DNA from: Auricularia sp. M13
Lineage: Eukaryota > Basidiomycota > Agaricomycetes > Auriculariales > Auriculariaceae
Assembly (NCBI GenBank): GCA_037042915.1
Contig: CM073194.1
Coordinates: 2,666,001 to 2,730,000, forward strand
Direction: 5' to 3'
DNA: 64,000 nt
Part shown: one piece after another, positions 1 through 64,000 of the stretch
Numbering within the stretch: position 1 is the first letter of the stretch
How the letters are laid out: each line of letters opens with the position of its first letter
Program-made: the position numbers and the translations under genes
The notes under the pieces: generated by a model
What the model was told of the DNA's origin: nothing
What the model saw: only the letters and a program-made list of their open reading frames with translations
Database searches by the model: none

Positions 1-94
1 CCGGGTGGTTTCACGGTAGAGACAAACACTGGTGAGCTGTTATATCACGGCGTCTCGTTTGAGCAAAAAAGGCCGGGGCCCAGTCACCCTATTC

Positions 95-1126
95 CTACTC
101 GTACAGAGTAAGTGACGTAGTGCTACAATAATATGGCTGCGCGCTTGCTAAAATGTCTTGCAATAGACCTTCAGTGATTTTACCGTCTGAGCGCACGGAG
201 TCCCGTTGGCTTCCGCCGTTTCCCATTTGAATGGATGTGTCGCGGGAGTTAGGGCTTGGCCCGCGAGCAGGCGCAGGCGTATTGCTGGCAGTGATATGCG
301 TAGAATGGTCAGCGACGTCCGTTGCCACCGAGCCACTGGTCTTTACCCGACGCGCTGCGCGTCGGGTCACAGTGAACGCCAAACGGACGAGCGAGCCGCA
401 GAGGAAGACCACTACGACGCCGATGACAGCATATCCGGCCGCGCGCACACTCTTTAACTCGTCAAATGTCATCGAGAGAGCGAGAAGCAGCGTCCCCGCC
501 GTCGCAGAGGCAAATCCGGCGGCGAGCGCGCCAATGACGACCGGCTGACTGCGGTACAGCCGTCCCGCGAACCCCCGGAAGTCTGCCACGAGCGCGACCT
601 GCCAGATCAGCGTGACGACGACACCGACCGCGAAGGCCGAAAACGCCCAGGCAATGTATGCTGCGCTCGGGGTGCGCCGCGCGTCGTCGTGCAGGGCCGA
701 AAACGCGAGATTGGCGCCGAACATGCAGACTGCCACGAGCACGGCCAGCACGTTGCGCACGTGCCGGATTGTGCCAGTGGTGGCTAGGTATCGTTTGCGC
801 GGATGCGCCGTGACTGGATCCGGAAGGGGAGCCTCTACCGGGGTGAATAGGCCTGACGTAGATATGGGCGTAATGAAGCCAGATCTGGGGCGCGTCGCCC
901 GTGCGCGGGCGGAGGTGTCCACCGGAGAAAACGAAGACTCGACCACAACCGTTGATGGATCGGGTGGATGGGCATCTGCCGGGGTAGCTGACGGCAGTGC
1001 AGAGTCTGGCGCAGGAATGCCCGATGCATCCATCCGAGCGCTCTCGCAGGCATCTAGCGGCGACGAAGCAGCAGCGTGGTCTATCGGTTCGTTTAAAACA
1101 AAGCCAGAAGTCGCGGCCGCATGCAC
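95..1126 (-). CDS. Predicted four-helix membrane protein, unknown function
   Basis: A single uninterrupted reading frame of 343 codons runs leftwards. The first ~115 residues are polar, rich in Pro, Ala and Ser, and probably disordered. Four hydrophobic stretches follow at about residues 122-145, 155-183, 195-220 and 230-253, then a Ser/Thr/Asn-rich tail of about 85 residues. Basic clusters (HPRKR before helix 1, RRAARR after helix 4) suggest that both ends face the cytosol. I do not recognise a family motif. It could be one of the lineage-specific four-pass proteins common in Agaricomycetes. There is no intron, unlike its neighbours. The frame, hydropathy pattern and absence of stops make a real gene likely; function is not inferable. 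Confidence 0.7.
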   Translation of the reverse strand: MHAAATSGFVLNEPIDHAAASSPLDACESARMDASGIPAPDSALPSATPADAHPPDPSTVVVESSFSPVDTSARARATRPRSGFITPISTSGLFTPVEAPLPDPVTAHPRKRYLATTGTIRHVRNVLAVLVAVCMFGANLAFSALHDDARRTPSAAYIAWAFSAFAVGVVVTLIWQVALVADFRGFAGRLYRSQPVVIGALAAGFASATAGTLLLALSMTFDELKSVRAAGYAVIGVVVVFLCGSLVRLAFTVTRRAARRVKTSGSVATDVADHSTHITASNTPAPARGPSPNSRDTSIQMGNGGSQRDSVRSDGKITEGLLQDILASAQPYYCSTTSLTLYE

Positions 1127-2485
1127 GCTAACATCAATATCAAGTTGCCGCGGTACCTGAGAAGCCGTATTAGCGTACGAGGGAAGGAAATCTCAGAGCC
1201 TGGGGCCGATGCCCACCGTAATGGTAGATGCGTTGTCTGACCGAGAGATTTGCTCCCTAGACATCGTAGAAAGCCAGAGAACGGACGGGATGGTCGGCAC
1301 TGAGATGCGTGTGTGCGTAGCGATCCTATATGTATCTTCGGCGGGACCAGTGGGCCCTCCGGGAGATCACAGGCTCCGATTTGACATTCAATTGAGCCAA
1401 CTCAAGCTGGTGCTCAAGTGAGGCACCATGCCTCCGGTCATGTCCCACAGCGTCATCCCGTGGCGCGCGGAGTCCCGGTTTGGTACCCTCGTGCGAGCGC
1501 GGGATACGAGTGCCGTTTGTTGAAGCGAAGGACGAAACAACGATGCGCAGAGGTTTGACTTTGCGGAGCCAGAGATGACGCTGGTGATCACGAAGAGCCC
1601 GCACCGTGAACCGCCTGTCGGGGCTGTATTGCAGCCCTTGCCGTGCGTGTCGTACTCTCAGGCTGCGAGCGGAGAGGCGAGCTGATAGAAAGACTGCATG
1701 TGTCGAGCGACCGGCCGTAGGCGGCCATAGAGCACATGGCCACCAGGAACCGGGAATAGTGCAAAGCCTCCATATGCTGCAGTGCAAGACTGGTGGAGCG
1801 GCATGCTTCGTTGCCGTGCAAACGGACCGTGTTCCCGGAGTCGGCATCTGCGTTTCAACCATCGGCAGACGCACCTTCCATTGGTGCCTGCGAGTCGCAG
1901 CCGCTTCTCATCCAACCTGCAATCCATACTCAGCCAGACATCCGTTCTGCCCGGCCTGCTGCGACGTGTAACAGGTTGTAGTCATATTAACGGCAGTGTT
2001 GCATTGGAGTGGATGAATGGACGTACATACCTGCAGCTCGCCCAGGTCTGGCCAGACGCCGTGTGCAACTAAGACCTGGCAAGAGGAGTCAAATTTTAGC
2101 GCGTAACAGAATATGGGAGGAGACCGCGTATATCCCAGACTCACAGCCTCCATGGGGGAGAAGAGAACCTAGGCGGTAAAAATACGAGTACAGTAGATGT
2201 ACGCGCAAGCTCACATCGAGCGCAAAGCCAGCGCCACGAAGAGGGAGGCGACCGCTGAAGCCACCAAGAGAGTATGAGAGTTGTACTATCTAGGCGCTCG
2301 TGAGTCCTTCACATTGGAAGCAGTAAAAAGAGAGCTGGCGGGGTCTGAAATCAGACGCCAAGGGAGAACGGAAATCTGGCACGGCTCCGAAATGATCGAC
2401 TCGACAAGCGCCCGCGCGCGCGTAAAAACAGCTTTGACCGCTCCCGTCCGATGCGCTCCGGCAACCACCACCTCCTGCTTCGACG
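1127..2485. other. Intergenic region, no supported gene
   Basis: Short open frames on both strands overlap each other and show no family motif or splice structure. The last ~130 bases resemble the upstream flank of the second MFS gene and probably belong to the promoter and leader of the first MFS gene. Confidence 0.5.
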
Positions 2486-5400
2486 ATGTCTGCAACGACG
2501 ACAACGGTCGATGCTGAACCGGCCGAAAAGCCGACGCCTGCGTTCGTGCGGCAGACGCGCAACCTGAAGGTGCTGCCCATCCCGCGCTGGCTGCAGTACG
2601 ACCCCGGACGGCCGTTCGAGTTCAGCATGCTGCTTAATCTCATTTTTGGCTTTGCGAGCACTATGAGTAAGTCTATAATTCGCTTATATTCGCAGTGAGC
2701 TGAATGCGGCGTTGGTAGCGGTTTGCAACCTGTATTACTGCCAGCCGCTGCTTATCCAGCTCGCGCGCTCGTTCGGCGTCGACAATACGCGCGTAGCCAA
2801 CGTTCCGACGCTCACCCAAGCCGGCTATGCCTCCGGCCTGCTGCTCCTCTCGCCGCTGGGCGACCTGGTCCCGCGCCGCCCGCTCCTCCTCATCATCGTC
2901 ACCTGCTCGACGCTGCTCACGCTCGGTCTCGCACGCGCGCCCAACCTGGACGCGTTTAGCGCCCTAACCTTCCTCGTCGGCTTGTCGAGCGTTACACCGC
3001 AGGTGCTCATCCCGCTCGCCGCCGACCTCGCTCCGCCTGCGCGACGCGCCACGGCCGTCAGCATCGTCTTTAGCGGCTTGCTACTGGGCTTGATGGTCGC
3101 GCGTGTGCTGGCCGGAATTATTGCGCAGTATACTGGCCCCGGCCTCGAGGGATGGCGCAACGTATACTGGATGGCGTTCGGCGTCCAGGTGCGCGTGCCG
3201 CGCGAACCGACAGTGACTCCTGACTGACCTGCGGCAGATACTGACGGGCTTGATGCTCTACTTTGCGCTGCCTGACTGGCCGACGAAGAATAAAGGCAGC
3301 GGCTTGACCTACTGGGGCATCATGAAAACCATGGGACGTCTCGCCGTCACCGAACCACTGCTCATCCAGTGCAGTCTCATTGGTGCGCCATCCATATTCT
3401 CTACCACTACACATCACATCGTTCTTAGTGCTGATGACCGACGTTGGTAACGCAGGCTTCCTCAGCTCCGCCGTCTTCGCTAGCTTCTGGGTCACGCTCA
3501 CCTTCCTGCTCGGCGGCGCACCCTACCACTACTCGACGTGCGTATCGCTTCCTATTGTTCCACTTACACCATTTCCTATCCGTTGGCTTTCTTCCATGTG
3601 CTTCCTGCCGCTTCAATTGCTTTCCCCTTCCGTCCAGCTTTGCTTCATCGCGTTCCAGCGTAGGCGATATCATTGTCCCTCCCATCCCACTATCTGCGCG
3701 CGAGCCTCTGTGCCGGTCTTGCTTTGTTTCATGCTGCTATTTTCCCGCCAGTTTGGTGCTGAACGTTCGCGCAACGTCGCGACCGGAAAATTGCCCAAGG
3801 GGGAGTGTCGACCTACGCGCCCGTCGGGCCCACGCGCTGCTGTACCGCTGCCGTCGCTCTACAAGCGACTTATCGCAGCTTTGTTATCCTCTCTGCGTCC
3901 TTCCGCTGCTGCTGCATCTCACCGACCGGTATATCTTGCTCAGCCCCTCCGCCCAACGCTTGCCCCGCCGCGCTTACTGTCTTACTGCCCGTCGATTATT
4001 GTGCGCACCCGTGGCGCGAGTAGAGCTACTGTATATCCGCCGGGCAACCATAGCGACTTGGCGCTAATGGACACTGGCGCCCCTCTGTCTGTGCTCTACG
4101 GCGCCTGAACTACTATATACCGCCTCCTGCTCGTACTCGTCCTGCATCTTGGGCTTCTTCCTCCTGCCACAGGTCTGCGTAGGGGCTCGTCATATGTCCA
4201 CTTACGGTGCTCGCTGCGTTACCGAAACGTTTCTCCTCGCTGCGCGGACGCGACGTAGTCCCGGGGCCACTGATCGCAGCCACACGACCTACACGCTGCG
4301 CATCGTGCTCTGGTGCGTGTGGGAAGTTCACATCGTGCTGGCTGCTCCGCGACCACTTTACTTCCCTGTCCGCGTCGTCCCCGCTGGATGTGCCGCACGC
4401 CGCGTCGGGCTGTAGATTAACATCCGTAATCTACCTCGACTTCGCTGCGCCCTTCCCGTTTAGTGTAATATGCCGGCTACGTCTGCACTGGCGGTTCACC
4501 ACGTCCCGCAGTCCATGGCATGACCGCTGCTCTGCACGTTCACTGTCGCCGATCGACCCGCGCAGTCCTCAAGGTTGCTACGCGCCGCTCTGATGTCCTC
4601 CGAACTCGTCTCGGCGGTTACTGGCCGCGTAGCGACCTGCCCGCGCGGCTACATAACTGCTACGCGTCCTTGTGCACTTTTCCAGCGCGGTGCGAGCGCT
4701 CAATTGTAATCTGCTGAAGGCGACGGCTGCTCGGAGCACCCTCATAGCCAGCTCCGGTCGATTGCAACCCCACATATCCCTCGTTGGCGTTCGCCCTACA
4801 CGAATCTCCCGCCCACCTCCCACTTTCATTTCTTGCACATTGCCATCCCTCTCTTCCTCAACCTCACTCACAATCCCATCCTTCTCCCCATCGCCTGTCC
4901 CATACATTCTCCTTCCACACCTCTTCGCTCACTTCCTCCTCGCACGACAGCGTAAAAATCGGCCTCTTCGGCCTCGTCGGCGCGCTCGGCGTGCTCACCG
5001 CGCCGCTCGTCGGGCGGCTCATCGACCGCCTGCGCAGCGCGTGGTACGCGACGCTCGTCGCGATCGGGATGCTGCTTGTCTTTGGCGCAATTATGGAGGG
5101 CGCCGGGACGGTTAGCGTCGGCGCTGTCGTTGTCGTTGTTTTCGGTGAGTCGAGTCAGCAGCTGTGAATTGGCGTTTTATCCGGATGCGATGAACTTGGT
5201 TGGCCCTGATGCTGATGTGATGAACAGGGTTGGACGTGGGCTTCCAGATGCAGCAGATTAGTAACGCTACGCGTATATACACGTACGTCCAGTCCCCATT
5301 CTTCTTCTGCGGGCGACTGGAACTGATAAATGTTTAGGATCGACGCAAACGCGAGGGCGCGACTGAACGCTGTCTTCATCATCTGGGTACGTTTCGTCTC

Positions 5401-6247
5401 CTCCCTGCACCCCAGTTCCGTCCTACTCGAGAGGCTGACGACGTTATACCCTAGGGATTCGCCGTGCGTTGCCTTGATTCGTGTTTCTCCCACATTCTCA
5501 CTCTCACTCACGCGCTGTGATCTTTTTGCTCGCCATTTCTATACTCCATACGACGTTTGGATGCTCTCCATTCTCGTTTGCTCGCGTCGCACTGCGTCTC
5601 GTCCACGCTCAATAACCCGCGACATTCCATCCCGCTCATGATTCTGCACTCGCTTCTGCCCATCTCTCCCGACTCGCTCTCGCGCTTGAAACCACACTCC
5701 CTACCGTTCCGATGCAATCCACCCTCCGTCGCGACCCTGCTTCCCACCCCGCTTTGGCCCTCATCGTCGCTTTCTTCTTCTCGGCTGTCTTCTCGCTCTT
5801 CTACCAATTCGCCTCTCAACCGCGTTCCCCGCGCCCGAACAGGGCCAAGTAATGGGCACGCAAGTCGGTACGCGCGTCTTCGAGGCGGCGGGCCCGCGCG
5901 CGAGCGGCGCGCTCAACCTCGGCTGGATGGGCGGCATGCTGCTCCTCCTGCTGCTGCGCGGGCCGTACTGCCCTAACGGTGTCTGGCTTGGCGGGTGGGG
6001 GTATGGTCCGCCGCCGCGCGTGAAGCAAGGAGGTGCGGATGTTGAAAGCGGGGGTGAGAAGGACGGGGAGACGAAAGAAGGCGAGCATAGAGGGGAGGGC
6101 GGTGTGGATGCGGAGCAAGCTGGACGCGTGGAGGATGGGGGAGACGCGCGGATGCGTAGTGAAGGCGATGTGGATGAGAAAGAGAAAAAGGTGAACGGAG
6201 CTGCGGACCGCGATGTGAGCGTGCGCGCTGTGGACGCCGCGAGCTGA
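2486..6247 (+). CDS. MFS transporter, tandem copy 1 (9 exons, 529 aa)
   Basis: Exons: 2486-2666, 2719-3188, 3238-3382, 3456-3537, 4951-5144, 5228-5282, 5338-5386, 5455-5463 and 5843-6247. They total 1590 nt and stay in frame throughout. The product is a 12-helix-type major facilitator. It resembles a branch well known from bacteria: an NLYYCQPLL-like first helix, LGDLVPRRPLLL as the motif-A loop, LAPPARRATAV before the next helix, and GFQMQQISNATRIY in the C-terminal half. It should sit in a membrane and export or exchange a small solute; the substrate is unknown. A Gly/Glu/Lys-rich cytosolic tail of about 85 residues ends the protein. Intron 4 (1413 nt) is unusually long and exon 8 is only 9 nt. 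The start was chosen because it opens the same conserved N-terminus as copy 2. Confidence 0.88.
3538..4950 (+). other. Enlarged intron 4 of MFS copy 1
   Basis: The same intron is 401 nt in copy 2 (7677-8077), so about 1 kb is extra here. The interior is C/T-rich and carries no convincing gene, terminal repeats or transposase motif. Both introns contain a short related block, CCGCTGCCGT followed by CGCTC or TGCTC, near 3850 and 7930. This suggests growth of an old intron rather than a clean recent insertion. Confidence 0.5.
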
Positions 6248-6514
6248 CAGTTGCGCCGTTTTCCTGCACTCGTGGAGTCTGCATAGATTGGATATTCCAG
6301 TATAATAGATGGACGTGTACTGTTGTGCGAGTGTGCGACACTTTTTCACGGGACGGGGCCGTGACATGACAACGGACGGAGAAATTCATTCAAGTTCATA
6401 TCAAGGAGGATAAGTTCATACGAGCAGAAGTGCGGTACCGTAACTGCTGTACCCGCGTCCTGACACACTGTGCACTGCTGCACTCCGATGCGATTGTCGT
6501 TGCTCGAGCTTGAG

Positions 6515-6631
6515 GAGCGCATCCCAGAAACGGCAATCCGGGACGGATCCGAAGGATCGACGGCAAGCAAAAACAGCTCTCTGACAGCTCCGTCCAATGC
6601 GCGCCTGCGACCTCCTCCTTTGCCTTCACCG
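6515..6631 (+). promoter_or_regulatory. Duplicated 5' flank of the MFS pair
   Basis: The ~115 bases before the copy-2 ATG resemble the ~130 bases before the copy-1 ATG (about 2355-2485). Shared features are a GAAACGG/GGAACGG block, AAAAACAGCT, a CTCCGTCCAATGCG/CTCCCGTCCGATGCG block, and a CACC-TCCT stretch just before the start codon. Conservation beyond the coding exons shows that the duplication included the leader and probably the proximal promoter. No TATA box is evident. Confidence 0.4.
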
Positions 6632-9039
6632 ATGTCCGCAGCTGCGACAACGGTCGTCAGCGAGTCGAAGCCGGCGTTCGTACGGCAGACGCGTAACCTG
6701 AAAATTCTGCCCATCCCGCGCTGGCTGCAGTACGATCCTGGGCAGCCGTTCGAGTTTTCGATGATGCTCAACCTCATCTTCGGATTCGCAGGAACCATGA
6801 GTGTGTACATTTAAGTCTTATATATTTATTGATCTGTGCAAAACGCGACGCGCGCAGCCGTTTGCAATATGTACTACTGCCAGCCGCTGCTCATCCAGCT
6901 CGCGCACTCGTTCGACGTCGACAACACGCGCGTCGCAAACGTTCCGACCCTCACCCAAGCCGGCTATGCGTCTGGCCTGCTGCTCCTGTCGCCGCTAGGA
7001 GATCTCGTTCCGCGCCGCCCATTGCTACTCATCGTTATAACGTGCTCGACGCTGCTCACGCTGGGTCTCGCACGCGCGCCAAACCTGAAAGTGTTCAGCG
7101 CATTGACGTTCCTTGTCGGCATGTCCAGCGTCACGCCACAGGTGCTCGTACCGCTCGCGGCGGACCTTGCCCCGCCCGAACGCCGCGCGTCGGCAGTCAG
7201 CATCGTCATCAGCGGGCTGCTCCTGGGCTTGATGTTCGCGCGCGTCCTGGCTGGAATTATCGCGCAATATACTGGTCCTGGACTCGAGGGCTGGCGCAAC
7301 GTGTATTGGATGGCGTTCGGCGTCCAGGTGCGCGTGCTTTTGCTGCTGCAGATCTTATTATATACCATTGACATACGCCGCGAAGATATTGACTGGCGTC
7401 ATGCTGTATTTGGCTCTTCCCGACTGGCCGACCAAGAACGAAGGCAGAGGGCTAACGTACTGGCGCGTCATGAAGACGATGGCGCGCCTCGCGGTGACAG
7501 AGCCGCTGCTCATCCAGTGCAGTCTCATCGGCGCGTCTCCGCTCTCTGCTCAATTGGTCGCGCTGACGCAGTAGTCTCCGCCGCTGCAATGCAGGGTTTA
7601 TCAGCTCCGCCGTCTTCTCCAGTTTCTGGGTCACGCTCACCTTCTTGCTCGGTGGCGCGCCGTATAACTATTCAACGTGCGCATATTTTCCGTCTTTTTC
7701 TGTCCTTGCCTTTCTCCATCCCCCCAGCGCTTTCCTGTGCGTTCGGCTGTTCGATGTTTTGCCCTACCGTGCTCTCCGTTACCCCGCATAGCTCTTCTGT
7801 CAAACTCCTGCCGCGACACTGCTTTCTCATAGAGGGTACGCCTTCCGCCCTCCTCCTGCATGGATGACTATAAGACGAGATGACTCACTATTGCGCGTGG
7901 GACAAGCGGTATTATATATCGCTACCGCTGCCGTTGCTCCGAACCCCGGACAATGAAATTACTCCCATCCAAGAGCGTCGCGCACCAGCGTGCTCCCTTA
8001 CCCAAATACCCACTTCCCCCGCGCCCTTCTACCTAACTCCTCAATCACTTCGCTCACTCACCGCGTTTCTCTGACAGCGTAAAAATCGGCCTCTTCGGCC
8101 TCGTCGGCGCGCTGGGCGTGCTCACCGCGCCGCTCGTCGGCCGGCTCGTCGACCGCCTGCGCAGTGCGTGGTACGCGACGCTCGTCGCCGTCGGCATCCT
8201 GCTCGCGTTCGGCGCGATCATGGAGGGCGCGGGCACGCGCAGTGTCGGCGCTGTTGTTGTCGTTGTATTCGGTGAGTTGTTCCGAGCCGTAGCTCGTTCG
8301 CGTGTCAACCTGCTCGCGCGCCGCAGCTAGCTGAGATGCTGGTTGCTGCTCGGAGTCGTATGCTGATGAGCAGAGCAGGGTTGGACGTCGGCTTCCAGAT
8401 GCAGCAGCTCAGCAATGCTACGCGGATATACACGTGCGTACCAACTTTCCTGCTAGTATCTCAGCGGATGCAGCCAGAACTGATGCAGCTTCAGTATCGA
8501 CGCGAACGCAAGAGCGCGGTTGAACGCAGTCTTTATCATCTGGGTACAGTCGCAGCTCCGAGTTTTACTTCGAACGATTATCTTCGAACGTCAAAGTCTG
8601 CGAAGGAGACTAGCTCCGAGTCGATTCCTCCGCGTCGTGAGGCAGCTGACGGAACGTGCGTTCGCGTCGTATTACAGGGCTTCGCAGTGCGTAAACCTTT
8701 CTCTTTTCACATTTCACTCCCAGCTCGCTCACGCTCTGCCTCCATGCGCCTTCATAGGGCCAAGTGATGGGCACGCAAGTCGGCACGCGAGTCTTCGAGG
8801 CGGCGGGCCCGCGCGCGAGCGGCGCGCTCAACCTCGGCTGGATGGGCGGCATGCTGCTCCTGCTGCTGCTGCGCGGGCCGTACTGCCCGAGCAGTGTCTG
8901 GCTTGGCGGGTGGGGGTACGGGCAAAAAGGCGGCGATGTTGAACGCGGGGGTGAGACGGACCGTGGGGCTGGGGAGGAGGAGACTGAACTTGGAGTTGGG
9001 GAGAAAACAGAGGGTGGGCGGGGGCAGTATGGCGGCTAA
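6632..9039 (+). CDS. MFS transporter, tandem copy 2 (9 exons, 484 aa)
   Basis: Exons: 6632-6800, 6858-7327, 7386-7530, 7595-7676, 8078-8271, 8379-8433, 8495-8543, 8678-8686 and 8758-9039. They total 1455 nt in frame. Exons 2 to 8 have exactly the lengths of copy 1 (470, 145, 82, 194, 55, 49 and 9 nt) and the protein is very similar, so this is a head-to-tail gene duplication. The role is the same as copy 1: a membrane solute transporter with unknown substrate. Two oddities distinguish it. Intron 3 begins with GC where copy 1 has GT. The C-terminal tail stops at a TAA that lies upstream of sequence still resembling the copy-1 tail. The 5' end was set by homology to copy 1. Confidence 0.88.
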
Positions 9040-9141
9040 CAGCAAGTTGATGGCGATGTGAGCAACGCACTGGCTGAGAAGGACTTGAAGAGCGGGAACG
9101 CAGACGGCGTGAGCGTGCGCGTCGTCGATGACTCGAGCTGA
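9040..9141 (+). other. Untranslated remnant of the copy-2 C-terminal tail
   Basis: Directly after the TAA at 9037-9039 the same frame stays open for 33 codons to a TGA at 9139-9141. It ends VSVRVVDDSS, against VSVRAVDAAS at the end of copy 1. This is the old tail, now behind an in-frame stop. Confidence 0.7.
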
Positions 9142-9488
9142 CGTCCGCGGGTCTGCCCCGCTCACGTGTGACGCCTCTGTAGAACTGGGCTTTGGTATCA
9201 CAACAGATCTCTGTCCATAGACAACTCGTTAAGGAAACGGAGAACACGCAACCGTAAAAGCGTGATTCATTTTTGCTGTTAACTAACTGTACGCCGGCCG
9301 AGGTGTGGCTGCGATAGTCTGATAGAGAAGGAGAAGGGAGAAGGAGAATAGCGGGCATCTCTGCTCACGATCCGGTCTGTGTCCCGCGCGCAGGAGGTCT
9401 CAGAGTGAATGGGTACAGCGTTAGACTATCATATACACGTCGTCGTTACATCTCTGGACCGTACAAGTTACAGCCTTACGCTCGCCGT

Positions 9489-11035
9489 TCAGCGATTGCT
9501 CGGGCTGCCGTTGACTTGTCGTTCGAGCTCGAGGATGGTATCCAGCGCCTGCACGACACTTGGTCGCGCGCGCGGATCGGCCTGCATCATCCTCCCAATA
9601 AGCTCTACATATCCCGGTATCTCGGAGCGAAGCTTGGTCGTCGGGCGATCAGCCTCGGGGACCGTGCAATGCCGCCGGGCCCAGTGCTCATGCTGCTCGA
9701 GCTGTTCGCGCAGCACGCGACCCAGCATCCAGATCTACGATACATCCGTGAGTGAGCATCCAGTCGAGCTGACTCAGGGGGGGAAATCGCAGTGATGAAT
9801 GAGAATGCCAAAACTCACATCGGCAGCGAAGGGATCGTGCAGCACGTGAGCCCTCTGCAACGGCGCGCGCGGATCCTCAGCGGGCCAGTATTGCCAGTCG
9901 GCCCACCCGATCTCCGGCACGCGGTGGTAGGACTGCGGGAACGCAGTCTCAGCAACCGCACGCGGCTGATTGTTACTTGCGGAGAATCGCTGGCTGTACT
10001 CGAAGTCGATGTACGCAAATTGCGCGTTGAACGAGGATAGGAAGGGGATGTAGGTCGTGGCGTATCCTATTGGCCAGTCATCCGTGAAGTGGTTGAGGAC
10101 GATGTTGTCCCTTCGAGAGTTAATTCAGTGCGACGGAATGAGTAACTGGGGCGCGGGCTGACTCGTGAACGTCCTGTCTCCGCACAACAGGTCAACAATC
10201 AGTGTATGGCACAGGTGGAGAGGACGCAGACCATGTGAGCGATCCCAAGCTCGTGCATGAAGTTAAGACCCTTCATGCGATGTAAGGAACGGGATGCTGC
10301 GTTGGTCTCGCTGCAGATGCGAGCCTGACCTCCAGCATCTGTTTAGCGGCCTTGATATATTCTTGGGGCTCGCTATACGGAGGGCCCTGGCACGGTCCTG
10401 CTGACCAACTGAATTTTGTTAGTGGTAAAAGAAGCCCGTGAACTGATAACTGACCATGGCATGACGACAAAGGTCCATTCGTCGGTCGAGATGATGTCTA
10501 GCACGGGAATCGTGCGGTTTCGACGATCACGACGCAGCTCTGGCGATACCAAGTATCGCAGTATCGCGAGCTCAGAGCTGGAGGTCAAGAGTGCCTTCAC
10601 GATGACCATCCTCTCCGCGCAGTCATACGCTGCGCGCAGTACGGGGGCCTCGAGCAAATATTAGAAGCAGAAGGAAGGAAAGAGATGAAAAGTACATACC
10701 CGCCCGGTACGCCCATACCAAATATAGTCTTTGCGACTGAAAACAGCCTCGTTGTAGGCCTCGTTCTGTTGCGGCCAGAAGGGCTCGACTGGTGCTGGGA
10801 GATAATCGGCGCCGTGTTTTGTCAGGGCGGCGTATTGCACAGAATGATCGACTGGATAGTCCTGTATTTCTGGCGTAAAAATGATGCTGTATCCGTGTGC
10901 CAGCAGGAGAGGCTCGAAGTGCTTCCAGGCAGCATCCGCAATTGCCTGCGAGTCGTAGGCCCTCCGCCAAGTGGAGCTCAAATCTTCAGAGAGTGCTGGC
11001 CAGGATACAGTAGCAAGAGGACTATGGTCTGCCAT
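9489..11035 (-). CDS. Protein-kinase-like gene of an Agaricomycete family, catalytic junction unclear
   Basis: Exons on the minus strand: 11035-10700, 10648-10455, 10408-10330, 10270 to about 10240, 10110-9819 and 9734-9489. Visible kinase features, in order: VIVKAL with the beta-3 lysine; SSELAILRYLVSPEL as helix C; PVLDIISTDEWTFVVMPW as the hinge; GLNFMHELGIAH leading into the catalytic loop; DNIVLN as the loop end; YIDFEYS in place of DFG; ADIWMLG as subdomain IX; and DPRARPS near the end. It would act as a cytosolic Ser/Thr-type kinase or pseudokinase. The splice that should create H-R-D (between 10240 and 10110) has no GT-AG solution keeping frame, so the gene may be decaying. The start was chosen as the first ATG of the conserved exon. 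It is divergent from the F-box gene, with 127 bp between the starts. Confidence 0.75.
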
Positions 11036-11162
11036 TGTAGTTGTTACAGTCTGCCGTCCGACGTGGCGTCCGCGAATGATTCAAAGTTGCCGAGCCGTCG
11101 GAGTTTTAGCGGCGCGAGTTGAACCGCGAGGCCAAGCACGAGCAAACAGCACGCACGTTGTG

Positions 11163-12783
11163 ATGTTTCACTTCAATGACGATGCACTGCGTGCCCAAGT
11201 CCAATCGGACTTTGCTCTGCTCTCTCGTGGCGTCGAAGAGTACGCGATTTGCTTGACTTAGCGGGGTAGAACAAGGCTAACGGTCACTACCAGTGAAGCA
11301 CGGTTGAACGAAAATTTCGACCTGGTCATGGATACGACCGTGCGCGCCTTGCGCGACTCGATGCACGATTCCAACAAGCATAGTCTCTCATCCAGGCTCA
11401 TTCCCGAGATTCTTAGCGGCTGCTTCTCTGTCCTTGGATGACGGTATCCGCGCGTCGCACGTTTCGCGGTTCTGGCGGGCTGTCGCCCTTTCCACCCCGC
11501 AGGTCTGGTCGACCCTCCAGATGGAATGTAAAACTTCCAGCCAATTTGAATTTGCGAAAATGGCCTTGTCCCGGTCTGGCAGCTTGGCGAGTTTTAGAAT
11601 AGCTTCTACATATCCGACTCCGGCCACCGCCTTCGACGCACTCATAGTGCCCCACCTGCACAAACTACGATCCCTCGAGTGGTTCTCAGAAGTCAAAACT
11701 GGGTTCCTTCGTATATCTGCTCCTTTCCTCGACCATTTGCAGGTTACAAGAGAGATGCTGGAGATAACCCACGATTTTCTCGGCGGGCACGCGGCCCGAC
11801 TTCGCAGTCTCCGTTGCCTCAGTGCACAGCTGCCCGACACGTGCCCTGCGCTGTCCACTCTAGTCGATTTGCATGTCGACGGCCTAGACGATGCCCATGC
11901 AGCGTCTTTCTCCGGGCTCTTTGATATCTGTCCTCGTCTCGAATCTCTCACCTTATGCGGTCTGCAAGCTGTGCATTCGCATCTGCTTCCTTCTGGCCCT
12001 GCACCGGCATCTCTTCGCAAATTGTCTCTCGAATCGAGGGACGCCGAATGCGACCTAATGCATCACTTCTTGACTTGGAACACGCCAAACCTGCACTGCG
12101 TCTCCCTCAACATGGTCAGGTCTGGGCGTCGCAACCATGGTCCGCTCCGGGACCCCTTCCTCAGCGGCACCCAAGTGCTTAGCATCAGGGAGCCCAGCAT
12201 CGCTGGCACGTGGATCGTGGGCGCACATCCTGATGGGCACGAATACTCGATTGGTCTCCCAGAAATCTACATCCCGCGCCTCACAGTGCTCATTCTGGAC
12301 TGCAAGTCCCGGCTTCAGGGAGTTCATACTCTCAACATCACCATCGACATCCTTGAACACTTTGAACCCGTCTTCGCCGCCCTGCCGGCTCTCACGCACG
12401 TGAAGATCTTCCTCGAGAGTTATGCGCACGCGCAAGCCGGACCCGAGCGCGATCCAGCTCCGCGACTACCCGGTTGGGCCGCTCTTGCATGCGTCGAGAA
12501 CGTCGTGGACGCTGCTCCAAAGCTGGAAGTGCTGATCATCGACGTATGTGTTTCCTGGAACAATACTGGGGGCTTTCCGCCCGGACAAGACGCGCAGGAC
12601 ATCGTTTGGTACCTTGGGTTCCTCCGAGAGCGTCGTTTGCGCATTCCGGATATCCATATACGAGGATTCTCCGCCGAAGCATTGCGTGGCGTGGACCTCG
12701 AGGGCCTTCCCATTCACTTCGACTCGGAGGAGAGCATTGTTGCAGGTGAGTATTGGCCGTTCCAAGCAGAATATGATTATTAG
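11163..12783 (+). CDS. F-box protein with leucine-rich C-terminus, one apparent frameshift
   Basis: Exon 1 (11163-11239) and exon 2 (from 11294) encode a short helical leader, then an F-box whose core reads RLIPEILSGCFSVL followed by DDGIRASHVSRFWRAVA. About 420 residues with repeated leucine-rich stretches follow. Such proteins recruit substrates to SCF ubiquitin ligases through Skp1. The F-box itself crosses a +1 frame change at 11433-11436: the first part runs into TGA, the second part is open to 12783. One extra base in CTTGGATGAC explains it. A GGTGAGT donor-like site near the 3' end (about 12746) leaves the last few residues uncertain. The family is very large in Agaricomycetes. Confidence 0.75.
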
Positions 12784-12825
12784 TGACTGTGATCGTGCCT
12801 CGTCCATGTAACGTCACTATCACGG

Positions 12826-12831
12826 TATAAA
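12826..12831 (+). promoter_or_regulatory. Possible TATA box of the aspartic protease
   Basis: TATAAA lies 162 bases upstream of the chosen protease ATG, in the gap after the F-box gene. Position and sequence fit a core promoter, but nothing else confirms it. Confidence 0.3.
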
Positions 12832-12992
12832 GCTCGGCAATGCTTACGCATGTGAAGGAGCAGGCTCAGTAAATATCCCGGCGGCCGGTCATCCCCATTT
12901 GGGGATGATAGCAGCGGTGCTAGGATGTTGATGTGTGAGCACGGTTGATCAACGCCTCTTGCGCTCATACCAAACTCATACCGCACCGTTGT

Positions 12993-14080
12993 ATGCCCAC
13001 CTCGATTCCGCTCACTCGCCGCCCGCCCGCCCACAGCATTCAGTCACTGGTACGCGAGGCGCGCAGGTTGGGCCAACATTCGCGCCGCGCGATGGGGCAC
13101 GTGCCCATCGCAGAGCGCGTGCTGGACGGCGTATACTACGCGACCATTAACATCGGTGCGTCCTTCCCATCTGCAACTTCTCCCACTCTGATTATATTAT
13201 GATTCAGGCACACCCGCGCAGGCGCTGAACGTCATCCTCGACACGGGGTCCAGCGACCTCTGGCTGATGTCGCCCGCATGTCGCTCGGGCGGATGCGCCA
13301 ATGCGCCCCGCTTCGACGACACCGCGTCTGCAAGCTTTTCTACGGACGGAAAGAGCGTGCAAATTTCCTATGGCAATGGGGACGTTGCCGGTACCGTTGC
13401 GGCAGACCGCGTGGCTCTGGGCGCACTTGCCGTTGACAAGCAGATGTTTGGTGCGCACTCGTTCACATATATCGATGGTCGTAAATATATCATTAACACT
13501 GTTCGGGGCTTTGTGGACAGGCTTCATCACGAGCGTCGACACCGACCTCGTCGGGCGCGACATCACAGGCCTCATGGGCCTCGCGTTCCCTGCCATCTCG
13601 GTCACTCAGTACGCTCAAACTTCTGCTCATTGAAACTCAAGCATGCTCATGGAACCTTCTCCGTAGATCGCCGCCATTCTGGCTAAATTTACTGAACGCA
13701 AAGCAGCTCGACGAGCCGATGATGTCGTTTGCACTCGCAGGGTAAATACTTGAGAGCTGCTCGCCAATCCTTTGCCTAACCAATTGGTGTTCCTTAGGGT
13801 CGGAGAGACAGACCGAGGTGGCACGTTTACGCTGGGCGGCTTGAATGCGAGTCTGTATACTGGTGAGCGTTAAATGCATGCCACAGGTGGGTGTGCTAAA
13901 CTTCCACGAATAGGCGATGTGGACTTTGTCAACGTATCATCGCAGGCATTCTGGAGCTTACCCGTCAAGTGTGCGTTGCGTCCTTGCTAGCAGAACTGCT
14001 CAATGACGTGTCACTCGCAGCGCTCAGTATTAACGGCAAGTCAATCTCGATAATCGGAAACAAGTTTGGCAATGGTACCG
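12993..14080 (+). pseudogene. Aspartic protease (pepsin A1), 5' half, split by a 23-kb insertion
   Basis: Exons: 12993-13155, 13208-13450, 13521-13608, 13667-13741, 13798-13862, 13914-13970 and 14021-14080. They encode the N-terminal lobe of a pepsin-like protease: YYATINIG, the catalytic DTGSSDLW, ISYGNGDVAGTVAAD, then TLGG and the start of the C-terminal lobe. The last codon is cut after its first base, where the KDZ element begins. The 3' half resumes at 37312. Dropping one duplicated G and joining the halves gives 663 codons in frame across 11 exons. Such basidiomycete enzymes are secretory-pathway, membrane-anchored proteases. No signal peptide is visible at this start; one may lie in an upstream exon that I cannot find. 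Confidence 0.88.
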
Positions 14081-14160
14081 GGGACTTTCGCTTAAGCGAT
14101 TGCCGCACTTTGTGCAACGCATCGGTTAAGCGATTCCCGCACTTTGGCACGTTTTTGAAA
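14081..14160 (+). repeat. Left terminal inverted repeat of the KDZ element
   Basis: About 80 bases match, in inverse orientation, 37232-37311 with roughly 90% identity by eye. Shared blocks are CGCTTAAGCGAT, CCGCACTTTGTGCAA, GCATCGGTT, AGCGATTCCCGCACTTTGG and CACGTTTT. The left copy lacks one T of the GGGACTTTTCGC tip. Confidence 0.85.
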
Positions 14161-14199
14161 AGTAAGTAAATGTAATCCGAGTGTAGATAGAGACACGTT

Positions 14200-14465
14200 A
14201 CTACAGTATAAATCGCTGGGCATCGCTGAGGACAGCGTTTTGGGCCGCTTGTGATCGCTGGGTTTCGGTTGACATCGCTTCGCATCGCTGAGCTACGGAA
14301 TCAGCACGGATAGAACATGAGGATATTCGGTCGAAATCGGTGGGCATCGGTGGAAAGCGGCGTGTAGGGAAAGCCGGTGCGTTCACCATCGCTTGTGATC
14401 GCTGTACCACAAAATCGCTGAAAATCGGTGAAGATCGGTAGACATCGCTAGTAATCGCTAAATAT
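14200..14465 (+). repeat. Left subterminal repeats (ATCGCTG-type)
   Basis: More than a dozen ATCGCTG, ATCGGTG or ATCGCTA copies lie in about 260 bases, spaced irregularly by 8-25 bases and all in one orientation. The mirror cluster near the right end carries the reverse complement, CAGCGAT. Clusters of this kind are typical transposase binding sites of large DNA transposons; that role is inferred. Confidence 0.75.
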
Positions 14466-14550
14466 CCCTGCTAACTACACCGACCGTCCGCTCGCATATT
14501 ACATTAAAATATAAATAGCCTCCGATTTCAAGCCGAAACGCTATCTTTGT

Positions 14551-17500
14551 TTACGGAGTACACTGCATAGATAATATGAGCTTGTACGCATGCTGAGGGC
14601 TGAGCATACACTCACGGTCAGAGTCGAACTCATTCCACCCTTCGGCTACCTTGAACTGAGCACAGGCTGTAGCTCTCAGCCGCTTGACCTCCTCCAACAT
14701 AGCGCCATAAAATGACGCCTTCTGGAAGGCATAGGCTGCAGCCCCTTGTGCAATTTGCCGGCTACGCAGCTCATCGGCGGGCTGACGCTGCCACCGCGGA
14801 ACATCGGGGCCGTAGTTTGCTGCCGCTGCTGCGGCAGTATGCTCCATCTCCCAAGGGGCAGGCATCGGCAAACTCCGGTACACGGACCGGGTGGGGGGTG
14901 GGTCCTGGCAAACGCTTATAACTTTTTTTTATTTGCTTCCGAGGGGGGTCCGGGAGGCCCATTTGAGCATTGTCTGTGTCTCCCACAGCATATTTCTTTC
15001 TTTACTTGCTCCAAGAGCTTTAGCAAGGCTCTATGCAGCAATTTGGCCAGCTGAGGAGGAGGAGCACGCCGAGAGCGGCGATGTCCGAAGGCTTACGTCA
15101 GCGGTTTCCTTTTCCAGAATTTACCTCCACGCAGCTACACTTGCGCTGCGTCTATTGAGCTGCTGGACACTTTGAAAGTCGGCATTTGAGCATTTAACGG
15201 GAGTTGACCAAGTTTCAGTTCCAAATACGGCATCCACGGGCTCAAATTTGCTTCCGAGGGGGGGGGGGGGGTTCGGCAAACCGCTTATAACTTTTTTTTG
15301 GGTGCGTGTCCACTATTTTCCCCTTGCCTGCCCCTTGCCATCTCCTCCGCTTTCTCGCCCTGCTGGTTACCGATGGCCTGCCAAATAGAACGCATTCGAG
15401 AAAAGTGCCGTTCGCTGCGCCCAAATTCTGCGCCCACAATCGACATCTGTTCAGACCAGCGCCGATAATGGCCTTGCAAACGAAAATACCGGACGCGGTT
15501 GTCTATGCAGTATGTTAATTTTGCAAAGACAACTCTGTCCGTTGCACGCACCGTCATCTGTCAGAAGAGCAAGTTTGGTTTTCTCCTGCTTGGAAACAAG
15601 CCCAACGTCCAGTTCCCTCGCCAAAACCAAGCAACATCTCCCTTGGACTTGCCAACATTCAGTGGCTGAGGTTTGTCGACGGGTGCGTGAGCGCGCAGCA
15701 TAGTAGCGTCCAGATCCTGATAGGTTGTGTCCTCCCGGCTCAGACCCAAGGCCCTGAGCGCGCTTAGATGCTCCGAATAGATATTGACAAAGACATTTTG
15801 CTTGGACTTCATTTTTTTTAGGTATGCTCTCGCTCTCGTCTTACCACCCGTGCTGTCCACCTGATCTCGAGCTTCATCAGCATTGGAGCCGAAAAGTCGA
15901 ATGCTGAATCGCAGGTTCGAGAGCGTGCCCTCAGCATGTGCCTTTCGAAGCTCTCGCTCCATGTGGACCAAGCGATCTGGCACGCCATTCTCCTTCCGCT
16001 CCTCCTCGCTGAACCAGGAGGGTAGCATCAACGGCACATCCTCAGCGTAACCGGTCTCCTCGAGACTCTCCTCGTCTTCGGAATCACCGGAGTCGATTTC
16101 ACCCTCCGTAATAGCCTCGGCAAGGTAAGGCATATGCCTGAGCTGCAGTCGGCGAAAGCTGGCTATGCGCTCGCTCAAGTTACGACGCTTTTGTCTCACG
16201 CTCTGCTGAGCTTCCTTGTCCTGCTTATTCTTTCGTGCGTTGGCGGCTTTCCCACGTAGTCGCACTCTGCGCACGTTGAGCTGTAAACAGTAAATTGTGA
16301 AAGGCACGTACTGATCTTCTGCTAACTGCACGCCTTTAGCCATCATGCCCACAACACCGCTCTTACGGATCTGTCCAGGAAGACGCTCCTCCCGTTCAGC
16401 CTTGCTATGACGTCCTTGTGATTAGGGCCTATCAGTGGGTAAGTGATTGGCTCTTCACAGATTAGCGTTTGAACTTCACGGTTGGCAGGGTCAACACAGT
16501 ATCGCCCGCGAATAGTATCGTCCTTGACCACCGCTGTCTCCGTCGGATACTCTGCTTCCCAGGCAGCTATGCGCGCAGGATCAATGGAGCTCGAAAACTC
16601 CTCGAATTCTGCCTTGGACACGGCAATGTGTTTGTGTGCTTCTGCGGCCTGGGAGTAAAGATATTTTGCTTACAAATTTTCTAAGTCCTTGCCAACAGCA
16701 AATCGAGCCGCACTCACCAAGTCCAACCAGTTTGTTGAAATTCCAGAAATTATGAACGTCGTTGAGGATGTCATGACGATGACCGGCGTTCGCGTCCCGA
16801 CATATGGCCGCCGCGAGCTTTGTTTCTGCCCACGGCCGCTCAACCCCTTCTCCGCATGCTCTCCCAGCACCCGGTGTGTACAGAAGATGATACACATATT
16901 GACACTTCTCACAATGACCCTGTATATGCATTTTGGGTATAACCCACACGAGCTCTTTCGCGATCTGCTGGACGTCCTGTCGGTCGGGAATTCGTCTCGC
17001 AAACGCCGCATGATGTTGATGCACAAAGAGCAGGCTCTGTCACTCGACAGCGCGGGGTAAGTCGGTGTCAGGCTTCGGTCCTTGGGCGTATACCCAGCCG
17101 TGGTCAATCATATAATACCTGAAGACATTAGCATTTTTCAGCCTCGAATCTCTGTGCTCAGACGTACTTTTCGCCCAGCTTCAAGTCTACCATTCCCATC
17201 GCCGGGAAGCAGCTGTGACGTATGCAGCACACAGCAGACAAACCCGAAACCTCTCGATTGCTGAGGTCCTGGATTTTATGCATCTTGTCGTATCCAGGAC
17301 ACGATCCAGCCTCCTGAGAGTTTATTAGTACTGCTTAGGCATTTGATGAACAAATGGTCATGCCTGCGAAATATCGCTATTTTTGGACGTGTATGCTTCC
17401 CAATCTGAGCGTCGAGGAAGGAAAGCGCATCCATCGAGCAAGGAAGTGTCCCCAGCGTCCCGAAGTTTGACCTTCAAATAAACCTTGAACGATGCGTCTG

Positions 17501-18834
17501 TACCGTGCCACAGGATGAATTTGAACCTTGTGTCGCATGAATACATGAATCCTGGAGGCCTGATCTCTCACCTGTGCTTCTCGTCGTTGGCCAAGTCATG
17601 CCAGCCCGGCTGCAGATTGAACTCTGGCTCTGGACACGCAGGGCAAGCGACGATGACCGAGCCAGGCCAACGATTGGCGGGGAGATGCCCGTCAATTCCG
17701 AGAGCCTGACCGCTTGAAGCTGCATTTTAAGTACGCGCCAAAAGTGTCCGGCTCGAAGAAATGCATGGTAGCCTTTCTCTCGGGGTATGAGCCAAAAAAT
17801 AATATCCTGAAGATGTAAACTCACTCTCTCCTTGCCGCGTTTATTTTTCTGACACACGGCCTGCCAGTAGTCCCAAGTTGATTTTTTGCTCTGAGCGACT
17901 CCAAGTGCCAATGCATCATAAGCTCGAATGTATAGCCGACGGTCGGTCGACTGAACGTGCTGGGGAAGATGCGTGCCCGGATGAGCTGATGCACCAGACT
18001 GGGCAGCTCCTGTCGAGGGCCCCGACACCGGCAGAGGACGAAGTTCAAGGTGTGATGACCATTCAGGTGTACCACGGTCATGGAGTGAGTGTAACGATGC
18101 TCAGGCAAGATTTCAGGGCAGGCTTGAACTTCCATCAACGTTGTCGGGCACGCAGCGCCGTTGTGTCCAAGATGTACCTTGAATTCTGGGTGATCGCCTA
18201 GCGCGGCGGGCTCGAACGACGACCCGTTCCATTTCTCGATGGCGTGCAGCGGCAGACTCCCATGGCGCTCAAGGAAGCAGGTATGACAGTGGACGGAGGA
18301 TCCAAAACAGTCAAGGCATCGATAAAGACGACGTCCATGCTCTTCGCAGTCGCAGACTTTGCCAACATCCTCGTTCCACTCCAAGCTCATCATACCGTCC
18401 AGCAACTGTGCTCGCGCCCTTTCGAATTCTTTGTTGAATTCCGATGTAGTCTATACACTCAGTGTCAGTAAAAGTATCACGCAAGTCGAAAGCACAGCGT
18501 ACCTTGCCATGGGTTGTACCCACGCCCTGGCCCGCCCTGTGGTTTGCCGGTGAGGCGCCGAGCTAGGAGCTGGCTGCAAGGCTGTATCATCGCCCGCTGG
18601 TAACGGACCCTCCCTGGCACTGTACTCTATACTATGTACATACACTTCGGCAGCCTTGCGTTTCTTGGGACTCGTGACACTCGAAAGATGGCAAAGCGAT
18701 CTTAAAGTACGGGTAGGGGAGTGAACGGAAGTTACATCGACAGACGTAGAAGAGCTAGCAGTAGTTTGGACTGTATAGACAGTTTGGGTGAGCTCTGGCG
18801 CTCGGATACGGGGACGCTTGCTGCGAGGCGGCAT
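14551..18834 (-). CDS. KDZ transposase with CxC2-like cysteine cluster
   Basis: A multi-exon gene read leftwards from an ATG at 18834. Landmarks in order: a Ser/Thr-rich N-terminus; a Cys/His cluster (CDCEEHGRRLYRCLDC, CHTCFLERHGSLPLH, then VVHLNGHHTLNFVLCRC) as in CxC2-type domains attached to KDZ transposases; FLRAGHFWRVLKM; ACPACPEPEFNLQPGW; a catalytic-core region ending DTSLLDGCAF; GEGVERPWAE followed by GHRHDILNDVHNFWNFNKL; and a basic helical C-terminus near 15300-16350. The combination is diagnostic for Kyakuja-Dileera-Zisupton transposases, which cut and paste large elements in the nucleus. Exon joins are only partly resolved. A frame change near 17725 and a disturbed stretch at 14884-15300 mean this copy may be inactive. 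It sits next to the left terminus, as expected for the element's own transposase. Confidence 0.85.
14903..15300. repeat. Short direct duplication with poly-G tract
   Basis: TTTGCTTCCGAGGGG occurs at about 14934 and again at 15246, and GCTTATAACTTTTTTT at about 14913 and 15284. The second copy has expanded to a run of about 14 G. The pair lies in the C-terminal part of the transposase gene and disturbs it. Confidence 0.5.
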
Positions 18835-19090
18835 CCTGTAAAAACACAGCGAGAGCCGAAGTCCTGGTCACGATGTAATACACCACCGAATGGCGGCGCA
18901 TATAATCTACACCCACGAATGCGGATGCAGCAAGCGTGCTGGCGGCAACAGAGCCTAGCAGGCCGCAGGTACGGCGAGTACGAAAGGGAAGTCCGGACTT
19001 TGAATTCTCTCGGAAACACACGGCCCATCGGCCGAGATTGTAAAAACCAGAACATTGTTTTATGTTTTCCAGCCTAGCTATCCTTGTAAT

Positions 19091-21381
19091 CTACCCCTGT
19101 AGTGCATACTCTCTTGGGCCTTTGAGGTCCATTACCTGCGGTTGCAGGTGCTGTATTTTGACGGTGCGAGCGATGTTCCTCGCCGGTGCCGGTTCACGTG
19201 GCCGAGCCGGTACCTTCTGCGCACGTGAGCGCATCGTACGATCAGAAGTTTGGGCATCTGCAGCTCTCATCCGTTTCAACGGTGCATCGCTGCCATCCTT
19301 GACCTTGCGCCTGGTGAAGACTTTAAAATCACTGGGTGTACTGCCAGAAAATACATACTTTTTTCCGTTTCCCACAGCGGTTGATTCGGCGGGTATGGGA
19401 GTGAGAGGCGATTCCGGGTCTACGGTGCGGAAAGGGCTGCCGCCGGGTGTGCTGGGGAACGCAGTTGGCGTCGGAAGCTGCAGCCGATCAACGATTATGT
19501 TAAACTTAGAACAACCCGACTTACCACTTGCGATCCGAACCTCGAGCGCACAGGCGTCTGGTGCTGCTCCACCGTCTGCTGCTCCCGGGGCTCCAGCATC
19601 TGCCTGTTCGACGATATGGGCGTCTGTTGCTCCGGCGGTTGCGGCGTCAGCTGCTCCGCGGGCTTGGGCGTCTGCTGCTCCGGCGGCTGCGGTGTCTGCT
19701 GAAGCAGCGGCACCATCTGCACATCCCGCGGTTTGGGCGTTAACTCCGGCGGCTCGGGCGTCTGCTGGGGCGGCGGCTCGGGCGTCTGCTGCTCCGGGCG
19801 GCGGCTGAGGCATCTGCTGCTCCGGCGGCTCAGGCGTCTGCTCCGGCGGTGGCTCAGGCGTCTGCTGAAGCAGCGGCACCGTCTGCACATCTGGCGGTCT
19901 GGGCGTTTGCTCCGGCAGCACCGGAGTCTGCGGGAGCAGCAGCGCCTGCTGGTCCGGCGGTTTGGGTGTCTGCTCAATTGAGCTTGAGCCTGTATATTCT
20001 CGGCGTGAGATGAGATGCCAAAGCAACCCGTACTGAACTTACCGCGAGTAGCGCGCACTGCTACTTTGGACAGTCGCTTGACTTCGGCTGCGTGAATACC
20101 TACAAAGATGTCAGCGACCACTTCCACCTGCAAGAAAGACCATACCTGGTAAAACCCGCATGCAGTAATCTCTTAGAGCTTCATCGTGCCGGTTATGCTC
20201 TGTGCTCTTGAGCCACTCGCCAACCTTGCCTTTCCCGCCTATACCCTGTAGTCTGTTCCCATGTAAGACATAATAGAAAGTATTAAGAGTACAAACGTAC
20301 GACTTGATTACGACGTTGCCGGTTGTAGGATCGAGTTGCGCGAGCTGGAAAACGGCCATGTTCGTGGAGCGATAAGAGAGCTTTCCCATAAGATCTGCGA
20401 TTTTTTGATAAGCTCTTGCTCGATCCTAATAATCGAATTAGACAGGGAAATGCATTGACTCGATGCTTACACTTCCTCCTGCGCCTCCAAGTTGGCGGGC
20501 GAACTTCGCTCGGAGGACAGTTCCTGTGCGGCCCCGCATAGCGCATCTTCTCCTCCGTGTCCAACAGCGCCCATCGGTCAGAAAGAACTCGATTTCGCAC
20601 CGGAATCCGCTCCTGGTTCCAATCCGCAGCGTCAAACTCTGCGGCGAGCCTCTCGGCAATTTCACGGTCCAAGTCGGCCTTGATCATCCGCGCATATAGC
20701 TCTCTTGCGCTATCCGCCCGACCTTTATCAGCCGTCGTTGGCGGCCGAGACTGACCCGCCTGAAGGGCACCCTCGGGTGTTGCTGCAGTGCTGGCCCCGT
20801 TAGCACGGACGACGAGGGTAAAGAATTTAGAAAATACTCACCGCGTGTTCTTGTTCGACGCATTGAGCGACTGTTCGTAAATCTTGATCCACACCGCAGT
20901 CTGCGAGTGAGTTGTTACGAACGTCCTGCCGAAATGCCTTACGCAGCTGTCAGCTAGGAGCATAAAAGCAAGCAAACAGTTTTACCGTGCGCGCGTCTTG
21001 CGACTTGCAGTCCGCGTCATAAAGCTCAGGAAATTTGTCCACAACGTGCAGCCCGTGCGCCTCCCAGATGGGAATGATGTGCTGGGAAGTGTATATGCGT
21101 ACTTCTGCTTTTGATGCACCTGAGCGCTTCAACTGGTATAACTTGTACAACTCAGGCTTGAGCTCTTTCATGCATGCTGGGGTGACGACGAGATTGGGAT
21201 CACCGACCGTCCAGATAGGCCGCTGTACGTGACGCTTGCCCCTGCGCTTTGGCTGAGTCGACGAGGGCGGATCATCGGGTCCACCACCACCTGGTGGCGA
21301 CATCTGAGCACTCCACAGAACACCACGCCGGGCGCATGCATTTATGATATCCTGTGAAACAATCGTCCCCGCATAATCCAT
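19091..21381 (-). CDS. Unknown KDZ-cargo protein with QTPEPP repeats
   Basis: About eight exons read leftwards. Recognisable coding blocks: KRRGKRHVQRPIWTVGD and HIIPIWEAHGLHVVDKFPEL in the first exon; WIKIYEQSLNASNK; a helical block ARMIKADLDREIAERLAAEF; DRWALLDTEEKMRYA; FQLAQLDPTTGNVV; a stretch with VEVVADIFVGIHAAEVKRL; then 30-40 repeats of QTPEPP/QTPQPP type; and a basic tail with PPLKR-like and VKIQHLQP segments. No known domain is recognised. The LLDTEEKMRY segment recalls, weakly, helix 2 of HMG-type boxes. The repeat tract and charge suggest a nuclear, disordered protein. Single-base frame breaks occur near 20551 (G run), 20140 and 19800 (C run). The 5' end is uncertain; an intron donor near 21441 points to an earlier exon. 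Confidence 0.55.
19600..19985. repeat. GC-rich short repeats coding QTPEPP
   Basis: Units of 15-30 bases built around GGCGTCTGCTGCTCCGGCGG recur. Their reverse complement reads Q-Q-T-P-E-P-P in the frame of the surrounding gene. One extra C near 19800 moves the repeats to another frame, so either frame keeps a long open stretch. Confidence 0.6.
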
Positions 21382-21689
21382 TGACCGAGTCAACCGGCAT
21401 TTAGCATTCAGCCGCACGGTCCATCGAGATGATAACGTACATACCTCACCGATTCCCACGGGCTTCGCAGTTGATTTGGCAGAGAAGCACGCAAATCCTG
21501 TTCCTATGATTGTGTAGTAAGCTACGTCGGCATTTGATTTCGCTTAGGACTCAGGCCCACTGTGCCGCTTAACATATTGATGTTTCAGGTTGCCTCAGAA
21601 GAACTGCAATTGATGGATGCTACGGGGAGAATATCTCTCTATCTTTTACGTTCGAACGACCAGCTTCATCTGCACATCTGTGACCTCCG

Positions 21690-22935
21690 TCACCTCACCC
21701 CCTCGGCCTCATCATAGAGATCGTACTGTAGAGCCACGTCGGGACCGTCGTTGATGCAGTCGTCAGCGATATCTTCGATGCCAAGGATGGTGCGGGCTTC
21801 CTCGGAGAAGTCCTTGAGATAGAATCGGCAGTCGGCCACCCTGAGCCGACGGCGAGGTAGCTCCACAACACACCAATCCGCCTCGCCATCCGCGCCCTCG
21901 GCATCCACGTCCTGGATCTGTGAATAATCAGGCAACCATGAAGGGATAGGGGGAAAATGCACATACAAAGTTGCGAGACTGGAAGACGCACTGCACGTGA
22001 GCGAAGACGTTGCCGAGGGTGTCCCAATCTCGATTGTAGTCAAGCTCCTCCGGTCGAAGATCGTTGACATGGCGCCCGAGCTCCGCGACGTCGACGTACA
22101 CCACAAGCCGTAGCACCGCGGTGTGGGTGTTCAACTCCTCGTACATAGCATGCCCTTTGTAGAATGCGAGATCCCCAGCAAAAGGAGGGTCGTCCTCTTC
22201 GTAGGCGTCGTTGTAGTAGATACGGTCCAGGGTAATGTTGTCGAGGCGAAGGTCATGCATGGTGCGATCACTGGTGGCGAGCTCGTGGTAGTAGGTGAAC
22301 CTGCGATTGCTGGCACGCGTGCACATTGTGATGGAGTAGGTTTTGTGGCCAGCTGGGCGGACTGGGCTGCCCTGGAGGGAAGGATGAGCTGAACGTCGTC
22401 GACAGCAGGGACGGAGTACGCACCACCCAGACATGAGCGCAGGATACAAGTAGCTTGATGCGGTGCTCAACTTGCAAATCCTGCACGTCAAGTTCCTGGA
22501 GAGGTTTGGCGGGGCGCTCCGGGTACATGGCTTGGCCACGGGCAGTATGGGTGCGGAGGCGGCAGCGGACGCGAAAGATGGCACAGCACTCGCAGCACAA
22601 CATCAATGAGCAGTGAACGTCGCTGCGACGGCGGCAGATCAGGCAACAGTCTGGGTTGTCGAGGGCCAGTTGGACTTCGTTTGGGGTGCGGGCATGTGCA
22701 AAGCTGAACGGAATGACGGTGCGAGCAGACGAGAGCTGGTAGATTATACCGTGCTCCTTGCACTACACGGCGACAGTGAGCATGTTGGGTCACACACGAG
22801 CGTCGTTGCACATACCGCGGCGACCTTCATCGGCGTTGTACCACGGTACACTCGGTACCAGCGTGCAGCATGGTCGCATTCCGTCACCGGGCAGAGGACG
22901 TCGGGCTCGTCGCTGATGATGGAAGGGAGCGGCAT
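21690..22935 (-). CDS. Cys/His-rich cargo protein, 363 aa, intact
   Basis: Four exons on the minus strand, 22935-22816, 22762-22424, 22371-21967 and 21917-21690, keep phase 0 at every join and give 363 residues. The start is the first ATG of the conserved block. Exon 1 and the beginning of exon 2 contain CPVTECDHAARWY and, after the splice, CKEHG. This is a C-x4-C-x-H ... C-x2-H arrangement that could bind one zinc ion. A second cluster follows: CCLICRRRSDVHC, CCECC and the basic RVRCRLRTH. The C-terminal two thirds is acidic, with YYNDAYEEDDPPFAGDLAFY and a mixed beta/alpha character. I know no family for it. With zinc-type fingers and a home inside a KDZ element, DNA or chromatin binding is a reasonable guess, not a finding. 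Every join is clean, unlike several cargo neighbours. Confidence 0.7.
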
Positions 22936-23041
22936 GTTGCACGTTCGCGGGCCAGCGGGGTGGGGAATGACTGTGTGGGTGCCAGAACGCAGACGCCATA
23001 TAAGTCAATGGGGGCTTGCGCGAGGTCACGCTGGGGCTGGG

Positions 23042-23813
23042 TCACGTCGAGAGGTCAAACGCGCGCATCACGGCAGGTCCCGGTGGGATCATGAGCCTGA
23101 CCGAAGTCCGTTGAATACAGATATCGCTTAAGGACCAGGTTGCGTCGATCCCTTGAGATGGGAGATTTCTCTCACGTTTCAGTGGGTAATGTAATGAACC
23201 TCGGGGTCCTAGCACAGCGTACAGGTCAATCGGGCGAGGTCTTGGGCTCATAATTATCAAACACTCACCAGCACACCGCGTGCGCTGCGAAGCCAAGTCT
23301 TCCCACCATGCCGCTGGTCACAGTACCTCGCCATGTCCCCAGAGGTATACCTCGAGCCGCTGTGTGCATAGAGCTTGCTTGTCGACAGCGCCATCCGACC
23401 ATCATGGCCACCGTCGACAGCTACCCAGAATACGCCGGGCATGCTATAGTAATTGTGAGCACTGTGCATGCCCGTAATACAAGCTCGCAGCTCACCTGAT
23501 ATAGTGTCCTCGATACGGCACAATATGCGCGGCTTGGAACCTGCAGACATTCGGCTCTGTCGACCCGCGTCGCATGCGCCCCATCGTACAGGGCCCACCG
23601 CAGCGCATCGTCTGCGATGGCGCAGACTGCTGCCGTCGACGGCCGCACCCGAAGCCTGGCAATCATCGATGTCGTCTGCGACAGTGTATCCATTGCTGTC
23701 AGCTCGCCGTCTGCCCAGCGACGGGCCACGGTGTTCGCCGTCAGCCAGCATCTGACACACCAACCACCGAGCCAGTTGTGATCGAGATCGTGCTGTCGGT
23801 GGATGCAGAGCAA
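23042..23813 (-). CDS. Unknown small cargo gene, frame uncertain
   Basis: Read leftwards from an ATG at 23813. One block is rich in Trp and Cys (DHNWLGGWCVRCWLTAN, later DDALRWALYDGAHATRV). After a probable frame change near 23540 comes AAHIVPYRGHY, then, past a 49-nt intron, MPGVFWVAVDGGHDGRMALS and RYTSGDMARYCDQ. A last exon ends at 23042. No family is recognised. The coding look of each block is moderate. Opposite-strand frames are also open, so the model is tentative. Confidence 0.4.
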
Positions 23814-23878
23814 GGGTCAGCGGTATGCAACCTGTTGCAGACGCCCGCGCCGCCGGCTTACTTTTGTAGGCGCAGACG

Positions 23879-24364
23879 ATGACAGTGCGATATCCCGTAC
23901 ACCACGACTCGTTCAGCCTTCGCACGGTCGTCTGCGTCCACACCGTCGGCCTTCAGCTTCACAACGTTGTTCTTAATACTATGGAGGTCTTTGACGCGGG
24001 CGTGGACGACTGGCTCCCTGTCAGCATGGACGATATCATACACTTGCGCGGAGCCCGTACCGTCTTGCTGCGCGCTGTGCGCCGGCTGGCGTTCCCGCTC
24101 GTGTACACCGTGGACATGGCGGATGGTATGGATGCCTGCTGCAAGCGTCAGCCGCAGCAGACACTAAAACAGGCCTTCCTCGCTGCGTTTCCGCGCTGCG
24201 ATTGGTCCCCTGCGCTGTATACGGCGGCAGCACGCACCTGGAAGTATGCACTGCCCGAGGTGAAGCAGGCGTTTGTTATAGCTGGGCGCTGCCCGGATGG
24301 ACTTTGGATTCAGCTGGCGACTCAGGTCGATGCGCCCCTGCCTGATGTCATAGCCATTGATTAG
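23879..24364 (+). CDS. Unknown 161-residue cargo protein
   Basis: One uninterrupted frame from ATG to TAG, divergent from the previous gene with 65 bp between starts. Sequence character is even and protein-like throughout, for example DDWLPVSMDDIIHL, QAFLAAFPRCDWSPALYTAA and RCPDGLWIQLATQ. No domain is recognised and no membrane segment is visible. It ends 60 bases before a TATATAA at 24424. It may be the only exon or the last exon of a longer gene. Confidence 0.5.
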   Translation: MTVRYPVHHDSFSLRTVVCVHTVGLQLHNVVLNTMEVFDAGVDDWLPVSMDDIIHLRGARTVLLRAVRRLAFPLVYTVDMADGMDACCKRQPQQTLKQAFLAAFPRCDWSPALYTAAARTWKYALPEVKQAFVIAGRCPDGLWIQLATQVDAPLPDVIAID

Positions 24365-24476
24365 ATACTATGACAGCATGTGATTGCTAGTAAAGTACCT
24401 TAGTGCGCCCCTATACTTGAAGGTATATAAACCCGCGCACGGCGGGCTACGCTAGCATTAGCCCTTGTCCTCCTGC

Positions 24477-25070
24477 ACTTGAGCCCGGCCCCGAGCTTGT
24501 GCACTGCTGATTCATACGTCATTTCATCATGCCGCCGTCCTCGCACCCGCACGCGCACCGCTGCACTTGAGCCCGCTCCCGAGCTTGCGCACCATGCACC
24601 CCCTTTCCCGTGCTCGCACACTGCCTACGCACTTGAGCCCGCACCCGAGCTCGTGCACCCCCGTCGCTGTAGCCCGCTCCCGAGCTCGCGGTACGCACTT
24701 GAGCCCGCGCCCGAGCTCATGCACCCGAGTCGCTGTAGCCCGTTCCCGAGCTCGCGCACTTCCCACGCACGTGAGCCCGGGCCCGAGCTCGTGCACCCCG
24801 GTCGCTGTAGCCCGCTCCCGAGCTCGCGGTACGCACTCGAGCCCGCGCCCGAGCTCGTGCACCCGAGTCGCTGTAGCCCGTTCCCGAGCTCGCGCGCTGC
24901 CCACGCACTTGAGCCCGCACCCGAACTCGTGCACCCCCGTCGCTGTAGCCCGCGCCCGAGCTCGCGCCACACACTTGAGCCCGCGCCCGTCACTGTAGCC
25001 CGATTTCGAGCTCGCGCACATACCTTGTTGGGTTCGCGCATTGCCCTTGCACTTGAGCCCGCACCCCAGC
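24477..25070. repeat. Minisatellite of alternating 66- and 72-bp units
   Basis: ACTTGAGCCCG-type starts fall at 24631, 24697, 24769, 24835, 24907 and 24973, giving spacings 66, 72, 66, 72 and 66. Degenerate units extend to both sides. Each unit holds CCCGAGCTCGTGCACCC and GCTGTAGCCC. All lengths are multiples of three, so several frames on both strands stay open. No ATG begins the longest plus-strand frame, so I do not call a gene. A TATATAA stands at 24424, just upstream of the array. Confidence 0.85.
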
Positions 25071-25318
25071 TTGTGTACCGCATCATATAAATCTGCATAT
25101 TCAAAATAAAATAAAATAAATTGAGTATAACAAGTTGGCTCGGATTATGAGAGGTTAATTGAGCAAGTACTTACTTACCATTAAGTAAAGTTTCACAAAA
25201 TAATAGCGCTTGGACGATAATTGCAGTGTCTGTTTCTTCTAAAAGCTTTTACATGAATCAATCGCGAGCATAGTATCGAACAAGCTGATCAATGGTCAGA
25301 AGGTTAGCCCAAGCTAGT
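25071..25318. other. A/T-rich spacer between minisatellite and TET/JBP relic
   Basis: Contains ATAAAATAAAATAAA-like sequence near 25105 and no open frame with coding character. It probably holds 3' processing signals for the minus-strand dioxygenase. Confidence 0.4.
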
Positions 25319-27768
25319 TCACTCCAACTCTTGGCAGCGCATATATGCCCGCTTTTCCTCGTCCGTCTGCAGCTCGTTCAAACATCTCTCGCCCGCACAA
25401 CGCCAACGGAACAATCCACCGGCGGTGTAGAAAGTCCACGATTGCTGGTACTCGTGTGACTTCAACGGTGCGTTGCCGTGAGTGATGAGCGCTGACATGA
25501 CGAAGAGGATATCGCCGGGGCGAACTCGACGACGACGTTGGGCTCCTTCATGATGAAGTGACCGAAGTCTTCGGGTTATATTTGCCCATTGCGATGATGG
25601 TGCAAATGCCCTGCTGCAAGTTCATAGCGTCGCGATGGAAGAGCGTCGTAACCTATACACCGTCAGTCAAGACGGACGTGCACAAAGAAAATATAACTCG
25701 CCTGTGGGCCGAGATTGAAGGTCATCGCCGCAAAATAATAGTTGAATGGTTCTTCGTCTTCGTCATCGTCATCGCGTCCAGGCGGAACGCTTCGTTGAGG
25801 TTCAAGTCCTCGTTGAGCTGACGATACTCTGCCATCACTTCCGGGAACGCGTTGTTGGCAGATGCTAACGACAATCAGCACGCGTATTATGAACCGACAT
25901 GCACGTACATTGCGCGTACTGGACGACCCGGCGCACTTTCTTATCCTTGAGGAAGGTGCCAATGAGTCGACGATTCCTTTCCTGCCGTGCGGTGCACTTG
26001 ACGTCGCTACCGATGTCCGACGAAAAACGAGTGGGCTGCTAAAGAACTCTCAGCCGCAATGAAGACGAGGCTACAAACAGAACACACCTTCTGACCACCG
26101 CCAAAGGAAGTGCCGACCTGGATTTTCGAGAAGTTGCCGCGTGTGTTTGTGCTGGGGGAGTTGTCCTCATGGCATATACTGAGCTCTTCCTGCAGACGCT
26201 TCAACTCCTGCGCACAATGACGCTGCGCATCCAGATAGCCGGGATCTGTGCATGCTGGCGCCTTGACACAGTAGATGCGACCCTTGTTATCTGTCATGAT
26301 CACGCCCCTGCAAATTTTAATCGTGAGCTCAACCAGCGCCAGTGCATGGTACGCGCACACCTTTCGTCTGCAACCACGTATAGAGCGCCCTGCTTCTCCA
26401 CAAGATCGCGTACCATCGTCGAAACGTTGGGGTCTAACGTAGAGGGTGTGCGGGCAGACGAAGTGGAGCTTTGAACTTGTTCCTCGCGGAACTTCGACGG
26501 CGCGATGAACGAGCTCTTGCCAGTAACGTGAGACTTAACGTCAATGTTGGACTCGATGCGGACCGCCTCCTTGATCTGTTTCGCAGCATGGGCAGCGTTG
26601 GGTCCACCCGCGACGTTGCTTCAATCGGTGACGCCAAGGCCGTCGCGTTGCGCATCGGTCTTGACCTTGGTTACCATGGATGTCCCAACTTGCTTCTTCA
26701 GACACGGATGGCTCGCCATGCTTCTTCGTAGACTCAGCGGACGATTTGACTTGCTTCTTGCTCTTCATCAGCCGCTGTACCTTGCGCGGACGATGTTCTG
26801 GGATAAGAGAAGTGTAAGAAAGCGACAACAAGCCATGCATGACAAACACACCCTCTTGCAGCTGGGAATCATCGGTTCGACGTGCGTCTAGCACTTGGGC
26901 TTTGCGTAGAGCACCTATCCCACATAGATGAGCTCAGAAATATAAACAACACCAAGAACTCACGTCGCTAATCGTGCCGCACAATCTGCGGCGGTGCCAT
27001 GCGAATAACGCGCCCGTCGCCAAGCTTAACATCGCGTCCTAGAGCTCGTCGGCATTATGCTCAAATATATACCGGACAAACATACCACTACCGCGGATAA
27101 CAGGAACTTGGTGTTGCAGAGGACGGTGGAGAGCCTTGGTGCGTGCTGACAGCTGGGGGACCAGGACGCACAGCTCCCGGAACGTGGGACTTGAGGTAGC
27201 TGTACGCGGGGAAGAGATCAACACATGGCGCGGTGTCAGATGAAATGCATACCGCGCGGAGCACGCACGGTGGGCGCTGGCGCGCCGGACGTGTAACGAT
27301 CGCCTACAAGACCAGAGTTAACGGTAGCGAGGGATGCAGCATATATGCTGACCTTTGCTCCCCGAGACGAGCGTCACACCAGCTGTGGGTGCGAAGTCAG
27401 TGCTGTTCAGCGGATGAAGAGACGGATGAAGAGATGGACTCACCCTTGCGCTTGAGGCGCACAGGCTCCTCGCGACCGTCTGAGCTCTCTGAGCCCGACG
27501 AGTCTGACGGCTCGTACTCAGAGCCAGAGTCCTCCTCGAACCCGTATTTTTTAGAGGGCATGAGGTTGACGGCGAGGTTGAGGTTTGCGTGCGGGTGGAC
27601 ATCACGTGCGGTAAACCCGTCGAATTCGCTGATCTCAGCGGCGCTCGCTATAAGGTCGAAGTCTGAGCGGATGACTGGGGCGTCGTTGACGAAGCGGCCA
27701 CTGCGAAGTTCCATCGTAGGCGGGGAGCGTAGGCGACCTTTCACGGTGAGCGCTCTTATATGGCCCAT
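25319..27768 (-). pseudogene. TET/JBP-type 2-oxoglutarate/Fe(II) dioxygenase, frame-broken
   Basis: Read leftwards. N-terminal exons from an ATG at 27768 code a Ser/Asp/Glu-rich region. The conserved part begins with VSTMVRDLVEKQGALYVVAD, then RGVIMTDNKGRIYCVKAP, then VGTSFGGGQK as in fungal TET/JBP proteins. Later exons give FNYYFAAMTFNLGPQ, the iron-binding FHRDAMN (H-x-D), LITHGNAPL (second His) and YTAGGLFRW. Active relatives oxidise 5-methylpyrimidines in DNA and are known as cargo of KDZ transposons. At least three single-base frame breaks lie in the catalytic domain (about 25790, 25572 and the C run 25517-25520), and there is an internal stop near 26640. The position where relatives usually have the 2-oxoglutarate-binding Arg reads Gln. 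The intron at 25653-25701 starts with GC. Probably not a working enzyme, unless the breaks are sequencing errors. Confidence 0.78.
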
Positions 27769-28197
27769 CCGAGCACCCCCTCGAGTGAGAGGGGTAATGC
27801 TGTCGGGCCGCGCGGGAGGAAATGGACCTGACGATGAGGTCAGTCAGACACCTGGGCGCTTCGACTGTACTCACCAGGGTTTCAGGTCTTGAGCCAGAGT
27901 TGGATGAATGCATGTGTGTTGTCGACGATGATGTACCGTGACTGATTTTGCCGTTCGGGGTCCTCGACGGGCTCGCTCGGCCGACATCAAAGGAGACGAT
28001 TGTGATTTTGACCGGAGAAAAGGTCAGACGGAACGCATGGAGATTGGCGCTTGCCGAACTGCGCAGACGATCGCCAAGGTAGCGTGTGAAACATTTGCGG
28101 CTCGCAGACAGGAGCAGCTACAGCAGGCGCAACAAATATATATGCCGATGGCGAATTGCGGACTTCATCGTCAGACCCGCAGATCGAACGCGCACCC
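27769..28197. other. Divergent promoter region between TET/JBP relic and SIM-RING gene
   Basis: The two genes are transcribed away from each other. Short open frames here are not supported by splice logic or motifs. It probably holds the promoters of both genes. Confidence 0.4.
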
Positions 28198-30293
28198 ATG
28201 GAGTCCAAAGCCTCTCATCGTCGCGGCGCCACAACAGCACGCGCAGCGTCTGCTAAGCCTATTGCTCTCACGGTGATTTGTCTCTGCTATAGCTGTTCAG
28301 CAAGCTGACTAGCTCGTGCAGGTCGCACACGACGTGCGGCATTACACACTGGCAGCCAGGTATGCTCTTGTCGACTTCACGAACCGCAGTTGATGGACAG
28401 TTTTCCAGGCAGGCGAAGGGCACGGTGTGGCTGCAAATCGCAAGGTACGCGCATCAATATACTGGCGTCGCCGCGGCGAAGTCGTACTGACAATATTTTA
28501 TAGAATAAGGCCAAGACGCCACCCGCGGGACGTGATCATGATCTCGTCTGACTCTGAGGATGAAGTTCCCACACAGGCGCATTCGACGTCGGCCACCTCG
28601 CGTCGCATCCGCAAGCCGAGCACCGTCATCGAGATCTCCGATACCGAGGACGAAAAGACAAACGATGGGACGAGTCCTCGCGACTTCGGGTTCGACTTGG
28701 TCAACGGCATCCTGGTTGAAAAAGACGACGTTAGTGCACAGGTCTCCAGCGCATGACGATTGTACTCACAGCACTACAGGACGACGTCGTGGCGGTCTCG
28801 GTGAGCGAGGGTTCCGCGGTTCACATGCACGCTCGTCTCGAGAAAATGGCTGGCGACGACGACGCTGCTGTAGCCGCTGAGGCTAATGGGGAGAGCGAGG
28901 AGGTTAGGCAACGCAAAGTGGCACGGCCTTGACACTTACGTTCTGTTCGCAGGAGTTTGATCCCCAGCTTCTCGCTGGAAAAAATGGTGAGTACAGCGTT
29001 ATAGTTGGTATGTTTTACTTACGGCTTGCGGCGCAGGAGGTTGACACGCAGCAACACGCGCCTGGAGCTAGCGGCACTGCGGCAGGAGTTAGAGAAAGTG
29101 AAAGCCGATCTGGCGGCCGAGGTACGTACACAAAGACATATCGAGACCAGGCGCAATGCTAACTACTTGCAGCGCGAGGTCAAGGAGAACAGCCTAACGT
29201 GCTTCTGCGCGCGGCGGGTGCACAGATATTACAGGTGAGTTTTATGTTCGTACTGCGCGCAAAGTGAACTTACCAGAGATGTAGCTTGCGATGCGGACAC
29301 GGCCCTTTCCATCTGAGCTGTCTGCAGGAAGCTCATTCGCAGCACGGTCGCTTCCTCTACAGGGCGCCTCAGTGCCCGACCTGCCGCGGTACAATACGAC
29401 AGCTGCCCGTCGAGAATTGGAACTTGCGAGAGGCGTGCGAGCACGGTAACACGGACCCCAATCCGGATGACGGCTTTGACTCAACCTGGCTGGATCGCGT
29501 CGTATGGGGTGGTGCAGCGCCGCGTAGAGTTTTCAACAATGCCCCAGAGCTCGACGAGCTGCCACTCCCACTCGGATTCGTACTGGCCGCAGCAGCACCG
29601 GACGATCCAGCTGACCCTGACTATCAGCCCAGCGACGAAGACAACGGGTCGAACGACGGCGATGTTGACATGCTTGAGGACGACGACGACGACAACAACC
29701 GCTCAGAGGACGGTTGGATGGAAGCACTGCCAGTGACGCTCGACTATTTCAACCATTTTCCGCGGGACCTCCACCTCGATCCGCCCATCCCCGCGGCGAC
29801 GGTTGACCTATTGACTGGCTGCGCCGATGAGCTCACGTTGTGGAGGTACGAATATCGGGACATACTCGACGATCTATCAGGCGACCAGGCCGGTGTGATT
29901 GCCCGGCTGGTCGATGCCATCCGCAACGCTCGACTCGAGCGTCTGGCAGAACATCTGCCCCGATTGGCCTACGGCATTGCGCTCGATTATGGTATCGTGC
30001 CCGCCGAGCAGGACGCCGCCATTCCTGAGCTTGACCGTGCCACGCTTGACCTATTGACGGGCGATCAGCGTGAGCTCGAGCTGACGGTGATGCGCAACGC
30101 GTTTGCGCTGGACGGCGACGAACCGTTGATGGAGGACAAGGTGGACCAGATTTTGCCCTTCGTCCACCACCGCATTCAGAAACTCCAGCCGTACCTGCCG
30201 CTGTTGAATTTGGACGGCATGCGCGAACTCCCGCCGATATCCGCCGAGCGCGCACGGCGCGCTCCATATGATCACTGCGTAGTGCGCTATTAG
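28198..30293 (+). CDS. SIM-coiled-coil-RING protein, STUbL-like, 563 aa
   Basis: Nine exons: 28198-28272, 28322-28359, 28409-28444, 28504-28729, 28780-28902, 28953-28990, 29037-29121, 29173-29234 and 29285-30293. They total 1692 nt in frame. Residues 60-70 read VIMISSDSEDE and 91-100 VIEISDTEDE, two textbook SUMO-interacting motifs with the acidic flank. A probable coiled coil spans about 178-207. The finger follows: C217, C219, C231, H233, H237, C240 and then CPTC near 260. It matches RING spacing except that the first pair is C-x-C instead of C-x2-C. An acidic run and a long helical tail finish the protein. SIM plus RING proteins ubiquitinate SUMOylated nuclear proteins (SUMO-targeted ubiquitin ligases). 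That role is inferred here. The gene is cargo of the KDZ element and appears intact. Confidence 0.8.
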
Positions 30294-31540
30294 CTATCGG
30301 AATATTTTCAGTATAATTTCATTACCTTGTTGCCTGCCACCGAGCTCAAGCGCACACGAGAGGTCCGCCCGTAAGACTAAGTCCTTGTGCGAGCGGGATG
30401 TGGCCGGCCATTCATGAGTTACCGAGTTCGCCGGCCAGTTGCCGGGCGCTTCGGACTTGGGCGCTTCGGACTTGCGGGCGCTTCGGACTTGGGCATTCCG
30501 GACTCGGGCGGGCGCTTCGGACTTGAGCTTTGTCAGAACCTCGGGCGCGGGCGCTTTGGAGTTGGGCTGGCGCGAGAACTTTGGTGTTGGGCAGTCGGGA
30601 CTTGACCAACCTGTGCTCGACTGGATTGTGCTCAGCGGGTTTGCCGGACAATTTAGTTGCCGGCACCAGCACGGACCTTCGGCCGAGCGAGAAGAGCTCT
30701 AGAGTAATAATGCGGATATGATACAAACAAACACGACACAAAAACACGGGCGAGAGGATATGAGAGGTGTGGGTTAAACTACAAAGAACGAGTACATCGA
30801 CGAGTCGGGGACCTGCAGCTGCGGGCGTGAGGATCTGCCGTATGACATAAGATGCATACCTTAATGAGAACTTCAAGCGGCCTAGGCTACATGAGCGTGA
30901 GCACAGGTATGGGCAGGGAGATAGTACAGGTGACCTTAGAATGTGAGACGATGGCCGGCGCCGACCTGCTGTGCATGAGGGCAATGCCGGACACCGAACG
31001 GTCACATGGATGCATACCTACTCTTCGGAGACGATGGCAGCAGGCCTGAGATGTCACTGCGTGAGAGCGGGCCGAAAAGCTACAAAATATGTACGGTTAA
31101 CATACCTGGTACAGGCCTTGGCGCTGGTGAGATGAGACGTCGAAGGACTTGAGCGCGCGCCATGGTCAAATATACTGAACGTTACATACCTCGTGAATAG
31201 CCTCGACAATGACCCCTGAGACTCTGCGAGGCCTGGACAGCGGCTGTAAATTAATGGCATGGTCAGACGCGACTACGACGGCAAGATCACCAATGTGGCA
31301 CCTACCTGGTCTCGACTCGCGAACCGTGCTACATCGCGGCCCCATAACGAAGCTGCACCATGGCCCATGGGCGCTGAGGACGGCTGCCAAATGGCAGCCG
31401 CCCTCGACAAGGCGATCGTGGCCGATGGCCTGCGTGGCCAGCTGATAGGGGCTGGCGCCCCGTGCGGAAGGATCGACCGCTCCCGAATGGGAGCAGCCCC
31501 AACGACGGCGCGGCCAGCGCCAGCGGCGCAGAGTGTGTCG
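30294..31540. other. No resolved gene; satellite and possible small minus-strand exons
   Basis: After the RING gene come a short tandem repeat (listed separately) and DNA with at least four ACATACCT/GCATACCT sites (30856, 31012, 31103 and 31187 region). Read on the minus strand these are AGGTATGT/AGGTATGC intron donors. They hint at a minus-strand gene with tiny exons, but I could not join them into a frame. Confidence 0.35.
30439..30520. repeat. Short tandem repeat GGGCGCTTCGGACTT
   Basis: Four to five copies of a 14-17-base unit lie head to tail, with one diverged copy (GGGCATTCCGGACTC). They lie inside the KDZ element, outside any supported exon. Confidence 0.8.
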
Positions 31541-31723
31541 ATGGCGCCGGACTCGAATGAGCCCGGCGCCGGTGGGTGGTGGGGTGGCGGCGGGACTTGG
31601 CGGGACGAGAGCAAGATTGGCCAAGTCCGATTCGGACTCCGGCCGAAACTCATCCTCCTCGCGCCAAGTCCCGCCCCAGCACCCAGCACCCAGCGCCCGA
31701 CACCCACCGCCCGCCGCGCCGCG

Positions 31724-32071
31724 CCGCGAAGACCAGCTCCAGGATCCGTTGGCGCGTGCATTCGTGCGCGTCGACATCGTCTGCGCACCTCCATTCGGGG
31801 GTGTGCAATCACTCCACCACCAGCGCAGGCGTGCGCGTCGTGCTCGACCCCAGGCTGCAAGGCCGTGTCCACGTCCCGCCCACTCGCTGCTACTCTCATT
31901 CGAGAGTGGTGGCACATTTCTTCGCCAGATCCTACGGTAGGTCTGCTAGCTGGTGCTGGTGCTGGTGCCGCTTCTCATCGACGACCACAGCGGCAAGAGC
32001 GTGCAAACCTCGCAGGGTCAGCGACTCCCCGGCTCTGAAATTATTGTGCTCTTCACTTGGAGCATTAAAGG
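31724..32071 (+). CDS. Possible exons of an unresolved cargo gene
   Basis: Three stretches look coding and are bounded by plausible splice sites: DQLQDPLARAFVRVDIVCAP; after a ~27-base gap VRVVLDPRLQGRVHVPPTR and YSHSRVVAHFFARSYG; then LVLVPLLIDDHSGKSVQTSQ and SEIIVLFTWSIK before a GTGTGT donor. No start, stop or family is seen. They could be upstream exons of the orphan gene at 33540 or a relic. Confidence 0.3.
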
Positions 32072-32214
32072 TGTGTTGTCTTATTTTCGTTTGCCGGGGT
32101 TGGCTCGAGTTCTCGCTCGCGCGAGTGTGTGTGGTGTGAGACTGTTTCCACGGCGGGCTGGGCGAGGCCAAGACCAACGCTGCGCGCGTCAGAAGGCAGC
32201 CCTAGTTGAGCATG

Positions 32215-33110
32215 TGGCAATGACGGCGGGCGGGACGCCTGGCGACCATCAGCACGCGGGCAAGGGTGGTGCGGCCGCGGGGGGGACGTGCGGCAGATGC
32301 TTACGGGCGCACGCGTCGAGCTTGGCATAGCCACGCACTCTCCGCGCGCGAACGAGCGGCTGACGGCCGCGGGCGCGGGAGCGCAAGCTCTTCCCCAGTG
32401 AGCCCAAGACAGTCACTGCGCGCGCGATGAGCGCCGATGGTCTTGTCACGCGAGGCGGATCTGAGACCGCGCGCGCGCGCGACGAGCTGCAGATCGTCAC
32501 CGCGCGCACAGCAAGCATGGACCGCCGCATACGTGCGGCAGATGTATACGGGCGGGCACGTCGAGCCCGGGATGGTCACGGCGGGCAGGGAGAGGCGAAG
32601 ACTCTCCGTGCGCGAACGAGCGGCTGACGGCCGCCGCGGGCGGGGCAAGCACAAGCTGGCCTTCCCCAGCGAGCCCATGACAGTCACCGCGCGCGCTATG
32701 AGCGCCGAAGGTCATGCCGCGCGAGGCGGATCCGAGACTGTGCGCGCGACGAACGGCAGACAGTCACTGCGCGCACAAGAAGCTTGGACCGCCGCAAACG
32801 TGCGGCAGGTGTTTACGGGAGGGTGCATCGAGCCCGGGATGGTCGCGGCCAACGGAGAGCTGAAGACGGTCTCCGCGCACGAACGAATGGCTGACGGCCG
32901 CCGCGGGCGTGGGGACGTGCCGCAGACCATGGCCGCGCACACGTAGAGCAGCAGGCCGGCAGCGGGCGCACGGCGAGCATGCTGCGGCCGCCACGGCCGT
33001 GTAGCAGATGTTTACGGCGCGGTCCGTTGAGCCCGTGGCTGTCACAGTGGGCCGGGAGAGCTGGAGACCGCAGCGCGCACGCAGCGAGTGGCAGACGGGC
33101 ACCCCTGGCG
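32215..33110. repeat. Tandem repeat, ~265-bp unit, about 3.5 copies
   Basis: The marker GAACGAGCGGCTGACGGCCG (or its variant GAACGAATGG) recurs at 32350, 32614 and 32881, giving spacings of 264 and 267. Each unit also contains GTGCGGCAG-GT/AT-TTACGGG, GAGCCCGGGATGGTC and GCGAGGCGGATC. A fourth, badly diverged unit follows to about 33110. One plus-strand frame stays open over two units with repeats of AWTAA-VRQ, but no gene model is supported. Confidence 0.75.
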
Positions 33111-33539
33111 CGGCGAGTCTGAGACACTGCGGCCACGCAGGGACCCAAAGCATCATACCGGGGGAGAGCAGGAGATCGTGACCGGGCATGCGTAACAGTT
33201 GGGCGAAGTATCACGTCGCGTGGGGCGAGTGCCTCCCGCTCGCCGCGCGCGACATGCATGCCCCTTCTCACCATGGGCAGCAGGTGGGCCCAAGGCATGC
33301 ATGGCAGACCCGTGGAGGATGATCATCTGCGAAAGCAAATATCTAACCATATGCAGCTCCCAGCTGCCTGATTGCCCTGACATCTCAAGCTCAAGCATTG
33401 CACACACGATGGCCGCAGTGTGTACTGTCCTAGCTGTCTGCTGCTGGGCCCGTCTGACGCATAGTGCAGAACCCATTCGAACCCGACATTTACGACTTGC
33501 TGGCGATCGCCCGGGGTCAATCGCGCGCGCGACGTCGAC

Positions 33540-36500
33540 ATGGGTGACCATGGCGGCGATACAAGCATCCAGCATCACGAGGGCAATATCGCGACCGCTG
33601 CCGCCGCTGCTGCCACCGCCAGCACCCAAGCCGAAGAAATCGAGATTGGACTCGACGATATCCATGTGGGTGGAGATGCCGACGACGTGAACATGCAGGT
33701 GGGTTGCATCCATAAGTGCAGCCGATGGGCGCGCTGCTCACATTCTCTCAGGATGACGGGCACGGTGGATCGCACTCTGCAGACGCGCCTGTGCCTGCTG
33801 CCGAGGAGCAGGTATGCATACCGCTCAACTGTTAGGATGAGACTGATTTGTCGGGAATAGGATGCTCCCGGATACCATTCGCGCCGCGGCGACTCGAAGG
33901 AGGCCGTGGCCACGCTTTCTGCGCCATGGCGCCCGCGGCTCGAGAACGATCCATGGCCCTGCAAGCCGCAAGCTGTCGCGTTCGACTCTGAGGCCAAGCG
34001 GTATATCTACTCGTTCTCCCGGGCGAGCCCATCCCGGACCTGCCCATCAACGAGTACCCGCGCCTGCGCACAGACTTCCGGCTGGGCGTACACGATCCGA
34101 TGCAGTACCCTCAGTACTGGCAGCCTGCGGCACCGCACATGGCGTGGATTCCTCTGGTCAAGCCGCACCGTGACCTGTACGGAGAAAACATCACGGGCTA
34201 TGTCATGCAGCCCGAAGACTGGCTGCCGGTGCAGGACAGCGCTAGTTACGGGCGCCTGGGGCGGCCATTGCTGGCGCGTTTGCAAGACTCGTTCTACGAG
34301 ATATACGTGCTCGTGCTGCCTCTTCTGCGGACGGCAAGGACGCGCATCTTGCTCCCCACCACCACCATCAACGACTGCATCCGCTTGCTGTCAGACTTCC
34401 AAAGTCTGACAGCAACGTTCCGCGAGACCGCTGTGTCCGTCACCCGCATACAACGCGGCATCGCCGAACTCCGGGCTTTCAGATTGTTCAGGCTCGATGT
34501 AAAATATCATGTTGGCGATGAACGCTTTGTATCGGATCGCATGTACGACTGTGTTGGCGTCTTCAGCACGGACAGCGCGATGGTGACGCTCCTTCACCGT
34601 CTCGGGATACCCGTTTGGTTCGTCTCAAAATCCATGCCGCCCAATATGAGGAAAGACCAGCTGTCACGCGTGTTTGAGCACTTCCGCCGAGTTGAGATGA
34701 CGCCGCGGGACGCTCTAGACACTGAGGGACGGGATTGGAGTGGGGTAGTGTATCGGCCACCCACCCCGCCGTATTACCCCGACGACGACGAGCATGTGGG
34801 TACACCACGACCCCAGGACGATGAGCCAGTCGATGAAGCGCCTGCGCGCGGACGTGAGCCCGCAACACGCTCAGTCTCCCGTGATCGATCCCGGTCTCCG
34901 AGGCCTGGACGGGCACGTCCTCGAGCACGATCGCGCCACGCACAACAAGAACGGAACCAGCGTCAAGGGTGCCTCAATATTTGCTGAGGGAAGAGCCTCG
35001 TTACCCTGGTACGTTTGTGGGTTGTTTTTGGTGCCCTTGCTCACGTGTTTGCTTTAGCTGGTAGCAAGTCGCGTCGGCCCGCAGACGCACCCCCGGCTTG
35101 GATCGCACGGACCTGGGAAACCGACCCAGGGCACCAGGCCAATGACCACCCTGCTCTTCCAGAGTGGGTGCCGCGACCGCCAAAATGGCTTGCGCACGTT
35201 GCTGCTTCAGTGGACCGCTCTCGAATGCGCGAATATCGGCTATGCGCACCCGACGTTCTGCACCCAGTTCCGCAGGCGCGATTCGGAGAGCCTTTACAGT
35301 ATACCATGCCACCCTTCCACCACTTTGTTGCGCAGAAGGAGAGCCGCATGGTCTTTGTCTTCAGGTCCTGGGTTGCGTTGCGCAACTTCTGGCTGCGGCG
35401 CATCATGCGCGACGGCTTCATTGGTTTATCGGCTAAAATATGGCGGAAGGTTCTTGACGACAAGTACCATACAACCCCGGAGCATGAGTCGTGGGTCAAG
35501 GAGAACTGCACGGGCCTGGGCATCAAGGCCAGCGACGTGAACAAAGCCGCCTCGCTCACCAGCAGGACACATATTCTGCTGCACAACGCCACCACCACGT
35601 CGACTCTTGCCGCGAATGCGGATATGAGCTTGGTTCTGCCGCCTGTCGCCGCCGCTGAAGCTCGCCCCAGCATGGCTTATACACGTCTGCCCTCTGAGGG
35701 CGAGGATCTTATCGTCAAGAGCGCGCGAGCGTTTGCCGAGCCGTACCAATGGAAGCAGAAGGTCAAATCTGCTTCAGTATTCTTCGAGCGCACCACTGGG
35801 CACATGTATGCAGCGGATACTGCGGACCGCGAGCTCCTGCTGACCGGGGAATGGGATGAGTTCTGGGATTACGAAAGCTGCCGCTTGCTGCTGTTCCGCA
35901 AATCGTCCCGCGTACCAGAGGAGGAGGCTGTGGGCGAGGACAACGAGATTCTGCTCGACGAGAATAACTTGGCCTGGCACCAGTCAGTGGCAGATGCTGA
36001 TGGCCTGGCCTCCGGCTCTCAGGTGATGTGGATGGCCGCCGTGCCCCTTCGTCAGGTGCGTCTTATCTTTCTGTGGCTGAATGTTGCTAATCAATGCATG
36101 TAGGAAACAGCTGTGTTCGCTGGGCGCTCAGCTGCGGTTACGCCGAACCCCCCAACGCAGGGTGCAGATGCTGGGGAAGGCAATAAGCCGCCGCCCGATC
36201 CAGTTTACGGCTACGAGGCCGAGCAGCCGAATAGACGCGCAACGAAGACCCTCTTCATCGGTCAACATCCTCTGGCCGAAGAGGATCTCGCTCGGGCCGA
36301 CGTGCGCGCCTTCTTGGTGTGGGAGGTGCAGGAAACCTCGTTTCGATTTCAGCTGCGGGACCTCGACACCTACATTCTCAAGTCGCTCAAGATCTGGAAC
36401 GACGCCGTGCGGCAGGACCGCGAAGCTCTCTGGCTCAATTGCTGGGGCGGGCAAGACGGATTTGTACCTCTAGGATTACGGCAGCCGCCTCACACTGACC

Positions 36501-36739
36501 CAAACCCCGAGAACCGCAAGGTCTCAATATATAGCCTGTGGAAGATTGTGCGCGCGTGGCCGAGGTGCCGCGAGGTTACCAACCTCCGGCGCTACACTGC
36601 AACAGAGGGTTTGTCAATGGAGAAGTTGCTCGATATTGAGCGCGAGGTCTGGAGCTTCTACGCGCAGAGCTTCCAGGATTACTTTGGGATTCTGCCCACT
36701 ATGCCCACCGTGATGCCCGCCAATCCGTTTGTCTCGTGA
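33540..36739 (+). CDS. Large orphan cargo protein, two apparent frameshifts
   Basis: Exons start with 33540-33698 (acidic, Ala-rich). The conserved body follows, with LGVHDPMQYPQYWQ, WIPLVKPHRDLY and, most tellingly, DCVGVFSTDSAMVTLLHRL followed by GIPVWFVS. Then comes an Arg/Ser/Pro-rich linker, an exon 35057-36055 with WLAHVAASVDRSRMREY, FHHFVAQKESRMVFVF and WDEFWDYESCRLLLFRK, and a last exon 36104-36739. The GVF ... GIPVWFV core resembles a family of Agaricomycete proteins of unknown function that I have seen repeatedly annotated as hypothetical; I cannot verify this here. Single-base frame breaks are needed near 34018 and 34950. There is no catalytic motif. It is the right-most cargo gene of the KDZ element. 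Confidence 0.6.
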
Positions 36740-36889
36740 TGTAATGTAGATACTTTGTCAAATCCCCTCTCGTAGACTCTGCTTTGGTGAAACGACTGTA
36801 TATGACGCACTGCTGCAACAACGCTAACATGTTCCATGATTTTTCAGCCATTCATAATTGCTTGACGCTGGGGTAAGCGGCGGTAGGTC
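36740..36889. other. Short 3' flank of the orphan gene
   Basis: Non-coding DNA between the stop codon of the large orphan gene and the right subterminal repeats; no motif seen. Confidence 0.4.
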
Positions 36890-37185
36890 CGTGGTCGCGC
36901 ATAGCTATGCTCAGCGATGCGCAGCGATTCTCAGCGGTGCGGGGGGCTGATTGACGGTATCAGTATTTGCACATTGTCCAGCGATGCACTGCGCTTCTCA
37001 GCGATGCTCCATGTTAATTCAGCGATTCCAAGCTGTGTGGGTGCTGCCCGACTATGTTCATATTTAAGCGGCCCCCAGCGATGCTCAGCGATTGTCAGCG
37101 AGGCTCACTGCCATGCGAGCGCTGACCGTCCGTGCTCATATTTCAGCGAGCTCAAGCGATTACCAGCGATTCCAAGCGATTTAAA
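36890..37185 (-). repeat. Right subterminal repeats (CAGCGAT-type)
   Basis: CAGCGATGC, CAGCGATTC and close variants occur about 15 times in 300 bases. They are the reverse complement of the ATCGCTG repeats at the left end, as expected for symmetric transposase-binding regions. Confidence 0.75.
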
Positions 37186-37231
37186 TATTATTATTAGATA
37201 GCTAGTACCATTACACTACAGACGTTTGAAC

Positions 37232-37311
37232 ACTGAAAACGTGCCAAAGTGCGGGAATCGCTGAACCGATGCATTGCACAAAGTGCGGGTATCGCTTAAG
37301 CGAAAAGTCCC
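37232..37311 (-). repeat. Right terminal inverted repeat of the KDZ element
   Basis: Inverse counterpart of 14081-14160, ending GCGAAAAGTCCC. The following base, G at 37312, continues the protease codon. Confidence 0.85.
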
Positions 37312-38722
37312 GACACAGCTGAGTTTGGCGTGGTCTCTACTGCGACCTCGCTCATTGCGTACGTCTCAGTGCCGTGGCATGTGCTGCAAATTTATCCGCA
37401 TATAAAACTGCTAGCGGGCCTACCAGCATTGTAGAACAGGTGTATGCAGCGATTGGCGGTGTGCGTGGGACTGGCGCACTCAGCGGGCTGTGGACTTACG
37501 GTATGCTTGCACTGCTCATAGTTCAATGGTGTTCTGCATCTCACGTCACCGCATAGACTGCTCAACTGAGGTTAAGGTACGACGTATGTCAGTCAGCATG
37601 ACGCGGCCTGCTTTCTGATCACGCAGGCACCGTCAGCTCGAGTTCGGCTTCAGCTCTAAGACATGGCCACTTGCTCCAAAGGCCTTTACTGCGAACACAG
37701 TGGACGACAAAACCTGCGTCGGCACTCTCTTCGACATCCCCGACAACAACAGCGACGACGGGAGCGACGCAACACCGTCGTTCATCATCAGCGAACCCTT
37801 TCTTCGCGGCGTGTATGCCGTATTCCGCTTCTCGGATCCAGCTGCTGTGGGCTTTGCAACGCGGGTAGCCAGGCCGGGTCCCGATTCGACGAAGACCCCT
37901 TCGAGTCTGGGTGGTTCGGAAACAGGTCCGAGTCAGCCTTCAGGAGGCTCTGGCACTGATCGCATTGGTTCTGGGTCGAACGGTGCGACTATAGGCGGTG
38001 CGATAGGTGGAGCACTCGGTGGGCTTTTGATTCTCGTGCTCCTCATATTTGTCTTCATGCGCCGTCGCCGCACGCGGCTCGAGTCGACCCATGCCAGCAA
38101 CGCGCGCAAATTGGCGGAGGTTATCTATCCCAACGTCGAGACACATCTTGGCTCGGCGGGGGACGCACTCCCCATGATCCAGCATCCCGGAACGCCAAGG
38201 GGGGATGAAACCCCGAGATTTCTGGCACTGGCTGACCTTTCGCCACACGACCAACGGAAGGGTGCGTCGCTTCCTAGCTCGGCGCTCCTGGACGTAGCGC
38301 GGGGTGCACACCCAACCGCATCGACGGCGGCGCTCGGCCCGTACGTAGTCGAGCCATTCATGCGCGATGCATCAGAATCGTCTGCACGAGAAGGATACGC
38401 GGCGCGGGCGCTTGGTTCCCCCACTGAACGCCGCGGTCTGCGTGCCCATTTTCAGCGACCAGAGATGCCGGGCGCAATGGAGGTGCCCGATTTCGACCCT
38501 TACCTGCCGCACGAGCGCGCGCGCGACGGTGATGCGCCTTACATGCTCTACCGGCTTGAAAACCCGCCGCTACACACGAACGCTCGCCTGGTTCGAGATC
38601 CCGACTTCAACGCGACGGCGGCTGGGGTCTCTGACGCGGCCGCATCGGCGCGATCGGAGGAGCATGCAGCGCAGGCTCGTGCAGAGTCCCATCTGCAAGG
38701 AAGCAGGACGGTTGTGGGGTAA
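37312..38722 (+). pseudogene. Aspartic protease, 3' half with transmembrane anchor, early stop from a MITE
   Basis: Exons: 37312-37358, 37415-37500, 37557-37576 and 37637-38722. The first one continues the split codon of the 5' half. The second pepsin signature reads VVSTATSLIAGP where active members have a DTG- or DSG-type triad, so the second catalytic Asp is missing. The end of the lobe (LEFGFSSKTWPLAPKAF) follows, then a Ser/Gly-rich stalk, a helix AIGGALGGLLILVLLIFVF, the basic stop-transfer MRRRRTR, and a ~220-residue cytosolic tail. The TAA at 38720-38722 is the first codon of a MITE. Before that insertion the frame continued into 40143-40196. It is a membrane-anchored protease homologue, probably not functional here. 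Confidence 0.87.
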
Positions 38723-40134
38723 AGCTCCAACTAAATACATTAATTACCCATTTAATCTGATTATATTACATTACCTATTACAATTATTCTACGTGGCCCT
38801 GTAATTTCCCTGTAACGGGTTGTAATGCATTATATCACCTATAAGCCTTATAATGCGAGATACAGTCACGGAAATAAATATTTGTACACCCTGATTTTAA
38901 TGACTCTTGTATGGACAACTGCACAGCCCGATGCATGAGCAATCTTTTACTAATAAGGGGTGTAGATGACAAGTACCTAAGCTTTAATTTGGTGGTTCAA
39001 TGATGATGATTGGATTGCTGGTTCTTGTGCTACAGTCGTAAATGTGAAATACCTATACGTGCACTGATCACCCCGCAACTTCTGATCAAATATAGGAGGT
39101 ACCAAACAAAGTTTTTATATAACATATGAGAGGGTGTAGTACTAGATTATGACAGGAGAAACTACGGGAAGGGCTGCGTTGCAGAGCTAGGATCAGGTAA
39201 ACATGACTCTCGAAGTGGCCGAAACTTGACCAACTTGCCAAGGGCCGCCCAATAGACTCCCATCCTTGTGAGTTATTCAATGCAATTCACTCAGCAATAG
39301 CTGTTTGCTGTTATGAGGTAAAGGTATGAGGGATGGCAAGCAGCAATTGGCAAGTTGGTCAAGTTTTGGCCACTTCGAGAGTCATGTTTACCTGATCCTA
39401 GCTCTGCAACGCAGCCCTTCCCGTAGTTTCTCCTGTCATAATCTAGTACTACACCCTCTCATATGTTATATAAAAACTTTGTTTGGTACCTCCTATATTT
39501 GATTAGAAGTTGCGGGGTGATCAGTGCACGTATAGGTATTTCACATTTACGACTGTAGAATGAGAACCAGCAATCCAATCATCATCATTGAACCACCAAA
39601 TTAAAGCTTAGGTACTTGTCATCTACACCCCTTATTAGTAAAAGATTGACCATGCATCGGGCTGTGCAGTTGTCCATACAAGAGTCATTGAAATCAGGGT
39701 GTACAAATATTTATTTCCGTGACTGTATCAGGCTGGTGAGTGATGAGAGGGAAGATTTCTCAGTGATGGTAGGTGTGGGACTCTCATATTTTCTGATTGG
39801 ACACCTGAGACCATGGTGAGAGCATCTACCAAGGCTCCTTTGCTTCAGTGATTATTGATTGATCTGCACCAACTGCCTCCGGAGTGTGTTCAGCCTCTGC
39901 AAAACCAATTTTCGGCCAATATGCCACCCCATGCATCTCATGTAGTGTTGATGATTACACTGGTGAACATCTAGTAAGTTTGCAAGCAGTTGATACTGAC
40001 CCCTCTCCCTGTACTCTAGGTACATGTGCCACATGCGAGATATAATGAATTATAATGTATTACAACCTATTACATTACTTATTCCCATTATATTATCTTT
40101 GGGCGTAATGGTAATGTAATTGGTTGGAGCTTTA
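38720..40134. mobile_element. hAT-like MITE with 8-bp target duplication
   Basis: TAAAGCTCCAAC at the left end is perfectly inverted at the right end (GTTGGAGCTTTA). Both flanks are TTGTGGGG (38712-38719 and 40135-40142), an 8-bp duplication as made by hAT transposases. AT-rich subterminal sequence with repeated ATTACATTAC/GTAATGTAAT follows inside. No transposase is encoded. Most of its length is a second MITE inserted within it. Confidence 0.85.
38863..39725. mobile_element. Tc1/mariner-like foldback MITE nested in the hAT-like MITE
   Basis: Two arms of about 379 bases (38863-39241 and 39347-39725) are near-identical inverted copies separated by about 105 bases. Ends read CAGTCACGGAAATAAATAT and its complement, with TA on both sides. 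TA duplication and CAGT-type ends point to Tc1/mariner mobilisation. There is no coding capacity. A few mismatches between the arms indicate moderate age. Confidence 0.88.
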
Positions 40135-40142
40135 TTGTGGGG

Positions 40143-40196
40143 GCTGCGAGCACATCCAGTCACGACGCTCCTCCACAATACGATTCTCTTATGTGA
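40143..40196 (+). other. Orphaned C-terminal codons of the aspartic protease
   Basis: In the frame that led into the MITE, the DNA after the right target duplication codes 17 residues containing PPQY and then stops at TGA (40194-40196). These were the last codons of the protease before the MITE supplied an earlier stop. P-P-x-Y is a WW-domain docking motif. Confidence 0.7.
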
Positions 40197-40530
40197 CAAG
40201 ATGATCACCGTGCTCGTATCTAATACTGCGCAGCGGGCGTTGAGCGTGCTAACAGGGACATTGCAGATTGTTGGTCAAGTCGTTCTGATCCCAATAACCT
40301 CAGATACAGTGCTAGGAGAACGTCTGTTCACTCGAGTATGACCGCCTTGCGTGGATTAAATTATGTTTGGTGTCCTGGATAGCCGTATCTCGTTTCCTGG
40401 TGCAATAACACCCTCTCTGATTGATCTAATCAGCCTGCCGCAGGCTCACCACGGTCGTGGACTCTACGCGGCGATGAATATGGCTGCCATGCATACGGTA
40501 CCGCAATTACAGAGCCGGGTGCTGAATCAA

Positions 40531-41211
40531 TAGGGGGTTTCACAGTAGCGTTTCTGGGCCGTTTCTACGCCATTTCTAACGGCGTTTTGTTTGTCCTTTT
40601 CTGCAAAAACGGGACCCCGGAACACACGAAACAGTACCGGAAACGGCCTAGAAACGGCTTTTGCAGAAACGGCTTCAAGTTGTTTCTGCGGTCGTTTTTT
40701 GTACATTTCCATTTTTCCCTTGCGTGCGGTCCGCGGTTACTGGTGCCCCAGCGGCAAAGCCTCAGAGTTCCCACGCTGTAGACCCGCCGTAAAGCTGTTC
40801 CGCTCCTCGTGACGCAGCAAAGAACCAGGCTCAAGGTCCCCTATGGTGCACATATTGGTACATAAGTTCTAAAGCACCCTATGCTATAGTTTTCTCACTC
40901 TATTCGTCTTTGCCCTGCTAAATACTATCTGTACAAATCATAGAAGAACTCGGGATATGTCTATATAACTATTCAAGCCTTCGGAACAAGTTCATCGACA
41001 TAGATAGGGGCCTGGAGGGGAGTAGGGACTCGTTCTCGGGATGGGGAAAAAGACATCAAAACTGACCGTAAAATGGATTTCTGGAGGGGGGTTTCACAGT
41101 TCAGGTCGTTTTTGATGCCTTTTCTCAGCTCGAAATGGCCGTAAAATGACTCCAGAAACGGCATCAAAACGGCCCAGAAACGGCCTGAAAAGCCTACCGT
41201 GAAACCCCCTA
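40531..41211. mobile_element. Small inverted-repeat element with GGGGGTTTCAC ends
   Basis: Left end TAGGGGGTTTCACAGTAG, right end CTACCGTGAAACCCCCTA, both with a GGCCGTTT block 25-30 bases inside. The flanking TA may be the target duplication. The interior is a patchwork of AACGGCC-like repeats. A further internal left-type end lies at 41087, so a 123-bp unit (41087-41209) with its own inverted ends is nested or derived. No transposase is encoded. Confidence 0.65.
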
Positions 41212-44200
41212 ATGCTACCGACTTGGATGTTTGCTGTTGCCCGATGCCGTTCGCGCTTCCAATCTCGGCGAGCCGGTGCAAACGTACCAGATATTAGACA
41301 CCGCCGCATTACGCCCGTGCGGGACCAGCGTGTAAATCAGAGCGGTGCAGCGAACCCTTGAGAGCAGGCACGACTTCAGGGAATCGGGATGTCTTCGTGC
41401 GGCGAGATTGACATTCTGTCAAGCCATCGACATCCGTCTAATGGTCCAGACCATCGATACGAGAATGGCCGTCGGGAAACAATCGCTGAACACGACGCAA
41501 CGCACTGCATACGGCGTTGTCGCTCTTGTAGCTCTTCTCTGCGCTCCTGAATTTCGCCCATTGTTCTCTCGGAAGCATGGCTTCTCGGTCTCAACTCAGG
41601 GACACGGTCTCAGATGACAACACAGGGTTATTGTATTCCCACGGGAACTGCCTGGAAAGACACGCTGCAAACACGATCTAGATGAGCGTTGGTTAGGGAA
41701 CTAATGTCTACTGAGGCGAGACACGCGGCGTGGCGGCTAGGGATGCAGCAAAGAGGGTCGGCTTTTCTGATATCGTAGAAAGCTCTCATAGTTTTCCGGC
41801 GAGTTAAAGGCACGAACGCATGCGCTGTTCTTCGAAACCCCGGGACGATACGATATCACGGTGTTCCACTAGTAACCTGATCACACATTAACTCTCTCTG
41901 CAGTTCTGCTACAGCGATGTGTGCTGTTCTAATCCTAGTAATCGGTACGGGTGACAAGGAGAGCCGGCACGCCTGCATCCCGACAAGCTACCCTGTCGCG
42001 AGATGTTCGGGAAGCATCATGATACCGGCAAGGATTGGCCGGCGGTTCAGCCAGCTCATTCTGCTTTCCCACGCGCAGGGAGCTTCCATGTGAGGGACCC
42101 CGGAAGCGCATCGGCAAGATAATCGGCCATGTGATGACGGCAAGATGACGGCACGGGATGATCCATCACGGGTCTCCATAAGCGCGCGCGGGTGCATTAC
42201 TGTCAAGATCGTGATGGATTGTCGTCGTGCCGGGATCGTGCGAAGATAGGGACCCAATTCGTGCCTTTGACATGCATACATTATAACAGGTGATGTGCCC
42301 AAGCGCAAGCCTAGCACTTACCCTCGCCCAAATGAATCGAGGGCACTACAAAGATATCCTATGTTGTCAAACTTGCGTACTGCATTGCTCCCGTTCGGGA
42401 TGATCACAGACCCGCTTCTTCCAACATCGAGAACCCAGTCGTAAGACAATTTCATTCGAGAGACTCTTAACGTATTGCCAGCCCGGCCAGATGCAGGCAC
42501 AGAAATACCAATGCTGCGGCTATTGGCATTACACATTTAGGTTTCGCAAAAATATCTTACCCTTGACTGCGGTGATCACGGCCCGCGCCTCTGTATCCGT
42601 GTTTTCACCCACGACGATCGCTCCCGAGTGCTCAACATGGACCCGGAGAAGTACTCAAGCCGGCGTTAGGTTCCCACATCTGGAAGCGAGGCTCGGAGTC
42701 GTGCGATTGAAGTGAGCTAACTTTGACTTGGGGCGTCTGAGTTGATGTAGGCCACCTGGGATGGACAGATACGGCGTTCAGGCTCAGTCGTTATCGACTA
42801 ATATCCCACCTGCAAGAGTTCAGCTTAGTTTCCTTTGCAGACTTTCCGATGGAAGATAATGGTTCAAATGTAAAACGTCAGCTGGCCTAACTGTTCAGCC
42901 GGAGAGCTGGATCGCGAACCGCAGCCGGCGAAAGGTAAATATCGCTTTGGTGGCAGACATACGAGAACAAATCGTCCAACTATCAAGTCTCAACAAAGTC
43001 TGCAAGTCAATGAGCATCCTGCGGTCGTGTTGGTACACAATAGTCATGTGTCAACCCTCAGGCTCCTTGAAGCTCCCCAAAGCAGCATGGTCTCATATCA
43101 GCTACCGAAGTCCGAATCCGTAGTGGACTGTCATGAAATGACACTGGGCAACTCTCTTGTGTTGGGAGGTTCCTATTCTTGAAATTGCGGCGTATGCCAG
43201 CAGCCCAAATGCAATTGTTGAGCTGCGGTGCAGTGAGAGCATGCGCATTGGACACGCGGGATCAGATTTCAATCGTCGGCCAAACTACGTGGATTTCGGA
43301 CACTCACGTATACGTGCTGACCATGGTGTTCGGGAAACCGTTTGAAGTAAATTAAATATCAGGAGAATGGATTGCAATCGGCAAGCCGGACGAACCCGTT
43401 CTCACGCACTGGCGCTGGCAGCAATAGACATCCATAAGTAACGGATGACCTGATTACTCAAGAGTGCTCTGAAGGAGGTCTGTCAGTACTGCAGAATTCG
43501 ATTGTGAGATTGCGTTGCACTACCATTGCCATATAGATCGGGCGATGCAATTCTCAATGTCCCAACGGTTTTTTATTTCCTCGCAGTGAAACAGCATAAC
43601 AGCCCACTGCTCTTGCTCAGCAGAGGATCCTCATCGTCTCCTTGCACTGACTGATTGACAGCGGCCCGCTTGCAATCTCCATTTCCGACGCGCAGGGCGA
43701 TGTGGCAATCAGCATGCGACTTTGGCAGAAGCAATGCTTCCATCGCCCCAGGCTATGCCCATACGATGAGCTTGCGGCTGTGCTGCTGTTCGCGTACCAT
43801 TCCCTCTTGCGTGAGACTTGCGGGCGGAAGTCGTCCGAGCGATGCCGCTCATCAAGCTACCCTTGCAGCTGAAGAATCGAAAACCGAGGCCCAACAGCGG
43901 AGAAGAAGATCGTACATTTTACTCATTCAGAAATCCGCAAAGGGGTGCTGACGCCATCTAACGAGGTAGATCGTTCTCGGCGGCAGCGGAGTCTGTGGTC
44001 GCTGGGAGTAAGAGCGGGAGTGGGGCCCAACCTCACCGCGCATTTGTCGCCACAGAGTCAGTCCTTCGATCACGTTCGCCCGTTCAACATTGCAGATTCG
44101 CGTTGCGCAAGGCACGGATCACGGCTGCAGTGTCCGAAAGCAGACATCGAGGTTCTAAAAAGACCCGTCCCAGCCCCCCTGTCGATCCTGGCCAAGCTGT

Positions 44201-44446
44201 GGCTGGCGCGCATTGCGTCCGGTGCCGCGTGCGGAAGACCCTGGGAAAATACGAACCCGGATAGTTCGCACGAGCAGTATGTAACGGGTGTGGGGGAGCA
44301 CAAGTTGGAATCCGCAACAACACAGCGATTAGCTCCCCGCATATCGTTACAGCGGCACATCCTGCAGAGCTCCAGCGACTGCACAGCCAGAGTCATTCTG
44401 TGTACCGGTGGATGGGATCTACGCGACGGCAAGATAGAGCGATGGG

Positions 44447-45310
44447 CATGCTGTCACGGTGCGCGGATACTGCGCGGTGCCGGGATCGCCCACAATCTGA
44501 GACTGCCCAAGCTTGTTTGGTGCCCGTGGCGGTGGATTGCCTTTGAGTCGATGCCGCGGCCTCGGGCGCTGCAACTACAGCCGTGCCGGGGTCCTGCCGA
44601 CGTAGGCAAATAGAGCTTAGGCTCGCCAACACGTCAAGCTCAAAACAACCCTGCGAGGAACAATAGAGCACCTGAGACGCGAATATTACCAGCAGAAGAA
44701 CCCAGGGTTTTTGATTGCGATCGATAGCGAGATCACCTTGCGGCTGGCCTCGAGCGCTAGGCGACCCTACTTTTGTTGTTGACGAATCGAGCGGTCGCAG
44801 GCACGGCGGTAGCATAGCGAAGCATAACAGGTAGATGGTCGGACAGGCCAGGAATCTGACGATATCCGGAGATGCCAGAACGTCGGGATTGAGCTGCGAG
44901 CGCAGCCTAGAAGAGACGCGCTGTGCAGCACCGAGCGGCAGGAAGCGCTCCACTGGTACATCATGGGATTCTAAGAGCCAGAAGTAAGCGGCGAGGCGCG
45001 GGAAAGTCCCCGCTTGGAGCAATTGCGGCGTGTGCTAGCTGAGTAGTCCTGGTAGATACGAGCTGAGCTGTCGGGATGGTTATGGCCGTGCTTAGAACGC
45101 TCTTACTGAGGTACACGATGCACCGCCGGCCGTCCGAGACTGAGATTATTGGACCCAGAGGAACCCTGGCAGCCGACAGATCCCAGTCGGCGGACTCGGG
45201 TTACGCCGTGTTAGTATCCTAAACGGTGCGTCTTAGACAGGGATGAAGATCAGTCGCCGATGATGACACGACATGAACACATACGGGAGCTGAGAAGACC
45301 CTTGTGAGAA
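44447..45310 (+). repeat. Diverged direct repeat, copy A
   Basis: Blocks shared with 47073-47770, in the same order and orientation: GCGGATACTGCGCGGTGCCGG (here one base changed in copy B), CTGACTGCCC/GAGACTGCCC followed by a TTGTTxGG, and GGATGAAGATCAGTCGCCGATG. Similarity between blocks is weak, so the pair is old. Confidence 0.4.
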
Positions 45311-47072
45311 GGCCCGCAATGATAACTATAGTGCGCTGCCGCCGAAGAAGCAGAGTTCGGCCGTAGTACGATGGGGAGACCTCGGTGCTTGGATGTGATA
45401 CTGGCTGTTGGAAAGGTCAACATCGGAGCAAGTGGAAGCACTAGTATCATGCATACGCGCCAATTATTCAGCAGCCTCGTGGTAACCTGAAACCCGCAAA
45501 AGGGGTGACCACGAGCTCATGATCAGCGCAGTGTGATCGATAGACCGAGAATACTATTGCTGTCGCGGGATCAACGTGTTGCATTAGCTAAAAGTTCACA
45601 TGTGGCTGCATAATGCAACACCCGGTGCGCATGAAACCAAGTGGTACAGAATGACAGCCAGGTGCATAGCTTCCGTCGACCGCAGCGTGGAACATGAGAT
45701 CTAAACGGAGTCTGCTGCAACGCGCGCTGGGGATGAGCGAGGAGCGTTCCGTGCATTCTGGATCCCAAGGAAAATTCGGGACGTCATTGGGGCCACTACG
45801 ACCAAGGCAAGCGCAGGCCAAGCACAATATCGACACAAAGCCACATCCCCAGTACTTTTAGTGCGGTGTAGCATGGCACATGAGCCGTGAAGTTCGCGCA
45901 CGGGATCATCGGAGGCGGCCCCGCGAGAGAGAGAGAGATCTTGCTGCGAGCCAGGCTGAATTCATCATGAGATCAGGCGGAGAGTGGCGGCGCTCGGGAT
46001 GAGGATGAAGGTTGCCGGATGTCGCAACTGATCTCCGCTGCACGAATAGCGGGAACCGCCAAGGCGTCTAACACGTCTTGCAACAGCCAGGTGCGATCAT
46101 CGGAGACCAGCTGACTGCGAGCGGGACCGGGGCAGTTAACAGTGCGTCAGGCATTCCACGAGGGAAAATGCATCCAGGGGCGGTGTACTAGAGTCTGAAT
46201 GTGCCGCGAGATATGTTTCCGCTGAGCCATTGGAGTATGATCATGTGCGCGGTGTTGTGCTGACACCTAGACAGATAACGAGCGCCTGCGTAGCTTGGAT
46301 CTTCTGAAGGCGCGGCCAGCCAGCAGACGAGGCTCCGCGCCACACGTACGTCGAGTGGACTGCAGTAGAAGTACAGGATAGAGCAACACCGCGGGTGAAG
46401 CATATGCTAAATGATCCAGGAGAACGGACAGCAGCGCGAGCGGAGATTGAATAAGCACAATGGCGTCGGACAACCAAAGTGACTCGCCTTGCGCATTTTT
46501 TGCTCTTGGTATATTTAGCATTCTTGGTTTTGCAGGCAAAAATAGAGAAAATTTTTCCAGGGCGTCCTATTTCTTGTTCTGACACCTGAAATTCGAGGGG
46601 CAATCCAGCTCAGTTAGTACACTAACTGAGTTGTCGGACGACGCGAGGCTTGCGCAATCGCGATGCACGCATGGCTCGCATCTCTACTCTCTTACACTCT
46701 CTGAACACGGTCTTATCAGCTGCTGTGGACCCGTTCAGATTGATGATGTGGCTGGCGCGCATCGCGCATGTGGTTTCCGAACTGCCGGGCAGTTCAAGTT
46801 GTCATGGTATTACTTATTCCAGCACCAACAAGCAGACGAACTGAGACATCACGACGGTGATTTCTCAGAGTATGGCTGGGCGAGATGAGTTCCGTCAGTC
46901 TCAACCGTGTTGCTCTAATTTCCTCAGATACGATTGCGCGTCAATCCCGCGTAACATAGTCAGAGCGGCAGTAATCTCCGAGTCAGCGTGCAGGCGATGG
47001 CATCTACACCGGCGGCGGCAGGCTATGTGGAATAAGTTAGCACAACCTCGCCCAGAGACACCGAGATGACAG

Positions 47073-47770
47073 GATGGCGTGCGGATACTACGCGGTGCCG
47101 GGACCCTCCAGCTGTGCATCATCTGACTGCCCGAGGTTGTTAGGAAAGACGACGTCAGGGGCTTCGGGTGCTCACTGTGAATACTGCTGCCGGTCTACAG
47201 TCCTGCCGCCGAAGCTATAGATAGCCAGTTTGAGAGTCGCGTTCGGTCCTCGCCAGACGCGAGTTCAAGAATCAGAAGCTTTTTGCCAATGCCATCCCAG
47301 CGAAAGAGCAATGCTGGTGCTGACTGAGATGCGTCAACTCTTTGGAGCGCCCTCCCGCCGAACCGAGGAGTTGGCAACGCAAAGCGACCCTGCACGGCCA
47401 GGTTATGCAGGAGTCGAGACGCGTACGATTAGGAATCCGGCAGTATAATGAAAATCAGGGTTGTTATCGGGAGAGAGTCGGGGCGCGGCGAAGTGACGCT
47501 CAAGCGACGCTCATTTCATCCTGGGATCCGGAGATCCAGAAGCTCGGGCTCCACACGCCGCGTGGGGTACAGTCAGCTAAACGTGAGATGCACAATGGTT
47601 AGGAGACATTGGCAGCATTCGGACGCTTGGGATAACGGGCGTAGCAGACCCGTTGCGGTATCAGATTACACCCGGTAGACAAGTACCGCGTCTTGAATAT
47701 TCAAAGGATGAAGATCAGTCGCCGATGTACGCGATGATAAGTACCATGAACACTTACGGTTTCTAACGCG
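47073..47770 (+). repeat. Diverged direct repeat, copy B
   Basis: Counterpart of 44447-45310. The block GGATGAAGATCAGTCGCCGATG at 47706 is followed in both copies by an ATGAACAC-TACGG segment. Confidence 0.4.
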
Positions 47771-50700
47771 CAATGCTACCTCTCGCCGGCTGCCCGCGTA
47801 GGCTCGGGCGAACAGATTCCGTGTTTGGTAGTCCAACAGCGGTGACGCGCTCAAGACGGTGGTGTGCGTACTACGATATATCGAGCCAAATCTCCGTCTG
47901 AGCACGTACCTAAACCTGCGTTAAATGACGTGCGCCATTCATTCGTAACAGTAACAGGCATAGGGTCCAGTTGGATGCGGCCATGGTAGCAGTATCGCGG
48001 GTATGTCGCCTGACAGGGAGGTTAGTATTTCCACCCGCGAGATTGGGAGTGCCAGACTGAGGGATTCAATCGGATCGTGGACGTATAGAGATTTCATTGA
48101 GTGAAGCGCGAGGATCAAGCTGATCGTCTCGTACGTAGACCACCACAGATCCAGATGGCGGTGGAGTACGGGAGAATTTCAAGAAGTGTACTAAAGGGTC
48201 CAAATGGCTGCATGGCTGCATGCTGCCGTTCTTCGTAGATACATATGAGGCGCAGCGACGCACATGGCCTGGAACATGTGCCCTGAGACGATTATCGGAA
48301 TGCGAAGGTTCGGTAGTGGACCCTTCGGAGCGCACGACGGGGAGCTATTACGCGTAGGAGCACTGGAGAGCTGTTGAAGACTGAAATTGCGCGCGGCAGG
48401 CTCGCGTGCTCGTGGATTCAGAGCAGCACCGTGCGCGCGGAGTCGGACGTGCCATAAATTACGAGAGCAGCACTACTGGACCGAAGAACGCGAGCACGTC
48501 GGCGGGATCATCGACACATCAAGATTCAAATACTGGCCCAGATGAGGTTCATTTCAGAAATCCTGGGGTGTCCGGTGGCAGCGGGATGGTCAACATGCGA
48601 ACAGGGCTGGTTTACTGCGGGATGGCGTTGGCGGCGTTCCGGATAGCTTTCCACACGCCGTCCCATTAGAGCACCAGTCTTTACAACAGGGGAAAAGGAT
48701 CCTCGACAGACAAATGCACAAGCGCATGCCACAGGACAGATTCCACTTCAGGCATGATAATCGAGCCCGGAGTACAATACGATGCCAGAGCGCTGTCTGC
48801 GCCGTGCGGTAACAGATATAGCCGACCAAACAAGAGACGTGGTTCCGGGGATAGGATCATGTGGCCGCGGTCCGGTCGACAGGGAGTCCGGCAAACGAAA
48901 GTGCAGTCGTGGAAGCTTGGTGACTGTCACAAGCTGATAGTGGGCCGCGCAGGGTATCATAATAACGTTCTGCAAGTGCACCGCGCAGTCGTGGGTTACC
49001 TGGCTCCGACGGTCGGTCCTCGTCTGAAACCTGCAAGAAACGGAACGAACCGCAGAAGCGGAGATTAAAAAAAGACAACGCGACGAAACAATCCATCCAC
49101 TGTTGCGCAAGCAGGATCACAATGGGTGAGGAATGTTGGTTCCATCATATATTATACTCAGGTATTACCGGTCTCCCAGTCGCGATTTCCTGCGAACGCG
49201 CCGGTTTCAGCGTCGCAAGAGCGCCCCTGCAATCGGCGTTTTTCACGCCAAAAATGCGTGAGAGTAGGATGGCAAATATTTCAAGAGTAATGGACGTGCT
49301 GTGCATAGACTTGCGCCCATTCCGGACGCGAATGGGTCGCGAGTTTCACAGCCTGAGGAACGAGGCTAACACACCGCTCACCATCGTATCAAAACCAACA
49401 CCATCACGAAGGAAGCTCCAAAGTCGGAATGTTCCTCATTCCGTCTCCTACATTCCGACTCTGGCGTCAGATTACTATATCGATGTCGGGTTTTTCAACG
49501 GGTCTGACCCGTTTTGTTCAGAATTGCAAAGGGGGGAACAGCAGGCCTGATATCTGGACTCTCGAGATCAGGAATTCTGCGTAGCAGGTACTACGCTTCG
49601 CTCGCTCGCACAACCAAGTCCGGTTGCTGCCCGTGGGAATCGATCTTTGCACCCGTGCCCCCATTCCCAATCTGGACGGCTGGTATCGGGGCCGTGCAGC
49701 GCGTAAATCGAAGCGGTGCAGCGTTTGCACCTGAGATCCTAGTGCGCGGAGGCAAACAGTACCGAGGCGGGACCTGACCTGAAGAGACGGCTATGTGTGA
49801 ATTTTAGGAGAAATGTCCACATGCAGTACACGCGCACGCTTCAATCACGAGGTTTCGGGCTCCCAGCCTCACGCCATATGGCACGCGAGCCTGGGAGAGC
49901 AGTCTATTGTGGGAGTTGGTCGTCAATGTCATCCGGGTGCAGGGATAGCCGGCGCGCCAACATCCCGAAGAGAGCCCCTGTGACGCGAGATACTAGGCCG
50001 GAAGATATCTTCAAGCCACTGCAAGGCATTTCCGCCATCTAAAGTTACCAGATGCGTTGCACTTACTGTAAGGGCAGTAACGCGTTCCAAGCAGCATCTT
50101 GGTCTTCGCATCTGCACCCGTCCTCTGATATTATCTCATGGGTCAACCGCTTCTGCAGAGGGACTAATAGTACTGCGAGTGGGCCAAACATTAGCACGTA
50201 GGAACTCGGAATGAATGGACTATTGGGACGCGGAGCGCCGTGGTGATCAGTGTTCTGTTCTCTGTTCACACATGATCACGGTGCCGTGCTGAGATCCAGA
50301 TCCAGATTCTAACTTGGCGGCGGCTCCGTTGGTTTCTCACTCGCAAGCGCGACGAAGTGCACCGGACGGATTCACTATTCCAATGCGATTACACATCCTC
50401 GTCTCACATTTACATACATTCTGCTGGTGAAAAGAACGTTCATTTGTCGAGCAACTGTTGACATGCAGTTTCTCGCAGGAGCTCAGTGGAAGGAAGGCTT
50501 CCGAGCACGACTATCGCTCCCGTCCATCGCAGCACGTCAAATCACCGGCTCCCTGAGAAGCGAACAAGCGTGCGGCTCATGTTCATCGCTCATATGAAAT
50601 CCTAGATCCGTACAGTATCACCAACAGAACGCGCCGCCCGGCGTGCTTCTTGCACGGTCCGGGATTGGACTGCTGCTTGATCATACTGACAGGGACCGAC

Positions 50701-51684
50701 TGACGACCTATCCACGGGTGAATCGGCATGTGAGCAGGCTGAGATACTCGTTTGACGGTTCCGCGATCACAGCGCCCGCTGACGGTGATATCTAATCGGG
50801 AGCTATCATTGGCAGGGTCTCAGGGGCTACATATTCAGGAGCTACGGCTTGGGACGGCGCAGGTGAGAATTCGAGGCTGAGAAAATGTAGCAGGAGTGCA
50901 GGTCAATGCGTCTCAGTCTGAGCGTCCAGCTCATCTGGATCATGATCGATCCTAGAGCTCACGGCGTGGTCAGTGGTCATGGGATCCTTGAATAACAGGT
51001 ATCTATCTATCCTAGGCTTATCTACATGCTATAATTGCGCACTTACTACTGCAACCGCAAGCGCCGTAAGCACTCACAGATACGTACGGGATGAGATGAG
51101 CACGCCATCCGCAGCCTCCTGCAATGGGCGTTGTTGACAGCTTGATCCCTCTGACAAAGACGCTGAATGATTCCTAAGCAGTGGACTACAGTAGTACGTA
51201 CGAGTACAGTGGCTGGATATCGATGCCATGGCCGACGTCAACGGTCGAACGCGCGCTTGGACACGCCACCCGCAGCTCTGCGAAGGGTACTCTCACTCTC
51301 ATTCCGACTCCTTCAGCCCCTGACTGCACCACCTAGAAGCAAACGTCACACTCTGCGCTCACTCGCAGCATAGTTAGCCCTGGTCACTTGCATTTCAGAC
51401 TTGCTGGGTGCAAGCGCAAGCGCAAGCATCCCCGCACTGTGCAGCTCCGCACACCGAACGGAGGATTGACGTGCGCCGAGCTCATGTCCAGGTGTAATCT
51501 CGAGTACGAGTTCATCTCCGTGCTCATTCAGTTCTCATCTCCGGGGTCGTCCGGTCTCAGGATGCTCTCAGCCACCGCCACTCTCATGCAGCCCCGCGCT
51601 CATGACCCCCGCGCTCATCCAGCCACATGATCGCCGCCCTCATTGAATGCCCATGATCTCCGGGGTCATGCTCGCCACGCGGAT

Positions 51685-52270
51685 GTACGGATAATATATC
51701 CCGGCGGCCACGTCGCACGCGGTAAGTATCCCGGCGGCTCGCGTCGCACGCGGTATCCCGGATAATCTAAGGATTTTAGATGTGGCGTCACATGCCTACG
51801 TTCCCACGTCGCCGTCTCGCCAGATCTCAGACGCGAAAAATTCTCTTCTGCTAACTTCCCTACTTGCACTACTGACACGTATCCCCGCGCACAAGAGGTA
51901 CAGGATCCCGGATAAGTAATCTACGGCCTCATCGGACTGAGCATCACATGCCGCCGCCTGGCGTTCCCACGCCGTCGCTCGATTGCGATTGGCTGAGGTA
52001 AGCTATATCCAGTAGTATCCCGGATAATCTAAGTGCTCAGTTGAGATTTTAGACGCGGCATCACATGCCTAAGTTCCCACGTTGTCAAGACAAAGTATTC
52101 AATTGTTCACCGGCGCAGAATCGAACGCCGGTGTAAGGAAAGCATGACCTCTAGTTGCTGGACTTGGTAGAGCGTGAGCTGCCCTCTCTCAGCGACCAGA
52201 GCAACGGCCGTCAATGCCCGTCGGGTCCTCCATCATAATCCCGGATAAGCGATAGCATACTTGATGACCT
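51685..52270. repeat. Dispersed ATCCCGG repeats
   Basis: Copies of TATCCCGG(AT/CG)-type sequence occur at about 51696, 51728, 51765, 51903, 52012 and 52238. Two of them (from 51765 and 52012) share a longer block with TTTTAGA and CATGCCTA-GTTCCCACG. A related TATCCCGGCGGCC also lies at about 12874, in front of the aspartic protease. No coding is seen. Confidence 0.5.
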
Positions 52271-52504
52271 TACGTCGCGTCAGATAAGTATGTAGGTATC
52301 GCCGCCGTTATCATCAGTCATTTCAATCTGGTCGTCAAGTTGTCATAGGTAGGTAACTTAAACTTAAAGCCTAACGCCCTGGAGCTCCAGCCCATTACGA
52401 CTCGGACGACAACGCAACGCAACTCAACTCAAATCGGCTTGCGCATACAGTACTGTAACAGCTTGCCCCTGAATTCCTTCGCAGCAGCAGATACTGTACA
52501 GTAG

Positions 52505-52800
52505 ATGTGCAATGCAACTTCTCTCGCACCAGTACATACTGTACATGTGCAACTTCTCGCACCAGTACATACTGTACATGTGCAACTTCTCTCGCACCAG
52601 TACATACTGTACATGTGCAACTTCTCGCAGTACTGCAGATCAGACTTATGTGTAGCTTCTCTCTCGCACCAGTACTGTAGAAGTGTAACTTCTCTCGCAC
52701 CAGCAGATACTGTAGAAGTGCAACTTCCCGCACCAGCAGATACAGTACTGCATGTAACTCCCCTCACACCAGCAGATACTCATACTGCATGTAACTTCAA
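52505..52800. repeat. Minisatellite, ~34-bp unit
   Basis: Eight or nine units of the form GTGCAACTTCTCTCGCACCAG followed by TACATACTGTACAT. The unit drifts to AGCAGATACTGTAGAA-like variants towards the right. Unit length varies around 31-36 bases. Confidence 0.85.
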
Positions 52801-53091
52801 AGCATCTTCAGATTACCAACTCACTGTCAGAAAAAGAAAAAGAGGACGGGCGTACACTACATCCCAAACAAAAAAAAAAGCAGACCAAGCTACAGAGACA
52901 GACAAGACAAACGCGGCGGCAACAGAAAAAAAAAAAGTGATCGTACAGGGGCAAGAGAAGAGTCCAAAACTTGAAGGCGGCGCAGCGGAGAGATGACGCG
53001 CGGAAGGAAGGCGGCGTCCGAACGACGCGCAGCAGAGAGGTGACGCGCAGCAGAGAGGGGACGCGCGCAAAGAAGGAAGGTGTCGCGCGGC

Positions 53092-53092
53092 A

Positions 53093-53124
<32 letters not shown>
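53092..53124. repeat. (GAAA)n microsatellite
   Basis: About eight GAAA units in a purine-rich stretch downstream of the long minus-strand gene. A GGAGAC tandem (four copies) lies 50 bases further right. Confidence 0.9.
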
Positions 53125-53125
<1 letters not shown>

Positions 53126-53525
53126 TGAAACGATGGGAGAGGGGACGAGGTTGGCGCATAGTCCAAAAGCGACGGAGACGGAGACGGAGACGGAGACGAG
53201 CATAGCATACGGGACAGGACAGGACAGCATAGCGAGGACGGGGAGCGGGGAGCGGGGAGAGCGCAAAAAATGACACAGAGGAATGAAAAGGGAATGAAAA
53301 GGGGATGAAGAGAGGGAAGGGGAGGTCCCACCGCGTGCTTTCCGAGGCCCGATACAGATATGTAGCGATAGTGCCGGCGATCAGAACTCAGAGTCGGGGT
53401 AGAGTAGAGTAGGATGGGGTGGGCGGGTGAAGCACGCGCTGGGGCCGTCTCGAGCGAACGCGAGAAGCGGAGTGGGAAGTCTAGTCGAATGCAAAAGAGG
53501 AGCAAGGGAAAGGGCAAGGGGAAGT

Positions 53526-55371
53526 TTACGAAGACGCCGCCTGGGAGCGCCGCAAATCAAGCATGACGTCCCCCATCTCGCTCTGCCGTCGCTCGTCGCG
53601 CACATCGCGCCAGCGGCCCTCGTACGCGCGCACCAGCCGCGCGTCCTCCGCGCCGAGCGAGCGGAGGAGGTACGCGCCGGCGAGCCAGCCGGCCTCCTCG
53701 TCCTCGCTCACCAGCGCGTCGCGCACGCACCCCCGGACGAACCAGCGCCAGCCGGCCTCCTCCTCCTGCTGCCCCGACGCTGGCCCCAACCCAGAGTCGA
53801 GCAAGACGCGCTCGCTCAGGCAGGTGGCGAGCACGCGCGCCCAGAGCACATGCGCCCTGCGTTGCCTGCGCACGAGCTCCGCGCGCTCGCGGAAGTCCTG
53901 CACATTGGAAGAGGAGGAGGAGGAGGGCGACGAGGGCAGGGGCGGCGGGCGGCGCAGCGCGCAGTGCAGCGCGCCGCGGATGGCGGACGCCTCGTGCGGC
54001 GGGAGCGCGCTGAGGAGCTGGGCGAACGCGCGCAGGAGGTCGGCGAGCGTCGGCGGGGGCGGGAGCGAGAGCGACGGCGAGCGGTGGGAGTGGGAGTGCG
54101 AGTGGGACGGCGAGCGGACGGCGAGCGGGACGCCGCCGACTTCGGGCTCGGTCTTCGTCGCGTCGCTCGGCGCGGGCTCCGGCTCGCCCTCCGCGTCCGC
54201 GTCGTCGTCGTACATCTCCTCGGTCTGGGCGCGGTCGACGTCCATGCGGTGCGAGTGGGAGTGCGACGGGGAGCGGCTGCGGCTGCGGCTGCGCGGACGG
54301 CTGACGCTGCCCGGGCTGGTGTGTTCGCGTTGATGCTGCCGGACGGGCGACGCGGAGCCGACGCTGACGGGCGTGGGGAGCATGCCGCCCTTCCCAGAGG
54401 CAGCGGAGGACGAGGAAGAAGGGTGCGCAGTCTCGGCGGCGGCGACGAACAGCGCCTCGACGACGCGCGCGGGCGCGCTCCACGTGCTCAGCACGTCCGC
54501 CGCGACGTCGACGAGCTTGGCGCCGCCGCGCCCGGCGGCGAGCGCCAGCAGCTTCGCCGGCATGTCGACGCTCGGCGCCGACGCCGGCGGGGGAGGGGGC
54601 GGCGGGGCGGGGAGGGTGTCGATGGAGAGCGCGTGCGTGGACCGCAGGCTCGACGTCGGCGGGAGGTGGTGCGGGTGTCTGGGCGGCGGCTGGGTGTGCG
54701 CGTAGACGGGGCGCAGGACGGGCGAGCCGCGCGCGGACGAGTTGGACGACCCCGGCGATGGCGGCCGCGGGTGTGGATGGTAGGCGTGGATGGGCGGGAG
54801 CGTCAGGCTGTCGCGGTCGCGCCGGCGGACTGCGAAAAGGCACGGCAAAAAATAAGCTCGGGATAATGGATAAAGGAGGATATTACGCACGGTCGTCATG
54901 CTGATGCTCGCGGTGCTGCAGCGACGGGTGCGGCGGGCGCGGCGGGTGCTGGCCGGGGCCGGGGTACGGCAGGTGCTGCGGCGGGGGATGGTGCGGGTGC
55001 AGCGGGTAGTGCGCGTGCGGATGGTGGGGGTGGGCGGGATGGTGGAGGGCGTGCGGCGAGTGCGGGTGCGGGTGCTGGGGGTCGAGCAGGGCGGCCTGGG
55101 CGTTCTTCTTCTGCTGGTGCTTCATCCTCGCGTCCTTCCCGCGCGCGCAGCTGTTCTTGAACCAGGTGTAGATCTGCTCCTTGACCACGCTCTCCTTCTC
55201 CTCCTCCCCGCTGCCCGTCTTCGGCAGCCCCCACAGCTGGATGTACGTCGCAGCGCAGTCCAGAGCGAACTTCTTGGCGTCGCCCCGCGTCGCGCCAGAC
55301 GTCTTCTGCTCGTACTTGGGCAGATGGTTCTTCAGCCACGCCAGCTGCTCTTCTGTATGCTTGCTCCTCAT
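53526..55371 (-). CDS. Orphan protein with possible DNA-binding N-terminus, 594 aa
   Basis: Two exons, 55371-54891 and 54829-53526, join in frame (1785 nt). The first ~85 residues (EEQLAWLKNHLPKYEQ, DCAATYIQLWGLP, KEQIYTWFKNSCARGKDARM) are helical and end in W-F-K-N plus basic residues. This resembles the third helix of homeodomain-like folds and the WFxN segments of many basidiomycete orphan proteins. A His/Pro-rich region follows, then Ser/Arg/His-rich low complexity (RSRSRSPSHSHSH) with the acidic DDDADAEGEPEPAP, and helical blocks near the end (LLRAFAQLLSALPPHE, ALVSEDEEAGWLAGAYLL). A nuclear regulator is plausible but unproven. GC content and codon bias open long shadow frames on both strands; this frame alone joins across the intron. 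Confidence 0.72.
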
Positions 55372-56800
55372 CGTCGGCGGCGGGTGGGGGCGGAGGCTAA
55401 TGCAAAAGCGCAAGGGGGAGGAAGGACAACCCGGATTATTATAAGCTCAGCACCAACCTTGACAACTCCCGTCCTCCGTCTCCTCCGCCGATCGCCCGTC
55501 ACACAACCCAACCCAACTCACCGCCTCTCCACTGTAACCTTAGTGCTCCCGCTTCCGGGGTCCTCCCTCGCCTGTTCCGGCGATAAACCGGAAGAATCCC
55601 CTCCCGCCCTCCGAGTTCATCGATGACGGCATCACTCCCATCATGAGCACGGACCCCCCTTTTTCTCTGTTCCGCGTCCCTTTCCGCTTTGGGCATATGT
55701 ACGATCCGGGACCGCCGAGGAATGCCCCGAGCGCAGAGTAAACTTAGCGCTATCCCGAGCGGCGCATATCCCGCCCGCCCGCCGCAAACATTCCAATCTC
55801 GAAGGTACGGAACACGCGCGCAGGGCGCACGCGTCTTCGCTTCGCGCAGGGCCCTGGCTCCGGGATCGCTGAATACGTGACGGTGGTAGTCACACCAATG
55901 CCGGGATCGTCGCTCTTACTCAACCGCACTGTATGATTCGGGTTGGCTGAGCGCGGATCAGGGCTGGTCTGGAGCGTTGGCAGCTGTATCCGATACGCGT
56001 CACATTGACATCTGGGAACTCGACGCGTACTGTATCCCACCGGGGCACTGCGACGTGTACACCTCAGCTCAGCTCAGCTCGTCCTGCTTATGAGGTGAAG
56101 GACTTGGTAACGGCTTGTCTCAGCTGAGGCGTCGGCTTGTTCTCTGAGTAGCCACAACCGACTGAGAAGCAACGCTGCTTGTCACCCGTTCACAAGGCAG
56201 GGCAAGGCGAGCAGGACACAGTACAAGGGAACATACACAAATATCCGAGGCCGGAAGTCTGCACGCACATGCTGAGAATCTCCACTGAGTGTGAGTGAGT
56301 AGGTACTTGATCGAATCTGGACGATGTTGCGGTTGCACTCACTCGCCGCGTTGCTGTAGAGATACTTTACGCTCAACTGCCAAGCCGCGGCCCTAGATAT
56401 CATATCGGTATCGCTCCGTGCACCCCTGCAAGTATTACGGCACGCCAGGACTCGCAGACTCTGCCCGCTTTGGGCGACTGGGTTACATACTGTACTTAGT
56501 AACTTGAGGACGATACGAAAGCTGAATTCGTATTGATGTTACCAAGTAAGCTGCACATGCTCAATTTGAATTATTATGCCGTGCAATTCGAATTGCGTTA
56601 TTTTTGAGATTTGAATTCTAGATCTTAGACTTTTGTTGTACATGTTTGATTTCTTTTGTTCAATGTTTAAAAAATTAAAACACCGCCGAGGGCTTACTTC
56701 CTTCTTCCGCTCCACGATGATCCCGCCGCAAGGGCCATTCCAATCCTCCCGGCGGCGGAGACGCACTGCTCCACCGCGGCGCGTTCTAGCGCTCCTCCAC
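55372..56800. other. Upstream flank of the orphan gene; no supported gene
   Basis: Contains the presumed promoter of the minus-strand orphan gene and a short CTCAGCT repeat near 56065. Open frames are short and lack coding character. Confidence 0.45.
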
Positions 56801-56979
56801 CGCTGAGCTGAGCACATGGTATCTGTCGATGGGCTCATGGCTGGACTGCTTGGTTCCAGAATCCGAGATCCCAGCGCTCGACGATCCCGGTATCCTTGAC
56901 GAACGCCGATTCATACTTGGTACTTCTGAAGACTCGGACTGTTTCTGGGGTTCGAGCTCTAGCCTGCCCGTGAGGAGTC

Positions 56980-59000
56980 TGGCTCTGTTTTCCTTCCCGC
57001 CTCGCATGCAAGCAAGCAGGCGCAACCGAGTTTCTTTGTTCGACGCGCGTGCTCCGTCCTATCGTCTGGCCGTTAACGTTCCGCCGACTCTGTGCTACCT
57101 ACATACGTTCCTTCTGCGCATGCCGAGTTTCCGGGACAGCGCGCGGGAGCTGGTGGCTGAACTGTGCTGTACGACTTGGAGGCCAGCTCGACGCAGATCT
57201 ATCCAGGCGGATCCCTGCGCACTGCACTCCGTCCTCCTTGGGCACGTTCCGCCAATCTGGACGTTTTCGAGACGTAGCTGTTGGCTGAACATCGTGCGCG
57301 TCCCGCCCACTACCAGCATGGCTGCTGATTACTCTGACACGCCCCTTGTACCCTCAACGCGTCACTCTGGCACTGTACTCCGTCCTCTTTTGGACTCTGT
57401 TCCGCCAATCCATTCTTCTCGCGGACTTGTGGGCTGAATGAATATCGGGCGCGCCGTCCAGCCGTCTCGACCACACGAATCCCTCCTGCGGACCCCTTGA
57501 CCTTCATCGCGCACTCCATCCTATCCGGCTATGTTCAACCCGGCATTCTGCCGGGTGGACGGTTCCGCTGGAGAACTTAGAGAGACACACCTGCCTGTGG
57601 AATTGTGGATCCCTTCACCCCTCGCGCGCGCAGTGTGTAAGTACTCCATCTCCTTCTCCTCGCGGATGTTCCGCCAATGCAGACGTTTGCGTGATATCTG
57701 TGCGGCTCGGAGGGCCAGCTAGACGATGATCCGTGTGCCCTGCCCGGGCACTGTACTTGCACTCCGTCCTCTTTTGGACGTTCCGGATGTGCCAGTGGTT
57801 GAACGCTGAACTGCTCGTGCTCCGTCGAATCAATGTGCTCCCTGCTCACTAGCAGAACTCGTTTGGCGCCCTCCGCGCGCGGTATATGCCTTCCTGTTGT
57901 CGATGTCCCGCCAATCCGGGGCAAGCAGTGGTGGCTGTTGGCTGCACTCAGGCTCTTCACTCACCGTTCGAACGGCCAGCACGTCGATGATCCCTGAGCC
58001 CTCGACCGTGACGGACAGCGTACTCCTTCCTCTTTCGTGCGCTCCGTACATATCTGCGTTGAATACGGCTCGTCGTCGATCCCCCCTCCCCTCGCGCGCA
58101 CACTGTACTCCATCCCCGTGTGGATGATCCGCCAATCCAGACGACACTGGTAGCTGTTGGCTCAACTCTTCATCCTCCGTCGCACAATACGGTTCGCTCG
58201 TCGATGATCCCTCTGGCGGATCCCTGAGCCCTCGACGGACAGCGTACTCCTTCCTCTTGCGGATGTTCCGCCAATCCGTGGTACATATATATATATATCT
58301 GTGGCTGAACTGCGCTGAATGCTGAATACGGCTTGGAGGGCCAGCTCGTCGTCGATCCCTCCTCCCCTCGCGCGCACACTGTACTCCATCCCCTTCTGGA
58401 TGTTCCGCCAATCTGGACGCATTCCTGCGTAGCCAAAGGTATCTGTGGGCTGCGCAGGTGAGTGTGGCCCCTTCACCTCGACCCAGTCACTCCTGGCACT
58501 GTCCTCCATCCTACTCGGGCGCGCTCCGCCAATCCTGGGACGTGTTACAGGTATCTGCGGGCTGAATGTCACGTCTGCAGCTCGACCATACGACCACCAT
58601 TTTTTTTCTGATCTCCAGACTCCGTGCGCGCTCGAGTGACACTGTACGCCTTCCTCCGAGTCTTGCGGATGTTCCGCCAATCCGGGACACCAAGAGGTAG
58701 CTGCGGGGTGGGCTGAATATCACCGTGACGCCAGCGCGAGCATACGACCACCGTTCTCGCTGATCACTCCCTCTCCCTTGAACCCCCCTGTGCCCTGACA
58801 CTGTACTCCATCCTTCCTGGGAACGCCCTGCCAATCCGGGACAGCAGTGGACCGCAAGAAACTACATACATAATATGCCGCTCGACTTTGCTGCTGATCA
58901 CTGCTGGCGGATCGTTGCACCCTCGAGTTGTACATAAGCTTTCACCAGCCGGCATTGCCTTCCCTCCGACTCACCAGCGCAGACGTTTCTGGCAACTGGC
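56980..59000. repeat. Field of degenerate repeats with TTCCGCCAATC core
   Basis: At least ten copies of TGTTCCGCCAATCCG or close variants occur between 57080 and 58840. Most are preceded by CACTGTACTCCATCC-like sequence and followed by GTAGCTGTGGGCTGAA and CGTCGATCCCT-like blocks. Spacing varies from about 120 to 240 bases. Minus-strand frames read DWRNI in several copies, but each is broken by stops, so coding is doubtful. Confidence 0.65.
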
Positions 59001-61668
59001 AGAGGTAGCTGTGGGCTGGAATGCACCTGCGCCGTGCACTGAACTGAACTTCACGCCGGACTGACCTGGACTTGTCAGCGACTGTGCTCGAACGCAGACG
59101 CTGATCTATCTGGGCGGTTCACTCTACACGCGCCGCCTACATATGTAGTACCACTGAGGCACGGACTGGTCAGCGGTCCCCGATACTTAGTGCCTCGCGC
59201 GCCTGGCGGCGGCACCAGAGACCGCAAGTCGTCCGAATCTGGCCGTGGACGACAGCGGTGGCGGATGCAAGTGGCGTGCATCCAGGTACTCGACTGACGC
59301 TCGAGCTTTGCATGTTCGGCGGTCCTGGTGCAGCACCCGGTTCGTCATCGACTTGATCGTCTCAGTTATCTCTGCAAGTGTGTTCCCTGTCTCTGTGTTC
59401 CCAGCGCGTGCGTCCCATTCTGTTCGATGGACCGCGATCGTCTCAGTCAACCATGACCCCGAATTTCTCAGGCAACAAAGCCTGGGGCTCAGCGCGCAGC
59501 GCGCGTTACTCAATGACGGACCCGGAGCGTCCCATTTGGCATGCGTTATTATTATCGGTGCTCATACATCGTGACGGAGATCTGACCTGATATATCCCGT
59601 GCTGCATGACCACGCACACACGTGTTCCTCCTTCATTTGCGGGGACGATGCTCTGGGTCCAGGATAACGAGCGTCGGCGATAAGGCCTGGGATTATCCGT
59701 GGGTGGCATGACTCCGGAGATGAGATCGGACTCGGATTCTGGAGATTACACGTCATCCAGCGTGCGCGTGTCCGGGCGCACAAGTACGCGATGCTTGCTC
59801 AGTATTCAGCCGCTGCCGGGGAATGGACAGAGCGCAGCGGCGTGGGAAGCGTGCTTCGCTATTGAGCAAAGTATTGACTCTGACTCTTGTGTAGCGCTGC
59901 GGCGTCGAATTTAGACTTGTGAATTCGCCCGCGCGCCCCTCACTCTAGAGTACTAAGCGCTATCTACAGTAACACGAGTGGCGGACGATACTGTCTGCCA
60001 GTGCCACCGCGCGAAACAGTTTTTCACGCGATATGGAGCTGCGCATGCCATTCTGGCACCTGCGCACCTGATTCAGTATACGGACCCCAGCCACCGTGGC
60101 TCATCAGTACTCATCAGTCCTCTGACCGTCAGACTCAGAGGAATCATGGATGAGTACATCCGCCTCGCTGCGGATGGCGTGCTCATGATAACATGATAAC
60201 TTCCTTCGGCGCTTACTTCAGAGAACAATCGTGGGATACAGATAAGATGGATTCAAGCTACCGAGTGAATACGAAGCATCTGCTTGCGCAGGTGCATCTG
60301 ATTCGAATCCCTTCGCTTGCTATCCTCGCCGTCTCATCCAAACCCCTGTCGACCTCAGCGCCTGATTACAGTCCTGAGATATCAAGTTCGTCAGACCGCA
60401 AGCACCCTGGCTGCGATCGTGCGACGGAACCGTCAGATGAGGACTTCGCGTGCGGATTTACCCGCGGATAGGTCGGGCTGAGTGAGCAGCCCTACCCCGG
60501 ACCATGCAAGAACCACGACGCCCCCGAGCGCCGCGGCGGAACCGTTCCATTGACATGGACGGGTGAAGTTATCATCTGACGTCTAGGATCTGGTCCTGAG
60601 ATACATCGCACGCTTGGGGAGCCGGCGGTTTGAGCGCGTCGGGAGCATTAACCTCGTGCTCAGCTTGGCTTTCTGCAGACACGCTCATAATTTTCATTAC
60701 CGTAGTAGAGTGAGCATGATACTTGTATCGCGTCTCCGCCTCAACTGACTTTACTTCTGTGAATCCGACGGGGCCGCTGCTTGAAATTTGAATGCGAGAT
60801 GCGGCACCGGCGTGATCATGTTTAGGCCCAATGATCACTACGGCGCTCCGTCTTTTCGTATTCCAACCAGTACCACTCGTTCGGACGTGTTTGGTGCGTT
60901 CACAAGTTTTCTTACCCCTGAGACGGGATAAATGCAGCGTCTAAGATGGTGCTACACGTCACAGGCTGACACCTCTAAATGCTCACACTCTATCCACACT
61001 CTCCGCATATGCAACGACGGCGGAGATGCCTTGCAGGCGCGTTATCATCCGGGCCGAGTATCTCGCGCCACCCTGTGGCGGGCGAGCTCATTCGGGATTT
61101 TGGCGTGCCCGGCTATCCCTGCACCCGGCCTGCGAGCGCTATATCCAACCTTTGCGACGTCGGAAATGACAACTGGCACTGGCCTCGTGATCACACTGCG
61201 CTTGCAAGCTGGATAGGCGTGTTGCCCATCGCCGCGACTCGAGCTCGCAGTCCCACGTCCCAGCTAGTATACTGTATCTGACATACCTATCCGTCCGCCT
61301 GCGCACCTGTTCGGCATCTGCTTCAGCGCACCCGGATCCGGTGCCTGCGAATGCTGCACGGTGCACCGCATGGATTTACGCGCTGTGTTTGGGACCTTCG
61401 TTTGCACCGCTCGCCCGGATAGGTAAGGGCAGGCTGCGCGGGAGCAAAAGTTCCTCAGCGGGCGAATAGAACGCTCCCGCGCCGAAGGTAGCGTGGCGCT
61501 ACGCTCCTGCTAGGCTACGTTACGCAACTCGCAGCCTCAGGGGTGTCAGATGCTTCAAGATGGTGACGCACCCTCCCTTCTTCGGTGTGTCAGACCACAT
61601 CCAGATTCGGATATCATACGCTAGGACGGCACCCTCCCCCAGGACCCCTCATTTCCGGTTCCGAAACC
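59001..61668. other. No supported gene
   Basis: Only short overlapping frames on both strands. No motif, repeat family or splice-consistent model was found. Confidence 0.5.
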
Positions 61669-63183
61669 TATGGAAGTCCTGACTGGCCAGCTTCGGTGAT
61701 CCGGCTCCGCCGCTGATCCTGATGCTCACCGTCGGCCAAGGTCTCGTTCACACCTTCGACGTCCGCAACGTCATGGTCAGGCGCTGGATGCCGTCGTCGC
61801 ACTTGGACATCGTTGCCGACGTCTTGCGAGACGCCGCCCATCGTCAACACGGCGTCCGCCGTCTCCATGCTCCCCAACGCCGAGGTCGTGGCGTCCCTGC
61901 TCCACCTCGCGGTCTCAGCGCAGGACAACGACGGCGGGGACGTTCTCATCGCGTTCCGCAGCGCCGCCGCAGTCTTGGAGGTCTACCCACGCCGTCGACG
62001 GCGCGCTGCCGTCACTGCGCCACCAATTTAGCGCCCAACGCCGCACACGGCGGATGACAGCTCGCCGACGCCTTTCACGGTGACTAACGTCTTCCCGTCG
62101 TCTTGCTCTCATACGCTGACTCGGGTTCCAGATTTTTGACGCACGCTCATGTTCCCCGCTGCCGACGTTCCTTGCCCAAACGTTGTCATCGGCAACGAGT
62201 CGGTAATTTAGAGAAAGCCCTCCGGGGATCTTCTCTGCCTTGGCGCTCATGAACAAGATATTGCGCCCATCGTGGAGCACCCACCGCCGCCCGATTAGCT
62301 CCCCGGTGCCGACTCGCGCGCCATCATGGCGCCGCCACCGCGTCAAGTCACCCTGTCGCGGCCAGCTTGACGCGGCTGCTGCTGTCGCGGTGGCTCTCCG
62401 CCCACATTGCGCTCCCAGCGGCGGGCGTCCGCACATACAGCGTGCAGTTTTCAGCACGGGAGACAGGGAACTTGCACGGTACGTCAGTACCTTCGTTCTC
62501 ACTTTGTTTTACTGCCGCTAATGCTGTCTCCGACTTGCAGATTCACGCAGGACGCTGCTCGTCGCTACCATTATCCGCGGTGATGGTGTCGTTGTTCCCA
62601 CGACTATCTTCCAACAGAGGATGCAAAGGAGAATACCGTTGCCGCCCCTCTGCTCGGAGCTGCCGTCTCAGCATCGGACTCGACGGATACGCGCGTTGGC
62701 GGGCTCTGCTGGTCGCGCCCGCGGCGGCCATCCAACATCGCGACATCGGCGTTGCGCAACACGCGCACAACGCCGTACGCAGGCTGCTTGTCGCTGTTCG
62801 CGGTGAGTGGCCTGCGCTGTTGCTGATTCAGCTCCAGAATCGCGCGCCCACCGAGCTCGTCCCCGCCATCATCCTCCCCGACGCCGCCCTCCTCTTCCCT
62901 CCCCGCCGCCTCATCCGCCCTCCTCGCGGACGTCTCAGGGCGCGCGAGGGATCGCAAACAGTGTGCCAAACAACGCGTACAACGCGAACGCGGTACCTAT
63001 CGGTGAGATGAATGCCTCAAGAGTTATATTACTGGTACAAACTATTGGAAAACAATCATGCATTTTATTGGCACTATACCTTCAAAGAGATGTGAGATGT
63101 CGGATCACCGACGGAAGCTCGGCCGAGCATCAGGATCAGCGGCGGAGCCGGATCACCGAAGCTGGCCAGTCAGGACTTCCATA
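61669..63183. mobile_element. 1.5-kb DNA element with perfect 59-bp terminal inverted repeats
   Basis: The first 59 bases (TATGGAAGTCCTGACTGGCC...) are repeated without mismatch in reverse at the right end. GAAACC flanks both sides (61663-61668 and 63184-63189), a probable 6-bp target duplication. The GC-rich interior has frames on both strands, for example VVASLLHLAVSAQDNDGG on plus and VADDNVWARNVGSGEHE on minus, but no transposase motif. Identical termini indicate recent activity. It is probably non-autonomous, perhaps carrying captured gene fragments. Confidence 0.8.
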
Positions 63184-63189
63184 GAAACC

Positions 63190-64000
63190 CGTGTTTGAGA
63201 TGCGGGTTTGAGATCTCGATCGACGCAAGTTGGAACGAATCGCAACATATTCGGAACACGTAGAAGTTGCTGGCAGACCTGCATCGTCTCAAAGTCACTG
63301 AGACTGTTGAGCCAAATTGCGCCGTGTTTGATGTGGAGGAAGACGCTGCCCCGCCCAGACCAGAATTCGGATGTGAACTCTTGCACGATGCGCGCTCGCA
63401 CCGCCTTTGTCGCCCAGCGCTGATTACAGGAGCTGACTCGCCGTCGGCGATGACGTGCAAAACGGCAAGGCAGATTTTAGGTTAGAATACGGCCTTTGAC
63501 CACTGATAAGCAACGGGAGGCGTGGCCTATGCGTGTTTTCCTCGCCGCAACCACAGTCAGCGCGTGGCGCACATTTTGCTCTGCTTGCTGCAAATTCGCA
63601 TGACATCGGAGCGTTAAACGGGCCTCAAAACATGATAAATGCTTACAGCCTGTTCGGAAAACGTTGACTGCGCCAACTTTTTCTGATTCGATCTGCCGAT
63701 TTCCCTTTTGGGAAAACTCAAGCTGCACAACGGGTCAGTCTGCCCGTAAAGCTGCTCTAAATAACTCAGAAATATGCACAAGCCTCACTTTTATATAACT
63801 AGTGCGGCCAGGTAGTAATCGTCAGCGGTGAACGTGGGGATTCGCAACTCGGAGCCAGCTCGGGGAGTAAATGCCTCCGATCTCTGGCCAGGTTCCGGGT
63901 CGTTTGGCTCAACCAATCTTCAGTTCTGAAAGGCAGACGAAGCCTGGGATACTTGTATGGCCATTACACTGATGATTTGTTATATTCTGAACCATTGCGA
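63190..64000. other. No supported gene
   Basis: Short frames only, with no recognised motif. The window ends here. Confidence 0.45.

Follow-up and report, generated by a model that had tools for sequence, protein, structure and literature searches.

The A1 aspartic-protease gene located at positions 12993-40196 of the window, a 64,000-nucleotide stretch of the Auricularia sp. M13 genome, is interrupted at two places by nested transposons. Four elements are present at the locus: a KDZ transposon, a 486-bp MITE, a hAT-like MITE, and a Tc1-like foldback MITE. The best explanation for the whole, to which a probability of roughly 0.93 is assigned with the mechanism included, is that the KDZ transposon inserted into exon 7 and received the 486-bp MITE, and that the hAT-like MITE inserted into the last exon and received the Tc1-like MITE. 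This explanation is built upon borders, target duplications, copies elsewhere, the order of insertion inside each nest, and the open frame of the empty site, all of which are read directly from the assembly.

An earlier, sequence-only reading had described a nest of three transposons within one protease gene. The nest stands, and the number becomes four given that the 486-bp MITE within the KDZ element had been missed. The earlier observation is, in sum, partly confirmed and its interpretation partly supported. The disruption of a protease gene by nested transposons is ordinary; the large KDZ element, with a partner gene that recurs at its far end, appears to be a sparsely documented variant within a known group of transposons.

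The interrupted protease gene

Exons 1-6 and the first part of exon 7 lie on the forward strand at 12993-14069, in pieces delineated by 12993-13155, 13208-13450, 13521-13608, 13667-13741, 13798-13862, 13914-13968, and 14028-14069. The assignment is based on a match to Pfam Asp (13192-13683, E = 3.6e-24), the similarity of this left half to PDB entry 6r61 (1.3e-39), and splice ends. The gene resumes on the same strand at 37329-38719 with the other part of exon 7 and with exons 8-10 as far as the second insertion (37329-37358, 37415-37500, 37557-37576, and 37637-38719). The last of these four pieces on the 3' side of the KDZ block is interrupted again, with the final 17 codons and the stop positioned at 40143-40196 (+), where the frame runs on from 38719 once the MITE and one copy of its duplication are removed. 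The exon model is our own prediction from genomic sequence, in which two acceptor sites were moved because the first versions ran into stops. The seven and four exon pieces counted previously are borne out, but their limits of 14080 and 37312 are replaced by borders at 14069/14070 and 37321/37322.

The single-gene reading would fail if the two halves matched different genes. The best paralogues of the left half are C11:2127956-2128362 and C11:339940-340346, and those of the right half are C11:2128997-2129530 and C11:338775-339305. The two best paralogues are shared by the halves, with the exception of two loci on C12 and C9 with partial matches; these score slightly above C11 for the right half and match the left half too. 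The reading is not refuted. A second allele was looked for and rejected, the closest matches in the assembly outside the window reaching 63% for the left half and 52% for the right half. A C11 paralogue examined across the insertion site proved to be uninterrupted. An active A1 protease is expected to carry two D(T/S)G motifs; here the first catalytic motif is present as DTG, but STA stands in place of the second, at a position occupied by DTG in the C11 paralogue. Read-through from exon 7 into the KDZ element, translated by hand, adds about 32 foreign codons before a stop at 14167-14169, and the full-length protease would be lost.

Borders of the KDZ element and the empty site

The KDZ-superfamily transposon, 23,252 bp in length, extends from 14070 to 37321 and splits the protease in exon 7. 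It is flanked by a 7-bp target duplication, AGTTTGG, at 14063-14069 and 37322-37328. Its limits are given by the sequences CAATGGTACC and GACACAGCTG, which across the assembly are constant at 12/12 left ends and 11/11 right ends of the family, respectively, and represent the tips of the element. The host gene had been regarded as an internal ruler fixing all borders, with GGTACC and GACACAGCTG taken as exon. Both are element tips, however, and the KDZ borders so placed were off by ~10 bp on each side; the host gene alone is insufficient for this purpose. The predicted empty site, GGTACC running straight into GACACAGCTG, was wrong for the same reason; it would insert nine residues absent from the paralogue and count constant tips as host sequence. 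The corrected empty site is AAACAAGTTTGGCGTGGTC, a computed join in which AAACAAGTTTGG is followed by CGTGGTC, with a single AGTTTGG retained. This join opens a frame of 667 codons and aligns gap-free with the uninterrupted C11 paralogue (NKFG-VVSTATSLI versus NQFG-AIDTGTTLI). The corrected string has no match in this assembly, which accordingly contains no empty allele, and the empty site is known here, within one assembly, as the computed join and from the paralogues.

Identical letters at the border of every copy might also be expected if the earlier borders were correct and CAATGGTACC and GACACAGCTG were a shared target site, such that the element homes to a conserved sequence. The flanks beyond those letters differ between copies, however, the 7-bp duplication directly adjoins them, and the protease would gain the nine residues that the paralogue lacks. 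With the tips constant, site-specific homing was rejected, its likelihood being next to nil. Likewise, misjoins are possible in a repeat-rich genome because the family has 12 near-identical members, and the junctions could be assembly errors. A misjoin would not yield a perfect 7-bp duplication together with an exact exon frame restored across it, and this explanation is considered highly unlikely. Insertion of the KDZ transposon into exon 7 remains the preferred reading.

The KDZ family and its ends

Twelve copies of the family, represented by 12 left ends and 11 right ends, were found in the assembly. The 7-bp target duplication is perfect in ten of the eleven two-ended copies and matches at 6/7 positions in the remaining one, which is not chance. 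Six of the left ends, the window copy among them, are identical over 420 bp. Two other insertions of the family lie in open frames with F-box-like matches.

Within the window copy a left inverted repeat of 77 nt begins 9 bp inside the tip (14079-14155, +) and is 91% complementary to the right repeat at 37236-37312 (-). Each end additionally displays a subterminal array of ATCGCT, ten in one sense at 14070-14499 (+) and ten at 36882-37321 (-) when read inward from the tip. Indeed, whereas the motif occurs ten times per 430/440-bp end, its frequency in the element interior is 0.06-0.10 per 430 bp, and in 2,000 letter shuffles the maxima were 3 and 2. The earlier description of a KDZ element of ~23 kb having inverted ends, subterminal repeats, and a KDZ transposase is upheld by these features and by the domain match given below. 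Note that the left end at C7:626k has few subterminal repeats, and the right end at C4:79k has none in its outer 430 bp, which carries an insert.

Genes within the KDZ element

The transposase gene region is positioned on the reverse strand at 15564-18450, with the KDZ domain encoded within 16584-17039 and the CxC2 cluster within 17824-18450. The match to the KDZ domain (PF18758) scores 82.7 bits against a cut-off of 26.6 (Pfam E = 4.1e-23, profile positions 140-217 of 217), and that to the CxC2 cluster scores 53.8 bits against a cut-off of 27 (E = 2.6e-14). Both the KDZ domain and the associated CxC cysteine cluster place the element in the KDZ superfamily. Because the frame is broken by small gaps, the window copy as assembled probably cannot move itself. 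No dN/dS value is given for the N-terminal part of the transposase because synonymous sites are saturated in the comparison.

The protease copy may already have been defective when it transposed, with another copy mobilising it in trans. The window, C1:8578k, and C6:811k copies, which occupy different target sites, have one small gap of the transposase exon in common, and a second is common to the window and C1:8578k copies. Moreover, at C7:621-626k a short copy of 4.6 kb has the tips of the family and a perfect duplication, and the parts read, to either side of its middle 1.4 kb, have no KDZ match. Both shared gaps, however, are situated in error-prone sequence, a G run and a CG repeat, and gene conversion could also have spread them. 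In addition, small gaps are unusually frequent among the copies: 22,216 aligned bases contain 56 gap events and 77 substitutions, a ratio suggestive of residual assembly error. Mobilisation in trans is consequently given somewhat less than an even chance. Insertion of the KDZ transposon by cut-and-paste, whichever copy supplied the enzyme, is the reading carried forward.

A weakly RING-like gene (29268-30293, +; zf-RING_2 E = 0.0019, under the Pfam cut-off) is conserved in, and nearly limited to, the large KDZ forms, with a dN/dS of 0.20. At the far end of the element is a companion gene, g, which consists of three reading-frame pieces at 33992-36739 (+) and is interrupted in the window copy. 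The pieces scanned against Pfam, NCBIfam, and PDB sequences gave no known domain. Gene g lies beside KDZ matches at seven of nine other loci, or six of nine under a strict nearest-match rule. A TET/JBP passenger was rejected, as none of the 19 Tet_JBP matches in the genome falls within the 12 copy spans, and no recognised host-benefit cargo was found in the KDZ element. There were no Rfam matches within 12900-40300, and a tRNA-Arg called by ARAGORN at 19757-19839 lies in a tandem-repeat stretch and is probably false.

The MITEs

The 486-bp MITE is located within the KDZ element at 14852-15337, between copies of the duplication CCATCTCC at 14844-14851 and 15338-15345. It is missing from three other KDZ copies and matches 11 other places along its whole length or the greater part of it. 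The hAT-like MITE extends from 38720 to 40134, between the two copies of an 8-bp duplication, TTGTGGGG, at 38712-38719 and 40135-40142. It bears short TIRs, with TAAAGCTCCAAC at both of its ends, and has the features of a hAT MITE, its non-coding character being judged by size only. At eight other places, one of them partial, positions 1-143 of this element are joined to 1007 onward with no inner insert. That insert is the Tc1-like foldback MITE (38863-39725), the 390-nt arms of which are 97% identical; the TA duplication on both sides and the inverted repeats are those of a Tc1/mariner MITE. Six other near-full-length copies are present, and inner and outer MITEs are each found alone elsewhere. 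The earlier proposal that the 3' end of the protease was struck by a hAT-like MITE carrying a Tc1-like MITE agrees with these borders, duplications, and copies.

Proposed course of events

A cut-and-paste KDZ-superfamily transposon would have entered exon 7 of the protease, duplicating the 7 bp AGTTTGG, and the 486-bp MITE would later have entered the KDZ element. Separately, the hAT-like MITE would have entered the last protease exon with an 8-bp duplication, and the Tc1-like MITE would then have inserted into it at a TA. The CxC2-KDZ transposase may bind at putative sites in the subterminal ATCGCT arrays and in the 77-bp inverted repeats recessed behind the tips, and may cut at the CA/TG tips and join the element at 7-bp staggered cuts. 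Which repeats are bound, and which copy gave the enzyme, can be suggested from the sequence only.

Comparison with known transposons and implications

The KDZ1, KDZ2, and KDZ3 elements of Cryptococcus neoformans are described, in PMC12810828, as about 11, 9.2, and 10 kb in length with CxC1, TIRs of 139-241 bp, and duplications of 4-8 bp. The Auricularia family resembles them in its KDZ and zinc-binding CxC-type domains, its TIRs, and its insertion into genes with target duplications, but differs in its length of 23 kb, its CxC2 cluster, its 7-bp duplication, and the presence of a companion gene and other conserved frames. The same transposase superfamily includes Zisupton and Dileera, for which PMC12730594 reports 8-bp duplications, whereas the duplication here is 7 bp. 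In the same paper, Kyakuja-1_LB and Kyakuja-2_LB of Laccaria bicolor are characterized by 7-bp duplications, 5'-CA..TG-3' tips, and a KDZ-group transposase, with TIRs described as absent and a TET/JBP gene as present. The duplications and tips of the Auricularia family are of this kind, and its transposase belongs to the KDZ group, but it has recessed 77-bp inverted repeats and, in all copies, no TET/JBP match. The family is filed as KDZ, Kyakuja-like, on the basis of its duplication and tips, because TIRs are present and yet their absence may not define Kyakuja.

Starships contain a tyrosine recombinase and reach up to about 700 kb. As with the Starship elements of Pezizomycotina (PMC12134995), the element described here is a large, multi-gene fungal mobile element. 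Unlike them, it has a KDZ transposase and is without recognised host-benefit cargo.

KDZ elements have been tracked mainly for their TET/JBP passengers. Among the three KDZ groups, only Zisupton had been well characterised as a DNA transposon, according to PMC12730594. The present family comprises 12 copies whose tips are exactly defined, provides 11 duplications that can be read, and combines dense subterminal arrays with a companion gene that recurs, thereby allowing for a direct study of the proteins and end repeats needed in KDZ transposition. It also reveals a KDZ element landing in exons, both in the protease and in the two frames with F-box-like matches. Tentatively, and with the odds leaning against it, the large KDZ elements of this fungus may have a stable multi-gene design, with a CxC2-KDZ transposase facing outward at one end and, at the other, an uncharacterised companion protein. 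The two would lie ~8 kb apart in compact forms and 18-31 kb apart in expanded forms, where purifying selection would have preserved the RING-like gene and additional frames. On this view the elements would form a class of large basidiomycete transposons whose transposition requires, or is helped by, a second protein.

Borders and Copies of the KDZ Element

The window, C2:2666001-2730000, belongs to a genome of 52.1 Mb in 14 contigs, and all of the element copies and paralogues used for comparison are from this same assembly. A genome search with both ends of the KDZ element revealed 12 left and 11 right ends, named here by contig and approximate position. Every left end starts with CAATGGTACCGGGGACTTT, and every right end terminates in GTCCCGACACAGCTG. 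The flanks outside these constant tips are unlike each other, and a 7-bp repeat borders the two tips, perfect in 10 of 11 cases and agreeing at six of seven positions in C2:126k. The C10:3642k copy is without a right end, and its contig ends 5.7 kb beyond. The constant tips and 7-bp repeats place the window element at 14070-37321 (23,252 bp) rather than at the borders of 14080 and 37312 proposed in the sequence-only reading. As calculated from coordinates, nine copies span 22.7-24.2 kb. The C4:79-107k copy measures 28.1 kb and carries additional inserted sequence, about 4.2 kb within the transposase region plus about 0.7 kb close to the right tip; the copy at C7:621-626k spans 4.6 kb, with similarity to the window element near the tips only (3.2 kb compared). 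Six left ends, including that of the window, are identical over 420 bp. A contig end lies within 150 kb of four of the 12 copies (C1:75k, C2:126k, C4:79-107k, and C10:3642k), one of which runs off; possibly this reflects a preference for chromosome ends or better survival there.

The inverted repeats, 77 nt long and 91% complementary, begin 9 bp inward of the tips. ATCGCT is present 10 times in one sense and twice in the opposite sense at each end of the window element (430 bp on the left, 440 bp on the right), and the interior contains 0.06-0.10 per 430 bp. Within the outer 430 bp, the motif occurs 10 times in nine of the 12 left ends, 11 times in one, five times in C1:75k, and once in C7:626k. 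The corresponding counts for the right ends are 10-11 in eight of 11, 14 in C1:75k, nine in C7:626k, and zero in C4:79k, which carries an insert in this region. The inverted-repeat palindrome CGCTTAAGCG is replaced by CGGTTAACCG at both ends of C1:75k. The end repeats are likely candidates for binding sites.

The Interrupted Protease Gene

According to the exon model built here, the host gene encodes an A1 aspartic-protease homologue (12993-14069 and 37329-40196) with ten exons, seven pieces of which precede the KDZ element and four follow it, the last being cut again. Without both inserts and one duplication copy, the frame extends for 667 codons and ends in DAPPQYDSLM. The N-terminal part matches Pfam Asp (3.6e-24) and PDB entry 6r61 (1.3e-39), and a C-terminal piece matches PDB entry 6r5h (1.3e-10). 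In the genome search, both halves are matched by C11 paralogues at about 2128k and 339k, one of which is uninterrupted over the 701 bases examined. Loci on C12 and C9 score slightly higher for the right half (65.0 and 64.8 bits versus 61.3 and 60.9 bits), and they match the left half too. The paralogues occur in near-equal pairs, C11:2128k with C11:339k (one contig, opposite orientation) and C12:157k with C9:785k, which are either recent large duplications or haplotype pieces within the assembly.

At the insertion site, NQFG-AIDTGTTLIG of a C11 paralogue aligns with NKFG-VVSTATSLIA of the window protease, and the second catalytic motif is STA (exon 7 part, 37329-37358) versus DTG. Because this change needs several base substitutions, loss of the catalytic aspartate may be older than the young KDZ insertion, which may have struck what was already a pseudoprotease gene.

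For other copies, the joined flanks provide frames open across the insertion site of 445 codons (C7:440k) and 528 codons (C2:126k). In the first 260 residues scanned, the C2:126k frame shows an F-box match over the cut-off (3e-5) and the C7:440k frame an F-box-like match under it (0.0043). Raw frame lengths at C1:8578k and C1:75k are 261 and 222 codons, respectively. An open frame just upstream of the protease (11308-12783) has a weak F-box-like match under the cut-off (E 0.0054); F-box-like matches also occur in frames interrupted by other element copies. Two similar transporter-like open frames, at 2679-3227 and 6833-7867 (the latter matching MFS_1 at 2.5e-21), form a tandem pair.

Coding Content and the Companion Gene

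At its left end, the element has the transposase domains KDZ (82.7 bits) and CxC2 (53.8 bits) on the minus strand. Frames for dN/dS were taken from cross-matching between copies C4:106k and C1:75k, a selection that favours conserved frames. The ratios are 0.04 for the transposase core, 0.11 for its C-part, 0.11 and 0.12 for a gene near 23.5-24.4 kb, 0.24 and 0.07 for two further minus-strand frames, 0.20 for the RING-like gene (29268-30293, plus strand), and 0.10, 0.36, and 0.16 for three pieces of gene g, a companion gene without a known domain (33992-36739, plus strand). The transposase N-part is saturated and gives no ratio. Three frames near 31.2-32.2 kb yield 0.68-0.91, and thus this region is probably non-coding. 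The RING match is itself weak and under the cut-off (E 0.0019). A tRNA-Arg called by ARAGORN at 19757-19839, within a tandem-repeat stretch, is probably false.

Synonymous divergence is about 1.0 for the transposase and 0.32 for the RING-like gene. Most of the window element is nearer to C2:126k, whereas the block at 30.6-31.5 kb (30570-31470) is nearer to the distant copy C1:75k. Given this unequal divergence and this block, the copies are mosaics, with exchange between element lineages.

A genome search with the middle piece of gene g recovered 10 copies of the family plus nine loci outside it (E < 1e-30), a count that excludes a further three with weaker scores (E about 2e-4 to 3e-4), none of them with a KDZ match in the same arrangement within 31 kb. 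Seven of the nine non-family loci are paired with a KDZ match no more than 31 kb away, again in the outward-facing layout (C1:4679k/4710k, C2:2309k/2291k, C6:175k/166k, C11:3032k/3023k, C2:4641k/4648k, C9:413k/405k, and C5:2231k/2245k). A strict nearest-match rule gives six of nine, since another KDZ match is closer to C1:4710k and the one at C1:4679k was included manually. Neither of the two C8 loci has a KDZ match in this arrangement within 31 kb. Random places show such pairing in approximately 2.8% of draws, a value based on 105 of 149 KDZ rows (95 loci after merging), with C8 and C9 lengths guessed and some contigs excluded. The spacing is 18.2-23.7 kb within the family. Outside it, four loci have spacings of 7.7-8.3 kb, one of 13.5 kb, and two of 17.9 and 30.8 kb. 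Clear relatives of the RING-like gene are confined to 10 family copies and to C1:4705k and C2:2297k, the two widely spaced elements outside the family; elsewhere there are two 30% matches (E 5.8e-4).

Condition of the Window Copy and Other Insertions

When the window copy is compared with other copies, gaps appear in its transposase exon, and its gene g is interrupted too. Its alignment with C4:106k covers 22,216 bases, with nested inserts and one tandem-repeat stretch omitted, and contains 77 substitutions along with 56 gap events (40 of a single base). The chance that the copy was disabled before moving and was mobilised in trans by another copy we place somewhat below even: of the small transposase-exon gaps, C1:8578k shares two and C6:811k one of these two, but the high proportion of gaps relative to C4:106k may reflect assembly error.

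Inside the KDZ element lies a 486-bp MITE (14852-15337; duplication CCATCTCC), most or all of which is also present at 11 further places in the genome. The three KDZ copies compared with the window element lack it. The hAT-like MITE at 38720-40134 (duplication TTGTGGGG) puts a stop in the split protease directly after RTVVG and occurs, without its inner insert, at eight other places, one partial. The inner Tc1-like foldback (38863-39725), flanked by TA at each side, has six other near-full-length copies. The sequence-only reading of a protease gene holding a nest of three transposons was correct in substance, although the exact KDZ borders were wrong and the 486-bp MITE had escaped its count.

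Comparison with Known KDZ Elements

The family makes 7-bp duplications, as do the Kyakuja elements of L. bicolor, which are described with CA..TG tips and without TIRs; 8-bp duplications are given for Zisupton and one Dileera family (PMC12730594). Cryptococcus KDZ1-3 are reported at about 9.2-11 kb with TIRs of 139-241 bp (PMC12810828), and KDZ groups or domains are known from mushrooms and Ganoderma (PMC8290104, PMC7473861, PMC8955403). Among the papers listed by literature search, the titles and the abstract openings shown describe neither 20-kb KDZ elements nor a conserved companion gene. Transposons nested within a gene are ordinary. The KDZ element family described here has duplications like those of Kyakuja, along with unusual ends and an uncharacterised companion gene that recurs.
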